A stretch of DNA of 64,000 nucleotides from Apostichopus japonicus (lineage: Eukaryota > Echinodermata > Holothuroidea > Aspidochirotida > Stichopodidae), in the NCBI RefSeq assembly GCF_037975245.1, contig NC_092583.1, forward strand, positions 7,515,264 to 7,579,263, written 5' to 3'. A model generated the notes under the pieces. The model ran no database searches. It saw nothing but the letters and a program-made list of their open reading frames with translations, and had not been told where the DNA came from. A program made the position numbers and the translations under genes. Positions 1-64,000 of the stretch are shown piece by piece (within the stretch, counting starts at the first letter, position 1; every line of letters begins with the position of its first letter).

Positions 1-1000
1 ACAAAGAAACTTTGAAGTAAATATATAGACAACAATACCCCTATTAATTTACCCCCAGGTACTCTCATTATTTGATCTCTATGCTGGCAATTTACCACCC
101 ACGTTATACAGTGATTGAGGCGTCCGCATCAAGCTGGGGTTCCGCCCTTAATGTATACAGACACCCACTCTTAAGGTGATCAACCAAGTTCATCACAACT
201 TTAGTGCACTTAGTAATATTTGATAGGGTGCTGAGAAAAGTACATTATTTGCAGGATCTGCACGTACAATATTTGAAGACAATACCGATTGTAAAATTAA
301 ACAATGAGAAGACAATGAAGGGAAATGCAGCGTGCCTTTGAAAGTAACTGTGAGACGCCTGCCGAAGTTTGAACATAACGGAGACTACTTTTTGCCTCTT
401 ATATATTTGTTATTGGCGGGAGGGGGTAGGGGGGTGGAGGATGTCGGACTGGACTAATGACATCAGCCCCATTAAGCAAGATGTAAAATTGTAGAAATTT
501 ACTTAGGGACAAGAGTGGGATAGTTTACTGGAGATGGCAGTATGTCAGTTTGGTTTACAGCATTGTATGGATACGAATTACTGCTTTGTAATACTGTACG
601 TGCCTAAACACATTTCGCGTTTCCCATGCTAAACGATAGATCACGCCGTTTCGATGGCGCTATTTTATTATATATTAACTTGATACAGAGCCGTAGATAT
701 CAACAGCTCAGTATCAAGTTCATATTAAAGGAGAAATAAACGCTATAGCCTTTTCTGCTTAGAGAATACCGTTTTGAAGTACGCTTTTTTTTCGACAGAA
801 GCAACACGAATGCTTTTCAACCTTAATAATCGATTTAATTGTCACCCATGGCATTCGCAATTTTGTTTGAATTCCGGCAATTTCCACTTGTTTCGTGACG
901 TAGGCGAGCCACATATCTCATTTCAACACATTGAACTAACATTTCCTAAGCGCCGTTCACAATAACTACTGCAATATCTAGTCAAATTATTCTTCCGAAT
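1..1000. other. No recognisable gene
   Basis: The short open frames here show no family motif and no convincing splice signals. There is a G-rich patch near 415-440. I see nothing else that can be supported. Confidence 0.4.
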
Positions 1001-1020
1001 TTTTGAGAAAAAAAGAAAAC

Positions 1021-1430
1021 ATGGATGCATTTGGACTTGGTTGCTATCAAATCGGGCCTGAATACACGATGAAAGAACTGAGACAACGAGACCTAGAGCT
1101 TGCTAAACAGATCGCATCTGTGGCCGACACTGGCAGTTACTCTGATGCTAGTACTGCCAACACTAGTAACAGTTCTGCGACGAAGGGGAAAACCTGGCGC
1201 TTTTGTGCCTTTTGTACGTCCCATTTCTCTAAAAACCTTCCCCCGTCAGGAATAACATAATATCGTTTTCCCTTCCCTGCTCCTTCCTCTCATGTTTACT
1301 CAACCAACTGCTTGGCACTCCGAAATTTTGCACCAAGTTCGGAACAATCTCCAAGAGCAAGTGTACAATTCATATGCAGAGATGGGAATTGTTTGACTTA
1401 CGACATGTGGTTAGCTGACGTCATTTTTGA
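1021..1430 (+). pseudogene. Possible first exon or Nanos-like relic
   Basis: An ATG at 1021 in good context (A at -3, G at +4) opens a 79-codon frame starting MDAFGLGCYQIG, with a charged stretch KELRQRDLELAKQ and a Ser/Thr-rich tract. It ends in WRFCAFC, a C-x2-C pair, before a stop near 1258. The Cys codon overlaps a donor-like GTACGT. Near 1338, after an AG, a phase-compatible frame reads RNN...QVYNSY...C. Its spacing resembles the first half of a Nanos zinc finger (C-x2-C, then RNN, V-Y-x-S-H, x10, C), but the second Cys would become Phe, His becomes Tyr, and a stop falls inside. The second knuckle is absent. It may equally be a first exon of an unrelated gene, or chance. Low confidence. 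Confidence 0.22.
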
Positions 1431-2270
1431 AGCAGAGAAAGCAGTTCAGTCCGGATTGTTTGCTATATATGCCAGGTAAAATGAGACTAACTGCTACGGG
1501 TGTACACCCCCTCCCAATCAACTTTGGAATCTCATCCGACCTGATTAGTACAGAGTTGCGTTTATAGCTAATTATGAACCTAATTTTTGATCTAGCCATG
1601 CCTCAAAATACATAATTTGACATCTAAACGTTTATTTTTCGGGGGGGGGGTGAGTGGCGGGGCTTGAGGACCCAGGTACAACCCCCAGGTGGGAGTAGAA
1701 TAAAAAATATCAGGGCTATAGCCCCTCCTATATAAAATCCTTCATTCGCCACTGGACAATCCATAAAGTTTCATGCTTTTTTCTAAATCAGTAAGGGGAT
1801 TTAAAAAAAATTGTCTCACCCCCTCCCCTGACACCTTTTGTTATGGGGGGAAATAAACGGCTACATTATTAATATCTCACAGCCAACATACCTTGTTTGT
1901 TATGATTGATAACGTCTACCTTTGTGTTCAGTCCTAATTCCCAGTATCGGTTGGACCATCATGACAATGTGACCACATAGCTATATACATTTCTACCTTA
2001 ACTACAAAATGTGTAGCCAAGTATGTACCACAAATAAGTCATTAATAACCATGACCAACATATAGTTACATTATATTGATGCATTTATTAGCTAGTACTT
2101 TTTATACGCATCACGAGACTGGAAGACTCGAATTTACAATAATATTATTTTCAATGAATGTCCATTTTATTTACAACTTTAATTTAAAATGCAATATTTT
2201 CATATTTATAGCAACTTTGATTTCAGTTTTCAATTTTAATATTTTTTATTTCACTTTACTTAATCTTTTA
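1261..2270. other. Intergenic, A/T-rich, no gene
   Basis: Beyond the possible relic above, this stretch holds an oligo-G run near 1640-1650 and low-complexity AT sequence. No coding or RNA signal is seen. Confidence 0.4.
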
Positions 2271-2274
2271 ACCC

Positions 2275-2826
2275 TAATTGACCCTCTACATCCAGACCGG
2301 GAAGTTTCGACAAGACCACTCTCCTCTTAAATACCTGGACCTACACTAGTCACGTGACCCAACAGTTTCCAAGACAAACGAACATGAAAACAAACTAACT
2401 TATAGTTAGTAAACAAATACATGTACATACTTGTTCAAACTTATAATATTAATGTGTGAAAGTGTGTAATGTATACGTGTGTTAATAAAAAAGGCTGTAA
2501 TAAAAAAAAATGTGTTCTTAGGAGAAAAATGTTAATACTTATCCCGGAAAAAGGTAAAAAAAGGCCTCTGAACTCTAAGTTAAAAAAAAGGCCTACTTAG
2601 TTTATACTTAATATTACTAACCTTATATACATAATTACCTTATTCTACTTATTACTTACAAACAACAATAATACACACAAAGACAAAAACCACAGACAAA
2701 CCATTGTCTGAAGAACAATACACAAAAACTGCTGAGTACATGACGTCATCTAGGTCCACTAATATTCCTACAATCTAGGTCTCGTCTACACTTCCGGTCT
2801 TTCAAATGGAGGGTCAAAGAAAAATA
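2275..2826 (-). other. Copy A 3' flank / probable 3' UTR, conserved with copy B
   Basis: This downstream flank of copy A aligns by eye with 58138-58761 beside copy B. Examples are the block around the CACGTGAC site at about 2350, and the block at 2715-2820 containing TGACGTCA at 2741-2748. The segmental duplication therefore extends past the stop codon. The last exon itself contains AATAAA overlapping the stop region. I could not choose the polyadenylation site. Confidence 0.55.
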
Positions 2827-3006
2827 TTAAAATTTATTAAAGGAAGAGGGACCCTCATTTTCGGGACCACACTTCGTGGAAGGTGTGCGTGGCCATCGAG
2901 CTGCTCTTGGTCGTTCAAGCTTTTCTTGTGACGGTTTAGTGGCTGCTTCTGTAGCTGTGGGAGGTTCTAAGACTTGTGGTGTTACTGATCTAATACCCGC
3001 CGTTTT
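2827..3006 (-). CDS. Copy A exon 5: C-terminus
   Basis: 60 codons including TAA at 2829-2827, after acceptor CACACAG. Basic and Pro-rich, ending PSSFNKF, nearly identical to copy B exon 5. Confidence 0.85.
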   Translation of the reverse strand, partial: KTAGIRSVTPQVLEPPTATEAATKPSQEKLERPRAARWPRTPSTKCGPENEGPSSFNKF

Positions 3007-6000
3007 CTGTGTGAGAATAAATAAAGAAAAGTCCGCAAAATGGAACTGACAAAGGCACCTAAGAAAAACAACTGGAGATTATCAAAAGAACTTGTCAGTG
3101 AAATGTTCGAAAATATTTCAAGATGTTTCAAGATGTTTATCAAGTGAAGACAGCCTTTAAATGTTGGTAACATCACCCCCCCCCCCCCCTCCCCGATCCT
3201 CATGATCTCGTATCCATTCCTGTTCATTAAGTATGGGCGAAATTGATAGAGAGAAACAATATATTATATACTAAACTAAGGAATTGATTGTAATTCTAAG
3301 AGGATCACATCTTTCCAAATTACCGGACGAGCAGATGCGGCTCTACTGATGGACGATCTGATAGTCTCGTCGATTTTGGCAAACTCTCCCTGATCATCTG
3401 GCATCGACAGGTTCCATCTCTTGAAGATTGCATTGATGGTTGCCTCCAACTCCTCCGTCGAGTTGGCGTATTTCGGCTCCTCTCCTTCCTCCATCTCCTC
3501 TTCGGACATCTCAGCGGTACCGTCGATGTCGATTACCTCCTCCTGCCACTCTTCATTGTCCGGTTCCTCATCCTCTTGAAATATTTCACGACAAACACCC
3601 TTCATCTCCTGGAACCGACTATTTGTTCCAGAGAGTGGGATCGGGGCAGGTGTAGAAGGTACAGGTGTTATGCCCTGTGAGATAAAGATATATAAAAAAT
3701 GTCCGATAGAATGGTTTTAAAGACTGCAGAAATTATTGTGGGGAACAGAATTCGCGCCAATGACGTCAGCAGTGATTGAGCCCTGTACCTCCAACAATTG
3801 AACCCATTTGCCTGAAAAAAATTCCCCTTGTTATGAAGCCAAGGGGAGGGGGTGTCCTCCTCCCCTTTGGATATTTTTTGCATTTCCAGGTGGCCTCAGA
3901 TGCAATTTGGTGCAATGTAGCACACTTCAACACCCACTCCATTTTGTTAATAATTTTGCATTTTCACCTGGCCCTAGATGCAATTTGGTGCTCCAAATGA
4001 GATTTTTCTCTCATTGGAAATGAAAAAGGGGTTTTCTGACTTGCGAAGCAGGGGGGGGGGGCGGAATGATACTTCCGCCCCCCATATTTTTCAATGGGGG
4101 GCCCTGGTTCCTACGCCTTTGTAAGTTCTTTCTTTCAATTTACTGGAATATCTGGATCAAGCAATTTGAAACACGGTATGATTGCTATGTAAGACCTACA
4201 TGAATCTTGAGGATGCCTTCCAAGTCCATCTCCCCCCCAGCCTCCTTGTCCTTCCTCTTCTCCAGTTTGGATGGCAACATCCTCTCGACTTGTGTCTTTA
4301 TCTGATCAAGCAGGTGTTCAGCATCTTCTTCACCGACGGCATTCCCACTCAAAGTCATGATGTCTCGGAGAAGTTGGATGTTATCTCTGTGATGATTGCA
4401 AGAAGTTCTGGCCAATCCTCGGGAGTTGTTGGCGCATGCGCAGTCTTGATCTACTGGAGTTTCATGGTGACCACGGTGGATAATGCGGGTAGCACATTGG
4501 GCATTGCCAGTTTCAGGTGCTACGACGAACAAAGAAAAGCAAATTGGAATTACTATCTGGACAACATAACTCGATTTTTATGAGGATAAAAATCATTAAC
4601 CATTCTTTCATGTGCAACGTTTTTTTAAGGACATTCACTACAAAAAGGTTGTTACGTAAGATTGATTAAAAGTTGTCTTGTTTGTCCCTACTTCAAGATG
4701 AATTAAATAGCAAATTATCCTATCGTGTCCTGTATGAGTAAGTGTTTGCCTTTGGGACAGTTTGCGTCACATTAAGCGAACGTGAATCTTATCCTCTATA
4801 TTTTTAATGGACAAATGAAGATTCTCAATTAAATTGATCACATTTCACAATAAAATGGGAGCACATTTAATGCGTCACGTACAAGTTCAAATAGAAAGAA
4901 AATATATACTTTTTTACCAAATGTCTTGGCACGGCATTCCTCTCCTAGGTGCTCGGAGAGGTTGTGAGAGCATGGTGGACTACTGGATGGGCTTCGGCAC
5001 CCAGTCTCTGATGCTCTGAAGGGCTGTACATCGGTTAGACGCACAGTGGGTTTGAACTGTTAAAATAGAAACAGAACCATTTTATCTATCTGTAACACCG
5101 CCCCCTTTAAAAGATGGAAAATAATAAGCTGAAAACAGCATTTATCCTGCAAGGATCTTTATTAACAAACTTGCCCCTCCCCCTCCCTTCGGTCCAGCCC
5201 ACTTTTCGTCCCCAAGGAACAGTTGTGTTAACAAAAAAATAAATCATTCTTATTTAGTAGCAAAGCTACGTTAAAAGTTCCCACTATTTCAATTTTTACC
5301 CATTTGCATGTTTCTCCCAAACTTACTGGGGAATCTGTTGGCAGGGGTGGCAGAGAGTGTGGGGGGGGGGTGTTCAGACGGTAGCAGACGAATAGGGGCA
5401 ATCAATTATGAACGATACACTGTAGCACAGGATCATTATCTTATCAGAACCTTTTTTATACCCACTGTGCGTCCCCAGTGAAACAAGTATGTTTTACAAT
5501 ACAGAAATAACTTGTCATGATATCATATTTTTACACAATTTTTTGTGGGATTTTTTTACCTTCACGCTCATATAAACATCGTCATATTGTTCCCAAATCA
5601 TCTATCCATTGATTAATATTTACATAGAGCCTCTTGTAGGACTGACGAATCACCCGCTATAGGAGAAAATGCTAACATTATCTGCACATATACATGAACA
5701 GAAGAAGCGTAATAAATTTAATGTTACCCAGGTTCAGCTGCTAAATATTGCTGTAACTTTTCAAAAGTACTTTCACGGAGATTCTTTACCTAGAGCTCCA
5801 ATTAAGCTCAGACATCGAAGAGTTATGATTGCAATACGTCTCAGAAAGAGGAATATTGTTTGAGGGGGGGGGGGGGGGTTGACCATTAGCTGATTGCCTA
5901 GCATATTTAGGGCCTATGTTTATATGAAAAATGAGGGTGAACGAAATATATAATTATATTCCAAAAATATAAGGTCATAGAGCGATAAAATGACGACAAA

Positions 6001-6911
6001 CATTTGTACCGATAACTTGTCCAAACAAAGCATTGAAACACATTATGATATCATTTCATCAGTCCTGATTGAGTAAAACCAACAACAACAAAAAACATTT
6101 TACTACACAAAAATCATTATTTTCAACAATTTGCACTGGGTACTACGAGATAAAAGGGCAACTTCATATGAGTATCATGTTGGCAATTTCAGTTAACTTC
6201 TACATGTACAATATTGATATCAAACATTGAAATACAAGCACTGTGGATTGAAAATGGCTCCGCGTTTTCCTAGCTGGGAGTTTAGTTTAGAAGCTATAAA
6301 TGCTGTATGTGTGTGTATGTGTGCGTATGTATGTGTGTATGTTGGCAATTGACTTGATTGAGAATTTGAGAACCCACTTAGCCGGGGTCGTGTTTGGAGA
6401 GGGGGGGGGGCAGAGGATGGCAGACGAATAGGGATTTCAGTGTGGGACAGTTAGCTATGAATGACTTCACTACAGCAAACGATCATTATAGTTTATGAAG
6501 GACGATCTCGATACAGAGTTGTTACTGCATTTACAGCTGTACAGGTAAACGCAAACCCATAGATGGTATAGACTTGTTTTGAAGTGCAATACATAATGTC
6601 GTTTTGTCGGGGATAAATAGTACCACTGCAAAACAGATGTATCCCCCTACCCCACCCTTCCACCTCCCCAGTTCAGGGTTTAACTTGTATTAATATGAAT
6701 ATCAAACGTACGTTCTTACTGATGTTGTAATGTTGAGTTCCATGTCGCTCTGTGGTTACAGCTGATCTGTTTACAGCTAATATATTATGATGGTTTAACT
6801 CACCAGTGCTCGGCGTTTTCGGCCAATCCACCGTTTAAAGTTGGCATATCGTCCGCTTGGGGCGGATGGATTCACTGATGCGAAGTGGACTTTCGAAGAA
6901 ACACAACCCAT
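2827..6911 (-). CDS. MGCVSSK acidic protein, copy A (5 exons, 365 aa)
   Basis: Exons on the minus strand: 6911-6804, 5056-4918, 4519-4200, 3674-3324, 3006-2827; 1,098 nt. Phases are 0, 1, 0, 0 and each junction has GT..AG. The N-terminus MGCVSSK fits an N-myristoylation signal (Gly2, Ser6, Lys7) followed by a palmitoylatable Cys3, as in Src-family kinases, so a membrane-anchored cytoplasmic protein is inferred. A basic patch (FKRWIGRKRRAL) ends exon 1. Exon 3 is Cys/His-bearing (CNHH) and then helical. Exon 4 is strongly acidic and ends in a Ser/Ala-rich helix. Exon 5 is basic and Pro-rich. No enzymatic motif is visible and I do not recognise the family. It is intact and paralogous to copy B near 60 kb; exons 2, 4 and 5 have identical lengths. 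A transposon-like repeat sits in the intron between exons 3 and 4. Confidence 0.8.
3324..3674 (-). CDS. Copy A exon 4: acidic region
   Basis: 351 nt, phase 0 on both sides; donor GTAATT. It opens with GITPVPSTPAP; the second residue is Ile where copy B has Met, so this exon is not a start. The acidic core CREIFQEDEEPDNEEWQEE is the same as in copy B. Confidence 0.85.
3830..4125 (+). repeat. Interspersed repeat, inverted copy of 53.7-54.1 kb
   Basis: Two internal sub-repeats carry GATGCAATTTGGTGC about 75 bp apart, and the flanks are poly-G/C. The same unit occurs in reverse complement at about 53700-54095. It lies in the intron between exons 4 and 3 of copy A and ends in a 'cctacgcc' motif common to several repeats in this window. 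Confidence 0.7.
4200..4519 (-). CDS. Copy A exon 3
   Basis: 320 nt, phase 1 in and phase 0 out (donor GTAGGT). It holds a Cys/His-rich segment (CACANN..., CNHH) followed by LLRDIMTLSGNAVGEEDAEHL, predicted helical. It is shorter than copy B exon 3 because the Glu-rich insert is missing. Confidence 0.8.
4918..5056 (-). CDS. Copy A exon 2
   Basis: 139 nt, entered at phase 0 after acceptor TTAACAG and left at phase 1 before GTAAAA. It encodes FKPTVRLTDVQPF... with a Ser/Pro-rich middle. It has the same length and phase as copy B exon 2. Confidence 0.75.
5060..6800. other. Copy A intron 1
   Basis: A 1.75-kb intron, far longer than the 0.33-kb intron 1 of copy B. It contains oligo-G runs near 5360, 5865-5878 and 6400 and a TG/TATG microsatellite at about 6303-6343. 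No second gene is seen inside. Confidence 0.55.
6804..6911 (-). CDS. Copy A exon 1: myristoyl/palmitoyl N-terminus
   Basis: ATG at 6911-6909; 36 codons ending RKRRAL, then donor GTGAGT. Residues 2-7 GCVSSK give the predicted lipidation motif. The stretch SAPSGRYANFKRWIGRKRR is identical to copy B, while residues 8-14 have diverged. Confidence 0.85.
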
Positions 6912-7340
6912 TTTGATGAATAGCCTGTAGCTTTAAAGACACAGCGAGGAACGGAGTCAAGCGATAGCATAGCACAGCAATGTGTTGACAATGTTTTTCT
7001 ACCTTAACCCAGCGGATCAGTTCATTATTATGACGTCGGCGCTTATTTGAATAGATGCGTAAATCACGCGTACGCGCGTATAGTTACAACAGAACTTCAA
7101 CGTGTTGGTGCGTGTATTTGTGGGTAGACGACCATGTATCTATGCATATTCGTGAAAATTATAACCTTAGTAATGGTAACCGAGATAAAGTACTACTCCA
7201 CACACAGAAAGTGTTGGTCAATGATTCCTAATACACAGTCACATACCGTTATCTAACGGAGTGACACAGCGGGTAGTGACGTCACGACTGGGATACATGC
7301 ATCTCTATACATCAGTAGCGTATAGCCTATAGCCAATGTA
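6912..7340 (-). promoter_or_regulatory. Copy A promoter region with CRE-like sites
   Basis: Upstream of copy A exon 1. TGACGTCG (7031-7038) and a palindromic CRE, TGACGTCA (7277-7284), recur at matching distances upstream of copy B (61983-61990 as TGACGTTG, and 62224-62231). The segment between them, around GCTTATTTGAATA and AAATCACGCG, is also retained while introns have diverged. CREB/ATF binding is inference. Confidence 0.5.
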
Positions 7341-7664
7341 CTCTCAATAACGATATCATATCATATTGTATGTGTATCAGTGTCTGTATACACTATGTTT
7401 GATTACAGGCGGCGTTTTAAGAGAGTTCGTCACTAACATACTGGACATTAATATCCTATGCAACTCATCAACAGCAAACTGAATAAGCAAGAGGTATATA
7501 AAGAAATTCTGAAATTTGATATTATTGATTAAGAAGTCTCTCCCAGTTTAAGAACATACAATGCTTCTTCATCCTGATCCAATCCAACCCCTCCTCCACC
7601 CCTCCCTCTACGAAAATACGATCAGAGAAGTAAGAAACTTTGTTGACTTAACTCATTTTAGACT

Positions 7665-7960
7665 GGTGCTGTGGCCGATTGGATAAAGGCGGTGGCATTT
7701 GAAGCAATGAGGCTTACCAATCGGGAGGTTCGATTCCCGGCCGGGTCATAGTAAGGCGGGTTTTTCATCCAAGAGCAATGTACGGTTTTCCCATCTGAAA
7801 TGACTTTCTAAATTGAAAAGATTCCAAATTTGAGTTAAAATGTTGCATTGGAAGCCACCCGACGTGTAAGTTATAATCCATTAGCCCTTGCGTGTCTCTC
7901 CCACATTTGTGGTCGCTTAAGCGTCGTAAAAATAACTGCTGATTATTATTATTATTATGA
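7665..7960 (+). repeat. tRNA-derived SINE with ATT tail
   Basis: It starts with a tRNA-like head: box A-like GTGGCCGATTGGA and box B GGTTCGATTCC at 7727-7737. A non-tRNA body follows, then an (ATT)n tail at about 7945-7957. The tRNA cloverleaf is incomplete, so it is a retroposon rather than a gene. Confidence 0.65.
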
Positions 7961-8404
7961 TCATTTTTAATACAAAGAAATAAATATGACCCTCCCTGAG
8001 AAGAAACAAAGAGAGAATATAATATATAAAAATCTAGATGTTTGCGATATCTCTATCCAAACGGCATAATATCGGAAGTCACACAGCTGTTGCTACAAAA
8101 CGTACAATAATGTACATAATTTATGAACAATCTCTTCACATGAAGAAAATCTGGCAATATTGGTAATTTACATTTATACGGTAAAATCTCATTTTGCATG
8201 TGGTCATTAATATCACTTTCAAACAATGTGACAGTGTGAAGAGTAACGTAGTAAATATATGCAAAATAGTTTCGCTCACAGCAAAAGAGTAAGTTATTGA
8301 AAATATCTTTTATCTTAATGATAGCAGAGAATCATACTTGTTAGATAATAATTTTGCCAATGTACAAACATGTGAAAATAATTTTCTGCTAGAAAAACAA
8401 TGTG

Positions 8405-8600
8405 TCATATATATATCTAATTGACACCGTAGTGAGTTGGAAAATCCAGAACAGTGAAAAAACTTCCAGCTTCCACCGCGATTCGAACCCGGGCCTCCCG
8501 CTTTATATGCGGATACCCTAACCACTAGGATATGGACGCTGATTGTACGTCCAGAGGTTCGAATCCGGTAAGGAAGATCTTAATTCCACTGTAGAGGTTT
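8405..8600 (-). repeat. tRNA-like SINE fragment
   Basis: On the minus strand, 8540-8475 reads as a near-complete tRNA-like head: D-arm CCTAGTGGTTAGG, anticodon-loop sequence ATATAAA and box B GGTTCGAATC. Its downstream body (GGAAAATCCAGAACAGTGAAAA on the plus strand) recurs at about 8800-8840 without the head, so the unit is repetitive. Confidence 0.5.
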
Positions 8601-8877
8601 GTCACCTGTATCGAACAATAGTATTCTGTTTTGGTGACATATTTGCCTTACCCTAGAGATCAAACATGATGCTAACCAACTCGAAATCATTTGTGATTCC
8701 TAAAGCCGGATCTCGCAAGAGATACCTGGGACAGACTTTGTTAATGAAATGAAGGTAAACGACAAAGGCAAATGAATATATGTATATAATTGAAATCGTA
8801 GTGAGCTGGAAAATCCAGAACAGTGAAAAACCTTCCATATATATATACTTATACTACTTAATACTGAACAATACCAA

Positions 8878-9025
8878 ACAATACACAAAAACTGCTGGGT
8901 ACATGACGTCATCTATGTCCACTAATATTCCAACAATCCAGGTCTCGTCTACACTTCCGGTCTTTCAAATAGAGGGTCAAAGAAAATAATTAACATGTAT
9001 TAAAGGAAGAGGGGCGCTCATTTTC
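8878..9025 (-). pseudogene. Third copy of the MGCVSSK gene: 3'-end fragment
   Basis: Matches the 3' ends of copies A (about 2715-2860) and B (about 58650-58800), including TGACGTCA at 8904-8911 and the last codons of exon 5. The homology breaks just inside the exon; no other exon of this copy is found nearby. Confidence 0.7.
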
Positions 9026-9054
9026 AAAGAACTCAAGACTGAAATTCTGTCTTA

Positions 9055-9215
9055 AGTCAACCCGTGAAAACTTTAGACCAAGTTGGCTTTCTTTAATAGC
9101 GTCATCATTCATCACAAGCGGAGCCTTTTGACAAAGTTAGGGTTCTTTAATAGCGCCACCATTTACAACTAGTTGTCTTCTCTCCTTTTTTGTGCCAAAG
9201 GTAATGCACCACAAT
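9055..9215 (+). repeat. Repeat pair with 20.3 kb
   Basis: The block from CCCGTGAAAACTTTAGACC through 'atagcgccaccatttacaac' recurs at about 20304-20420 in the same orientation, in intron 1 of the central gene. Confidence 0.65.
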
Positions 9216-9589
9216 TAGAGTAGTGTTCATCCGCTCGAAAGGTTAACCATTGTCAGAGAAAGAGGTAAAAGTACCTAAGGTAAAGCTTGTTTAAACATGT
9301 AATCAGTTACTATCATCGTTTGTTCTGCCTTTATATGAAAGAGCATAATTTAAAGTACAGATGGTGTGAAAATATAGGGAGGATCGATGGTGATATAAAC
9401 CATTTTGTAAAATCTTTTGATAAATGTTGATATTACTCCGAGCGAGCAGATGGAAGGGTGGGAGTTCAGTATGCTAAACTTGCTCATCTTCTAGCTCAAA
9501 ATCTAAACGGTCATGATATGGAAGTTTGTGAGTGCCATGATAGGCCAAGATCTCAGCTATCATGTGGTGGGTAGGTTATGCCATTTGAA

Positions 9590-9780
9590 AACTTCTCTCT
9601 ATGCTTTGAAGAAAGACAACAGCTGAATGGAAGACTTAAGATACAGAGGAGGACAGACAACAATTGAAAAATACATTGAAGGCAACAGAGGAGGAAGAAC
9701 AACAGCTGGGATGGAAGACTAAATAAAACAGGGGAGGTAAGACAGTTATTCAAAGATACATTGAAGGCAACAAAGGATTG
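9590..9780 (+). pseudogene. Decayed copy of coiled-coil exon 4
   Basis: Contains several units like GAAAGACAACAGCTGA and ACATTGAAGGCAACAGAGG, the 42-bp repeat of exon 4 at 27.9-28.6 kb, but with deletions, frameshifts and stops. With 11305-11613 it forms a broken partial duplicate of the central gene. Confidence 0.75.
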
Positions 9781-10305
9781 TTACGGATAGCTTCCGGGGT
9801 CCATCAGTATGTGCAAGGATGCAGCTTTCTGATTGCTATACGGTTCTCTTAATTACGGTTTGATGTCAGTGGTTCCACTACCGCTTTCTACGGGCAGTTA
9901 CGTATTCCGTACGGGTTATTACGGCATGGTACGGTACTATCAAAGGGACCTTCCACCCGATGTAGCCATTCATTCCACACCTTGCTTCATACATTGAAGG
10001 ACCTCTGGAAAACTCGCCAGAAGTAGATGCAGATCTGGATCCAGGCCTTGATTCATCGTTGCATCCAGCCTCTGATGACTCTGTAGCGGCTAATATTGGC
10101 TCTTCCTCTCCCTCGTGGTGACCTCTTCTTGTATGGTATGATGAACTGCTGTGACGTAGAGATGTGCTCTGATCAATGGAGAAAGGCAGAATGATTGAAT
10201 AGTTGAACAAGCCTCACTACTTGATACAAGCATCGGGTGCCTCGATTCGTATGGCAACCCGTACCAAGCCGTATCAACCCATCACAACACGTTTCGACCC
10301 ATATC
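9780..10305 (+). repeat. Element shared with intron 5 of the central gene
   Basis: Sequence around GGATTGTTACGGATAG and degenerate 'cgtatcaaccc' units matches about 30230-30460. It resumes at about 11166-11290 after the LINE insertion, so it is collinear with the intact gene between exons 5 and 6. Confidence 0.6.
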
Positions 10306-11200
10306 AAGTTAATAATAATAATAATAATAAATTACACTTATAAAGCGATTAATACAGCGTTTCAAAGCGCTTTACAAAGTAGGAAAGAGACAAAGGAAAC
10401 CAAGGGGGAAAAAAAACTAGGTATCGAATAGAAATGTTTTAAGTTGTCTCTTGAAAATACAAATGTAGGGAGAGTCACGAATGTTAAATAGGAAATCGCC
10501 ATAACGAGTGCGGGTACGTGGACCAGGAGTTAATTGCAAATGCGCATGATTGGAAGAGTGAAGCGTAACTGTAGTTGACCTATACGCAAAGGAGTAATAA
10601 GGTCAGTGATATATTGAGGAGCAAGCCCGTTGATCGCTTGTAGGTGAGAAGTATGATCTTAAACTGGACGCGCTGCGAGATGGGAAGCCAATGCAATGAA
10701 CTGAGTACAGGGGTGAGGTTATCAAACTTTTTAGTGAGTCAGACTAGGCGCGCAGCAGCGTTCTGAATTCTCTGAAGGGGAGCTATATGAGAAACTGGCA
10801 AATTCACATACAAACTGTTGCAGTAATCCAAATAGGAGGAAACAGAAGCGTGAACCAGTCGTTCAGTTGAGCCTTGATCTAGATACCTCCTGAGTTTACC
10901 AATTTTGTAAATACCATACGCAGCTGAACGACAAGTGTTCTGAATATGTTTTCGCATATCGAGTTTATCGTCGAGCAAGACACCAAGATCACGTGTACTT
11001 TCGGAAGGAGTTATGACATTTGTACCAACAGTGAGGTCAGGTAGGTTACTCGAATCTCTAAACTAGGAGGTGACGTGGATGACTTTGGTCTTTGAATCGT
11101 TAAGGAGCGAACTGTTGCAAGTGGACCATTGCTTGATATCAGCGATACAATTGAAGAGACTGGTTGTATCAAGCCGTAGTGTGTACATACCAATACTTCA
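10306..11200 (-). mobile_element. 5'-truncated LINE (CR1/L2-like RT C-terminus)
   Basis: On the minus strand, frames carry the tail of a non-LTR reverse transcriptase: CIADIKQWSTCNSSLLN, then LGVLLDDKLDMRKHI, YLDYCNSLY and PLQRIQNAAARLV, the usual order downstream of the RT catalytic core. There are stops and frameshifts, so it is dead. The 3' end is a (TTA)n tail at about 10306-10330 (written AAT on the plus strand). CR1/L2 placement is by motif resemblance only. Confidence 0.8.
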
Positions 11201-11304
11201 CGCGATCTTTTTTATATATGTACCAATACGTACCAACCCGTAGTGGGTCCGTCACCGATCACGTGATCATGCCTTACTAAGATTGCGCTAGGGTCCACTC
11301 ATCT

Positions 11305-11613
11305 ATTATTTAATAATCAGTTTTATCAATTAGTTTGTTGTACTGAGTGTGATCTTTAACTTTATTTTATTCTTACTTTTATTTACATTTCAGCTGTTTA
11401 CGGCAGATTAATCGTCAATGTTCATGAAGAACTTCCTCTAGACAGCACTCTGAAATTAGCAACTCTGTTTGGTTTACCACCGGCTGAAACTGATATGCTA
11501 CGCCGGGTTTCTCTGATAGAGACACCAGGAATCACTCTGATTAACTTCATGAAAACACGAAACATCATCAACATGTTGGATATCACTAACCTACAAAAGG
11601 GTTTGAGTTTATA
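11305..11613 (+). pseudogene. Orphan copy of DED2 exon 7 with its intron end
   Basis: 11305-11393 matches the intron end before exon 7 (34355-34442), including the acceptor ATTTACATTTCAG. From 11394 the frame is open and encodes LKLATLFGLPPAETDMLRR... nearly identical to exon 7 residues. Homology stops near 11613, before the donor, and runs into a poly-G tract. No other intact exon surrounds it, so it is most likely a relic of a duplicated central gene rather than a functional exon. Confidence 0.8.
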
Positions 11614-11619
11614 TACTTA

Positions 11620-14600
11620 TTGCGTATGGGAAGGGGGGGGGGGGCGGGTTGATTTAAAAAATGGGACTTTCCAGATACTATCTCCACGCTAGCCAAATTC
11701 AGGCTTACGTATAAACTGTAAAACGTCAGGGCTGGAAGCCATTCTCGACATCGATACTATTTAATATATAAATGAGGAATTCTGTTTCATGATATGTAGA
11801 TTTAAACTAGTATACATGGGTAAAATGGACATATATGGACATATATCGATTAACATTGATCTTCATAGGTTTTCTGTGATTTGATACAGACGGCCTGCCA
11901 TAGTTTACTAATGAAATAATGTCTGACCAAACAAACTATGTTTGACAACTTGTTCGGCAATGCCATCATAGGAAATGAAAGAATGCCTCATATTACACGA
12001 TGATCATGCTTAAACTTTGACAATGCTGTATGTGAAACAACACGAAGAGTAATCTTTAGTTTCATTCCATTCTGAATTATCACTTTTGATGTTCGTTGTT
12101 AATATTAACCTTAATTGGCGTAGATCCTGGGGGAGGGGGGGGGGGGGCGGGGGACGTATCCTCCAGCATCTGACTAGGGGGATGTCCCATGTAATCATCC
12201 ATCCTTCTCAATGTTATGGATATGCGTGTGCCAGAAAGCATATTTTTCTTCACATGAAAAAAATGATGATTAATTAAAAAAGTGTTCATTTAAAATGTGT
12301 TTTTAATATTTGAAACAAGGTTACAAGATCAGGGGAATGGGAATGTATTCACCAAAATTTGACTGAGGGGGGGGGGGTGGGGAGGAGGGTGACCCATGTA
12401 ATCATCTCCCTCATGTACAGATAGCCCGTTACAAAGTTGATATCGTTAGATACTGTAATTTACGTGACTATGTAGCTATGACTGTGCATTTAGTAGGTAG
12501 ACTGGTACTATCGTTGTCCTTGGGAAACGTTATTTGGTAGGCTATTAACGGAAAGCCTAGCTCCATTTCTTAAGAAGCTCCACTCAAAGAAACCATAAAC
12601 AATTCTTTTCATTTCAAGATGATGTATTCTCTCCGTCTCATATATACAATCAATAATATAATCTTCAAACTAACGATTGGTCACAATCAATTTGATAAAT
12701 TATATGGCCATAACAGACACTTTCGGTCTCTCATTGAAACATTGACTGAAGCGGCTAAATTTGTGTTGAGTTGTTACAAAGTTGGATATTTTCATTTGCA
12801 CATCTCAATATGAAAATTTTGTGTGGTATATGTGAGCAAAAAAGGCAAAAAAAAACCATCTCCAAATTTCACCATTTTTCATAATTCACTACCTCGGTTG
12901 TCTAAAATTTCTGAAGGGGGGGGGGGGGTTAAAAATAAATCTACGTCACTGCTAAGCTTCATCCGGATGTTTCTATTTGTACACACGCAGCATGGGAAGG
13001 GACTTGCTATATAGATACAGCATGAGGAAATTTCGTTGTGAACTTTCCATAAACGGTGCCAAGTGTATAGGGTATTGTGTTAAATATGCTGTATTGGAAC
13101 AGCAGTGTGAAATCAATTAACTTGCAGTCCTATAGGCTAAGTATCATCAGCATTACCCAAACTACTCAAATATTTACTTTCCATATTTAAGTGAGAACAA
13201 TACGATCTTTGAACACAAATACAGTTTTATTTGAATACGAAATCATAATTTGTAGGCTCTCCCCGACACAGTCACGACAGCTATAGGTTCTTGGACAAGT
13301 TGTAACCGAAAATTGGATGGAAATTACCAGAATTGATTGAGGAACCACTCCCCCCTTCTCTTCCACATCTCCCCCTTCTTCTGTTGTAAGCGCGAAACAA
13401 TATCCTCATAAAATATTACAGAAAACTATTTTTATAATTCTATTAAATGAAGAAGACAGGGTTATCGAATTTGTTATCATTCTTGGTGACGCACATAGAC
13501 TGTTGGACTTGAAGAAGTGTGTAATTAAGCAACCAGCTCGAGCTAAAACAAAGCCTCGTTAGTGCATGGCTAGTTCAAAGTGCAAGATAACGCCAGTGTT
13601 GTCTGGGAACTTTTGAAATTAAGAATTAAAGCAGTAAAATATATATAAATATATTTAAGGTTTCTATTAAAAACCGGTATAATCTGATAAGGGTTTACCA
13701 TGTTAAATTTATTTAGAGGGCGTAATTGTGTCCCAATAGGAATGGAAGTTAAGGATGATTCATATCAGAACGAAGCTCATACAGGACGCTCAGCATCCTT
13801 TGCCTGCATGTGCACTGACAAACACGATGAACCAATTTTTGAACATATTTTCATCCACTCTCTTTACTCCTGTCTGAGATCCCCCAATCTCACTCCCTCC
13901 CCTCTGATGTGAAAAGCTCTCCTCTTTTTGTCAGGTTTCTATTTTGAATGATAACGGAAATTCGTAGAGAATTCTCCAATAGTCCACTATCAGATAAGAC
14001 TATGGGACCGTTTACCACACAAGTCGTCCGTAACTATATGAAAGATTCTATAACGTTATTCACCTTTTCCAGACTAATGATGGTTAGAGAGACAAATAAG
14101 GTGGCACAGTTACTCAATGGAAGTTAAATTGGGGAAGATTATCTCGATGGTCTGTAGACTTTACAGGCAGATCACCTGTATTAATATTAGGCCACCCCCC
14201 CTTCCACTCCTCTCCCTCCGGTTTTGGAAATTCGATGTATTTATTAAAGTACATCATAGGTTACAATTCAAGATAACACTCAAATATATAGGTTCAATAA
14301 AACAAAAACAAAAATCTCACTGAACTGCTTTAAGTTCGATATTGACTCAAACATCACGCGATATGGTTTATATCTAAGAGATCAAGGGTTAGTGGGCGTA
14401 AATTGTTTTATTCATTTGCTAGATACCAAATCATATCAAGCCTGTCCTCCTCTCTTACTACAGCATTCAACCCTCCGTTACCTCTTTCGTGCTCCACTCT
14501 TCAGCGTTTATTATCTAATATTCAGTTGAGAATTTGTCTCATCCTCTGATCGAAGTCATAGTATTTAGTTGTCTTTTAGATTATCTCTAAGGGCTCTCTG

Positions 14601-14780
14601 TTTGAAATTTGTGTTATCACTTCACGCTTCGTAAACGGGACAGCGACTCAGCATAAAAAAACGTATCGAATTATATCAAGAACAAGTTTATATTCAAGAC
14701 CTTTCGAAGAATATTAGCTGTACATCACCTGCACCTGTCTTACACAGACGTCTGTCATTGTAAGTAAAGTAAAACATTTA
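11620..14780. other. Intergenic, no gene seen
   Basis: Contains oligo-G runs (11635-11644, about 12126-12150, 12367-12378, 12917-12928) and AT-rich sequence. The short open frames lack family motifs or splice context. Confidence 0.45.
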
Positions 14781-14784
14781 TGAA

Positions 14785-15510
14785 TTTTTTGGTTTCGATG
14801 ATAATCGTAACCTATGCACACATGCATGTGGAGAGTGTGTGTACGTACGATGTATGTGTGTGTATGTGTGCGTTTGTTTTGCTATCTGACCGAGGACTTG
14901 AATAAAAGAATTTCAGGTCCTCGGTTGTGATTTCTAAAGAATCACCACGTCCTCGGAAGAATTCTATTGTATGGGGTATTGTTAAAGTTAGGGTACGTGG
15001 ATTTGAACAATGGAAAATACAATGGGGTCCTCGGTCTGAATGAAACACAAACATGTGAGGGTGCGTGTGTGTGCGTGACGCCTCGCTTGAAAACACCATA
15101 TCTGAAGGAGAGAAGCTTGGACTAATCTAATATTTGGTGTATACCAGTACCATATTAAGGAGCAACAGCCTATAGTTTATTTTTTTTTTTTTGAGATCAA
15201 TGGTCATTTGGGGGTCACCAGGGGTCAAAGTGAGTAAACCTTGTAAACACGATATCTCAAGAAGAAAAATCTTGGATCAATCTCGCATTTCGTGTGAAGG
15301 AGTACCACATTGAGTTTAAGATCCCTATTGTTTTTGGTGGAGGTCCAAGTCCATTTGGAGTCACTGTAATTCAAATTGTGAAAACCTTGTAACACGTACG
15401 ATAACTTAAGAAGGGAAGGTCAGACGAATCTCATTTTTAGTATGTAGTTGGTATACGCTCAGTACAATATTTTGTTGAGGTCAAAGTCAGTCGGAGTCAC
15501 CAGACGCCAA
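14785..15510 (+). repeat. GGTCA-rich repeat, divergent copy
   Basis: Starts with TTTGGTTTCGATGATAATC, as the array at 24.3 kb does. It then runs through a TG-rich stretch and units with 'ggtcatttgggggtcaccaggggtca' and CTTGTAAACACGATATCTC. It is a diverged member of the 145-bp repeat family. Confidence 0.65.
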
Positions 15511-16010
15511 ATTGTTGAAACATTGTTTTATTAGCTACCGTATCTCCCACATACCAGCCTATCAGATAACATGTGGGTTACGCCTCATACGAATGGAAGC
15601 CTATTGGCGATTCGAAATGAGCTTATGGGCATTCTTAGAATCTAAAACTGAAAATACGAACAAACTTGCATTGGCTTCAACGTGCCGCTCGGAAGCCTTA
15701 TTTCGCGTGCGGAAAGGTGTACTTTGTAGTACAGCAGTTCTATTGGACGTTTTCCGTCGTATTTATTTCAGGTTGGATGTAGTTTCGTTTTGACCAGGCA
15801 GCGTTAATGAAACTTAACAGTTCGTCTAGTTAGATTTTTTACTATGACCAATCTCAATGCGAAATAATTATGTAAGACGGTCTTAGTTTGGCAGTGAGTT
15901 CACGAGCCTTTGTCTGCATCGGCTGTTGATCTCAATTTGTGTAGTCTCTTCCACCAGTTTCAGCATAGCTAGGCCCTAATAGTAACCAGGTGCGTATCCA
16001 GGGGGACGTT

Positions 16011-16195
16011 GGGGGCGCGCGCCCCCCAGGTAAGAAAAAGAGGAGAGAAAAAAAAGAGAAGAAAAAAGGAAAAAAGAGGGGAAAAAAGAGGAGGAGGAGG
16101 AGAGGAAGGAAGGGAAAAGAAAAAGAAAAAAAGAGAGAAAAAGGAGAAAAGGAGGGAGTAAAAGAAAAACGCGAAGACACCGGGAAGAGAAAGAG
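16011..16195 (+). repeat. GC palindrome plus purine-rich tract
   Basis: A perfect palindrome GGGGGCGCGCGCCCCC (16011-16026) is followed by about 160 nt of almost pure A/G sequence. The long Lys/Glu/Arg frames there are low complexity, not a gene. Confidence 0.7.
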
Positions 16196-16499
16196 GAACA
16201 GTGACATCATTACAGCGCTGAAGGGTAGCCAGTGACGGATCAATGATTTCGTGACTCACCCTACCCCTTACACCGACAACTCCATTTTTGACGTTTCCAT
16301 TTTTCTCTCTCACTAATGATCTATATATATACTATATATGGTCTATCATAACGCGTGTGTAGAATTGTGCTATGAAACCAACTGTGGCTGGTCTCGAACT
16401 CGACCGTGTCGTCGGGGAACATGACGCATTTTGGAATGGGGGCGACCGCCGGCCCCCCCCCATTCAGCATTTTTTTAAATGATATCGCTAAGTAATTTC

Positions 16500-16690
16500 A
16501 AAATAGAAAGTGCTTAGAGGCAACTTACAAGGCCTGGGAAGTGTCATTTCCAGCGATCTGGGAGACATTTTCGGCCAAAATTTCTTGTACGCTTCGCGCC
16601 AACCTATGGTGGCGCTACGCTTAGATAATTTGCCTACAGGCTTCGCCCCTCCCTTGGCAAATTCCTCGCTACGTGCCTGTTCGAATTTGT
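16500..16690 (+). repeat. Hairpin-core repeat, copy 1
   Basis: Contains CGCGCCAACC followed by TGGTGGCGCTACGCTTAGATA. The core can pair with itself. Other copies are near 17260-17400, 17940-18060 and, on the minus strand, 52740-52810. Confidence 0.65.
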
Positions 16691-17049
16691 AACGCAAACA
16701 GCAGATATCACATCATATCAGTGAGCATGAAAATGGCGTTCCAGGATGAAAAGCCTCAAAACTGTCCGACTTGCCTGAAAAAATAACCAAAAATTTTCGC
16801 GCGCGAGGCGCGCATTCAACGTGTTTATGTCAATATCATATAAGCAAGCATCGGTTATTACATCGCATGCCATCATGTACCGTACGGTCCGTTCAAATTG
16901 CGCAGTAAACCGCGGGATGCTAATGTAAACAACGACATGTCTCATGTAGATGTATAAAAAGCATGGAGGTCCAATTATGTCAAAACTCTCTTTTACATTA
17001 GTAATGGCGAATTAGGGGCTGCACCCCCGCCGCGCAGTGGCGGAGCGTC

Positions 17050-17430
17050 CATACGGTCAGGGGGCGCATGCCCCCTCCCCCTGACGGACTCAAATGGACT
17101 GCTGGCGCCTTTTTCAGCTCTTTACCACTTTTTACTTATTCTAGATTATTGACTTTTTCATTGCGCTCTCATCTACTTATTGACATTTGTCACATTTTGT
17201 TGGTGTAATTTGGAGATGACACCTATTTATTCTTTGTTTATCTGCAAATTAGCCAGGCCCGGAAAGGGTCATTTCCGGCGATATAGGGAGTATCTTTACT
17301 CAAAAATTTTCTGTACGCTACGCGCCAACCAGTGGTGGCGCTCCGCTTAGATAGTGTTGAAAGCGCCCCTACAGACCATTCTCGCCCCTCCTGACCAATA
17401 CCCCTAGCTCCGCCACTTCCGCCGCGCCTC
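17050..17430 (+). repeat. Hairpin-core repeat, copy 2
   Basis: Has GGGGGCGCATGCCCCC at its left side (about 17060) and CGCGCCAACC/TGGTGGCGCTCCGCTTAGATA at about 17320-17355. Confidence 0.65.
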
Positions 17431-17939
17431 CTACGCCTATGTGTATAGTGTTCGGTTTCGGAAATATCTGCTATTTTTTCATTTCCTTCAACCAAGTTTT
17501 ATAATAGCCGTAATAAGAGGTTTTAATATTTGTACACCAATAAATTAACTGTGTCTGAATTTTAGAAAATTTATGACCAACATTCTGCATCACACTTCCC
17601 TCTACTCGTGCAATTTTGACCGGTCTGTTAGGGGTTGAAGGAAGTTTTTTCTATATTGGTTGTCCATAGATGAAATTTTGTACAACATTATGGGTATGTT
17701 TTGAAGTGAAATGTGAATTTTCAAATTCTGAACAAATATGGGGCTTAAAACCTTGAAAAGTGGGGCTGACGGGTATTGTGGGCCGCGACGTAGAATCACC
17801 TACAAAAGCAAAGACCCACAGGAGATGCGATCAGGTCGAACATGATGTGTGTCGGGTTGACAATCTTCAAAAAGGTTATGGATGGAAAAACAACAATTAG
17901 GAAATACTTGGTTCTCAGGCAAAAAGTGTACATCTGGTT

Positions 17940-18090
17940 GGTCATTTCAAGCCCGAGAAGTGCCGTTTCCGGTGATCTGGGGGGTCTCAAAACAAGAAAT
18001 TTTCTTGTACGCTGCGCGCCAACCGATGGTGGCGCTCCGCTTAGATAGTAATTCGTGCCCCCCGGGTTCGAAAATCCTGGATACGCGCCT
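17940..18090 (+). repeat. Hairpin-core repeat, copy 3
   Basis: Same core as copies 1 and 2, ending 'gatacgcgcctgg' like other repeat ends in the window. Confidence 0.65.
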
Positions 18091-18099
18091 GGTAACGTT

Positions 18100-19566
18100 C
18101 GACTTTCGTCACGTTTATGATTATGGGACAACTTGAACAAACCTGGCTAGGCCTGTGAGCAATTTTATGTTGTCTAGTCCAGCAACGGTTGGGTAGAATA
18201 GGGTTCGTTAACACAACAACGTGAATTAATCCAGTCATAATACTAATACACCTTAAGATGGCAAAACATCTCCTCAATTATTTATTGAGGCATTTTCATA
18301 CTGGCTATCAGTCATAATACGCAAAGTATCGAACAATTTAAGGAGTTTTGAGAAAAGCTTGCTGTTGTTGCTGCTAGGACTTTTGGAAGATAGATGGCTC
18401 TTAAAACCTTAGATTTTCATTGTTTCAAGTTAAATTTCATACTGCAAAGAAACATGACTTTCCAATGCGCAATTACGTAGCGCCATGTATCTGACTAACT
18501 GCCTAAACTTTGTTCATAGAAAGTATTGATTTTGCAGTTCTGTACTTTGGAGACTTGAACAACAATCATATAGGCCTAGTGGGCGAGTGAAATTTGGCGA
18601 GTAGATGTTTAGCCACGGTTGTCAAATAGCGAGTACTTTTAAAAATATTTTTCCAGGACTGAAAACCTTCAAAACCTGTTTTCTCATGGTAGAAATCATG
18701 GATACTTCTCATACATGGTATATGGATTTGCCATATTGAGTACAAGAATCCTATTGCTTGTGAGGTCAATCTCCTATAGGTCACCAGAGGTCAAACTCTG
18801 AAAAACCTTTTACATGGTATCTAACGATGAAATCGTGGATTCCTCTTATACTTGGAGTGTTGATTCATAACATTGAGTACAATACCCCTATTGTTTTTGG
18901 TGGAGGTGTGTATAGCCACGTACAGTAGATTGACCTGAGTTTATTCTGCCATAGTGGTATTGTAACAGCTAGTTCTGATTATATATACTAACAAGCAGAA
19001 GTCTAGTGCATTGAAGTCATCGAAACCTCAATGCATTTAGCATTGGTTATTCACAGCACTCCAGTGAAGGTAAGCATAGCTACATTGTATAACATGCCTG
19101 TACGGGAAATTTTGAATAAAAATATAATTTCTTTAAATAAAATTTCCACTTTTGACCATCGCATACATGAATTTATCAGTTTCTCGAAATTTCACATATT
19201 TTCTCACGATTTCGTTTTTTTTTTCCTCGCAATTCACCATGAAATAAATATAAAACTTTGGTGTTAAATTCCTGATTGATCGTGGAAAGTGTAATTTTAG
19301 AATCGGGAATGACCAAAACCATAATTTCATTATCATATTAAATTCAAGGTTGTTCGTTATACATTCAATAAAAGCCACAACATTCACCCCTTAAGAAGTT
19401 TTCTTTCCGTTCCGATGAACTCTGTATCTATTGCGATATTCCTCGATAAGAATATTCTTTAGAAAGTCATATTTGTTTCTTACATTTTGTTCTAATTGTA
19501 TGCGCAGATCGGGACTCCAGCTGCTTTAATATAATTCTCGTAGAACTAATCAAGCACATATCAAAA
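18100..19566. promoter_or_regulatory. Upstream region of the central gene
   Basis: Holds a diverged GGTCA-rich repeat at about 18660-18910 and otherwise unique AT-rich DNA. No TATA box or non-coding first exon can be assigned confidently; an AATAAAAG at about 19366 is the only TATA-like element close to the start codon. The transcription start is unknown. Confidence 0.25.
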
Positions 19567-19586
19567 ATGGCCAGCACAAAAACCTC
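19567..19586 (+). CDS. Exon 1: start codon, MASTKTS
   Basis: ATG with A at -3 and G at +4; six codons plus two bases, then donor GTAAGT. The phase-2 end is exactly what exon 2 requires: its first base completes Ser7. That fit, in a gene otherwise lacking a start, is the reason for this choice. An upstream non-coding exon cannot be excluded. Confidence 0.65.
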
Positions 19587-22500
19587 GTAAGTATTTTTTA
19601 ATACAAGATTTAAATGTTTTTATAAATGACAGTATTTAAGAAAAGTATTATTTCTTTACTTTGCATTAATCTATGCACAAGCAATGTTATAAACTGACCT
19701 TTTTTTCATGAACAGATAAAAGACATTCTCATAAAGGCGGAGTGTATAGCCTAGTGGTTAACGCCGGCGTCTCCCAGTCATGAGATCCCCGGTTCGATTC
19801 CCCGCCGACAGCAATGTGTGTCGTCTGGCAAGGGTGTTGTTCAATAACAACTTCCTGACATGGACGTTAAATGAATGTGTGCCGAGAGATTGGCTTCGGT
19901 CAGCTTGCGAGTCTATAAGCCTCCATGGCTTCTTTCGCGAGTTCCTGCTTGCGGGAAGATCACATATACATACATACATACATACATACATAAAGAACTC
20001 CTGAAATGTGGGAAACAGTTCAATATCGAATAGGGGTGGGGCACAAAACTCCTAAGGGTAGTAAGACATCACTGCGTCGATTCTTTGGGGTGGTAAAGCA
20101 CAAAGCCATCTCAAATCGCCGATAAAATGGATCCTCTCTGCATTCTGTGCCACAAATTCCATTATTTTAATACGACAACGATGCAGCACCTATTGATTGA
20201 TTACTTTAATGTATTAGCAAAAGGACACTTCCTGTTTACATTTTTCCTAAATGTCTCAAAAAAGGACTTATTTTAAATACCGCCTAAAATTCAGTATGAA
20301 TTCACCCCGTGAAAACTTTAGACCAAGTTGGCTTTCTCTAATAGCGCCATCAATCATCATTAGCGGAGCCTTTTATCAAAGTTAGCTTTTTGGTATAGCG
20401 CCATCATTTACAACTTGTGAGCATGTGCCTCTTTCTCTCAGTTTTTGGCGCTAAATGCGAATGAATTAGAATGTACTGCATGCGTGTGGTCAACACACAG
20501 AAATAGTTGAATCAGAACGTTACATCAGTACATACATGTTATAACGATTAATATTGAAGATAAGTAAATCGTGTTCAAGCAAACTAAATATAGCCTACGC
20601 AATTTCATCAATTTTACTGAAACTGCATATTAACAAGGCTTATAGTCGGTGTTGTTATATATATGTAAGAGAAATTTTGTGAAAGGAATATTTAATATCC
20701 ACAGTAATCAATTGCAAATGTTTGTCTATTAAGAGGATACTTTAATAGGAAATTATTTTATTCGGTCGATTCTCCAATTTCTAGCACTTTTTTACTCCGC
20801 TCGCCATATATACATTCATGCGGACACGTATTTTCTTCACGTTTATGCGGGAGAGGGCTCTTAACTGGAAAATGCTATAATTGCTAGAAGTTTTCGAAAA
20901 GTACTTTCCTGCAGGTCTTTATTCTCCAAATTATTCTCAAACATTTTTTTTAAGAATACACAAGATGACTGAATGTCCCAATGAGGAATTTTTTTTCGAA
21001 GGTTGTAATAAAATCAGTTTAAAAAATTTGACCAAAGGTGACCATATTTAAATATCTAGCATATTTGGGGCCAATACAGCATAACAGGCTACAGGCTAGC
21101 TAGTATCCTAATAATTAGGTCTTGAACGTCTTATTTTTATATCTTCGAGATTTCCTTGCCGACTAATTTGATGGGAACATTTAGTGCTTTTGTGGTTCTC
21201 GACTTTGTAATTCCATGCATAAATCAACAGCTTTTCAAATAAATTAGTGCGGTTTTTAAGACCTAGGCTATATTTCGCAGGCTGAGAGCTGTTCATCATC
21301 ATCATTCCTTCGATCTAAAAATCAACTCTAAATTCTTCGTTACCACGGATACAACCTTCCAACCCTGACCTAACTTTTCACTTTTTGCCTTCCACACACA
21401 CAGAGTGCATACAACGATACCACGATTCACTGTGCAAGATGGTTACGAGGTGCTCGTCATGGACGTGCTAGATACAGGCCGTTTGGCTGTCGCTGGATAT
21501 AATGACAAGACAGAATGCAGCTTTATAGATCTGTTTATGTTACAATTTGATCCTGATTCTCAAGAAAAACCGTCATTATTGACGTCAGAGCCGTATTATT
21601 CTGAGGAATTTACCGAGTTTGGTTCAGAATTGCGGTCTGTTTGTTTACTGGATGATCGTCTGTTTTTAACGTGTTGTAATGATACGATTGCATTGTACGA
21701 TAGTAGTAATGGCGGTCTGGTCAATCGAGGGAAGTTTAACGGTGAAGCCTACTGTATGACAACCAGAGATGGTTTAGTCTATGTCGGTTTAACATCCAGT
21801 GAGGTGATTGTCTTAGATGCGAGAGAATTGAGAATAAAGAAGACAATCACCTTAACAGGATTAGAAGATAGAGACTATCCCTGGGAGATAACAGTTAGTA
21901 ATAATAAACTGTTTATCTGTACAGGCAGGGACGATAGAGCTTTAATGTGTAATAGTGAGGGAGAAATAGAACAGGAATATACACACACACAGTACAGTGC
22001 TTGGAGTATAACAGTCAGTGAAGAGAACGGATTAATATTTATATTATGGGCTGGTGGTGAGGGTAGTCAAGTTGTTGTTTACTCTCTATCTGGAGGTCAT
22101 TCTTCCATCTCTGGGGGTCATATCTTGGCTTCTTTTAAAGGTCCTGGTAATTTCTTGGGAATCAGGATCAATAATAACATAAACAGATTGTTTTTGGTTA
22201 CTACAACTGGAGAAGTACATGAATATCACACAGTAAGTACTAATACAGGATATATAGGCCTATGGTAAAAATTAGGACTATTTATCACTTTTATTAAAGC
22301 AATCCTTTGATTGAAGCACAACAAATTGGGTGTCATTCTATGCGAACAAGTAAGGAGAAGACACTCTTACATGTTTTGAGATCTGCTTTGCAATATTTAA
22401 AGAAAAATAAGAACATTTTTTTCCTTGGGATTTGCTGATTCTGGTAAGGTTGTCATCGAAGTGTTTCTGTCAATGTTCATAAAAGTGAAATTTTTTTCCT

Positions 22501-25500
22501 TATTTTCTCAGTCTTCATGCTTCAAATGTAGACAAAATTGATACCAATGAATGCAGAATTTTATTAAGAACACAACTATTAATTGTTTGTTATGAGGGAG
22601 ATCAAAATGGTGGAAAATTGAGTGCAAATTTTTTGAAAAATTAGGCCATTGGATGCTTCTTACACTTTGCAATGTTAAAGCAACACACTAAATTTGGCAA
22701 ATATTTTTTCTTACTTTCTGAGCTTACAAGCTGCTAATTATTACAAATATGGTATCAGTGAATGCGGAATATAATGAAGAACACAACTATTACTGGTTTG
22801 TGCAGAGGGAGATCAAAATGGTGGAAAATATAGTGCAAAATTTTAGGAAAAATAAGGCCAGTGGATGCTTCTTACACTTTGCAATATTAAAGCAACACAA
22901 TAAATTTGGCAAATATTTTTTTTTTTCTGAGCTTATAAGCTGCTAATTTTTACAAATTTGGTATCAGTGAATGTGGAATGTTATTAAGAACACAACTATT
23001 ACTGGTTTGTACAGAGGGAGATCAAAATGGTGGAAAAATGAGTGCAAAATTTTATGAAAAGTTTAGGCCATTGGATGCTTGTTGCACTTTGCAATATTAG
23101 AGCTACAGTATACACTAAACTTGGAAAGAATTTTTCTTATTTTCTGAGCTTTACAAGCTGTCAAAATTTGGTATAAGTGAATGCAAAATAGTCTCAATAG
23201 TGCAATAAGTGCTATTTTGTTTTGCAATGATGTCTATTTAATGAAAATCTAGGCCAACAATTCTATGAAAAGTGATGCGAGATGAATGTTGCATTGCATA
23301 CAGCTCAGACAAAAAAGTATTTGTTCCTTTATCAATACTTTTGATTGTCAAATATACAAATGTGACATAAATCAATGTGACATATCATTAAAACACCAGA
23401 GGTGCAATTTCCCATGAAATGAAGTAAATTTCAAGAAAAAGTATGGGCAATATTTTTATCTTAATTTAGGCCATGGTGATTAGCTTGGCACTAGTGCACA
23501 TGTATAGCAAATACTGTAGTGATGAGACCTTGATTTGATGATTGTAGTAAAGTCTTGATAAAAATGATATGACACAAGCTTGCTTCTATTTTGGGATTTA
23601 GGGTGGTTTATTCAGGTGCAAATTAGTCAAAATTGCAGATAAAGAAGGGAAAAAATTTGATTTTAGCCTTGTGGTGCTAATTTTCACATTGTCAACAGAG
23701 TTAAGACTGCAAAATTCACAAAGCCATTGAAATCATTTTTCATTACTTTTGAGGAGAGAAAGTTGTAGTTAAGTACAGGCTTTACTTTAATATGGATTGT
23801 ATTGAGTCAGTTGGAAGTCATATGTCAGTTCTATTCTAATTAGTTCACTTCGCCGATGGCCAATGATTTCCAGTAATGCGCAGTGTAATGTAGTCCTTAT
23901 AAGTAACAATATAAGTAACAAATTTCGGATTAATTCCTGAGAAATTCCAAGTAGGTACAATTTAGTTGTACTACACTCATAAAGAAGGTCATATAGGAAT
24001 AAGCAGGAAAATGGAGGCAAAAATGGAAAATGGACTGTGCAGTGTATTCCTGTCAATTTTGTGACAGTAACGATTATAGACATCACTTTGTGCAAGTGAC
24101 GATACACAATATCCTGCTCAATCGTCTAAATATGCAGTAAATTAGTACTTTTAAATTGTATTGACCAAGCATACAGTGTAATGTATGCAATTGTTATGAA
24201 CATGGATTAAACATGATCATTGCTATTATATCCATTGCATAAGAGAGCATTTATACCACATGTCAACCAGTGTAAGAACAATGGTCTTCATGTAAGGCCT
24301 TTTTGGTTTCGATGAATATCATAACCCATGCATTCATGATGGCGTATGTGTGTGTGTGAGTGTGTGCGTTTGTGACTCCCAGCTTGTAAACACAATATCT
24401 CAAGAAGGGAAAGCTGGACCAACTTCATATTTGGTGTGCGGATGTACCACATTGAGCACAAGAAGCCTATTGTTTTCTGTGGAGGTCAAAGGTCATTTGG
24501 GGTCACCAGGGGTCAAAATGTGGAAACCTTGTAAACACAATATCTCAAGAAGGGAAGCTTGGGCAGACCTCATATTTGGTGTGTAAACGTACCACATTGA
24601 GCACAAGAAGCCTATTGTTTTCTGTGGATGTCAAAGATCATTTAGGGTCACCAGGGTCAAATTGTGAAAACCTTGTAAACACAATAGCTCAAGAAAGGAA
24701 GCTTGGGCAGACTTCATATTTAATGTATACGTAGAAGTACCACATTGAGTACAGGAAGCCTATTGTTTTCTGTGGAGGTCAAAGGTCATTTAGGGTCGCT
24801 AGGGGTCAAAATGTCAATACCTTGTAAACACGATATCTCAAGAAAGGAAGTTGGGGCAAACCTCATATTTAATGTGTAAAAGTACCACATTGAGTACACA
24901 AAGCCTATAGTTTTCTGTGGAAGTCAAAGGTCATTTGGGGTCAGCAGGGGTCAAAATTTGAAAACATTGTAAACCCGATATCTCAAGAAGGGAAGCGTGG
25001 GCAGACCTCATATTTAGTGTTTAGACGTACCCCATTGAGTACAACCAGCCTGTTGTTTTTGGTGGAGGTCAAAGGTCTTTTGGGGTCACCAGAGGTCAAA
25101 ATTTGAAAACCTTGTAAACACGATATCTCAAGAAGGGAAGCTCGGACCAATTCTTATTTAGTGTGTAGACGTACCACATTGAGTACAGGAAGGGTAATGT
25201 TTTTTGGTGTAGGTCAAAGGTCATTTGGGGACAACAGGTCAAATCGTGACAACATTGTAAACATGATATTGCAAGAAAGGACATATCTCATTGGTTTGTA
25301 GATGTACCATATTAACTTTAAGGAGCCTATTATTGCTTTTGGTGGAGGTCAAAGGTCATTTGAAGTCAGCAAATGCCAAACATTTACTTCACTCCCCTCT
25401 TACCTGTCTCTCCACACTAACACATCTCCTTAACATAATATCATAAGGGAAGCTTGGACAGATTGCATATTTGGTATGTTATTGTACCACATTGAGTACA

Positions 25501-28500
25501 AGAAGCCATGTTGTGGGCGGAGGTCAATGGTTGTTTAAGTTCACCAGGGGTCAGATTGTGAAACCATGTCTTACACAATCTTTCAACAAGGACTGATGTC
25601 ATATTTAGTATGTTGATGTATCTATCACATGGAGTACAAGAAGCTTGTTGTTGAGGTCAATGATCATTTCAGGACAGCCTGTGTCATTGTGAATTTATTG
25701 TTCGTCACATCGCACTGCTTTTCACTGTATTACTAATATCAAGTTTGTTGTACACCCTCACTATACATTACGTCAGATTAATGCAGAAAATAGCTGAATG
25801 TTACATCATTGAAACCACTATTCATTTTGCATTCTGGTTATTAATGTCACCAGGCCACACCATATACTAGTAAATTATGTCTAACAGGATTAAGTAACCC
25901 AGGAAACTTGGTTTAGCATTACAGTATAGTTGATAACTGCGAACAGTTTTCAATAATTACATGTTTCACATGCATTCTTTGTCATGAAGCTGTGTAAAGC
26001 TCATAGTGCGGTAGCTTCACATAAAGTTTAGTGTATACACCAATCTTAAAGAAGTCTTGACAGTGCACATGGACTTTGATTATTCAGGCATTTGTGCTGC
26101 AGCACATGTGGTTCAGCTGTACAACTTACAAGCATAAACCATATCTTCCAGCCTATATAGTGCTTCTAAGTAAGTTGTGTACTCCTTCAGTACATGTCTT
26201 CTGCAAGATTGTAGGCTTAAATAAATGAATCTGTAAGTAAAAACCTGTGTAAAATACAACACTGCCTCAATGGTTGACATAGTAATTAATATGTTAACTC
26301 ATGAAAAACAACACTGTTAATAATTAAGGAGAATGTAAGAGGTAAGAAGGGGGTAGGGAGAGGGTGATTTGTGTGTGTTTTAATGTTACTGACCACCTAC
26401 TGTACATTGCCCAGAGTAGAAGACAATTTAAGTAGTTCCATGTCCATGATTACATTCCCATGCAAACATGGGTCACAATGTACTGTACATGTAGCTTTAT
26501 TGGTTAAATTTAAAGAATAAAGTTTAGCCCAATCAAGAATAATTATAAGTTGGTGGCATCATTAAGGAAATCTACAACAATCTGACTGATACAGCTTCAT
26601 ATATAGAAGTATGTACCTGTACAACTTAACAATCAATCCATCCAATTGTCAGCTTATAATACTATTATTTTTTTCTAAAATAAATATTGTAGTTGAAGTA
26701 ACTCAGGTAAATCACAGTCACATTATCCACACCTTCATCATACTAAAAGAAATCCCTTCTAAGAATATGTGTTGCTGTCTCAATGCCTCAAACATCTATT
26801 TTGTTTCATAGTCTGCTTTCACCCGTATATTTATTTGATGTTTTTTTTTTCGATTTTGTTACAGAGTGACATCTTCTTTGACAGCCTCACATCATTGGAG
26901 TTATTGATTGAGAAAGATGACTGTCAGAAGCTACTTGACTACCTTGAAGTTCCAGCCAAGGAATCAAAGGACATTATTGAGAGTGATACACCCTTTTCAT
27001 CTCTAGTCCACCATCTCAGAGAGGCAGGGAAGGTTTATTTTGATGACATCAACTATTTAATGACAGCATGCTCTGACAAAGGACTGAGTAAATTGATGGC
27101 AGTATTGACCATCTACCAACAGGCTCAAGGTATGTTTATATTAGAGAGCTTCACAAGCTTAACATATTATGAATTGACAAACAGGCAAATGCATTGCCCA
27201 CACAAAGAATAGATGCAATTTTAGGTAATATACCATTATATTAGCTTAACTTAATTAACCCATTGATGATAGGAGAAGGACCATGCATCAATACCATTTG
27301 ATACAAATAATGTGATTAATAAATTGACAAGAAATTCAATAACTGCAATGGCATGTAAAGTACTTCGAGCCCGGAAAGAGAATCCAATTTGGATGTTCAG
27401 AAGTGTAATTATTCCACACTGCATGTTTCCTGCAAAGTCAAGGTCTTGTGTATTAGTCAAATCTTTGCATAAGTCTGTAACTTATTATGGGATATACTCA
27501 AAAGTTTGACTTGGGATATGTTCAGACAAGATTGGTAAACTTTTGAAATTTGTAATTTAATATCCTTGATACTGTATGTTGGAGGATCATTGAAGGGGCT
27601 TGACTTTGTTCAATTGCTCAGAAACTGGGCAAAATCAGCACCAAGGGAAGTGAAAGATTTGCAGTGTCACCTCAAATAACATGCTAAAGTTGGACCAAAA
27701 AGTGAGCTCACTAAATTTGGTGTAAGTTTGTCACAATATTTTCCTGGAAGTTGTACAGCATAGATAATTAAGATACATTGAACTGTGTTTATTTACATAA
27801 CTAAATTTCTTGTGTGGAAGACAATCTTTAACCATTTTTGCATGTTATATGTTTGTTTCAGATTCAAAGTTGACCAAAAAAGTACTAAAAGATCAACTAA
27901 AGGCATTAGAAGAAAAAAGGGAGGAACTCTCTCACAAACTAATTGAATCAAAAGACAAAAAACAGCAGCTCACCGGAAGACTAAAGACAACAGAGGAGGA
28001 AAGACAAAAATTGAAAGATACATTGAAGGCAACAGAGGGAGAAAGACAACAGCTGAAAGGAACATTAAAGACAACAGAGGAGGAAAGACAGCAATTGAAA
28101 GATGCATTGAAGGCAACAGAGGAGGAAAGACAGCAATTCAAAGATGCATTGAAGGCAACAGAGGAGGAAAGACAACAGCTGACTGGAAGACTAGAGACAA
28201 CAGAGGAGGAAAGACAACAATTGAAAGATGCATTGATGGCAACAGAGGAGGAAAGACAACAATACAAGGATGCATTGAGAGCAACAGAGGAGGAAAGACA
28301 ACAGCTGACTGGAAGACTAAATACAACAGAGGAGGAAAGACAGCAATTGAAAGATACATTGAGGGCAACAGAGGGAGAAAGGAAACAATTCAAAGATACA
28401 TTGAAGACAACAGAGGAGGAAAGACAACAATTCAAAGATGCATTGAAGGCAACAGAGGAGGAAAGACAACAGCTGACTGAAAGACTAAATATAACAGAGG

Positions 28501-31500
28501 AGGAAAGACAACAATTCTCCGATAGATTGAATACAACTGAGAACAAACTGAAGATATTGAAGGATGAGAAGGAAGAATTACTGCAGCAGCAGAAAGAGGT
28601 TAGACTTCACATAGCATATGATTATAGATATCTGATGACCAAGTTACCTAACTTGGGTCATGAGAAATGTATTTATTATCAACAAGATGACCATTCTGTT
28701 TGATCTGGTGGTGTTAAAGTGAATTTGTAGTTTACCAGTTTGCAAACACAACATGTATTTTCAGAAATTATGGAATGTTTATGATGTTCAACAGTAGAGG
28801 TCCAATGATGAACATATTATGATTGAACCTGAATGGAGTTATGTAGGTAACGAATAGGTATGTTTAACTTCAAGTTCGTAACATTTCTATTTGTTCATAA
28901 ATGGTATAATACTGAAAATAAGTACAAAATAATGTCGGAATGAAGGCAATATGTCATTAAAATTTACACTTTGGTAAAGATTGAAGATGGATGGTTTGTC
29001 TGAGATACTTTTTGAGATGGATATTTTGAGTAACTATTCTTAGCCCATTTCAAGCCATTAACAGGTGACATTCACGTCGAGGTGGTTAGGCCATTCGCTT
29101 AGCACAGTGCTGACTAGGTAGGATGTCATATCTCCGTATTTTGGAAATTAAATCAAAAACCTTTTTTTTCTTTCCGAGAAACTCCAGAGGTAATTTGGTA
29201 CATGTTATACAAAATGATACCTTAGAATCTTGTATAACAACGAAGCAAAAGGAAACGGGAAAATCACAACAATAATTGTTTCTGTCAAACTTTATTGCCG
29301 ATTTTGTATAAACGGGATATTTTCTCATTTTCAAATAATCGGAATCGTAATGATTATGAAAAAAATAATCGGTAATCGGTATTTTCTGTTATGCATAATC
29401 GGTTGAACACTAATTAAGATGAGTTGAGGTAAATCAAAACTTGTAAAAGATCAAGGAGTGGAACAATCAAGAAGTGGAAATTTGACAAAGATTCTTCTAC
29501 TGTAGGCACGAAACTTTTACATGACAAGTACAAGATCCCATTTGTATTTAAATCTTTAAGTTCTACACCTAGAATACAGGTCTCTCTTTACCCACTGTAG
29601 GTAAAAATATTTAATCCCTTTGTCTAAATGGCAGATCTTTCAGAGAATTACAGTTTATATGCAAAACTAAACAAAAGGAATTATATTAATATAATCAAAC
29701 GTTTGTGCTACAATAAGATAGGCCTACATTCATTTTTCTAGAACAGTTATTCCACAATTCCTGGCCGTTCCCTCTGAAAGAGATCCTAGTTCTCTGCACT
29801 AATTTACATTGAACAAGTGACTACTCTGAGCCAGTTAATAATATTGTAATAGACACACTCGGCCTCAAGTAAAGATCAAAACCTTATCAGTTCAGCCTGC
29901 CTGGTAATAAATGTGAATAAATTTGTCAGCTTGGTAAATATGTTCCCTTCAGACATGACATACTTTACTGCTAGTATATATATGCAAGTAATCACTGGGA
30001 GGTGCGTCCCTCGTGTCTCATTCACTGTGCTATTTACATTACAGGAGCTGGAAGAGGCTAAATCAAGTCTGAGGGCTACAAAAGATGAACTTGTGAAGTC
30101 TCAACTGGAATATGCCAAAGAATCCATGGCCTTACAAGAGGTCTTGAAACAGACTAGGGAAGCCTTGAATCAACAAGAATTGGTAAAGCCCTTTCACACT
30201 TTCCCAGATCGGGTGACAGTTTTGAACGATCCGTAGCGCAAGGCGATGATGAGTATCCAGGACGGGTTGATATGGGTCCAGTATGGTGTACTACGGCGTT
30301 GTTATGGGTTGATAAGGATTGTTACAGATAGATTCCCCGGTCTATCCCGTATATGAACAGAAAACTTAGGGTTCTACTACGGCGTTCTACAGGCTGTTTA
30401 TCCATGACGGGTTATTACAAAGCTGTCACAACAAGATCCAACCCATAGCAAGTTGTATCAGCCGTAGTGCATATGTACCAATACATGGCGCGATCCTTTT
30501 CCATATGTACCAATATGTACCTTTATCAGCACCAACAGATCATGTGATCATGGCTTACTAGGTCCACTACATAGGGTTGCTATATATTGTCTATGGGTCG
30601 TCTATGGGTTGCTTCAGGTCCTCTACATAGGGTTGCGGTTCCTTGCTTTAGCAAAAGGAACCTATGTAGTCAGGTTGGCGTGTGCGTGTATGTGTGTGGT
30701 ACCTTCTGATCATAAATGTCAATAGGTTGACCCTGTGTGACTTTTGTGTGTGAAGTTATAATGGGGTCAAAATTTTGGTCGGAGTTAGGATGGCTGTACA
30801 GACCTGTCGTGTTCATTTTTTGAATCAGAAGATCAAAGATTTTGATGCTCTATTTAGGTCTCACCGATCAAAAATGTCAATGGGTTGACCCCCGGGTGAC
30901 CTTTGTGTGTGCAGGTGTGCAAGTTTAAAGTTAATTTTTAGACATTTAATGCAATTAACTCTCAGTGCCAAGGTCTGACACGATTGATATTTTGGGACAA
31001 GTTGTGAATGGGGTGGTGGAACATTTTCAAACTTAACGGTCATGTGATCTAAGGTCACCAATGTTATCATATCTGTTGACCCGCTTGTAGGTGACCTTAT
31101 ATTTCTTACATTTTTGACGCCATTTTCAGATCTCAAAAGTGCCTTCCGATCAAAAATCCGATCACAATTTGTTATCACAAAAGTGTTGGCTATAGTGTTG
31201 GTTCCTTTATGGGTACATGTAGGACCACAATTACTTGGACTATTTGAACCCAATTTTGCTATGATAATATTATGTGAATTGTCATATACCCCTACGCAAG
31301 GAACCACAATGCCTTGGGCTCTTGTTTATCTGTGGGTTAGACTCATATTTTTGTAAAGCAAGTTCAATATTTGTCAACGTATCCGAAGGCCGGATCGGTA
31401 CGGGTTGCCACAGATAGCTACAGAACATCCCAATTCATGGTAGATCAGATCACGGATCATGTGCCTTATTTACCGTTCAGGCAAGACCGGGCTCGCAATC

Positions 31501-34500
31501 TGTGAAAGTGTGAAATGTGCTCTAAAAGTATGATTAAGTTACTGTAAGTAAGTGAATTATTACTTTAGAACAGTGTGTACAGGTATGTGTTGCCAGTATA
31601 CTGTACCACCAGTAGACAAGAAGTTTATGAAGTTAGGATCATATTGTGACTAAACTATTAATGTGTTGAATTTATGACAAATATTCCACTGTTGAAGGTA
31701 TTACAAGGTGACAACATAATCTTGAGCTTTACAGAAAATAGTTCAATGAGTTTAAAAATGTTCTAAATTCATGCTCGATTTGATTACATGCAGTGTGAAG
31801 TATGTATGAGTACATTCACCTACGCTAAAATCAGTAGTTGTATCACCTAAAGACAATATTGGTTTAACTTGACAGTTGATAGATAGGAAAACTGAGGTTC
31901 TTTTGGTTACTTATCATAGGCAGACTATGCAGTCAAGTTGGGTTGTGTTGGTGCGCACGGGTGTGCTGTGTACATATGACACCCTAGATTGTAATTCACA
32001 ATATCTAAAGATCAGTAACCTCTGCAGTTGTCATATTTGGCACGTGGCTTCCCCACAATTAGTTAAAATAACCCTATAGGTTTGGGTGGAGGTCAAAAAG
32101 TCATTCGGGGTCAGCAGAGGGCAAAATATGAAAATCTCAAAAAATCTCCAGAACCCGAGATCAAAGGAGTTCATATGCATTGTAGGATAGCCTTATGTAG
32201 TTTTTCTTCACAATTTGGTGTACGTCAAGAGTTCATTTAAGGTCACCAGGGGTAAAAATATCTTCAAAATAGGAAACATTGTTGGCTCTATTTTGTTGCT
32301 TCCTTATAATGAATACAAGAACATTATTGCTTGTGGTGGAGGTCAAAGGTCATTTGGGATCATCAAAGATCATATTCTTTAAAGCCTTATACAAAAACCT
32401 TGTAAACATGATATATCAAAATGTGGTACATAACAAAGCTCATATCTGGCATGGGTCTTGTTTATAGTGAGTACAAGAAACCTTTCATTTTGGGTGGATG
32501 TCAAGGCAAGTAACCGCTGGGAGGTGTTTCCCTCTGGTCCAAAGTTTCAGTTCATCAAATAAGATATCTTTTCTATGTATTTATTTGCAGGCTTCATATA
32601 CATCTGTTACGGCGGAAGAAACCCTACTTGAAGAGTGTGAAACTCCAGACGTATCACAGGAATCAACTTTGGCAGGTAGGATCACAATGAAAAGATAATT
32701 GCTGCTGCTCAATGTAAATATCAAGCAGGCAGTACAATGTTTCATTATATCAGTCTGTCTGTTTTTAAATAGTCTTACCTGCAGATCTTCAAAGCTGTCA
32801 GGGGAGATGTAGGAAGAGGGACATAGGAGGTGGGGGGGGGGGGGTGTTCCTTGAGTCTATTTAATTAGTGTAGATGCATTGTCAAACTGTCAATCATGTT
32901 GAGATATTGAACATTCAAGTGAGCTATGCAAAGGTGTAAATAAATCAAGGGGTATCATGGAAACAAGTTAAATCTGTTTAAATGGATAGTCCGGGAATTA
33001 ATTGATTTGTGACATTAAATGCCAATGCGGATTTGATATGGGAATGACTGTACAAGATGCGTAGTCTTCCTTGTTAATCTTTTCCTGGTTCTTCTTTCTC
33101 ACCCGAAGCAATACACTGTCACTAATTTAGCTTAGTCTTTTAATCACCAAACTGCTATGAAACTTCAAAATTTGCACTACTCCTCTGGTAGTCGTGTGAT
33201 CACTATCGAATAAAAACAAAATATCACATCTAGGTATCTGTTGTATAACTGATACAAATTTATTGCAATTAAACTAAGTTCATTTGGGAGTCAATCATAG
33301 ACATATTAAGGAAGGCTAGACCACTTCAATGTCAATAAGGAGATGTTTGAAATGTATAACAACCATGGAGGGTCATGTGATGTGCTCCAGGGTAACATTT
33401 CAATCTGGTATCATATTTATTGTATAAATGTATCCCTTTTACAACTATTGTCATCATCAGATAACTACCACAGTCCTGAGAAAAACTTGGGAAACCTAGA
33501 AATTTAGCTAAGTAATGCACATACCAATGTTTACTGCAATTTTTAAATTGCTAAGACGCTAGTTCCTTTACAAGATTGAACTGCAGATGAAACACATGCA
33601 GCATATCAGGACTGTATGTGTACAGTGTACATTGACGTATGTAGCAGACGACAGGATTCACAGTTCCTTAGCAACACAAGCCTAATTGCCTTAAATGCAC
33701 TACAAGCGTAGATCAAGCATTTTCTGACACAAGAAAATCAATTTCAATGTTGTTATCATCCAAAACTAAAGATATTAATATCAAAAGTACAGTAAATCCC
33801 TGTTTAAGGTGCTTTCTGTTGGATACAAAACTCTGACAATTTCGAAAAGACAAAGTGTTAAAAACATACATGGTTATTAGCGTCAGGGGCACATCACAAG
33901 TCCCTGATGGTTGGTATGTTTTCTGAGTGTAAAGTGTGACATATAGATTTATATACATATCGCCAGGGTCAAAAAGCAAATAACGTAAGGCATATCAACA
34001 CCTGCAATGTCTTTCTTGTAAAATATTGTAGAAAATAAAAGCCTCATCTAATACCTCTTTATAATGTTTCTACTTTTTCTGTCATCACACCCTCCTAAAA
34101 GCTGAAGAGTATATTTATGATTTGAAAATCAATTTTCATCAAAAAAGGTGACAGTTAAAGTTGCTAGGGTAACACAGATGCTTGTTGTATAGATGAGGAG
34201 TTACATCAACAGGAATTTATTCATATTCCTCATTGATTATATCTCCTTCTGCTATTGAACTGATTTTAAAGAAATGTACTTTGTTGTTATAGATTAATGA
34301 GATACAAAGCAATCTAATAATCAAATGAATAATTGGAAAATGTGATCTCATGCATTATTTAATAATCAATTTTATCAATTGGTTTGTTGAGCTGAGTGTT
34401 ATCTTTAACTATATTTTATTCTTACTTTTATTTACATTTCAGCTGATTACGGTAGATTAATGGTCGATGTTGCCGACGATCTTACTCTAGACAGCACTCT

Positions 34501-37500
34501 GAAATTAGCAATTCTATTTGGTCTACCACCGGCAGAAACTGATATGCTACGCCGGGTTTCTCTGATAGAGACACCAGGAATCACTCTGATTAACTTCATG
34601 AAAACACGAAACATCATCAACATGTACGATGTCACTAACCTACAAAAGGGTTTGGTTTATATTCAGCTAAACCAAACAAATGAAAACCTTTTAGCTCCAT
34701 ATCAGTCTAAAGTTGACCCGTTTCAGTTTGAAGAAAACCAATTACCAGAACTGCTTGACTGGCCAGGTAAGAACGAATGAAAGGATGCAATCAGAATACA
34801 TAAAACAAAAATAGTACAGTAATAATAAAAATAATAATAAAATAGTACTTATATAGCGCATTCATCAGCAAGGCTGTCGAAGCGCTTTACAGGAATTGAA
34901 ACAATTAATACACAGTAAACAAATAAAATACAGGAAACATTCAAAAGCAAATAGTACAAAAATATTGCCTATTAAGGTATATATCATAAAACTTATAAAA
35001 GGATAGAAAAATACATTAAAGCTACAAACAGTAGAAGCCACATTGAGTACAAGAAGCCTTTTTTTGTGGAGGTCAGAGGTCATTTAGGGTCACCAGGGGT
35101 CAAATTGTGAAAACTTGTAAATATGATATCTCAAGACGGGAAGTATGGGAAGACCTCATATTTAGTATGAAGGTGTATAACATAAAGCAAAAGAATGCTT
35201 TTGATTTTGGTGGAGGTCGAAGGTCATTTTGGGGACAACATGTCAAATTGTGAAAGCCTTCTAAACTTGATATTGCAAGAAAAAAACCTTGGACACATAT
35301 AATATTTGGTTTTTAGATGTACCATATCAAATTTAAGGAGCCTATTATTGCTTTTGGACAAGGTCAACAGTCATTTGAAGTCAACAAATGCCAAACATTT
35401 ACCTCACTCCCCTCTTACCTGTCTCTTTACACTAACAGGTATTCTTAAACATAATATCACAAGGGAAGCCTAGATAGATCGCATTTTTTGGGTATGTTAT
35501 TGTACCACATTGAGTACAAGAAGCCTAATGTTGTGGGCAGAGTAAGAGTTTAATGGTCGTTTGAGTTCACCAGGGGACAAATTGTGAAAACCATGCTTTA
35601 CACAATATTTCAACATGGACAGATGTCATATTTAGTATGTTGATGTACATTATTTATCACATTTAGTACAAGAAGCCTGTTGTTTAGGTCAATGGTCATT
35701 TCAGGACAGCCTGTGTCATTGCGAAGTTATTGTTGTTATATCACACTGCTTTTCACTCTACTCTTAATAGATCAAGTATGTTGTAGACCCTCACTTCGTA
35801 AACATGTCAGCTTCAGGAAGAAAACTGCTCATGTTACATCATCGAAACTACAATGCATTTTTGTATTCTGGTTTCTATATCAAAGCATTAGTTACTGGTG
35901 ATTGTATTTATATCATTCTATTTTTAGTTGAAAATGTCAAATTTGTACCTGATGATGGATCAACTCCATCACAAGCCTCTGATGAAAGAGAGGAAGATCC
36001 CGACCATAGTAAGGAGAGTTTGGTGGAGAGAACAGAGAGAGAAGAACTACCAAAACAAAGAAAAGATTCAACTGTACTTGGAATGAGGCACAATCACTCA
36101 TACATTGAACACAGGATAAAATGTGAAGGTGGAACTATTAGCGTCATGGGGGTACATCTCACTATTCCTGAAGACGCTTTATCCTATGAAGGTGTAATTT
36201 CTGTTAAAGTGATTTATGATCCTGACATGCACCTCCCTGGAAGTGCTCATAGAGGCAGAATGACACCCCTGATAAAACTAGAGCCAGAAGGACTCGCCCT
36301 CAACAAGCCAGCCCAGCTGATTATTCCTCACTCGGCTATTATCCCTGAACCAGATCGACATGATGTTATTATCTTCACTGGTCTGAAAGAAAATTTACAA
36401 GAAGGTAAAGATGGTGACCTAAGAGCACTTTAAATGCATTTGATGTAAGGAGAAGTAAATTGAGTTAAATTCTGAGAATCAGTACGGTAAATTATATCTA
36501 ATTTAATAAGCTCTTTTTGTCTTTACTGTATTTAAGATTACCAAGTTACTAATATTGAATATTTATATAATATTACTTATTATAGGTGAAATCACTTGGA
36601 ATGAAGAGAAATCTGTTGATTGGAAGCTAGAACCGGAGAAGATCAGTCTTGATATTAACATTCTGAGCTACGTCTTTGTTAATTTAGTCAGCCAAGAAAC
36701 AGAACAGAAGCATATATTTCGTATTGTTCCATTTATTGACGGGATACTGGATGCCAAAGATGATGTTTTAATAACTGTTTGTTTCTGTAAGGACAGTGAT
36801 GAAGAGTACAAGGTGAGGATAATCTCCTGTTACCATGGTGATATGTGTAACAGTTTGAGGTGAATTATGCTTTGTGCTGTGATCTGTAGGTCGGATACTG
36901 GGAATCTTGCTTACTTTCATGATTTGCATAACAAAATGTTATCATGTATTACTGGCAAATTATGAAGTGATTGGTTAAGGGTACATTTGTGTGACATATT
37001 TATTGATTCATTATGGGTTATCAAAAAGAAAACACTGTTGCATTTGAAATACCAAACATTTACTCTTAATTTGCAATCATGATTTAGAGGATCTGATAAA
37101 AACAAGCAACATTAATTGGTAATTTTATTCATTTAAGGCCTTAAGGGAACAGAAGCTGCTGTTACTTGCTATAGCAGTATTGATGAAGAATAGTGAAGCT
37201 GCACAACAAATTGCATAATTGACTCTGCTTTTTTTTTCAATTACTTATCCATGTTCTTATGTTTTAGTTGTTGTTAGAGGACCACCAGTCCAAACTGAGT
37301 CTAGGAAACTATACAACATTTCAAGTTACCCGGACATTGAATGACGGCAGAGATTATGCTTCTTACATTGATCTGATGATGTCATCGCCCGGTGATAGTT
37401 ACCATCTGACGAAGGAAGAATCAAGAAAGGTTTGTAATCACCAATGCTATTAAAATTTGTCTTCTAACATTACATGTAAGACTTGTAGTTAAGGATTGGT

Positions 37501-40500
37501 TACCTGAAGTGGATCAAAATGTTGTAGTGGTTAGAATGTGGTTAAAAATACCCAACAGTGACCATAATCTATGCAAACGTCTGGTGGGCAGTGTAACAGC
37601 AGAATCTTGTGAGGGATGGTATTTTCAGTTCATGAAGTAGGAAGTAAAGTTTGATCCTATATTCTTTCACATGGTTTGATAAAAAGCTTCACTCACCATG
37701 GCTGCACTTAGGTGATCATGAATGAGGTTGTCTTTAATTCACCTCCCTTTGTATTTTTAGTTAGTGTTCAGGTGCTGTGGCAAATTTACAGTTGCTGGGG
37801 TGGGTTGTTGATTAGGTGGCTGTCCTGTGAGCAGGAATGAGTGAGACAATTACATGCCTTCCCAGTAATTCTCTGAACACTTATCAAAAAAAAAAAGGAT
37901 TGATATAAGCCGGTATACATCTACAATGACAGGACCATCTATGGCTCAACTTTATTCCTGTAGGGTTTCTACCCCATTGGACAAAATTAACCTAAATATT
38001 TTGTTATGGAATTCTTTGATACAATTACCAGGTTTTCCTTAATTTGTTTCTATATATGTGTGGAATTGTTTCTTTGAGTACATATCAAGCATTCTCATCC
38101 TCATTATAATTGATCTTCAATATCTTTTATCCATTAGCATGTAGACATTGATCACCTCTGTGCTGCCAGTAGAGTCTCTCATCAGTTCAGACTTAAAAGA
38201 AACAACGATGGAAACACTGACATGGTTGATGTGAAGCTAAAAGTATCACAACACGAGAAGAACCAGACAGCCCTTATCCTCCAATCAAAGGTGAGTTATG
38301 TCTGCTAATTTTCTTCCAGCAGTGTTTGTGTTCTCATATGACTCTTCATTACATAATTCTCTCTTCTGATCATTCCTTTGCTTAGTAATGTCCTGTCTGC
38401 TGGAAGTCTTGCAACTGTTTTCAGGCTGACTGAATGATGTCAGTGCTGAGACTGAATTCTTAGTTATTTGTTGGCATGTTTGCAGTGAATTAGCTCAGTG
38501 GTTAACGCCGGTGCCTTTCAATCATAAGGTCCCGGTTTCGAGGCACTTCCAGATTAATGTATGTCGTCCAGTTACAGAGTTGTTGACAATTCATAATCAT
38601 GGATATTAAATAAGAATATAAGAGACTGACTTTGGTCAGCTTTCGGCTTTTATAAGCCAGTGATGGCTTCTGCGCGAGTTCCTGCTTGCAGGAGGATCTA
38701 AAATACATACTAAATGTTCTCTCATGGATCCTTTTCTTTGTAATATTCACTGTGGATGACAATTGAATTTAATTATAGTAGTCTGTTATTCTGTAATTAA
38801 TGAGTAACTCAAAATGCAGTGAATTGCTGAAAAAAAATGTACATATCACCTGTGTTTTATTCAATGCACTGGTCAACAGTTTTTGGAAACTTTGTTTTGT
38901 GGGTATCTTAGGTACAAATTAGATACTCCATAAATGATAGGTATGTTGTCATCAAGATTCCTTTCCTTGGGATTTCACTCATTTATTATGTGTTGTTCCA
39001 TGTTTGACGCAGCCCAATTTTTCTACATTACATTTCTTCTTTAATCCTATTCAGTCACAGGGGTGTGATAGATAGTGAACACTACTGTACGTCAAACATT
39101 CATACATGTAAAGTTTCATTGGTCATACATTTTGGGGTTTTTTTTTTCTTCAGGTGAAAAACATTCTCTTATCTCCAGAAAGCCAGGAAATTCTTTTTAG
39201 AGAACAAAATCCAGGTGAGTTTTCAAGTGGAATTTGAACAAATGGTTGTACTTAGTTTTAAAATCCACCCTGACCTGCTTCTAAGTGAAGTTGGAACAAA
39301 AAATGAATGCTCCTTATCTTAGATATGCACCAGGTAAGTGTGCATTAGTGGAGATGAAAAGGTAAGCATACATACAGAACATGGACCCAGGTGAGTGTCT
39401 AAGTAGAGGCGAAAATGTAATAGCATTTGGTTTTAGAAGTAGACACACCTAAGTGTCACTTATAACAACTAAGGTTATTGGGAAACATTTAATCAGCAAC
39501 TACTTTGTAGCTCAAAGCAACTTTTGAAAGTGAAACTGCATACAAGACTAGAATTTATGCACAAGACGAGTGCTAATAGTTGAAAAGTTGCACGAAAGTT
39601 TTGGACAATAAGCTTAACCAATTTATTATATGCACGCACCAACGTCCTCCATGCAGGTTGCATGCTTCTTGTGGGCAAGTTGTGTACTTACTTGTTTATG
39701 TTAGTTGTGAACATTGCTCATTGTTCAAACCTGGCACACAATTAGCCTGTGATTCATGCACTCTTAGTTATACATGCGAATCTAGTCTTTTCTCTCCTTT
39801 GAATGTAATGTGGATGTTGTTGTCCTCACTTTCAGACTTAGACAAATATGAAGAGTTGAGAGGAGAGATTGCAAAGCTTCTGGATAAACAACATTGTGAA
39901 CAGCTAGGCATGTTCTTTGGGCTCACACCAGCAGAAAAAGAAAAAATTCAGGAAGCAGCAAAATCTGGAGAGATACTGATGAAAATATTGGATGAAAGAG
40001 AGCTCATCATGTCAGATAGAATGATTGGACTGTATGGAGGATTGAAAGCTATTCACTTTAATAAGGTGGCAACAAAGGTGCTGAAATACATTGATACGTC
40101 ACAGAAGAAGAATGGAAAGGAAAAGGAAGGAGCGAAAGATGATAAGAAAATAGTATGTGCTTAGTAAAACATTGTTAAGACTTAACATGTTAAGCGTGAA
40201 GCAAAACAAAAGTCACTTTGAATGAAGTCAAAATCTTAGAAGTTTAGAAGGTCTAGTACAGACTGTACTTACTGATATGAAAAGTTTTCTTTTTGCTGTC
40301 GTGCAAGTCTGTCTGAAAATTCATCCTTCCACTAATTGTGACAGTTTCTGTTTACTTAAAGTTACGTGTATAGATATCAAACGTACAAGAAGTCTGTGAA
40401 GAAATTTACTTAGCCAAACCAAATGCAGTAATTTTCATAAAATAATGATAACAAATGTGAATTTTATAAACAATTTGTACTATTTCAACATTATTGTTCA

Positions 40501-43500
40501 GGGAAAAGTTCCAGAGAAACCAGTAGTCATTTCAAAGAGGGAACCACTATTGTCAGTTAACTTCAACATTTTGATAGAAGAGGGATACAAGAAACTGGAT
40601 GTCCAAAGAGCCTTGAAATTGTCTCATGGAAAACTGGACTTGGGAAGACGGCTATTGCTGCTTGCTAAGGAAGAGCATGGTAAAGTACCCATATATTCAG
40701 CTACATTGGTATTTCTTATTTATGTCTTCCTGATTTAATCAACCTCATGCAATCTTATATGACATTCTAGGACAACATTTCATGCCCTTGTCTATTTCAG
40801 TGTTCATGGAAGGAAAAGGATTTTGTTATTTATTTTTGTAGGAGTATTACGCACAAAATAGCTGAAAAAATAGAAATATAATCTAGATGCTGTAAATAAA
40901 CCTTGTAAATAAGTCTTGATACTGTTCATGAAAAATTCTCTTCTACATCTATTTCCATTTATCACATCAAATATGTCGTATGTTCACTGTTCCACCTTTC
41001 ATTATTGTAATTTCTACAAATAGCCAAAAGATTAAGGCAGATTTGTGTAAAAGAGGCTATTTTCATAATGTGAATTGAACAGTATATGCAATTAACACAT
41101 GTTTAATAAAAGTGGCAAAAATACTTACCTTTCACATAAAATATATTACTTTTCTCCTCCAGAGAGACTTCCTTTGTTCCCTGGGTCAAATCTTTATAAA
41201 GAACAATACTTTGATCAGCATGGAGGAGAGTTGGTTATCGCAGGTGTTAATCTCCTTATACCAGCTGGGGCACTACACACTGGAAGGATTGTTAGTCTGT
41301 GGGTTTCTACTGAACCTGCCATTAAAGGACCTTTCTCAAACAAGAATCTAAGGTTGACCCCCTTTGTGAAATTTGGTCCAGAAAGCCTTACCTTACACAA
41401 GCCTGTCACCTTGATTATTCCACACTGTGCTTTTACTACAACTAACCAGATGGGTATTGATGCGTACTCTGGTGTCTTACAAACAGGTCTGTGTTTTTTT
41501 TGCCGTGTGTTTTTCTACTCCAGTGAGCGTTATATATAGTCACTAACATTTGTATAATCAACATAAATATGTATATGAGCTTGTGTGTACCACGTCTTGA
41601 CTTGAAAACATGAGATGCCTAAAAGTGCATATTGGTTTTATTTGACACTGGGTGTTTGGTTCGATGTTAAATGAATACAAAAAACCCGTTATTCTGTAGA
41701 GGTCACAATCATTCAAAACAGGAAGTGTGAACTATTTAAATCTAGTGGGGTTTATAAAACAAATTTTTAAGTGCTTTGTGGTGCTCAAAAGGTCATTTGA
41801 GGTCAATATGTGTCAAAGCCTGAAAACCTTCCAAGCCTTCATAACTGCTAAAGTAAAGCTAGAATGAAAGTCACACTTGATATGTGAAACCACCTAAGTA
41901 CACAAACACAATAATGGGAAGAAAATCACTAAGCCTTCTGGCTCTGTGTAATGTAAAAGTCAATATCTCAAGAAGCTAGAGGTAAGGTCCAGACATATCA
42001 TCTCCATTTCAAGAAACCTTTTAGTTGAACTTTGAGAGCAAACATTTTAGGGAGAAATAAACAATATTTCCAGAGGGAAATAATACCCTTCAAGCTGTGT
42101 TAAACTTCAGGGTTTTATCAACTGACCATGCATCCATACATACAGTTAGAAGTATAATATTTTACTATTTTGATGTTCTATGTATGCAATGTTGCATATT
42201 CTACCACCAGACTGACCCTTTAAAGTCATCTATGGTATAGGTTAGGACTGGTGTTGTACCTCTCACCATGTTATAAAATTTACTAGAAAAATGTTTTAAA
42301 ATTTCCTTCAGATAAATCTGTCAAATGGAGCTTAGAAAGGAAACACCTCAGCTGCTCTATGAATAGTCAGCACCTTGCAGTTGGAGCTCAGAAACCCTGT
42401 CTCATTGGTCTTCATGTCTCTTTCGTACCTAAGATGAGGAAGCGTGTTTGTATTTTACCGATTATAAACAGAGTTTTTGATTCAGGGGATCAATTGACAA
42501 TCCATCTTTGGTTTCATAATGATGACACACTGGAACATAAAGTAAGTAGCAGATTTTGGTAGCTCAAGTGGTAATGCTTATTATCTCATGGATTCCAGTT
42601 GTCTGCCTTTCTGATTTATTTTTACTTTTATTTTTTATTATTGTCATCTTTAATGAGGGTAGTCTTGCTCAGTGCAAAAGCACTGCTTCTAGAGGAGCCC
42701 TCAATACAATGACAAATGGTTCATACACAGACATGTACAGGGTTGATACATTGTTAACCATAGCTAGTAGCGTTGGAAATGATAAAGTTCTAGCTTGGTG
42801 CAGACACATTTGTAAACACACCTTGTCCAGGTGTTCAAGATTAGACAAAGATTTATATTTCAGAACATAGGCTGTCAGACTATTAAAGGTCTTTGATAAT
42901 ACATCCTACCAGACACTCCATTATATAAGATATTTTTAACATCTCCCTTATTTATGAAACAATAGCCACCCAAAAGAGGGTCATACCAGGGAGTAGTTAT
43001 TGCTTCCTGATCTTACATAGAACAACAAAGCAGTGTGTGAATTGATGTTAATATTCAAATTTACATACATACTAATAATAAAATATTAAATTGTTTCTTT
43101 TTTAAATTAATAGAGTCTTATCAATGAAGAAATCTACCAGCAAAAGGGAACCATAATTCATGATCCTGTGTTTGTTCATCTCAAGTCTATGACTTCAACT
43201 TTACATGTTAGCACCAACTCCAGTACCTCACAGTGTAACCCACATCCTAGAAAAGTGGTTAGTAATATTTGTTAAATATTCTTATTTCTTTGTTGGCAAC
43301 ATGAAAAGAATGCAGCTAATTCCTGTTCCACGGGTAATTTGCATTTGTTGGAAGAAAAGCTATATGCATCTATTGAGTGGTATGCATATGGTGTAAGCAT
43401 ATGTTGTTATTGAAATAAACATCATCTTATTTTAAAGTTGTCTCCTTCTGACATTCCTATGATATTCAATTAATAAAAAGGGGTCAGATGGTCCCAGCTA

Positions 43501-46500
43501 CAGTTGTCTATTCCTGTTGATTTCATTCTGGACAAGTCCTTCATTCCATCCTCATTGAATGTCCATGTATTGATTATATAAATACTTTGTAATGTGTGTA
43601 ACTGTTATGGTCTCTTATTATCTCAATACATTACATGTAGTGAGATATTGTAACAGTAAGTGGGACTCTCTCTTCTCTTAAAAATTTTTCAGCGTCTTCA
43701 TACGAAGTTCTTTTTCTCTGGAATTTCCAGAGCAAGCATATATCATATAGGCCGACAAAAGTTACTAATTTTTTATTGGAGAATTTTATCTCATTCTATG
43801 ACTTTTTCACCGATTTATGTCCAAATCGGCCCCAAAAACAGTTTTTGCAAGCCATATTTGCACACGCTCCGAAACTTGTGTTATTGCGCAATCGTTAAAC
43901 ACTTCGCAAAAGCGGTGAAATGCATTGTAGGAGCTTAGCCCATCACTATATTTTAGTACACTGCGGCTTGGATATCGTCTGAAAATCCGTTTTAATACAT
44001 ATTCATAAAGCAGCAATCGAATTGCTTCAAGCAAAACTTTGAACAAAAGAAGTTGAATATTCATTAAATATCTGTTTGCGACGATGTCGGACTCACAATG
44101 TGGATGAAATTCGGAAATTTCTTTTCCTCGGCTTGAAAAATAAAAACGAAACGTAAGTAAAATCCTTTCATCTTTCGAATTGCACATTTTCCGTTTTCAA
44201 GAAATTACCACCTGCATCGTCCGGTCGATTGTTTAAAACAAGTTAAACAATGATTTGAGGCCAAATTCGGAGTTGTTCCAGCATTCTGGGTTGAATTAAA
44301 GTGACATTTTTAAGGTTTTACTTGTTAACGGGCATCAACGTATCCTATCGTGGTTAATTGCATATGTACTTGAATATGCACGTTACCATAGTGTGTAGCC
44401 TATGGTTGTAGTTTTAAGTATTCTATAGTGCAGTGTATTCATATTACGGGACCGTGTGTTTATGAATTATGATGTTTGCTTTCAAGACATTGTTTACGAA
44501 TACAATGTCGTTGCCTTGAATTTTGGAGGACTTAAGCACTTAGTAGTAGGGTAGTGACAGTACAACTACACAATACTAAGCCTATGCTGGTATTATTAGT
44601 TTACTACTGACTAGAACTTAGTGTTTTCACGGGTTATCGGGGTACCCGCCCGACGCGATACTACCCGGTTCCTAATTTATTACCCGAATCCTACGGAGTG
44701 TGATTTAAAAAAAAAAAAAAGTGGCAAATCGACGGTTAGGCAGATTTCCCATTGACTTAGTGTGGTGTTAGGCTACCATGTGGTCGAAGATAACAGCAAC
44801 TACGAAGGTACCCGCCCGACGCGATACTACCCGGTTCTTAAATTGTTACCCGAATCCTACGCAAATTGTGATTTTTTTTTTTTGGCAAACCGATGGTTAT
44901 GCAGATTTCCCATTGACTTAGTGTGGTGTTAGGCTACAGTACCATGTGTCGAAGATAACAGCAATAACGAAAGTATTCCATCGATATCTTATAACTGCGT
45001 CACAATTTCATCGGTATAGGCTAGATTTCCCCCATTGACTTAGTGTGGTGTTAGGCAACCATGTGGTCGAACGTAACAGCAATTATGAAAATATCCATGG
45101 ATATCTTATATTACTGCGTCACCATTTCAGCGAATAAACAGATGGTAAGGCCTAGCTAGATTTCTTATTGACTTAGTGTGGTGTTAGGCTACCATGAGGA
45201 AGAAATTATTATTTATTCCTTCGTTTATTTCATGGAAGGAAAGGCTGACAAGGAATTTTACGAGATGTTTACGGATTATAGACGGCATAACTAAAAAATA
45301 ATAATCGCAAGTGGCTGTTTACTAATCGTTTATGCCAAATGCGATCAAATTTCGCGCAATCTCGCGGCTAATGCGAACCCTGGGCCTACATAATAGATAG
45401 TAGTAGTAACAACTGTTTACGAGCTAAATTGGATATTTACATGGTGTGATCAATAAACGTGGAGAGCAAGCATAAGCAGCGACGGTAGTGCGATGTTAGT
45501 AGTAATGTTAATTATATGAAGTTATTAACAAGTTAATGAAAGAAACAATAGCAAATAGAAATTATTGAGGAAAGTTTTATACCTTATCTTACACCTACGT
45601 TTTTGAACATGAAAACATTGTCAGTAGAGAATATGATTCATTTATAATAGCATCCAATATGTCATTTCTTGAAAATCGTGATACTGGAGGGTAAACAATT
45701 TTTTCCGGGTATCCGGATAACCGACGGGTAACGGCTCTCGGGTATCCGGTTCCTGTTTTTTGGACCCGTGTAACACTACTAGAACTGTCACTGGTGGTAT
45801 TCAGCACTGGCAATACCTTCATGCCCAGTACATATAATAGTACTTGAAAATTAAATAAGCTTATATTAAAAAAAGTACTGCCTTGGTCGGCTCTGGTTAG
45901 TACTAAGTATAGTTTTACCCTTGTGTGATTTTATCCGGTGTACCCAGATACATAGGCCCACCTGCTAATTCTGGATAAAGTCACTGTAGGCTACGTTACA
46001 CGTTGCTTGAGTCAGTGACAAGTTAACATTGGTTCTCTTCTTTGCCCAATGGATAAGTGTGCACTGAATTTTCGTACAGTGTTTGCAACGCATTTTGGCA
46101 GTATTCTTTTGTTTGTGAATTCATATTGCAGTTAATTTTTTTTTTTTTGGTTTTTGGTTGTGCATGTGCCTATTTCACTTTGTTTCGAAGTTCTTCACCC
46201 TGTAATGCTGTATGTTTCTGTCATTTTCAGAGAGAAAATGTATTTACAAGTTCCACTACAACATGTTATGTAATATGGGCCTGTTGCATTTAAAAGCAAT
46301 GTGAAGTCGTTCGTCATGTGACTTTACATATTGTCTCCTATTATCCAACGTTCTGTTAACATTTATTTTTGTTTCTTTCATTTTCAGGACTCTTTCTGCA
46401 TCTGCAGGTTGGTTTCTCCTATGTGTGCACTTGGGATAATAGTAACTTTTGGACTTCTTAATTTAATTCAGTACTTTTCACGCCATTACATTCATTGCCT

Positions 46501-49102
46501 TGATTCAATAAACTTTGATTAACCTTGAAAAAAACACATTCCTGTTATATTCTTTTGCACTAAATCGTACACCCATATTCACCAGTGTGAAGAGAAATTA
46601 ACAAGAAGTTCCTACATAAGATGTACATTTCACATATCCGAAAATACTTTTCAATTCATCACGAAGATAAGCTGATTGATGTCTAGGAACCTGATACATC
46701 ATAAACTATATGACCAAAAAGACCAACAGAGACTGACCCAAGATGAAGGATACCACATAAAAAACAAGTTCTTAAATATTCTATGACATTACTAAACCTT
46801 GCAACGCCGTTCTCTCGACAAACAGGAAATGGGCTCTAAAGGCAACACTCTCAGGATGAAGTGTAACCTGCATAGACTTTTCGTGGCAAAGTAGCTTAAA
46901 TGCAAGTTCTGTATTTGTTGTACCATGATTGATATTGATAATTGTAGAGACAGAGCAAAGATATGAAACTAGGAATTGAAATTAGAACTTCCAGTATTGA
47001 GATACTGCGTCATTGATGCTCTTGTTTATTATTTTTTTATTTTTTTGGTAGTACGAATAATCATTCTGTTCATAGCTTATAAGAGCTGAAAAGAATATTT
47101 TGTTGATAGTTTATAGCCTTGCCTGAAGCCCAACGCCTTGACTTTACAACATCCATCAATCTCAATATGCATAATTCCATTAGTTGGTCATAGAGTACTT
47201 CAGTGTACCATATATGTGTCCACTGGGGGTTATAGGTGCTGTCAAAGTAAAACACACAGCTATATTTACAAATTACTTTGCATTTTCCAATGTTTACACC
47301 TGGATAAAGACAGGTAGAAATTATTTCACTATGAAGAGGAATGCAGAAGAGCGGTTATTATGATTTTGTGTTTGGTGAGGGACCTGCCTTAAGGCAGATC
47401 ACCTTTAGAGAGAGAGAGAAAGACAGGCAGTTTAGGTTAATTCCCTTGCCCAAGGCCAGATCATAACGACCCAGTCGACCAGTACTGGGACCTGCATTCT
47501 TTAAATTGCAAGCCTGGTGCCAACAACTTGACCACCATGTTAAAGGCTCTCAAAAGGTTGATAAATGAATACTCATCACTTGATTTTTCTCTCTTCAAGG
47601 ATGTTGCTATGGAAACCCTATGGTTGAAGAACAGGCACAAGGTAGAATTCCGTCTTCAGAACAAAGGGATCAAAGATACTATAAACCTGGAAATAGAAGC
47701 AAGATATGGGATGTCAGTGAAGAATCTATTCCAGTTTAATATTCAGTTGCAGGTAACTTGATTTTGGTTTAAATTGACACAAAGAAAAATTTGAATACTT
47801 GGAGTTTAATGTTTCACTTTGGATTTATATAAGCTACTGAGACTTTTTATATTTACCTTTTCTTTATTTGTTTACCATTTTTACATTCTCTAATGAAGTC
47901 ATTTTTTTTACATCTATTGAAATTTCAACTTTGTTTGCCTAAATTATTGAACTGTCTTCCATAATACAAGTTTGAAATATGATACAATTTTCAACAAAGC
48001 AAATATCTTTATGACAAGCTGTCTTTATATCACAAATGTTATACGTACAAACTATCCTAAAAGTAATTACTAAATAGCATATCTTAATATTATCACTTAA
48101 ACCACATTTTGATACACACTGTCAATTGATAGAGATGAGATATTCACAAACTAATTTTCTAGGAGAATCATCAAGCTTTCCTCTTCCTTTTCTCTTCACA
48201 GATTGACAAATTACTACATATTGACCAAATCACATCTCCATTCCAGCTCGTCCTACCTGAATGTGAGTAATTAGTTACATGATTAAAATTTAATATCATG
48301 TTAATTAAATGTAGGCCTTTATATGTAAAGTGTTGATGTTTGCTTTACAATCCTTACATATGAGATGTGTACACCTTATCCTACTTTGCATAGAGGAGTC
48401 CAGGCTTTAGTTGCCATGTCAACTAGTGGACCAACTATCAGCTATTTGCTATACTCGATATTAAGGAAAATCAGTTCTGACACCAAAGCAACACACTTAA
48501 AGACTGAGTATATACACTGTATTGAAGTCTCAATGCAGTAAAAAATAAAAATTAATGAAATTCAACCACCTGTTTGAAAATATACATTCTGGAGTTATAT
48601 CAGATTTTAAATTTAGTCTCATTGAAAACTCTGAGCTTTTAAGGTTTATTTTGCCAGTGTGTGTAAGATACACATCACTGTTGTCTCACAATTCTGAATA
48701 TTGTTTGCATGAAACAGGTTCTGAGGAATTTACTGTATGTAGAGTAATGCATTTAACGTATTTGCAAGTTCCACCTCTTCTTTCAACATCACAGCCATCA
48801 TCAAATCTTTTGATCAGCTAAAGCAGAACTTATCAGAACATCTTGATGTAGACCAATCTACCCTGCTGGCAAATATTTTCCAACTTCCCGAGGAAGGAAT
48901 TACTGAAATCAAGAAGCACAAAACACCGGGAACTCTTTTATTAGAGAAGCTGACCAAAAATTCACTGATATCTCCCACAAACATCACAAAATTGGAAAAT
49001 GCCCTAACAGAACAAGGAAATGAAGAGTGTGCGAAACTTGTCAGAGATTTCAGATGGAAAAATCCTGTAGTTCAAGCAACAATGTGCCAAGAATAATGAC
49101 TG
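19567..49102 (+). CDS. Propeller / DED / coiled-coil / double ZU5-UPA scaffold, 20 exons
   Basis: Joined exons give 5,193 nt, 1,730 aa. All introns are GT..AG and every phase matches. Residues: 1-283 beta-propeller-like; about 289-368 DED1; 372-663 coiled coil; about 692-765 DED2; about 867-955 ZU5-1; 959-1159 UPA-like; about 1160-1250 DED3; about 1284-1320 UBA-like; about 1343-1425 ZU5-2; 1433-1628 UPA-like; 1629-1730 DED4. No signal peptide, membrane segment, caspase or kinase motif is visible, so a cytosolic scaffold is inferred. Known relatives of ZU5-UPA plus a death fold are PIDD1, UNC5/UNC5CL, ankyrins and the NLRP1/CARD8 FIIND; none has this order to my knowledge. The HFS self-cleavage motif of PIDD1 and FIIND is not seen at either ZU5-UPA junction. 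Death-fold calls rest on helix pattern and could be DD rather than DED. Apoptotic or immune function is inference. Confidence 0.85.
19730..19992 (+). repeat. tRNA-derived SINE family 2, copy 1 (intron 1)
   Basis: tRNA-like head with CCTAGTGGTTAACGCC and box B GGTTCGATTCC (19791-19801), a body including 'gcgagttcctgcttgcggga', and a (CATA)n tail. A second copy lies at about 38485-38712. Confidence 0.75.
20296..20460 (+). repeat. Repeat pair with 9.06 kb (intron 1)
   Basis: Same block as at 9055-9215, starting CCCGTGAAAACTTTAGACC. Confidence 0.65.
21404..22232 (+). CDS. Exon 2: beta-propeller-like domain
   Basis: 829 nt after acceptor CACACACAG, ending at GTAAGT (phase 0). It encodes repeated four-strand blades with hydrophobic alternation: LDDRLFLTCCNDTIALYD, RDGLVYVGLTSSEVIVLD, SNNKLFICTGRDDRALMC, NRLFLVTTTGEVHEY. 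At least five such units fit a WD40/NHL-type propeller, although canonical W-D dipeptides are missing. Propellers bind proteins, so this is probably the ligand-sensing or partner-binding end. The frame is open from before the acceptor, with GTG rather than ATG at 21405, so this is an internal exon. Confidence 0.85.
22500..23200 (+). repeat. ~210-bp tandem repeat, about 3 copies (intron 2)
   Basis: GATCAAAATGGTGGAAAA recurs at about 22600, 22811 and 23020, each followed by 'ggatgctt...ttgcaatattaaagc' and a T-rich stretch. The copies are roughly 85-90% alike by eye. Open frames in them are incidental. Confidence 0.8.
24300..25720 (+). repeat. ~145-bp tandem array with DR1 motifs (intron 2)
   Basis: CTTGTAAACACAATATCTC-type starts recur near 24383, 24528, 24672, 24821, 24966, 25111 and 25253. 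Each unit ends in 'ggtcatttggggtcaccaggggtca'. Four units carry the exact 13-mer AGGTCAAAGGTCA and two more differ by one base. The array begins after TTTGGTTTCGATGAATATC and a TG-rich tract. Confidence 0.85.
26865..27129 (+). CDS. Exon 3: DED-like domain 1
   Basis: 265 nt; acceptor TTGTTACAG, donor GTATGT, phase 0 in and 1 out. Encodes a six-helix-like pattern: LELLIEKDDCQKLLDYLEVP, then FSSLVHHLREAGKV, then INYLMTACSDKGLSKLMAVL. The 'hydrophobic-x3-L-x5-Y/L-x-D-D/N-I' segment resembles death-effector domains. DED versus DD cannot be settled by eye. Confidence 0.75.
27862..28598 (+). CDS. Exon 4: coiled coil of 14-residue repeats
   Basis: 737 nt, phase 1 in and 0 out (donor GTTAGA). After a Lys/Glu-rich lead come thirteen tandem units of the form TEEERQQLKDALKA, from about 27985 to 28545, encoded by a 42-bp DNA repeat. 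Fourteen residues are two heptads, so units can be gained or lost without breaking heptad register. Leu/Phe at regular positions supports a long parallel coiled coil, probably for oligomerisation. Confidence 0.9.
30045..30182 (+). CDS. Exon 5: coiled-coil continuation
   Basis: 138 nt, phase 0 both sides; acceptor CATTACAG, donor GTAAAG. ELEEAKSSLRATKDELVKSQ... continues the heptad pattern without the exact 14-residue repeat. Confidence 0.8.
30610..31340. repeat. Probable interspersed element in intron 5
   Basis: Left part has an inverted pair GGTTCCTT...AAGGAACC at about 30629-30661 followed by a TG-rich stretch. The right part ends 'cgcaaggaaccacaatgccttggg'. Such GGTTCCTT-bounded blocks look like a transposable element, but no transposase or target duplication is seen. 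Confidence 0.35.
31985..32515 (+). repeat. GGTCA-rich repeat in intron 5
   Basis: Diverged units of the 145-bp family, with one exact AGGTCAAAGGTCA at about 32340 and a diverged one at about 32090. Confidence 0.6.
32591..32675 (+). CDS. Exon 6: acidic linker
   Basis: 85 nt, phase 0 in and 1 out; acceptor TTATTTGCAG, donor GTAGGA. TSVTAEETLLEECETPDVSQ is a short disordered acidic linker between the coiled coil and DED2. Small exon, supported mainly by phase. Confidence 0.65.
34443..34766 (+). CDS. Exon 7: DED-like domain 2
   Basis: 324 nt, phase 1 on both sides; acceptor TTTACATTTCAG, donor GTAAGA. TLKLAILFGLPPAETDMLRR and TPGITLINFMKTRNIINMYD show the same layout as DED3 and DED4 (LFGL/FFGL/IFQL, then a Pro/Gly turn). 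A 109-residue segment whose last third is a linker to ZU5-1. A nearly identical orphan copy lies at 11394. Confidence 0.8.
34814..35033 (-). repeat. LINE/SINE 3'-tail fragment
   Basis: (AAT)n followed by 'cttatatagcgc...gaagcgctttacagg', like the 3' tail of the LINE at 10306-10390. Confidence 0.5.
35035..35880 (+). repeat. GGTCA-rich repeat, close copy of 25.2-25.8 kb (intron 7)
   Basis: Extended match from about 35200 to 35870 with about 25200-25850, including 'caaatgccaaacatttac' and 'cacactgcttttcactct'. It ends just before exon 8. The short open frame at 35.68-35.90 kb is inside it and is not coding. Confidence 0.75.
35928..36404 (+). CDS. Exon 8: acidic linker plus ZU5 domain 1
   Basis: 477 nt, phase 1 both sides; acceptor CTATTTTTAG, donor GTAAAG. 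The first 60 residues are a charged linker. Then comes a full ZU5 signature: CEGGTISVMGVHLTIPEDAL, then MTPLIKLEPEGLALNKPAQL and LIIPHSA, matching the family's GG...GV.L.IP.GAL...TP.....G..L.KP..L..PH pattern. Confidence 0.9.
36586..36812 (+). CDS. Exon 9: UPA-like part 1
   Basis: 227 nt, phase 1 in and 0 out. ISLDINILSYVFVNLVSQ is the strand where PIDD1 and FIIND carry HFS; neither His-Phe nor the nucleophilic Ser is aligned here, so self-cleavage is not expected. Ends DEEYK before GTGAGG. Paired with exon 16 (230 nt). Confidence 0.85.
37268..37429 (+). CDS. Exon 10: UPA-like part 2
   Basis: 162 nt, phase 0 both sides; acceptor TATGTTTTAG, donor GTTTGT (weaker than consensus). LLLEDHQSKLSLGNYTTFQV continues the beta-rich UPA segment. 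Paired with exon 17. Confidence 0.75.
38138..38290 (+). CDS. Exon 11: UPA-like part 3
   Basis: 153 nt, phase 0 both sides; acceptor TATCCATTAG, donor GTGAGT. HQFRLKRNN...MVDVKLKVSQ aligns with EFRLQNKGI...TINLEIEAR in exon 18, which has exactly the same length. Confidence 0.8.
38485..38712 (+). repeat. tRNA-derived SINE family 2, copy 2 (intron 11)
   Basis: Head AGCTCAGTGGTTAACGCC and the same body as the copy in intron 1 ('gcgagttcctgcttgcagga'), with a short ATAC tail. Box B is mutated. Confidence 0.7.
39154..39214 (+). CDS. Exon 12: short linker to DED3
   Basis: 61 nt, phase 0 in and 1 out; acceptor TTTTCTTCAG, donor GTGAGT. VKNILLSPESQEILFREQNP. Exon 19 has the same length and phases. 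Confidence 0.75.
39836..40152 (+). CDS. Exon 13: DED-like domain 3
   Basis: 317 nt, phase 1 in and 0 out; acceptor CACTTTCAG, donor GTATGT. IAKLLDKQHCEQLGMFFGLT, then GEILMKILDERELI and IHFNKVATKVLKYI give the helical layout of DED2 and DED4. A Lys-rich tail follows (KKNGKEKEGAKDDKK). Confidence 0.8.
40502..40679 (+). CDS. Exon 14: UBA-like segment between modules
   Basis: 178 nt, phase 0 in and 1 out; acceptor TTATTGTTCAG, donor GTAAAG. NFNILIEEGYKKLDVQRALKL and GKLDLGRRLLLLA follow the three-helix UBA pattern (hydrophobic-x2-x-GY/GF..., A-L, G-x-x-x-x-A/G-x-x-L-L). Ubiquitin binding would be a plausible role but rests on about 35 residues. Confidence 0.65.
41163..41486 (+). CDS. Exon 15: ZU5 domain 2
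   Basis: 324 nt, phase 1 both sides; acceptor TCTCCTCCAG, donor GTCTGT (weak). HGGELVIAGVNLLIPAGALH, then LTPFVKFGPESLTLHKPVTL and IIPHCAF are a textbook ZU5, closer to the family consensus than ZU5-1. Confidence 0.9.
42312..42541 (+). CDS. Exon 16: UPA-like, module 2 part 1
   Basis: 230 nt, phase 1 in and 0 out; acceptor TTCCTTCAG, donor GTAAGT. SVKWSLERKHLSC matches SVDWKLEPEKISL of exon 9. QHLAVGAQ replaces the HFS strand, again lacking the cleavage Ser. Confidence 0.85.
43114..43257 (+). CDS. Exon 17: UPA-like, module 2 part 2
   Basis: 144 nt, phase 0 both sides; acceptor AATTAATAG, donor GTTAGT. Ser/Thr-rich second half (TSTLHVSTNSSTSQC); less conserved than its partner exon 10. Confidence 0.7.
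43258..47599 (+). other. Intron 17 (4.3 kb)
   Basis: Longest intron of the second module. Contains the hAT-type element (44619-45778) and a CpG-richer unassigned stretch at 43.66-44.2 kb with an antisense open frame of 126 codons (43807-44187) that shows no recognised motif. No extra exon is needed by the phases. Confidence 0.6.
44619..45778. mobile_element. Non-autonomous hAT-type element, 8-bp TSD
   Basis: Ends TAGTGTTTTCACGGG (left) and, in reverse complement, TAGTGTTACACGGG (right). The direct repeat CTAGAACT sits immediately outside both ends (44611-44618 and 45779-45786), an 8-bp target duplication as hAT elements make. No transposase frame is inside. An internal array of about four diverged units containing GACTTAGTGTGGTGTTAGGC lies at about 44750-45200. 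Confidence 0.85.
47600..47752 (+). CDS. Exon 18: UPA-like, module 2 part 3
   Basis: 153 nt, phase 0 both sides; acceptor CTCTTCAAG, donor GTAACT. VEFRLQNKGI...NLEIEAR aligns with exon 11, the same length. Confidence 0.8.
48202..48262 (+). CDS. Exon 19: short linker to DED4
   Basis: 61 nt, phase 0 in and 1 out; acceptor TCTCTTCACAG, donor GTGAGT. IDKLLHIDQITSPFQLVLPE. Same length and phases as exon 12. Confidence 0.75.
48795..49102 (+). CDS. Exon 20: DED-like domain 4 and stop
   Basis: 308 nt after acceptor CATCACAG, ending TGA at 49100-49102. LDVDQSTLLANIFQLPEEGI, KTPGTLLLEKLTKNSLISP and KLENALTEQGNEECAKLV give the clearest death-effector-like pattern of the four. The C-terminus is only about 15 residues beyond the domain, so the fold caps the protein. 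Confidence 0.85.
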
Positions 49103-49680
49103 AATTCATAATTTGGTTTATTGTAACCAAATAATGATTAATACGAACATCATATTACCAGTGGAGCTGTACCCAGGAATTTATTCACTTAAGGGGGTGG
49201 GGGGGGGGGACGGAGTCGGTGAGACTTTTTGTACAAACTGTTATTTACAGTCAGAGCTATAAACACAGGACTATATATAAGTGTAATTACACCTGCAGGA
49301 GTTACATAAAATATTCTTCACTTCACTTATCTAACACTGTTATGTATGTATATACTCTATGTGACTAAGTCCATATTGGTATACTTGCCTTTAATAGGCA
49401 AACAATTACAGTAACATATACAGAAATGTCAGCTTGTGCGTGTGCGAGTATGTGGCCCAAACCTGATAATATGGATGTATAGCTTCCCTATTGTGAGCAA
49501 GGGGGTAGGAAGCTTCCAAAAAATGTGGAACACAACTTCAGAGTGGCATTTTCTCATTCCACAACCACCACTCGTCATGCTATAAACAGATACACGCCGG
49601 CCATATCACTTAAATATATATGATGTGTTGGTATGCTATCAATACTATTATGGTGCAAGTGAATAATTAAAATAAAATAT
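49103..49680 (+). other. Probable 3' UTR / downstream flank
   Basis: Contains a poly-G run near 49197-49210. AATAAA at 49671-49676 is a candidate polyadenylation signal about 570 nt after the stop; its use is unproven. Confidence 0.3.
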
Positions 49681-49899
49681 TAAAATTAACAAAGGCTTAA
49701 GATATTCAAAATGCATTTCTTCATCAAATGGGCACATTTTATTTGCCAGTAGTGCACATTTGCTATTTTGCAAAATAGTTGGGGGCACGTGCCCCCCCCC
49801 CCATGGCTCCTACCCCCCTGATTGTGAGTACAATGTTGTGATTGTTTTGGTGGTACTTGAAGGTTATGTAAGTTCAGCAAATGGCAACATGTGAACTCC

Positions 49900-51830
49900 T
49901 ATATTAGAACAACAGTAACTTTGACAGTTTTCATATGGAAGATTACGGCATGCCATACGTTTCAAAAATGTCCAAAACAATATAAGCATGTCCAAAATTA
50001 TATAAGCATGTCCAAATTTATATAAACATGTCGAAACTAATATGAGTATGTCCAAAAATAATAAGAGCATGTCCAAAATAATATGAGAGTGTCGAAAGAC
50101 TATATGAGCATGTCCAACATATTAAAAGAATGTCGAAAAATAATACAAGTGGGACAAATGTAACTGCCTAATTCAATTTTGTATTGAACATTTTGGCGTT
50201 TTAAGTTACGCCATATGTTGCAAAATATCCAATAAAATATAAGCATGTCCAAACTTATATGAGCATGTCCAAATTTATATAGACATGTCAAAACTATATG
50301 AGTATGTCCAAAATAATACGCGCATGTCCAAACACATATAAGTATGTCAAAATATAATATGAGCACGCCCAAAATTATATGAGAGTGTCGAATAATAATA
50401 TAAAAGTCTCGAGTGTAACTGCTAACTTCAACTTTGTTATGAACATTTTGGCGTTTGAAGTCACGCCAAATGTTTCAAATATCGAACTTTTATATTGGTA
50501 TGTCGAAAAAAATTAGCTTACAATACCTTCTTTGGAGGTAATTTGTATCAACTGACACAATGGTTATCATTATGACAATATATTATTGAAACATTCTTCT
50601 GTTTTTGTGACGCAAATAATTCAAAATATGTAAAAACAAGACCATCACCTAACATTTTTCCTTTTTACATCCCTACGTAATGTGAGTGGTTTCGCCCTGC
50701 CTAGAGGTGCTGAGATTATTCATATATTGTTGCGACGGCAAAGAAGTTCACGTGCGAAAGTACGTAAAACATGCACAAGCGCTAACAACGTACATGTAGT
50801 TATCACACATGCGTACGTTGGCAGTGAAAATGAACTACTATACTGTGTTACTTTTTTAACGGAAAATTGTGACACTTAATTACGGTTACCAGGCGAAGTC
50901 GGACACTAGCCCAGAATTAAAAAAAAAATAAGCCTAGTTTAGGGGTATTCAACGTTTAATCTTCACTCTCACCTTTAAACTAAATTTCAAGATGGAAACG
51001 TGGGAAGAACTCGCCAACTACATATTATTGATTAAACCGCGTGGAATGTTGGACACAGTGGTTCTTCGTATTAAACTCACTGATAGTTACAGCACCTTGG
51101 GGCCAGGTTGATCACTCGCGCTACGAAACAACTCAACTAATATTTCCTCGAAAATAAAATCGTTCTTGATCGAAATATCATTAAAATATTAACACACACA
51201 CTAATACGGTAATGGATGAACTGTATATCGTCTTAAGTTACGCTGGATATGGTGTTTTTGTTTTCAGCATACCAAAATAAAAAGTTTGATATTTGGAACA
51301 TATGGCGTAAAATTCAAACGCCTGACTGTTCATTACAAAGTTGAATCGAGCAGTTACGCTCGTTACTTTTGTATTATTTTTCGACACTTTTTTATATTTT
51401 GGACATGCTCATATAGTCTTTCGACACTCTTATATTATTTTGGACATGCTCTCATTATTTTTGGACATACTCATATTGGTTTCGACATGTTTATATAAAT
51501 TTGGACATGCTTATATTTTTTTGGATATTTTGCAACAGATGGCGTGAATTCAGATGCCAAAATGTTCACTAAAAAGTTGAAGTTAGCAGTTACATTCGAC
51601 ATGTTCATATAATTTTTCGACACTCTCATATTATTTTGGGCATGATCATATTATTTTTGGACATACTTATATTAGTTTCGATATGTTTATATAAATTTGG
51701 ACATGCTTATATTTTTTTGGACATGCTTATATTTTTTTGGACATGCTTATATTTTTTTGGACATGCTTATATAGTTTTGGACATTTTTGATACATTTGGC
51801 ATTCCGTAGAAGATGCATTGTTCTTAGAAT
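49900..51830. mobile_element. Foldback-like element with tandem-repeat arms
   Basis: The left arm (about 49945-50510) is an array of ~20-bp units such as ATATAAGCATGTCCAAA. The right arm (about 51270-51815) carries the reverse complement, TTTGGACATGCTTATAT. Each arm has two blocks separated by a matching spacer around 'tttggcgttt...cgccat' (50190-50230 and 50443-50480; inverted near 51300-51330 and 51540-51565). The loop of about 760 bp has no recognised gene. Confidence 0.75.
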
Positions 51831-51839
51831 CTCTAACAG

Positions 51840-52600
51840 GTTTGTTTTATGAAGGTATGTTGAGGTCAACAGATGTTGAAACCTGACAACTTTTGTAAAC
51901 ATAGTGTCTTAAGAAGTACAAAAGTTTCCAATATCTTGACCCCTTTTGCAGATTTCTTTGTCATTTTATAATGTTGGATAATATTGCACACTTTGACTGA
52001 TGTGTCAGTTTGTACATCAACCTGTTACATAAAAATGTTCAGTAATTCCCAACAAGATTGGCTACTTATATAAGGTATATTCGGGTGGCTCAATCAATTC
52101 TTAGATAATTACTGCTTCCTCTGGTCAAACCACATCCTCAAAGCCATTTTTTTTGTAGAAAGATATGAATTTGTTAAATATGATCATAGTAAGTTGTGAA
52201 TGCATCTGGCATTAACAGAATGAATGTCATTAAATGTTTCTGTTTTCTTCATAGTATCTTTATCATGTATGTATAGAATTATACAAAACTTCAAGAAAAG
52301 CTGAGATCTGATGAGCTATTTGGCTTTCAAAGAAATGTACATATTTACTTCATATTATTGACAATACAGATACGAACTCAGTAATCATTGATTATGCATG
52401 TAGAGTTGTTACTACCTGTAAGTTTAGGGTGATGGGAGGGGGACTATGCCAATGCCAAATGTATCTCTAGGTAAAGTGGAGGCAACAGATTCAAAATACA
52501 TTACAACAGACCTCTCAATACTCATTTTAGTACAGTGATCATACGGTTCTCATGAAGACCTTGATTATAGCTTTTACTTTGGCAGACCTATTCGTTCATG
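51840..52600. other. Intergenic, repeat remnant then unique DNA
   Basis: Starts with a diverged GGTCA-family unit (ATGTTGAGGTCAACAGATG). A similar unit lies at 49835-49890 just left of the foldback element. Nothing coding is seen. Confidence 0.4.
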
Positions 52601-52699
52601 ACCCTTTTTGAGGAAAATTACACCCCTTGCATACGTATATACCTTTGTGGGTTTTTGCATTCCTGTAAACAGGCTGGCAAACAATTAGAGAGATCCAGT

Positions 52700-52830
52700 G
52701 GTGTAGCTAGGATTTTTTGAGTGGGGGGCCGTGGGGGGGGGGGGCGCTGGAGGTTACTATCTAAGCGGAGCGCCACCTTGGTTGGCGCGGAGCGTACAGA
52801 GAAAATTTGAGATTTCAGCAGATAGCAGGA
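52700..52830 (-). repeat. Hairpin-core repeat, inverted copy 4
   Basis: Reverse orientation of the 16.5-18.0 kb family: CTATCTAAGCGGAGCGCCACC...GGTTGGCGCG. Confidence 0.65.
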
Positions 52831-53699
52831 GATGGCACCTGTGAGGCAAAATAGCAACCAAAAAGGTGTGCAACTTTGGTGACAGAAATGCAAAAAAAAA
52901 ATTTTCTCTTTCATGCTGACTGGCCTTGCCAACTCAGCCAGACTTTTAACTTGAGGGAAGTTGGCATCATTTGTCGTTTCAAGGTGTCAAGGCCTTTCTC
53001 CCAACTCAAACCCCTGTGGGCTACCGGTAGGTTTGCAGGATATGCCCACATGTGGACTTAAATAGCATTAGAGGAAGGGGATGGAAGACTAACACGCATC
53101 GATGTTTCAGTAATGGTCCACATTGGTGGCTCGATGCTAATTAGGCCATTTATTGGGTTTCTTGAGGCAGCTGTCATCAGAATCTGGGTTTTTGTGCCAA
53201 TCGATGACCGATAACATATATTGGTATGTAAATTTCTTCAGCCCTAGCCGGACTGTTGTTAATGTCCAGACTACGGGGCCAGTGCTGCCTGGAGCTTGTG
53301 CAGTTGTGCCCATCCGAACTCTCTGATTACTCGGACTACCTCCTACCTAGCAAGCGGATTCATTTATTCCTGCCTAGAGAAGGAACCAACATGCTGTACA
53401 TGGAGTTTGAATCTGACAAACAAGAAGGGTCATAATTCTCCAATGTGGATATTGTAGTATTGTTGATAGACTGATGAAACATTAAACTTACCCAGCGGAG
53501 CATCACGCACATATTGACGACAATTCATACCAAGTCTTTGCTATGACCAGCCTGAGATTTAAACCCCAGACCTCTGGCTGCTACTGACAATTTTCAATTC
53601 TGCTTTTCTACTAATAAACAAAAATAGAACAATGCTATAGTAGTTAGTAGTTCCTCATAATTATACACAAAACAATATCCATGCACTTGCAACCTCAAA

Positions 53700-54095
53700 T
53701 GTATTATGTATCAAGGGCGTAGTAACCGGGGGCTGGGGGCGCCAGCCCCCCCCCAGTGAAAAATGTGGGGGCGGAAGTATCATTCCGCCCCCCCCCCCGC
53801 CGCTTCGCAAGTCAGAAAACCCCTTTTTCATTTCTACATGAGAAAAAAAAAACCTCATTTGGAGCACCAAATTGCATCTAAGGCCAGGTGAAAATACAAA
53901 ATTAAGTTTACAAAATGGAGTGGGTGTTGAAGTGTGCTATATTGCACCAAATTGCATCTGAGGCCACCTGGAAATGCAAAAAAATTCCTGGGGAGGGTTC
54001 TAAGGGGAGGGGAACACCCCCTCCCCTTAGACCCCTCCTCAGGCCGGCCATCAGTCTTCAGCCCCCCACTCAAAAGTACCTTCCTACGCCACTGT
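53700..54095 (-). repeat. Interspersed repeat, inverted partner of 3.8-4.1 kb
   Basis: Reverse complement of the repeat in copy A, with the paired GCACCAAATTGCATCT motifs (about 53865 and 53945) and the flanking G/C-rich ends. Ends 'cctacgccactg'. Confidence 0.7.
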
Positions 54096-54099
54096 TATG

Positions 54100-57000
54100 T
54101 ATACATATAAACATATTTTCACAGACAGATGAAGATAAAAGGAACTGATTATGATCAGTACAAACGGAGCCAATCTTTTGATAGATTGTTGCGCTAGGTG
54201 GAAGCACTGAACATATTTTCAGCAGATATCGATATCGCGCAGCACATGCACAAGGTTCGTGGTGTATGGTCGCAATCGTCGCATCGACCATTGCCATGCC
54301 ATGCTGTGTGACCATTCTCATGATTACTTACAGATATTGTATTATTCTTATTCTGCCAGATGCAGACGAGAAAATTGTGTAACTCTATTCCCCAAATTAT
54401 TGAACAAAAAATATTAGTGAATCGCACTGATGAGTGTTTTTTTTTTTACAACATTTTTTTTACCCCAATCCCAGTGGGGGGCAGTGGGGGGCCAGCCGAA
54501 TTCATGGGGCCCCAGCCCCCCCCCCCCGTAGCTACGCCACTGGAGAGCTCATCACTAACGAAATGGAAGTATATCTTATATACCTCAAGTCATCCTAGTG
54601 ATTTTCGTAGGATTTAAAAGAGTGGGGGAAGGGGAGGGGGAGAGGTGGCAAATTCAAAACTGATTTAGGTAGGGGCACGAACCTTTATTTAAGGAAGAGA
54701 TGTGAATCAAGGATTTCATAAAGCAGGTGTTTTCCCTTGGATCATTAAGAGTGGAGAGGGGGAGGGGGTATATCCCTAAAAGAAAAACTTCAAATGGTTT
54801 ATTCTGAGGCATATGCAGACTGTATACTGTTTATATAAGTAGCTGTAAACGCAATGTCATGCTAATAAATACTTTGTTCCCCGACTGACGATTGGAGTTG
54901 AGGTGGTCTCCTGCGTCTGCGCACAACAGTGAGTCATCCACAGAAAACTATCACACAAAATTACAAGCCAACTCAATAAACCTGTTCTGTACTTATACAA
55001 CTGTGTGTTTAACAAAGATGAATTATCTCAACAGAGCCCCCCCCCCCACTCCCCCGTAAACTCCAAACAAGATGGCTCATATAATTAAAACTTGGTATAA
55101 CGATGTGCACACCCAGTAATTCAGTGGCGTAGCCAGATGGGGTGGGGGAGGGGTGAAAGGGAAAATTCCCAGAAATTTTCGAGGACGAAAAGTGGACGGC
55201 AATAAAAAATAAAAATGCCACAAGAAAATAAATAGCCATGATATAATATGATACTGGTTAAGCTACTTTTCTTTATAGCACGGTGTGATCTACATCTCAC
55301 TAAGTTGTCCTAATTAGCAATACTAATAAAGAGAGAGATTTCCCTGAACGAATTAACTAAGATTCAGTTATTGACACTTTAATCAAAGTTCCTTGATTGC
55401 CGTCTTTAATAGAAACAAAACATCTCCATTTGGGTCAATATAATATTGCGATATGAGATACCTGCATGCACATACTCACACGTATTATTATGTTTAAATG
55501 TTCTCGTTAACGTACACAGGGTCGTTTTCACTGGGGGAATGGGTAAACGTGCCTCATTCCAACCCCTATCGCAAACTTTCTTCGAATTAATTTGTATACA
55601 CTGGCAAAATGTAAGTTGTAGTACACAAATGAAGATACAATCATGGAAACATATTGCACCATTTTGAAACAAAGTCCCCTTAACGAAAGAAACTTCTCAA
55701 AAAGGAAGGAACTTAGACCCCTCCCCCTAACATTCAAAATCGTAACAGAGGGTAGAGCCTATATGGTGACAAGAAAAGTCACATCAATTAAAGCGTTACT
55801 TAACATAAATTTCCTGACCCTTAAAATGGGGACAAAACTTTGGCCACCTCGCACCACGAATGTTGGCTAAGCGCTTGCAATGATGACATCATGTTACTCA
55901 TATAAAACCCAAATTTGGGGTGAGATGTGTAACTCCACGGATTGCCTACCTGTCATTTTTCTTCTGGGGTGGGGATGGTAGGGTTCCCAATGGTAGTTTG
56001 GTGTCAATGGTGTCACCTTCACGGTTTCGAACATCTGATGACATCTTAGATACAAACTGTTTGTGACCTTTAGCCCTATTAATCACTCTCAGATCAATGA
56101 TCGGGGGAGGTTTCATCTTTGGTACATGTTTATGCATGTTAACACTAAGAAAGACTGTGTCAAGTTGATTGCTTATCTTTTACGATCTCCATACACAGCG
56201 AGTTTGTCGCTGTTCCTGTGCCCAGGGACGTCACTTTGGGAGGGGGGGGGGTTGTGAGTAGAGAAGCTTCTCCCTTTCCCAAAAATACTTTCCTATGGGT
56301 TGTACCTCAACGGTTGTCTGGCATATCCTGTTGTTTGTTAGAAAAAATAATTGTCATGTAAATCAGTGCGAAGATCCATCTAAGCTGTTGATTCTTAGTC
56401 GCCCGATTGTCTGGAAGAACTGTTTTCATAGAGCACAATGCTGACACGATTACGAAATAAATGACAATCATTTTATAAGGTACATCTTAGGATTGTACAT
56501 ATCATATCTGCGACATACAACTACAACCTTACTATATGCGATAGATCAAGTTCTATATCAGCAGTCAGCTTGTGTTGATCCAAACTTATCGGGACCACCG
56601 TTTGTTTTTATCTAAGATATATGTATATTGAGCGTTTTCTGCCTGACACAGTTGTGTGGCAGATTTTAGTCGCACCCAGTGACGCCACCACATATATTTC
56701 TGGTTGGGGTGGACGGGGAGGCTGGTCTTAAAACTTAAGGGGGATTCACCTCCCCCAACACACACACACAAAACAGTGGACAGAATATAAAAAATCTAGA
56801 GTGTACAATACATGAATATACAAAATGTATCTGTGGAACAACCTAAACAACTTTCCAAAGTTGCAAATATATGGCACCGTTTTGCATTTTACCAAGATTT
56901 CTCCTTAGACCCATTCCTTGCACAAAATATCACCTTACCCTTTACTCTCCAAGTACAAACATGGTGATTGCGCCCCTGGTCACACTTGACCATGCACATT

Positions 57001-57100
57001 TTGTGATATTGAAATGTGAACACATTGTATATTTAAACAAGATTTTGTATTTGAACTCGTTAGATCAGTTTTCATGTAGCCAGAAGAATAAAACAGTAAC
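54100..57100. other. Intergenic with short repeat remnants
   Basis: Several 'cgtagc/cgccact' repeat ends with oligo-G/C runs (about 54475-54540, 55035-55045, 55130-55160, 56240-56250, 56690-56720). No gene or RNA signal is seen in between. Confidence 0.4.
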
Positions 57101-57159
57101 GTAAAAAGGCTGAAAGCTGGTTTGAGGCCGTTCCAAAGAAGTGTTTGTAATTTTGTAGA

Positions 57160-57940
57160 TGCTATCTCGAAATTAAGACGTTTCATCTCAACAGTTTGAC
57201 AATTTATCCCAACATTTTGATGTTTTCTCTAACACGTTTCAAGATCTATCTCAATATTTTGCAGTTTTGTCTAAGTACTTTGACTTTTTAGTTGTGTCAC
57301 GAAATTGTTTAGCTTTCTATCGAAACTACGACATTTCAGATAAAAAATTCACAATTTGAATTTCATCTCGAAAATTATCGATTTTACTTACTTTCTACGT
57401 TTTACCTCAATTTATCGCAATCCGTGGAGATGCATATCTTATCCCAAGTTTGGTTCCACAAGTGAATTTAATGATGTTATCACTGCAGGTGTGTATATAA
57501 CGCTTTAAATAATAATACGACCGTTCATGACACCATATTAGCGATACCCTCTGTTACGATTTTATGGGGAGGGTGTCTAGGTATTGAAAGGAAGTTTGAG
57601 AAATGGGAGGGGGGAAGAGAGGAGGCACGTTCCCAGGTCTGTTTAAGACATCGACAGTTAGATATTAAATTGATATTCTAACAATTTATGGCAAAATATT
57701 GATGTTTTAACCCCAAATTTCTATATTTTTGGCGCAACTAATGTTAGCTCGAAATTTTGAAGTTTTATCTAGAAAACTACATCTCAAAATATTGCTTCGT
57801 TTTCCTATCGAAGATTTGACGGTTAATCGCTAACAGTCGATGTCTTAGCCAGACATTACAACACTTCATCTTAACTTATTTTTTTAACTTTCATCTCGAA
57901 ATTTATGAGAAATTGGAGACTTTTCGATATCATTTTGGCA
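57160..57940 (+). repeat. Highly degenerate ~33-bp minisatellite
   Basis: Recurrent units like 'atctcaacattttgatgtttt' with variants of CTCGAAATTNTGANGTTTT, in two stretches (about 57160-57440 and 57690-57940) split by unique sequence. Divergence is high. Confidence 0.5.
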
Positions 57941-58137
57941 GACGAAAATGCTAGCACCCCCCAGTCGTCGAACCTTAGTGACACCCCTCACTGTATTAAA
58001 AAATTATAAAAAAATTATATGATGCATTTTTTATCTATTTATTTACAATTTTGGAATAACAATACCAATTTTACTTATTTATAGCAGCTCTCGTTTCGAT
58101 TTTTAATGTTAGCTTTCAATTTTCTTAATCTTTTAAC

Positions 58138-58761
58138 CCTAATTGACCCTCTATATCCAGACCGGGAAGTTTCGACAAGACCACTCTCCTCTTAAATACC
58201 TGGACCTACACTAGTCACGTGACCCAACAGTTTCCAAGACAAACAAACATGAAAACAAACAAATACTTAACAAATATCTCAACAATACTCAACATATACT
58301 CAACAAATATATGTAAATACTTATTAACACTTATAATAATAGTCTACGTAATGTATAATGTGTGAAAGTGTGTACAACAGATTAGTGTATTAAAAAAATA
58401 TGTTTTTTAGGGAAAAAAGGTTAATACTAATTCTGGAAAAAAAGGTAAAAAATGCCTCTGTACTCTTACTTAAAAAAAAAAATAAAAAAATTGTTACATA
58501 CTTTGGTGTTCGCATGTTACTTAATAATACTTGACCTTATAAATATATTTATATGTATATAATACCTTATACCTTATACTACTTAATACTCACAAACAAA
58601 CAATAATACACACAAAGACGAAAACCACAGACAAACCATTGTCTAAAGAACAATACACAAAAACTGCTGAGTACATGACGTCATCTAGGTCCACTAATAT
58701 TCCTACAATCTAGGTCTCGTCTACACTTCCGGTCTTTCAAATAGAGGGTCAAAGAAAAATA
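58138..58761 (-). other. Copy B 3' flank, conserved with copy A
   Basis: Matches 2275-2826: the CACGTGAC block at about 58217 and the TGACGTCA at 58676-58683 are kept. Probably a 3' UTR plus flank. Confidence 0.55.
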
Positions 58762-58941
58762 TTAAAATTTATTAAAGGAAGAGGGACCCTCATTTTCGGG
58801 ACCACACTTCGTGGAAGGTGTGCGTGGCCACCGAGCTGCTCTTGGTCGTTCAAGCTTTTCTTGTGAAGGTTTACTGGCTGCTTCTGTAGCTGTGGGAGGC
58901 TCTAAGACTTGTGAAGTTACTTGTCTAATTGCCGCCGTTTT
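58762..58941 (-). CDS. Copy B exon 5: C-terminus
   Basis: 60 codons including the TAA at 58764-58762; acceptor AATGCAG. KTAAIRQVTSQVLEPPTATE... to SSFNKF. Confidence 0.85.
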   Translation of the reverse strand, partial: KTAAIRQVTSQVLEPPTATEAASKPSQEKLERPRAARWPRTPSTKCGPENEGPSSFNKF

Positions 58942-61477
58942 CTGCATTAGAGAGAAAAATATTACAAGTAGTTTAACCAGAAATAAAGTCAAAACTCATT
59001 CAACTTTCAACTTTTGATGAATTTGTTAGTCAAACTCGTGTCAATTTTTCTAATGATTCGAGATGTTCATAAATTAATGAAATTAACTTTAATTAATCAT
59101 TCAAGATAGAATATAATTTCAAAGAGAGGATGGGGCGGGGGGGGGTAGGGGGTAGGTGAGCGGGTATGAAACTATGCACCAAAAACAACTACATATAATT
59201 AAAGATATATGTTAAAGTAACTACAAAACTTAAGAAAATCAATATCATCAATCATCAATGCAATATGATATTTTAAGGGCGTACATTCCATTCTACGATT
59301 CCAATTGTCAGTCGTCGGTGAATTCTTTAACTGGAACTCGATCGGGATAGTGAAGGTTGGAGGGGAGGGGGGGGGGGGACAAGACAAAACTCGTCCTTTC
59401 ATATTGGAATATATGGAATGAATGCCGACAGTTTCATTAACTTTACGAATATTTTTGCCTATTTTCAAAGAGACGAGGAATGTCCCCTCTCCAGGCCCCC
59501 TGCCTAACCCCTATAGCTGCTTCCCTCTAACTTTAAATCCTATTTATCTTACCGGACGAGCAGATGCGGCTCTACTGATGGACGATCTAATAGTCTCGTC
59601 GATCTTGGCAAACTCTCCCTGATCATCTGGCATCGACAGGTTCCATCTCTTGAAGATTGCATTGATGGTTGCCTCCAACTCCTCCGTCGAGTTAGCGTAT
59701 TTCGGCTCCTCTCCTTCCTCCATCTCCTCTTCGGACATCTCAGCGGTTTCGCCGATGTCGATTACCTCCTCCTGCCACTCTTCATTGTCCGGTTCCTCAT
59801 CCTCTTGAAAGATTTCACGACAAACATCCTTCATCTCCTGGAACCGACTCTTTCTTCCAGAAAGTTGGGTCGGAGCGGGAGTAGTTGGTGCAGGTGTCAT
59901 GCTCTGTGACAGAAGAAAATTATCCGATAGAATGGGACTCTAACCAGAAACCCGTCAGGAAAGACAGGAAATCACACTCTCTGACAGGTGAAGCATATTC
60001 AGATAGTTGGTGGCGATTCCTACTTAATCAAGTTTCTCACTCTTCAAATCATGGCAAACGCTGCAGCAAAACCAACTATAATTCAAGGTAGAATAGTGCA
60101 GTAACATATGTTATGAGCAGCTACCTAACTATCATCATGCCGACAGGATTTCGTATAAACAATTCATTACAGGGCATGCATGGGGCGCCCTCTGTCACAG
60201 TTAACAGAAATCACTCATGTCACTCAAGATGACGAACTACAAGCAAGGATACTACCAACATAGAAATACACACATACACAACTAAACTGAATTAATACCT
60301 ACCTCAATCTTGAGGATACCTTCCAAGTCCATCTCCTCCCCAGCCTCCTCCTCCCCCTCCTCCTCCTCCACCTCCTCAGCCTCATTGACCTTCCTTTGCT
60401 CCAGTTTCAATGAGAGCATCCCCTCGACTTGTGTCTTTATCTGATCAAGCAGGTGTTCAGCTTCTTCTTCACCGACGGCATTCCCACTCAAAGTCATGAT
60501 GTCTCGGAGAAGATGGATGTTATCGCTGTGATGATTGCAAGAAGTTCTGGCCAAACTTCGGGTGTTTGCGGCGCATGCGCAGGCTTGATCTACTGGAGTT
60601 TCACGGTGACCGCGGCGGATGATGCGAGTAGCACATCGGGCATTGCCAGTTTGAATTGCTACATGAGACGAACGCAGAAGGAAATATGAACATTTTCGGG
60701 ATAACAATACAAATAGTTTCGTTAAGCATGGCAATTCCTGAAGTACAAAATCATTTGCATGCGCAATGACAGGGGTGCCGATTAGTCGCCATCTCCCATC
60801 GTCAAGCGGGGGAAATGGTACAGTCGGGGATGTTTTGTATTCAACAAGGAAAGAAATAATCCACTATTACGGGGAACCAGCTCTGCTTCTCAAAATCACA
60901 CAAAATATTTATTAGTATAATCAAACTATTTCGATTTATCTAATATTTAGTTTAAATATGCCTAAGAATGTACCAACTGATTTCTATTTTTTTAGGGAAT
61001 TATTAAATTTGCCCTCCCCCCCCCCCCACCCCAATCCACTTTTGAAATCCTGCTCAAGTCAGTGTAAACACACATCTACATGATCCTCAATATTTCGGTA
61101 AGTCTTGTGTGGATCGAAAACAAGTATTATGTAATTTATTGTTAGTCAACTCGTCAAATCATTAATTCTGAAATAAAGTGAAAGCACATATATATCATTA
61201 TATACGAACATGAAGTTTTACAACATTTTGAAACAATTTGGAATGTATTTGCTTTACTTTGTCAAATAGAGTTGATTATTTATTATATATTTACAAGGTG
61301 TGTTGGCACGATATTCCTCTCCTGGGTGGTCTGAGAGGTTGATAGAGCAAGATGAGGTACTAGATGGGCTTCTGCACTCAGTCTCTGATGCTTTGAAGGG
61401 CTGAACATCGGTCAGGCGCACAGTGGGTTTGAACTGTTAAAACAGAAACAGAACAAGTTAATCTATTCGGCAATTAG

Positions 61478-61531
<54 letters not shown>

Positions 61532-61875
61532 CCTATATGGTACAAAGTTGATTTTAAGTTACTTGCTTAGTCAGGAGCATATATCAGTCCCCCTCCCCTC
61601 TCCACAGTTTTAACAGAGTTTATTTGCTTTATAGAATATGTATTCATAAACTGAATTTAATGCGACACTGTTATATATGGTCACTTATATCGTAAAATTA
61701 AATTCCGCTTCATGTTATACAGCTGACCTACTTGTGACTAATATGATATTATGGTTTTACTCACCAGTGCTCGGCGTTTTCGGCCAATCCACCGTTTAAA
61801 GTTGGCATATCGTCCGCTAGGGGCCGATGGAGTCGCTGATGAGTCGACCTGGATTTTTGAAGAAACACAACCCAT
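58762..61875 (-). CDS. MGCVSSK acidic protein, copy B (5 exons, 378 aa)
   Basis: Exons on the minus strand: 61875-61765, 61433-61295, 60658-60303, 59903-59553, 58941-58762; 1,137 nt, phases 0, 1, 0, 0, all GT..AG. The N-terminus MGCVSSK predicts myristoylation at Gly2 and palmitoylation at Cys3. Compared with copy A it has one extra residue in exon 1 and a 12-residue Glu-rich insert in exon 3 (EEVEEEEGEEEAGEE). Exons 2, 4 and 5 keep identical lengths. Acidic exon 4 (CREIFQEDEEPDNEEWQEE) and basic, Pro-rich exon 5 are almost unchanged, which argues for selection on both copies. The family is unknown to me; a membrane-tethered adaptor is only a guess. It lies about 9.7 kb beyond the central gene's stop, on the opposite strand. 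Confidence 0.85.
59553..59903 (-). CDS. Copy B exon 4: acidic region
   Basis: 351 nt, phase 0 both sides; begins SMTPAPTTPAPTQ after acceptor TCACAG, donor GTAAGA. The internal Met is not the start because upstream exons join in frame. Confidence 0.85.
60303..60658 (-). CDS. Copy B exon 3
   Basis: 356 nt, phase 1 in and 0 out (donor GTAGGT). Cys/His-containing start (CACAA..., CNHH), helical middle, then the Glu-rich insert absent from copy A. The acceptor TCATGTAG is supported by phase and by the matching site in copy A. Confidence 0.8.
61295..61433 (-). CDS. Copy B exon 2
   Basis: 139 nt; FKPTVRLTDVQPFKASETEC, then Ser-rich. Leaves at phase 1 with donor GTAAAT. Confidence 0.75.
61482..61530. 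repeat. (TA)n microsatellite
   Basis: About 24 uninterrupted TA dinucleotides in intron 1 of copy B; expected to be length-polymorphic. Confidence 0.95.
61765..61875 (-). CDS. Copy B exon 1: myristoyl/palmitoyl N-terminus
   Basis: 37 codons from ATG at 61875-61873 to RKRRAL, donor GTGAGT. GCVSSK predicts lipid anchoring; the following basic patch could aid membrane binding. Confidence 0.85.
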
Positions 61876-62290
61876 TTTGATGGATAACCTTTAGCTTTAG
61901 AGACACAGAGAGTAACCGAGTCAAGCGATAGCACAGTAATGTGTTGATAGTGTGTCTTGACCAGCATATCATCTCATAATTATGACGTTGGCGCTTATTT
62001 GAATAAATGCGTAAATCACGCGTATAGTTACAACAAACTTCAGCGTGTGCGTGCGTGCGTTTGTGTGTGTCCGTGTATGTACATGTGCATATTCATGATA
62101 TTATAACCTTAGTAACTGTAACAGTGATATGGGAATACTCCACACGCAGACACGATTGGTCACTAATTCGTAATACACACGTTACATCTTTGGTCACCGA
62201 GCGTCGGACACAGAGAGTATAAGTGACGTCATGACCGGCATGCATGCATCTCAGCTCTACATCTCAGTTGCCTAGCTATAGCCAGCGTAC
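61876..62290 (-). promoter_or_regulatory. Copy B promoter region with CRE
   Basis: TGACGTCA at 62224-62231, about 350 nt upstream of the start codon (copy A: about 366), and TGACGTTG at 61983-61990 in place of copy A's TGACGTCG. The surrounding sequence is also shared with copy A. Confidence 0.5.
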
Positions 62291-62299
62291 ATGTTTAAA

Positions 62300-62990
62300 A
62301 CGGTAACATACAGTGTGTGTATCAACGTACGTATACGCTATTAATTAAATGACGGATTGGGTTATAATTAGAAAACCTCACTTACGAAATAAAATTATAT
62401 TTTGTTTATACCGCCGTGTCATCAACAGGAAAATTGACGCAGGAATTTAATAGCCAACTCAAAATCCGGCTTTAATCGTGAGAGGATATGCTCATCACGG
62501 AATGCAAAAAAATTGGCAACTTGAAAGCCTCCTTTTTCTATTCCACTCATCCCCCACCCAACCCCACCCCACCCCCCCCCCCCCCACACACACACACAAG
62601 CGCAGAAAGAGAAAATAAAAATGTCATAAATTATTTTGAAAAGAAATCATTTCTCAGACTAAACCAAGATTATCCAGCAATCCTTTAAGTAGGTTATTTC
62701 TCCCTACCAAAGATAGTTAACAAGTTGCGATATTTTGGGTTGTACATCAAAAGAAAACAATGCAAACCTCGTGAAGACATTTGTTTAATTTATGGTCCAT
62801 GTAAGTTGTCACTTTCAGAGCTTTATATTTTCATCTCAAGTTATAAGAATGCTGCAAGCATCCTCATTTTGTGTTTGTTCACTGCCATCTTCGATAAGGT
62901 GACAATTCAGTAACTTATTAAATATTGATTCCATTAGTGAAAGCTGAACGGAAATCGTTGCACCTCCCCATAAAATGAAAGGGGGACAAA
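62300..62990. other. Intergenic, no gene
   Basis: Contains a C-rich tract followed by (CA)n at about 62550-62600. Nothing else stands out. Confidence 0.4.
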
Positions 62991-62995
62991 ATGAA

Positions 62996-63066
62996 AGGTT
63001 CCACCGAGACTTGAATTCGGATCACTGGATTCAAAGTCCAGAGTGCTAACCATTACACCATGAACC
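62996..63066 (-). tRNA. tRNA-Gln(UUG)-like, probably degenerate
   Basis: Minus-strand sequence reads GGTTCATGGTGTAATGGTTA..., anticodon stem CTGGA, loop CTTTGAA with anticodon TTG, stem TCCAG, then a T-arm containing TTCAAGT and an acceptor end TGGAACC. D-arm and anticodon arm are intact. It lacks one acceptor-stem base relative to the usual 72-nt Gln tRNA, and the T-stem has an A-C mismatch, so it may be a pseudogene. Confidence 0.7.
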
Positions 63067-63589
63067 TCACGAATGAACTAGTACAAAGCTTCGCACCTAC
63101 ATTACTCCATTAAGTTGATGAAGCTGAGAAAGGGCCAAGGTTTGAGAACCGAATTGGGTTTAGGGAAAATAAAATACCATTTCGCATGTCTTTTCCTGTC
63201 TTTTTGCGATACAATGATTTCTAGGTTTGAAGAAGTGTTTTAAGTGCATGTAACAACGATACTCTCCAGGATGCTGGGCCATTTTTCTACTTACTTACTT
63301 TTTGGAGGGGACGGTACTGGGATGGGTCCCAGATACGGTAGTTGTCCAAACCTCTCCCATATCGCTATCATGCATGCTTGTAGTAAGGATTGTAAGAACA
63401 ACAGGTAAGACCACGATCCAACCTGTTGCTTACCTTTAGTTGAGTAACTACGTTAAGTAGTTTAGGCAAATCCCATAAGTAAAACAAAACAAACACCCCC
63501 CCCCCCCCAATGAAAAAGAAATGCAATTAAGCTAGAGGACATATTGTTGATACCTTATCAAACAAAATATAGCATTTCGGGGACATTTT

Positions 63590-63900
63590 TTGGTGGTCCC
63601 GTAACATTCGTTTAAGAAGTGATGATGTAGTGGTCATTTAAATTGGTCAAGCACTCTTTGGACCGGGGAAGACGCGTTATGGTACTGTTCTACATTGTCC
63701 TTAGAGTTCATATTACTCCTTGATTCGGTGGTCCAAGGCGTGCTTGGTTTTATTAGGGCCCAAAGTTTTTTGTGGTCCTGTTACATCCATTTAATAAGTG
63801 ATGATGTAGTGGTCATGTGAAATGGTCAAAGCACTGTTTGGACCGGGAAGACGCATTGTGGTAATTTTCTAGGGTGTTACTAAAACGAATGACAATTGCG
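63590..63900 (+). repeat. ~180-bp tandem duplication
   Basis: AAGTGATGATGTAGTGGTCAT recurs at 63618 and 63798 and both are followed by 'ggtca..gcactntttggaccgggaagacgc'. The two copies differ at scattered positions and the second is interrupted near 63870. Confidence 0.75.
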
Positions 63901-64000
63901 TTACACATAACGAATGACAATATGTTGTTCTACACCGTCTTCAGCGTTCATATGACCCATTGATAAACCCTCATTATCTTTTTAAAAATACACTAAAATG

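Follow-up and report, generated by a model that had tools for sequence, protein, structure and literature searches.

A sea cucumber propeller gene with two ZU5 modules and DED-type death folds belongs to a family that resembles a germline repertoire of putative intracellular immune sensors

Results and discussion

The window, a stretch of 64,000 nucleotides from Apostichopus japonicus (contig NC_092583.1, positions 7,515,264 to 7,579,263), holds a 20-exon gene whose family looks like a large germline repertoire of putative intracellular immune sensors. In 23 paralogues sampled out of at least 52, one face of the encoded propeller is under diversifying selection and the exons for the second and fourth death folds (DED2 and DED4) are under purifying selection, a pattern that makes the variable face a likely candidate for a ligand surface. 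On balance, we favor the reading that the gene belongs to a family of soluble, germline-diversified intracellular sensors, whose ligands and immune role we infer. An earlier note on this DNA had described an unfamiliar scaffold; the gene does not stand alone but belongs to a group of about 50 close paralogues, and a sister clade carries NACHT.

Gene structure

Rebuilt from the sequence, 20 in-frame GT-AG exons with compatible phases throughout (19567-49096, plus strand) encode 1,727 residues in one open frame, starting at an ATG at 19567 and ending at a TAA at 49094-49096. The twenty exons joining in frame that had been proposed, with about 1,730 residues, were borne out; the stop had been placed at a TGA at 49102, 6 bases from the actual TAA at 49096. 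The features are as follows.

19567..19586, plus: exon 1, start codon and 6 codons; GT donor; upstream of 4/4 paralogues examined
21404..22232, plus: exon 2, six-bladed NHL-like beta-propeller with hypervariable top face, putative sensor; AlphaFold2 model, NHL Z, omega
26865..27129, plus: exon 3, fast-evolving DED-like death fold 1; alignment with the other three death folds
27862..28598, plus: exon 4, coiled coil built from 42-nt (14-residue) units in tandem; repeat family D1, period-14 self-identity 0.56
30045..30182, plus: exon 5, end of the coiled coil; splice sites, 93-96% identity in P1 and P7
32591..32675, plus: exon 6, linker; splice sites kept in P1, P7 and P2
34443..34766, plus: exon 7, strongly conserved DED-like death fold 2; copies, omega 0.28 and 0.44
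35928..36404, plus: exon 8, ZU5 domain 1; Pfam ZU5 34.7 bits
36586..36812, plus: exon 9, putative start of UPA 1; alignment with sister-clade exons, ILSY against xFSW in the sister
37268..37429, plus: exon 10, putative UPA 1; phase-matched to exon 17
38138..38290, plus: exon 11, putative UPA 1; length (153) and phase equal to exon 18
39154..39214, plus: exon 12, UPA-DED linker; length (61) and phase equal to exon 19
39836..40152, plus: exon 13, death fold 3 (DED); Pfam DED E 0.065, death-fold profile
40502..40679, plus: exon 14, UBA-like; profile match to CBL UBA, E 0.01
41163..41486, plus: exon 15, ZU5 domain 2; Pfam ZU5 49.1 bits
42312..42541, plus: exon 16, putative start of UPA 2, no F/S at the cleavage place; sister-exon alignment
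43114..43254, plus: exon 17, putative UPA 2; splice sites kept in P1, P7 and P2
47600..47752, plus: exon 18, putative UPA 2; splice sites kept in P1, P7 and P2
48202..48262, plus: exon 19, UPA-DED linker; splice sites kept in P1, P7 and P2
48795..49096, plus: exon 20, fourth death fold (DED), ending in the stop TAA; AlphaFold2 model, DED structures, omega
11399..11605, plus: partial exon-7 copy, outside the gene, upstream; 87% over 69 aa
9643..9717, plus: coiled-coil repeat fragment, outside the gene, upstream; 68-77% over 22-25 aa

Three paralogues (P1, P7 and P2) were fetched across the gene for comparison of exons and splice sites. P1 and P7 hold exons 2 to 20 in order, and in each of them 18 of the 19 exons have their acceptor and donor at the base and in the phase predicted, the exception being the coiled-coil exon, which is variable in length. 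P2 holds 18 of the 19 exons (identity 33-79% by exon; exon 5 not found), with a boundary off the predicted base in each of exons 2, 3, 4, 8, 13 and 14. By this comparison the exon series is more than chance, since P1 and P7 repeat it with the same splice phases and P2 repeats most of it. Exon 1 and its 5' flank are present upstream in all four paralogues examined. In 20/20 further genes both splice sites of exons 2 and 7 are kept, as is the acceptor of exon 20. Splice sites, phases and colinearity in the paralogues thus support the proposal that the locus is one gene. The hydropathy of the protein reaches a maximum of 1.35 over 19 residues; therefore, it has no obvious membrane span. Repeats with a GGTCAAAGGTCATTT-like core occur in two of the introns (24383-25237 and, by eye, about 35050-35260).

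Domain architecture

A single-sequence AlphaFold2 model of the propeller (pTM 0.78, pLDDT 73.9) has 24 strands arranged as six four-stranded blades, the NHL-type arrangement. Foldseek alone ranked WD40/G-beta structures first, whereas VIA-align, a re-examination of Foldseek's best 1000 chains, ranked NHL first: its top twelve rows are NHL domains (Z 22.2-24.6), the best Z among the 973 chains aligned. Full-length APAF1 also scores in VIA-align (Z 20.5). The Pfam NHL repeat motif gave no match to the propeller at E up to 1. The model and the NHL structural matches bear out the propeller of the earlier note, and the coiled coil that it described as repeat-built indeed consists of 42-nt units (family D1) with a period-14 self-identity of 0.56. 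For exon 14, a profile search returned the CBL UBA first (E 0.01), which supports the proposed UBA-like segment; Pfam UBA had no match for this exon.

Both ZU5 domains exceed the Pfam curated cut-off of 21 (34.7 and 49.1 bits), as the two modules proposed previously would lead one to expect, and the ZU5 of UNC5B is a profile match at E 1.5e-8. Position, length and alignment suggest a UPA after each ZU5; the Pfam SH3BP4 UPA matched one of six rows at E 0.11, in a scan in which the unrelated Spore_GerAC scored 0.029. Exons 8-13 and 15-20 follow the same phase series (1-1, 1-0, 0-0, 0-0, 0-1, then the DED exon), two exon lengths (153 and 61) are identical between the modules, and the two ZU5-UPA-DED modules align over their length at 23-25% identity. 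This agreement of phases, lengths and alignment points to one module being an internal duplication of the other.

Assignment of the death folds required profiles and a structure model. Pfam searches of single exons at E up to 1 gave no death-fold match for exons 3, 7 and 20, and the best of the exons was exon 13 (DED, E 0.065, 13.9 bits against a curated cut-off of 35.9). Among 13 death-fold rows, four matched Pfam DED at E up to 1, the best at E 0.0095. A profile of 13 rows from 4 genes (13 of 16 rows) had cFLIP DED2 chains as its first five PDB matches, with a whole-sequence E of 0.003 and a best-domain E of about 0.05. Five window exons went into the AlphaFold2 model of DED4, which shows seven helices at a pLDDT of 83.4; in Foldseek, the DEDs of PEA-15, caspase-8/cFLIP and FADD lead (prob 1.00, best E 0.056, none at 0.001). 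The structure model covers DED4, and DED1-3 are placed by alignment and weak mutual matches. Judged by profile and model, the death folds are of the DED type, an assignment that is weak by single sequence. The four death folds claimed earlier are supported, DED4 by the model and DED1-3 by alignment, with their type corrected to DED. A death fold is thus present after the putative UPA, as DED4 by model and profile and as DED3 by alignment alone. A Pfam DED search of the animal's own genome gave 52 matches, none of which by eye lies on loci of the window family, which indicates that this family is too divergent for the Pfam DED model. A dense cluster of DED exons, most of them above the Pfam cut-off, lies at C16:10.2-11.1 Mb, away from the window-family loci.

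The gene family and its sister clade

An exon-by-exon propeller search of the same genome gave 132 rows, which correspond to 116 places after 16 rows were dropped as second pieces of exons already listed. The window clade comprises at least 52 propeller exons (its own included) on four chromosomes. At 47 of these 52, an exon 7 lies no more than 40 kb and an exon 20 no more than 60 kb downstream, in this order and on the same strand; exon 7 or exon 20 on the opposite strand within 40 kb was found for none of the 52. This colinearity used 54 of 93 exon-7 rows and 55 of 73 exon-20 rows, the remainder being weak, partial or second pieces. Exon 7 is present in 52 full-length copies at 75% identity or above, the window's own included, and 44 of 54 own-genome rows for exon 16 span nearly the whole exon.

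The list of ZU5 matches covers 150 scored candidates out of 204 and misses the first ZU5 of the window gene itself. Among the matches in this list, 87 of the 116 propellers are followed by a ZU5 exon on their own strand no more than 35 kb downstream, 16 are preceded by one on that strand, and no propeller has a ZU5 exon on the opposite strand. Shuffles of position gave a mean of 5 and a maximum of 12 for the propeller-ZU5 pairing, and shuffles of strand a mean of 46 and a maximum of 59. At least 10 of the 116 propellers have two downstream ZU5 exons. A separate cluster of more than ten ZU5 exons, none with a matching propeller, lies at C12:19.4-20.0 Mb.

Several observations concern the surroundings of the gene. 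The exon-7 and coiled-coil fragments (11399-11605 and 9643-9717) lie 8-10 kb upstream of it, and partial exon-7 copies also occur upstream of three other chromosome-23 members; such remnants upstream of several members suggest that the duplication unit may carry one. The gene is also flanked by five pairs of repeats (2249-5089 and 58114-61466), each 150-300 nt long, with 85-98% similarity within a pair and about 56 kb between its members; they overlap minus-strand open frames and are possibly a mobile element or duplication edges.

A tree of 30 propellers splits into two clades at 100/100 support with the chromosome-11 rows on the window side, three rows being on long branches and of unsure placement. 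The sister clade, on chromosome 12, has exons in the order propeller-DED-DED-NACHT-ZU5-UPA-Death with an F/S autocleavage-like motif. Two of its members, P3 and P6, were read exon by exon and show a propeller, two DED-like exons, NACHT, ZU5 and a UPA-like exon. Their NACHT open frames span 586 and 629 residues (Pfam NACHT 68.8 bits in P6), and a Death domain follows further on in P6 (30.4 bits, in the part fetched) and in the chromosome-11 gene P4 (56.3 bits). These architectures of P3, P6 and P4 are read from separate exons, that of P3 as far as the UPA-like exon. The first DED-like stretch of P3 holds a stop in the aligned frame, and both DED-like exons of P6 match window exon 20 at E 2e-7 each.

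At least 34 of the 39 main-clade propellers and at least 2 of the 18 other chromosome-12 ones have a NACHT exon no more than 40 kb downstream; among the matches listed, the same is true of none of the 5 chromosome-11 and 1 of the 52 window-clade propellers, all of these counts being lower bounds as 106 of 487 NACHT candidates were scored. One NACHT exon within a window-type cluster, at C19:5244471, has a ZU5 downstream (C19:5252216), and it is probably the NACHT of that single window-clade propeller. The P6 NACHT exon has no match in the window, P1, P7, P2, P4 or P5, and open frames in the window reach just about 300 aa, with no NACHT found in the window gene. As the sister clade carries both NACHT and the F/S motif, the window gene is a NACHT-less relative of propeller-bearing NLRs.

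The two clades also differ at the cleavage place. According to an excerpt of PMC3210808, CARD8 and NLRP1 have SFS, PIDD has HFS and UNC5b has Leu at the Phe position. Of 17 segments from sister and related genes, 14 have x-F-S-W after the ZU5, with H or S as x in 6 of them and N, T or R as x in 8; the remaining 3 were unmatched to that exon. No HFS or SFS stands at the site in any of 8 window-clade modules (6 of the 8 aligned to sister exons), which read ILSY in module 1 and have no F/S in module 2; a lone HFS elsewhere is in exon 17 of P7 (module 2). Given a motif that is present there and degenerate or absent here, autocleavage is predicted for the sister clade but not for the protein of the window gene. 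Since the motif does not stand at the site, we reject autocleavage of the FIIND type for this gene.

Selection on the propeller face

In 23 close genes, the propeller exon has a pairwise omega of 0.85, against 0.28 in exon 7 and 0.36 in exon 20. Codon models in IQ-TREE for the same number of genes separate the propeller itself: omega is 2.45 on the top face (a set of 76 codons, comprising the D-A and B-C loops and the first half of strand A, the latter added after the variable sites were seen), 0.65 in the rest of the propeller and 0.52 in the bottom loops. Fixing omega of the top face at 1 costs 23.0 log units, and random 76-codon sets gave 0.61-1.73 (mean 1.09, n=30). By counting, the D-A loops have an omega of 1.96 and the B-C loops of 1.51. 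Cross-validation by blade gave 2.91 (1.76-4.84) and 1.63 (0.70-3.17), the second interval including 1. The codon omega of the conserved exons is 0.44 for DED2 and 0.39 for DED4.

The variable sites are residues -4 and -2 before strand A (the D-A loop and start of A) and sites just past strand B (the B-C loop), at equivalent positions across blades. Entropy correlates between blades at 0.46 over the six blades; no shifted set out of 5000 came up to this value. The pattern is faintest in blade 2, which has no variability at position -2. Propeller topology puts D-A and B-C loops on one face, and it is from this topology, not from model coordinates, that the sites are placed together. Among 25 sister-clade propellers (chromosome 12), about 40% identical to the window's, variability falls at the same positions: the two clades correlate with a Pearson coefficient of 0.63 (shift maximum 0.33) and a Spearman coefficient of 0.40, and 16 of the 25 most variable sites are common to both (2.5 expected). 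Sister-clade omega is 4.59 on the top face, 1.36 in the rest and 0.99 in the bottom loops, so the contrast between faces there is only one of degree.

A comparison of the window gene, P1 and P7 gave an omega of 1.33 for exon 3 (DED1), 0.87 for exon 13 (DED3), 0.80 for the propeller, 0.75 for exon 8 and 0.17-0.58 for the other tested exons (exon 4 left out). In these three genes DED1, DED3 and exon 8 are therefore not tightly conserved, unlike DED2 and DED4.

Comparison with known systems

The closest parallels are the fungal HNWD receptors and the amphioxus DED-TRADD-N-WD40 proteins. HNWD proteins form a family for non-self recognition whose propellers, in an excerpt of PMC12222747, have diversifying codons on a predicted interaction surface. 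As in HNWD (HET-D, HET-E; NACHT-WD40), insofar as that excerpt describes them, a few codon positions per repeat diversify on the propeller surface. The HNWD propellers described there are two modelled seven-bladed WD40 propellers of near-identical repeats under concerted evolution, C-terminal and joined to a HET effector. The window protein, likened to these by description alone, differs in having six divergent NHL-like blades at its N-terminus, together with DEDs and ZU5-UPA. The HET-NACHT-WD40 order is absent from the window gene, in which the propeller comes first, with no NACHT and no HET match in the exons scanned. In amphioxus, excerpts of PMC8195603 report a lineage-specific expansion of 13-129 DED-TRADD-N-WD40 proteins. 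These likewise join a DED to a variable propeller in an expanded family; compared by that description, which in its excerpted form gives no residue-level selection, they differ in a TRADD-N and a C-terminal WD40. Pfam scans of window-family rows, which may miss divergent examples, gave no TRADD-N.

Other relatives share single parts. Like NLRP1/CARD8 (FIIND) and PIDD1, the family has ZU5 and a putative UPA followed by a death fold, to which the sister clade adds NACHT and the F/S motif; unlike them, the window clade lacks NACHT and a clear F/S and has DEDs, a propeller and two modules. UNC5, a transmembrane netrin receptor, also has ZU5-UPA and a death fold without an F/S site, and differs from the window protein in its membrane span. 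TRIM-NHL proteins and APAF1 resemble the window protein in the propeller, the NHL fold being the best structural match and APAF1 also scoring; unlike in these proteins, the propeller is N-terminal, and no RING, B-box, CARD or NB-ARC was found in the exons scanned. NACHT-WD40 and NACHT-ZU5 proteins are listed for early-diverging animals in the portion of PMC12909245 available. The word propeller is absent from the available portions of a 2024 survey of metazoan NLRs (PMC11508797) and a 2026 review of immune diversification (PMC13428168), and our searches of open-licence PMC papers gave no description of the window architecture.

Proposed mechanism and alternatives

The order of sensor (propeller), oligomeriser (coiled coil) and death-fold tails had been suggested before, and it is supported here, with selection on the propeller face added to it. 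The variable face would bind a family of non-self or altered-self ligands, and the coiled coil of 14-residue repeats may then multimerise the ligand-bound protein, taking the place of the NACHT-driven assembly of the sister NLR clade. The two ZU5-UPA modules could hold the DEDs closed in the manner of UNC5 and open or release them upon binding; we favor such a closed module over cleavage of the FIIND type, since in the window clade the sister clade's F/S motif is either degenerate or missing. Released DEDs might seed a DED filament that recruits partners resembling caspase-8 or FADD.

The main rival is that the NACHT-less clade consists of decoys or inhibitors whose DEDs and ZU5-UPA cap or titrate the NACHT-bearing sisters, much as cFLIP caps or titrates caspase-8. 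The death-fold profile is nearest to cFLIP DED2, the F/S motif is degenerate in the window clade and the sister NACHT exon is unmatched in the window, P1, P7 and P2, all of which would suit such a role. However, the window clade has its own propeller face under diversifying selection, so it appears to bind varied ligands itself, and we regard a decoy function as unlikely. It is similarly doubtful that the repertoire serves self/non-self marking, as in allorecognition or the choice of gametes or symbionts, instead of pathogen defence. HNWD propellers, with a similar selection pattern, do mediate heterokaryon incompatibility in some fungi, according to excerpts of PMC12222747, but death-fold tails and NLR kinship suit defence at least equally.

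Relaxed constraint or drift, in place of selection for binding, is a highly improbable source of the propeller variability. The whole propeller exon averages an omega of 0.85, and stops occur in 2 of 52 exon rows and in a second piece of a third exon; nevertheless, the variability falls at the same blade positions, on one face and with omega above 1, in two clades, and on omega and this restriction to a face we reject pseudogenes or relaxed drift. Least probable of all is that the locus is two or more genes (a propeller gene and a downstream scaffold) or a decayed copy: its introns are long (4.6 kb after exon 2 and 4.3 kb before exon 18) and the evidence for one gene was gathered exon by exon, but exon 2 terminates in a donor and not in a stop in the window gene and 20/20 further genes, the order of exons 2, 7 and 20 holds at 47 of 52 loci with none on the opposite strand within 40 kb, and the frame is open with splice phases preserved in P1 and P7, so that splice sites and colinearity lead us to reject separate genes.

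Returning to a family of sensors as the preferred reading, we see an even prospect that it represents a new class of animal innate receptor. This class would comprise a germline repertoire of about 100 propeller loci, with the top face of the six-bladed NHL-type propeller serving as the variable surface that reads antigens. It would come in two sister forms: an NLR ending in a FIIND-like autocleavage tail, and a protein in which a coiled coil and duplicated ZU5-UPA-DED switches stand in for NACHT. Invertebrates, to our knowledge, have no antibodies, and how they gain broad specificity inside cells is an open question that this family could address. With its variable face mapped, its death-fold exons constant and a sister clade that carries NACHT, the family offers a direct test of the ligands of the face. 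It also lets one ask whether NACHT and autocleavage can be traded for a coiled coil plus a ZU5-UPA switch of the closed type. If the reading is true, it would be a further case, beside the fungal HNWD proteins, of a propeller face that evolves like a recognition site.
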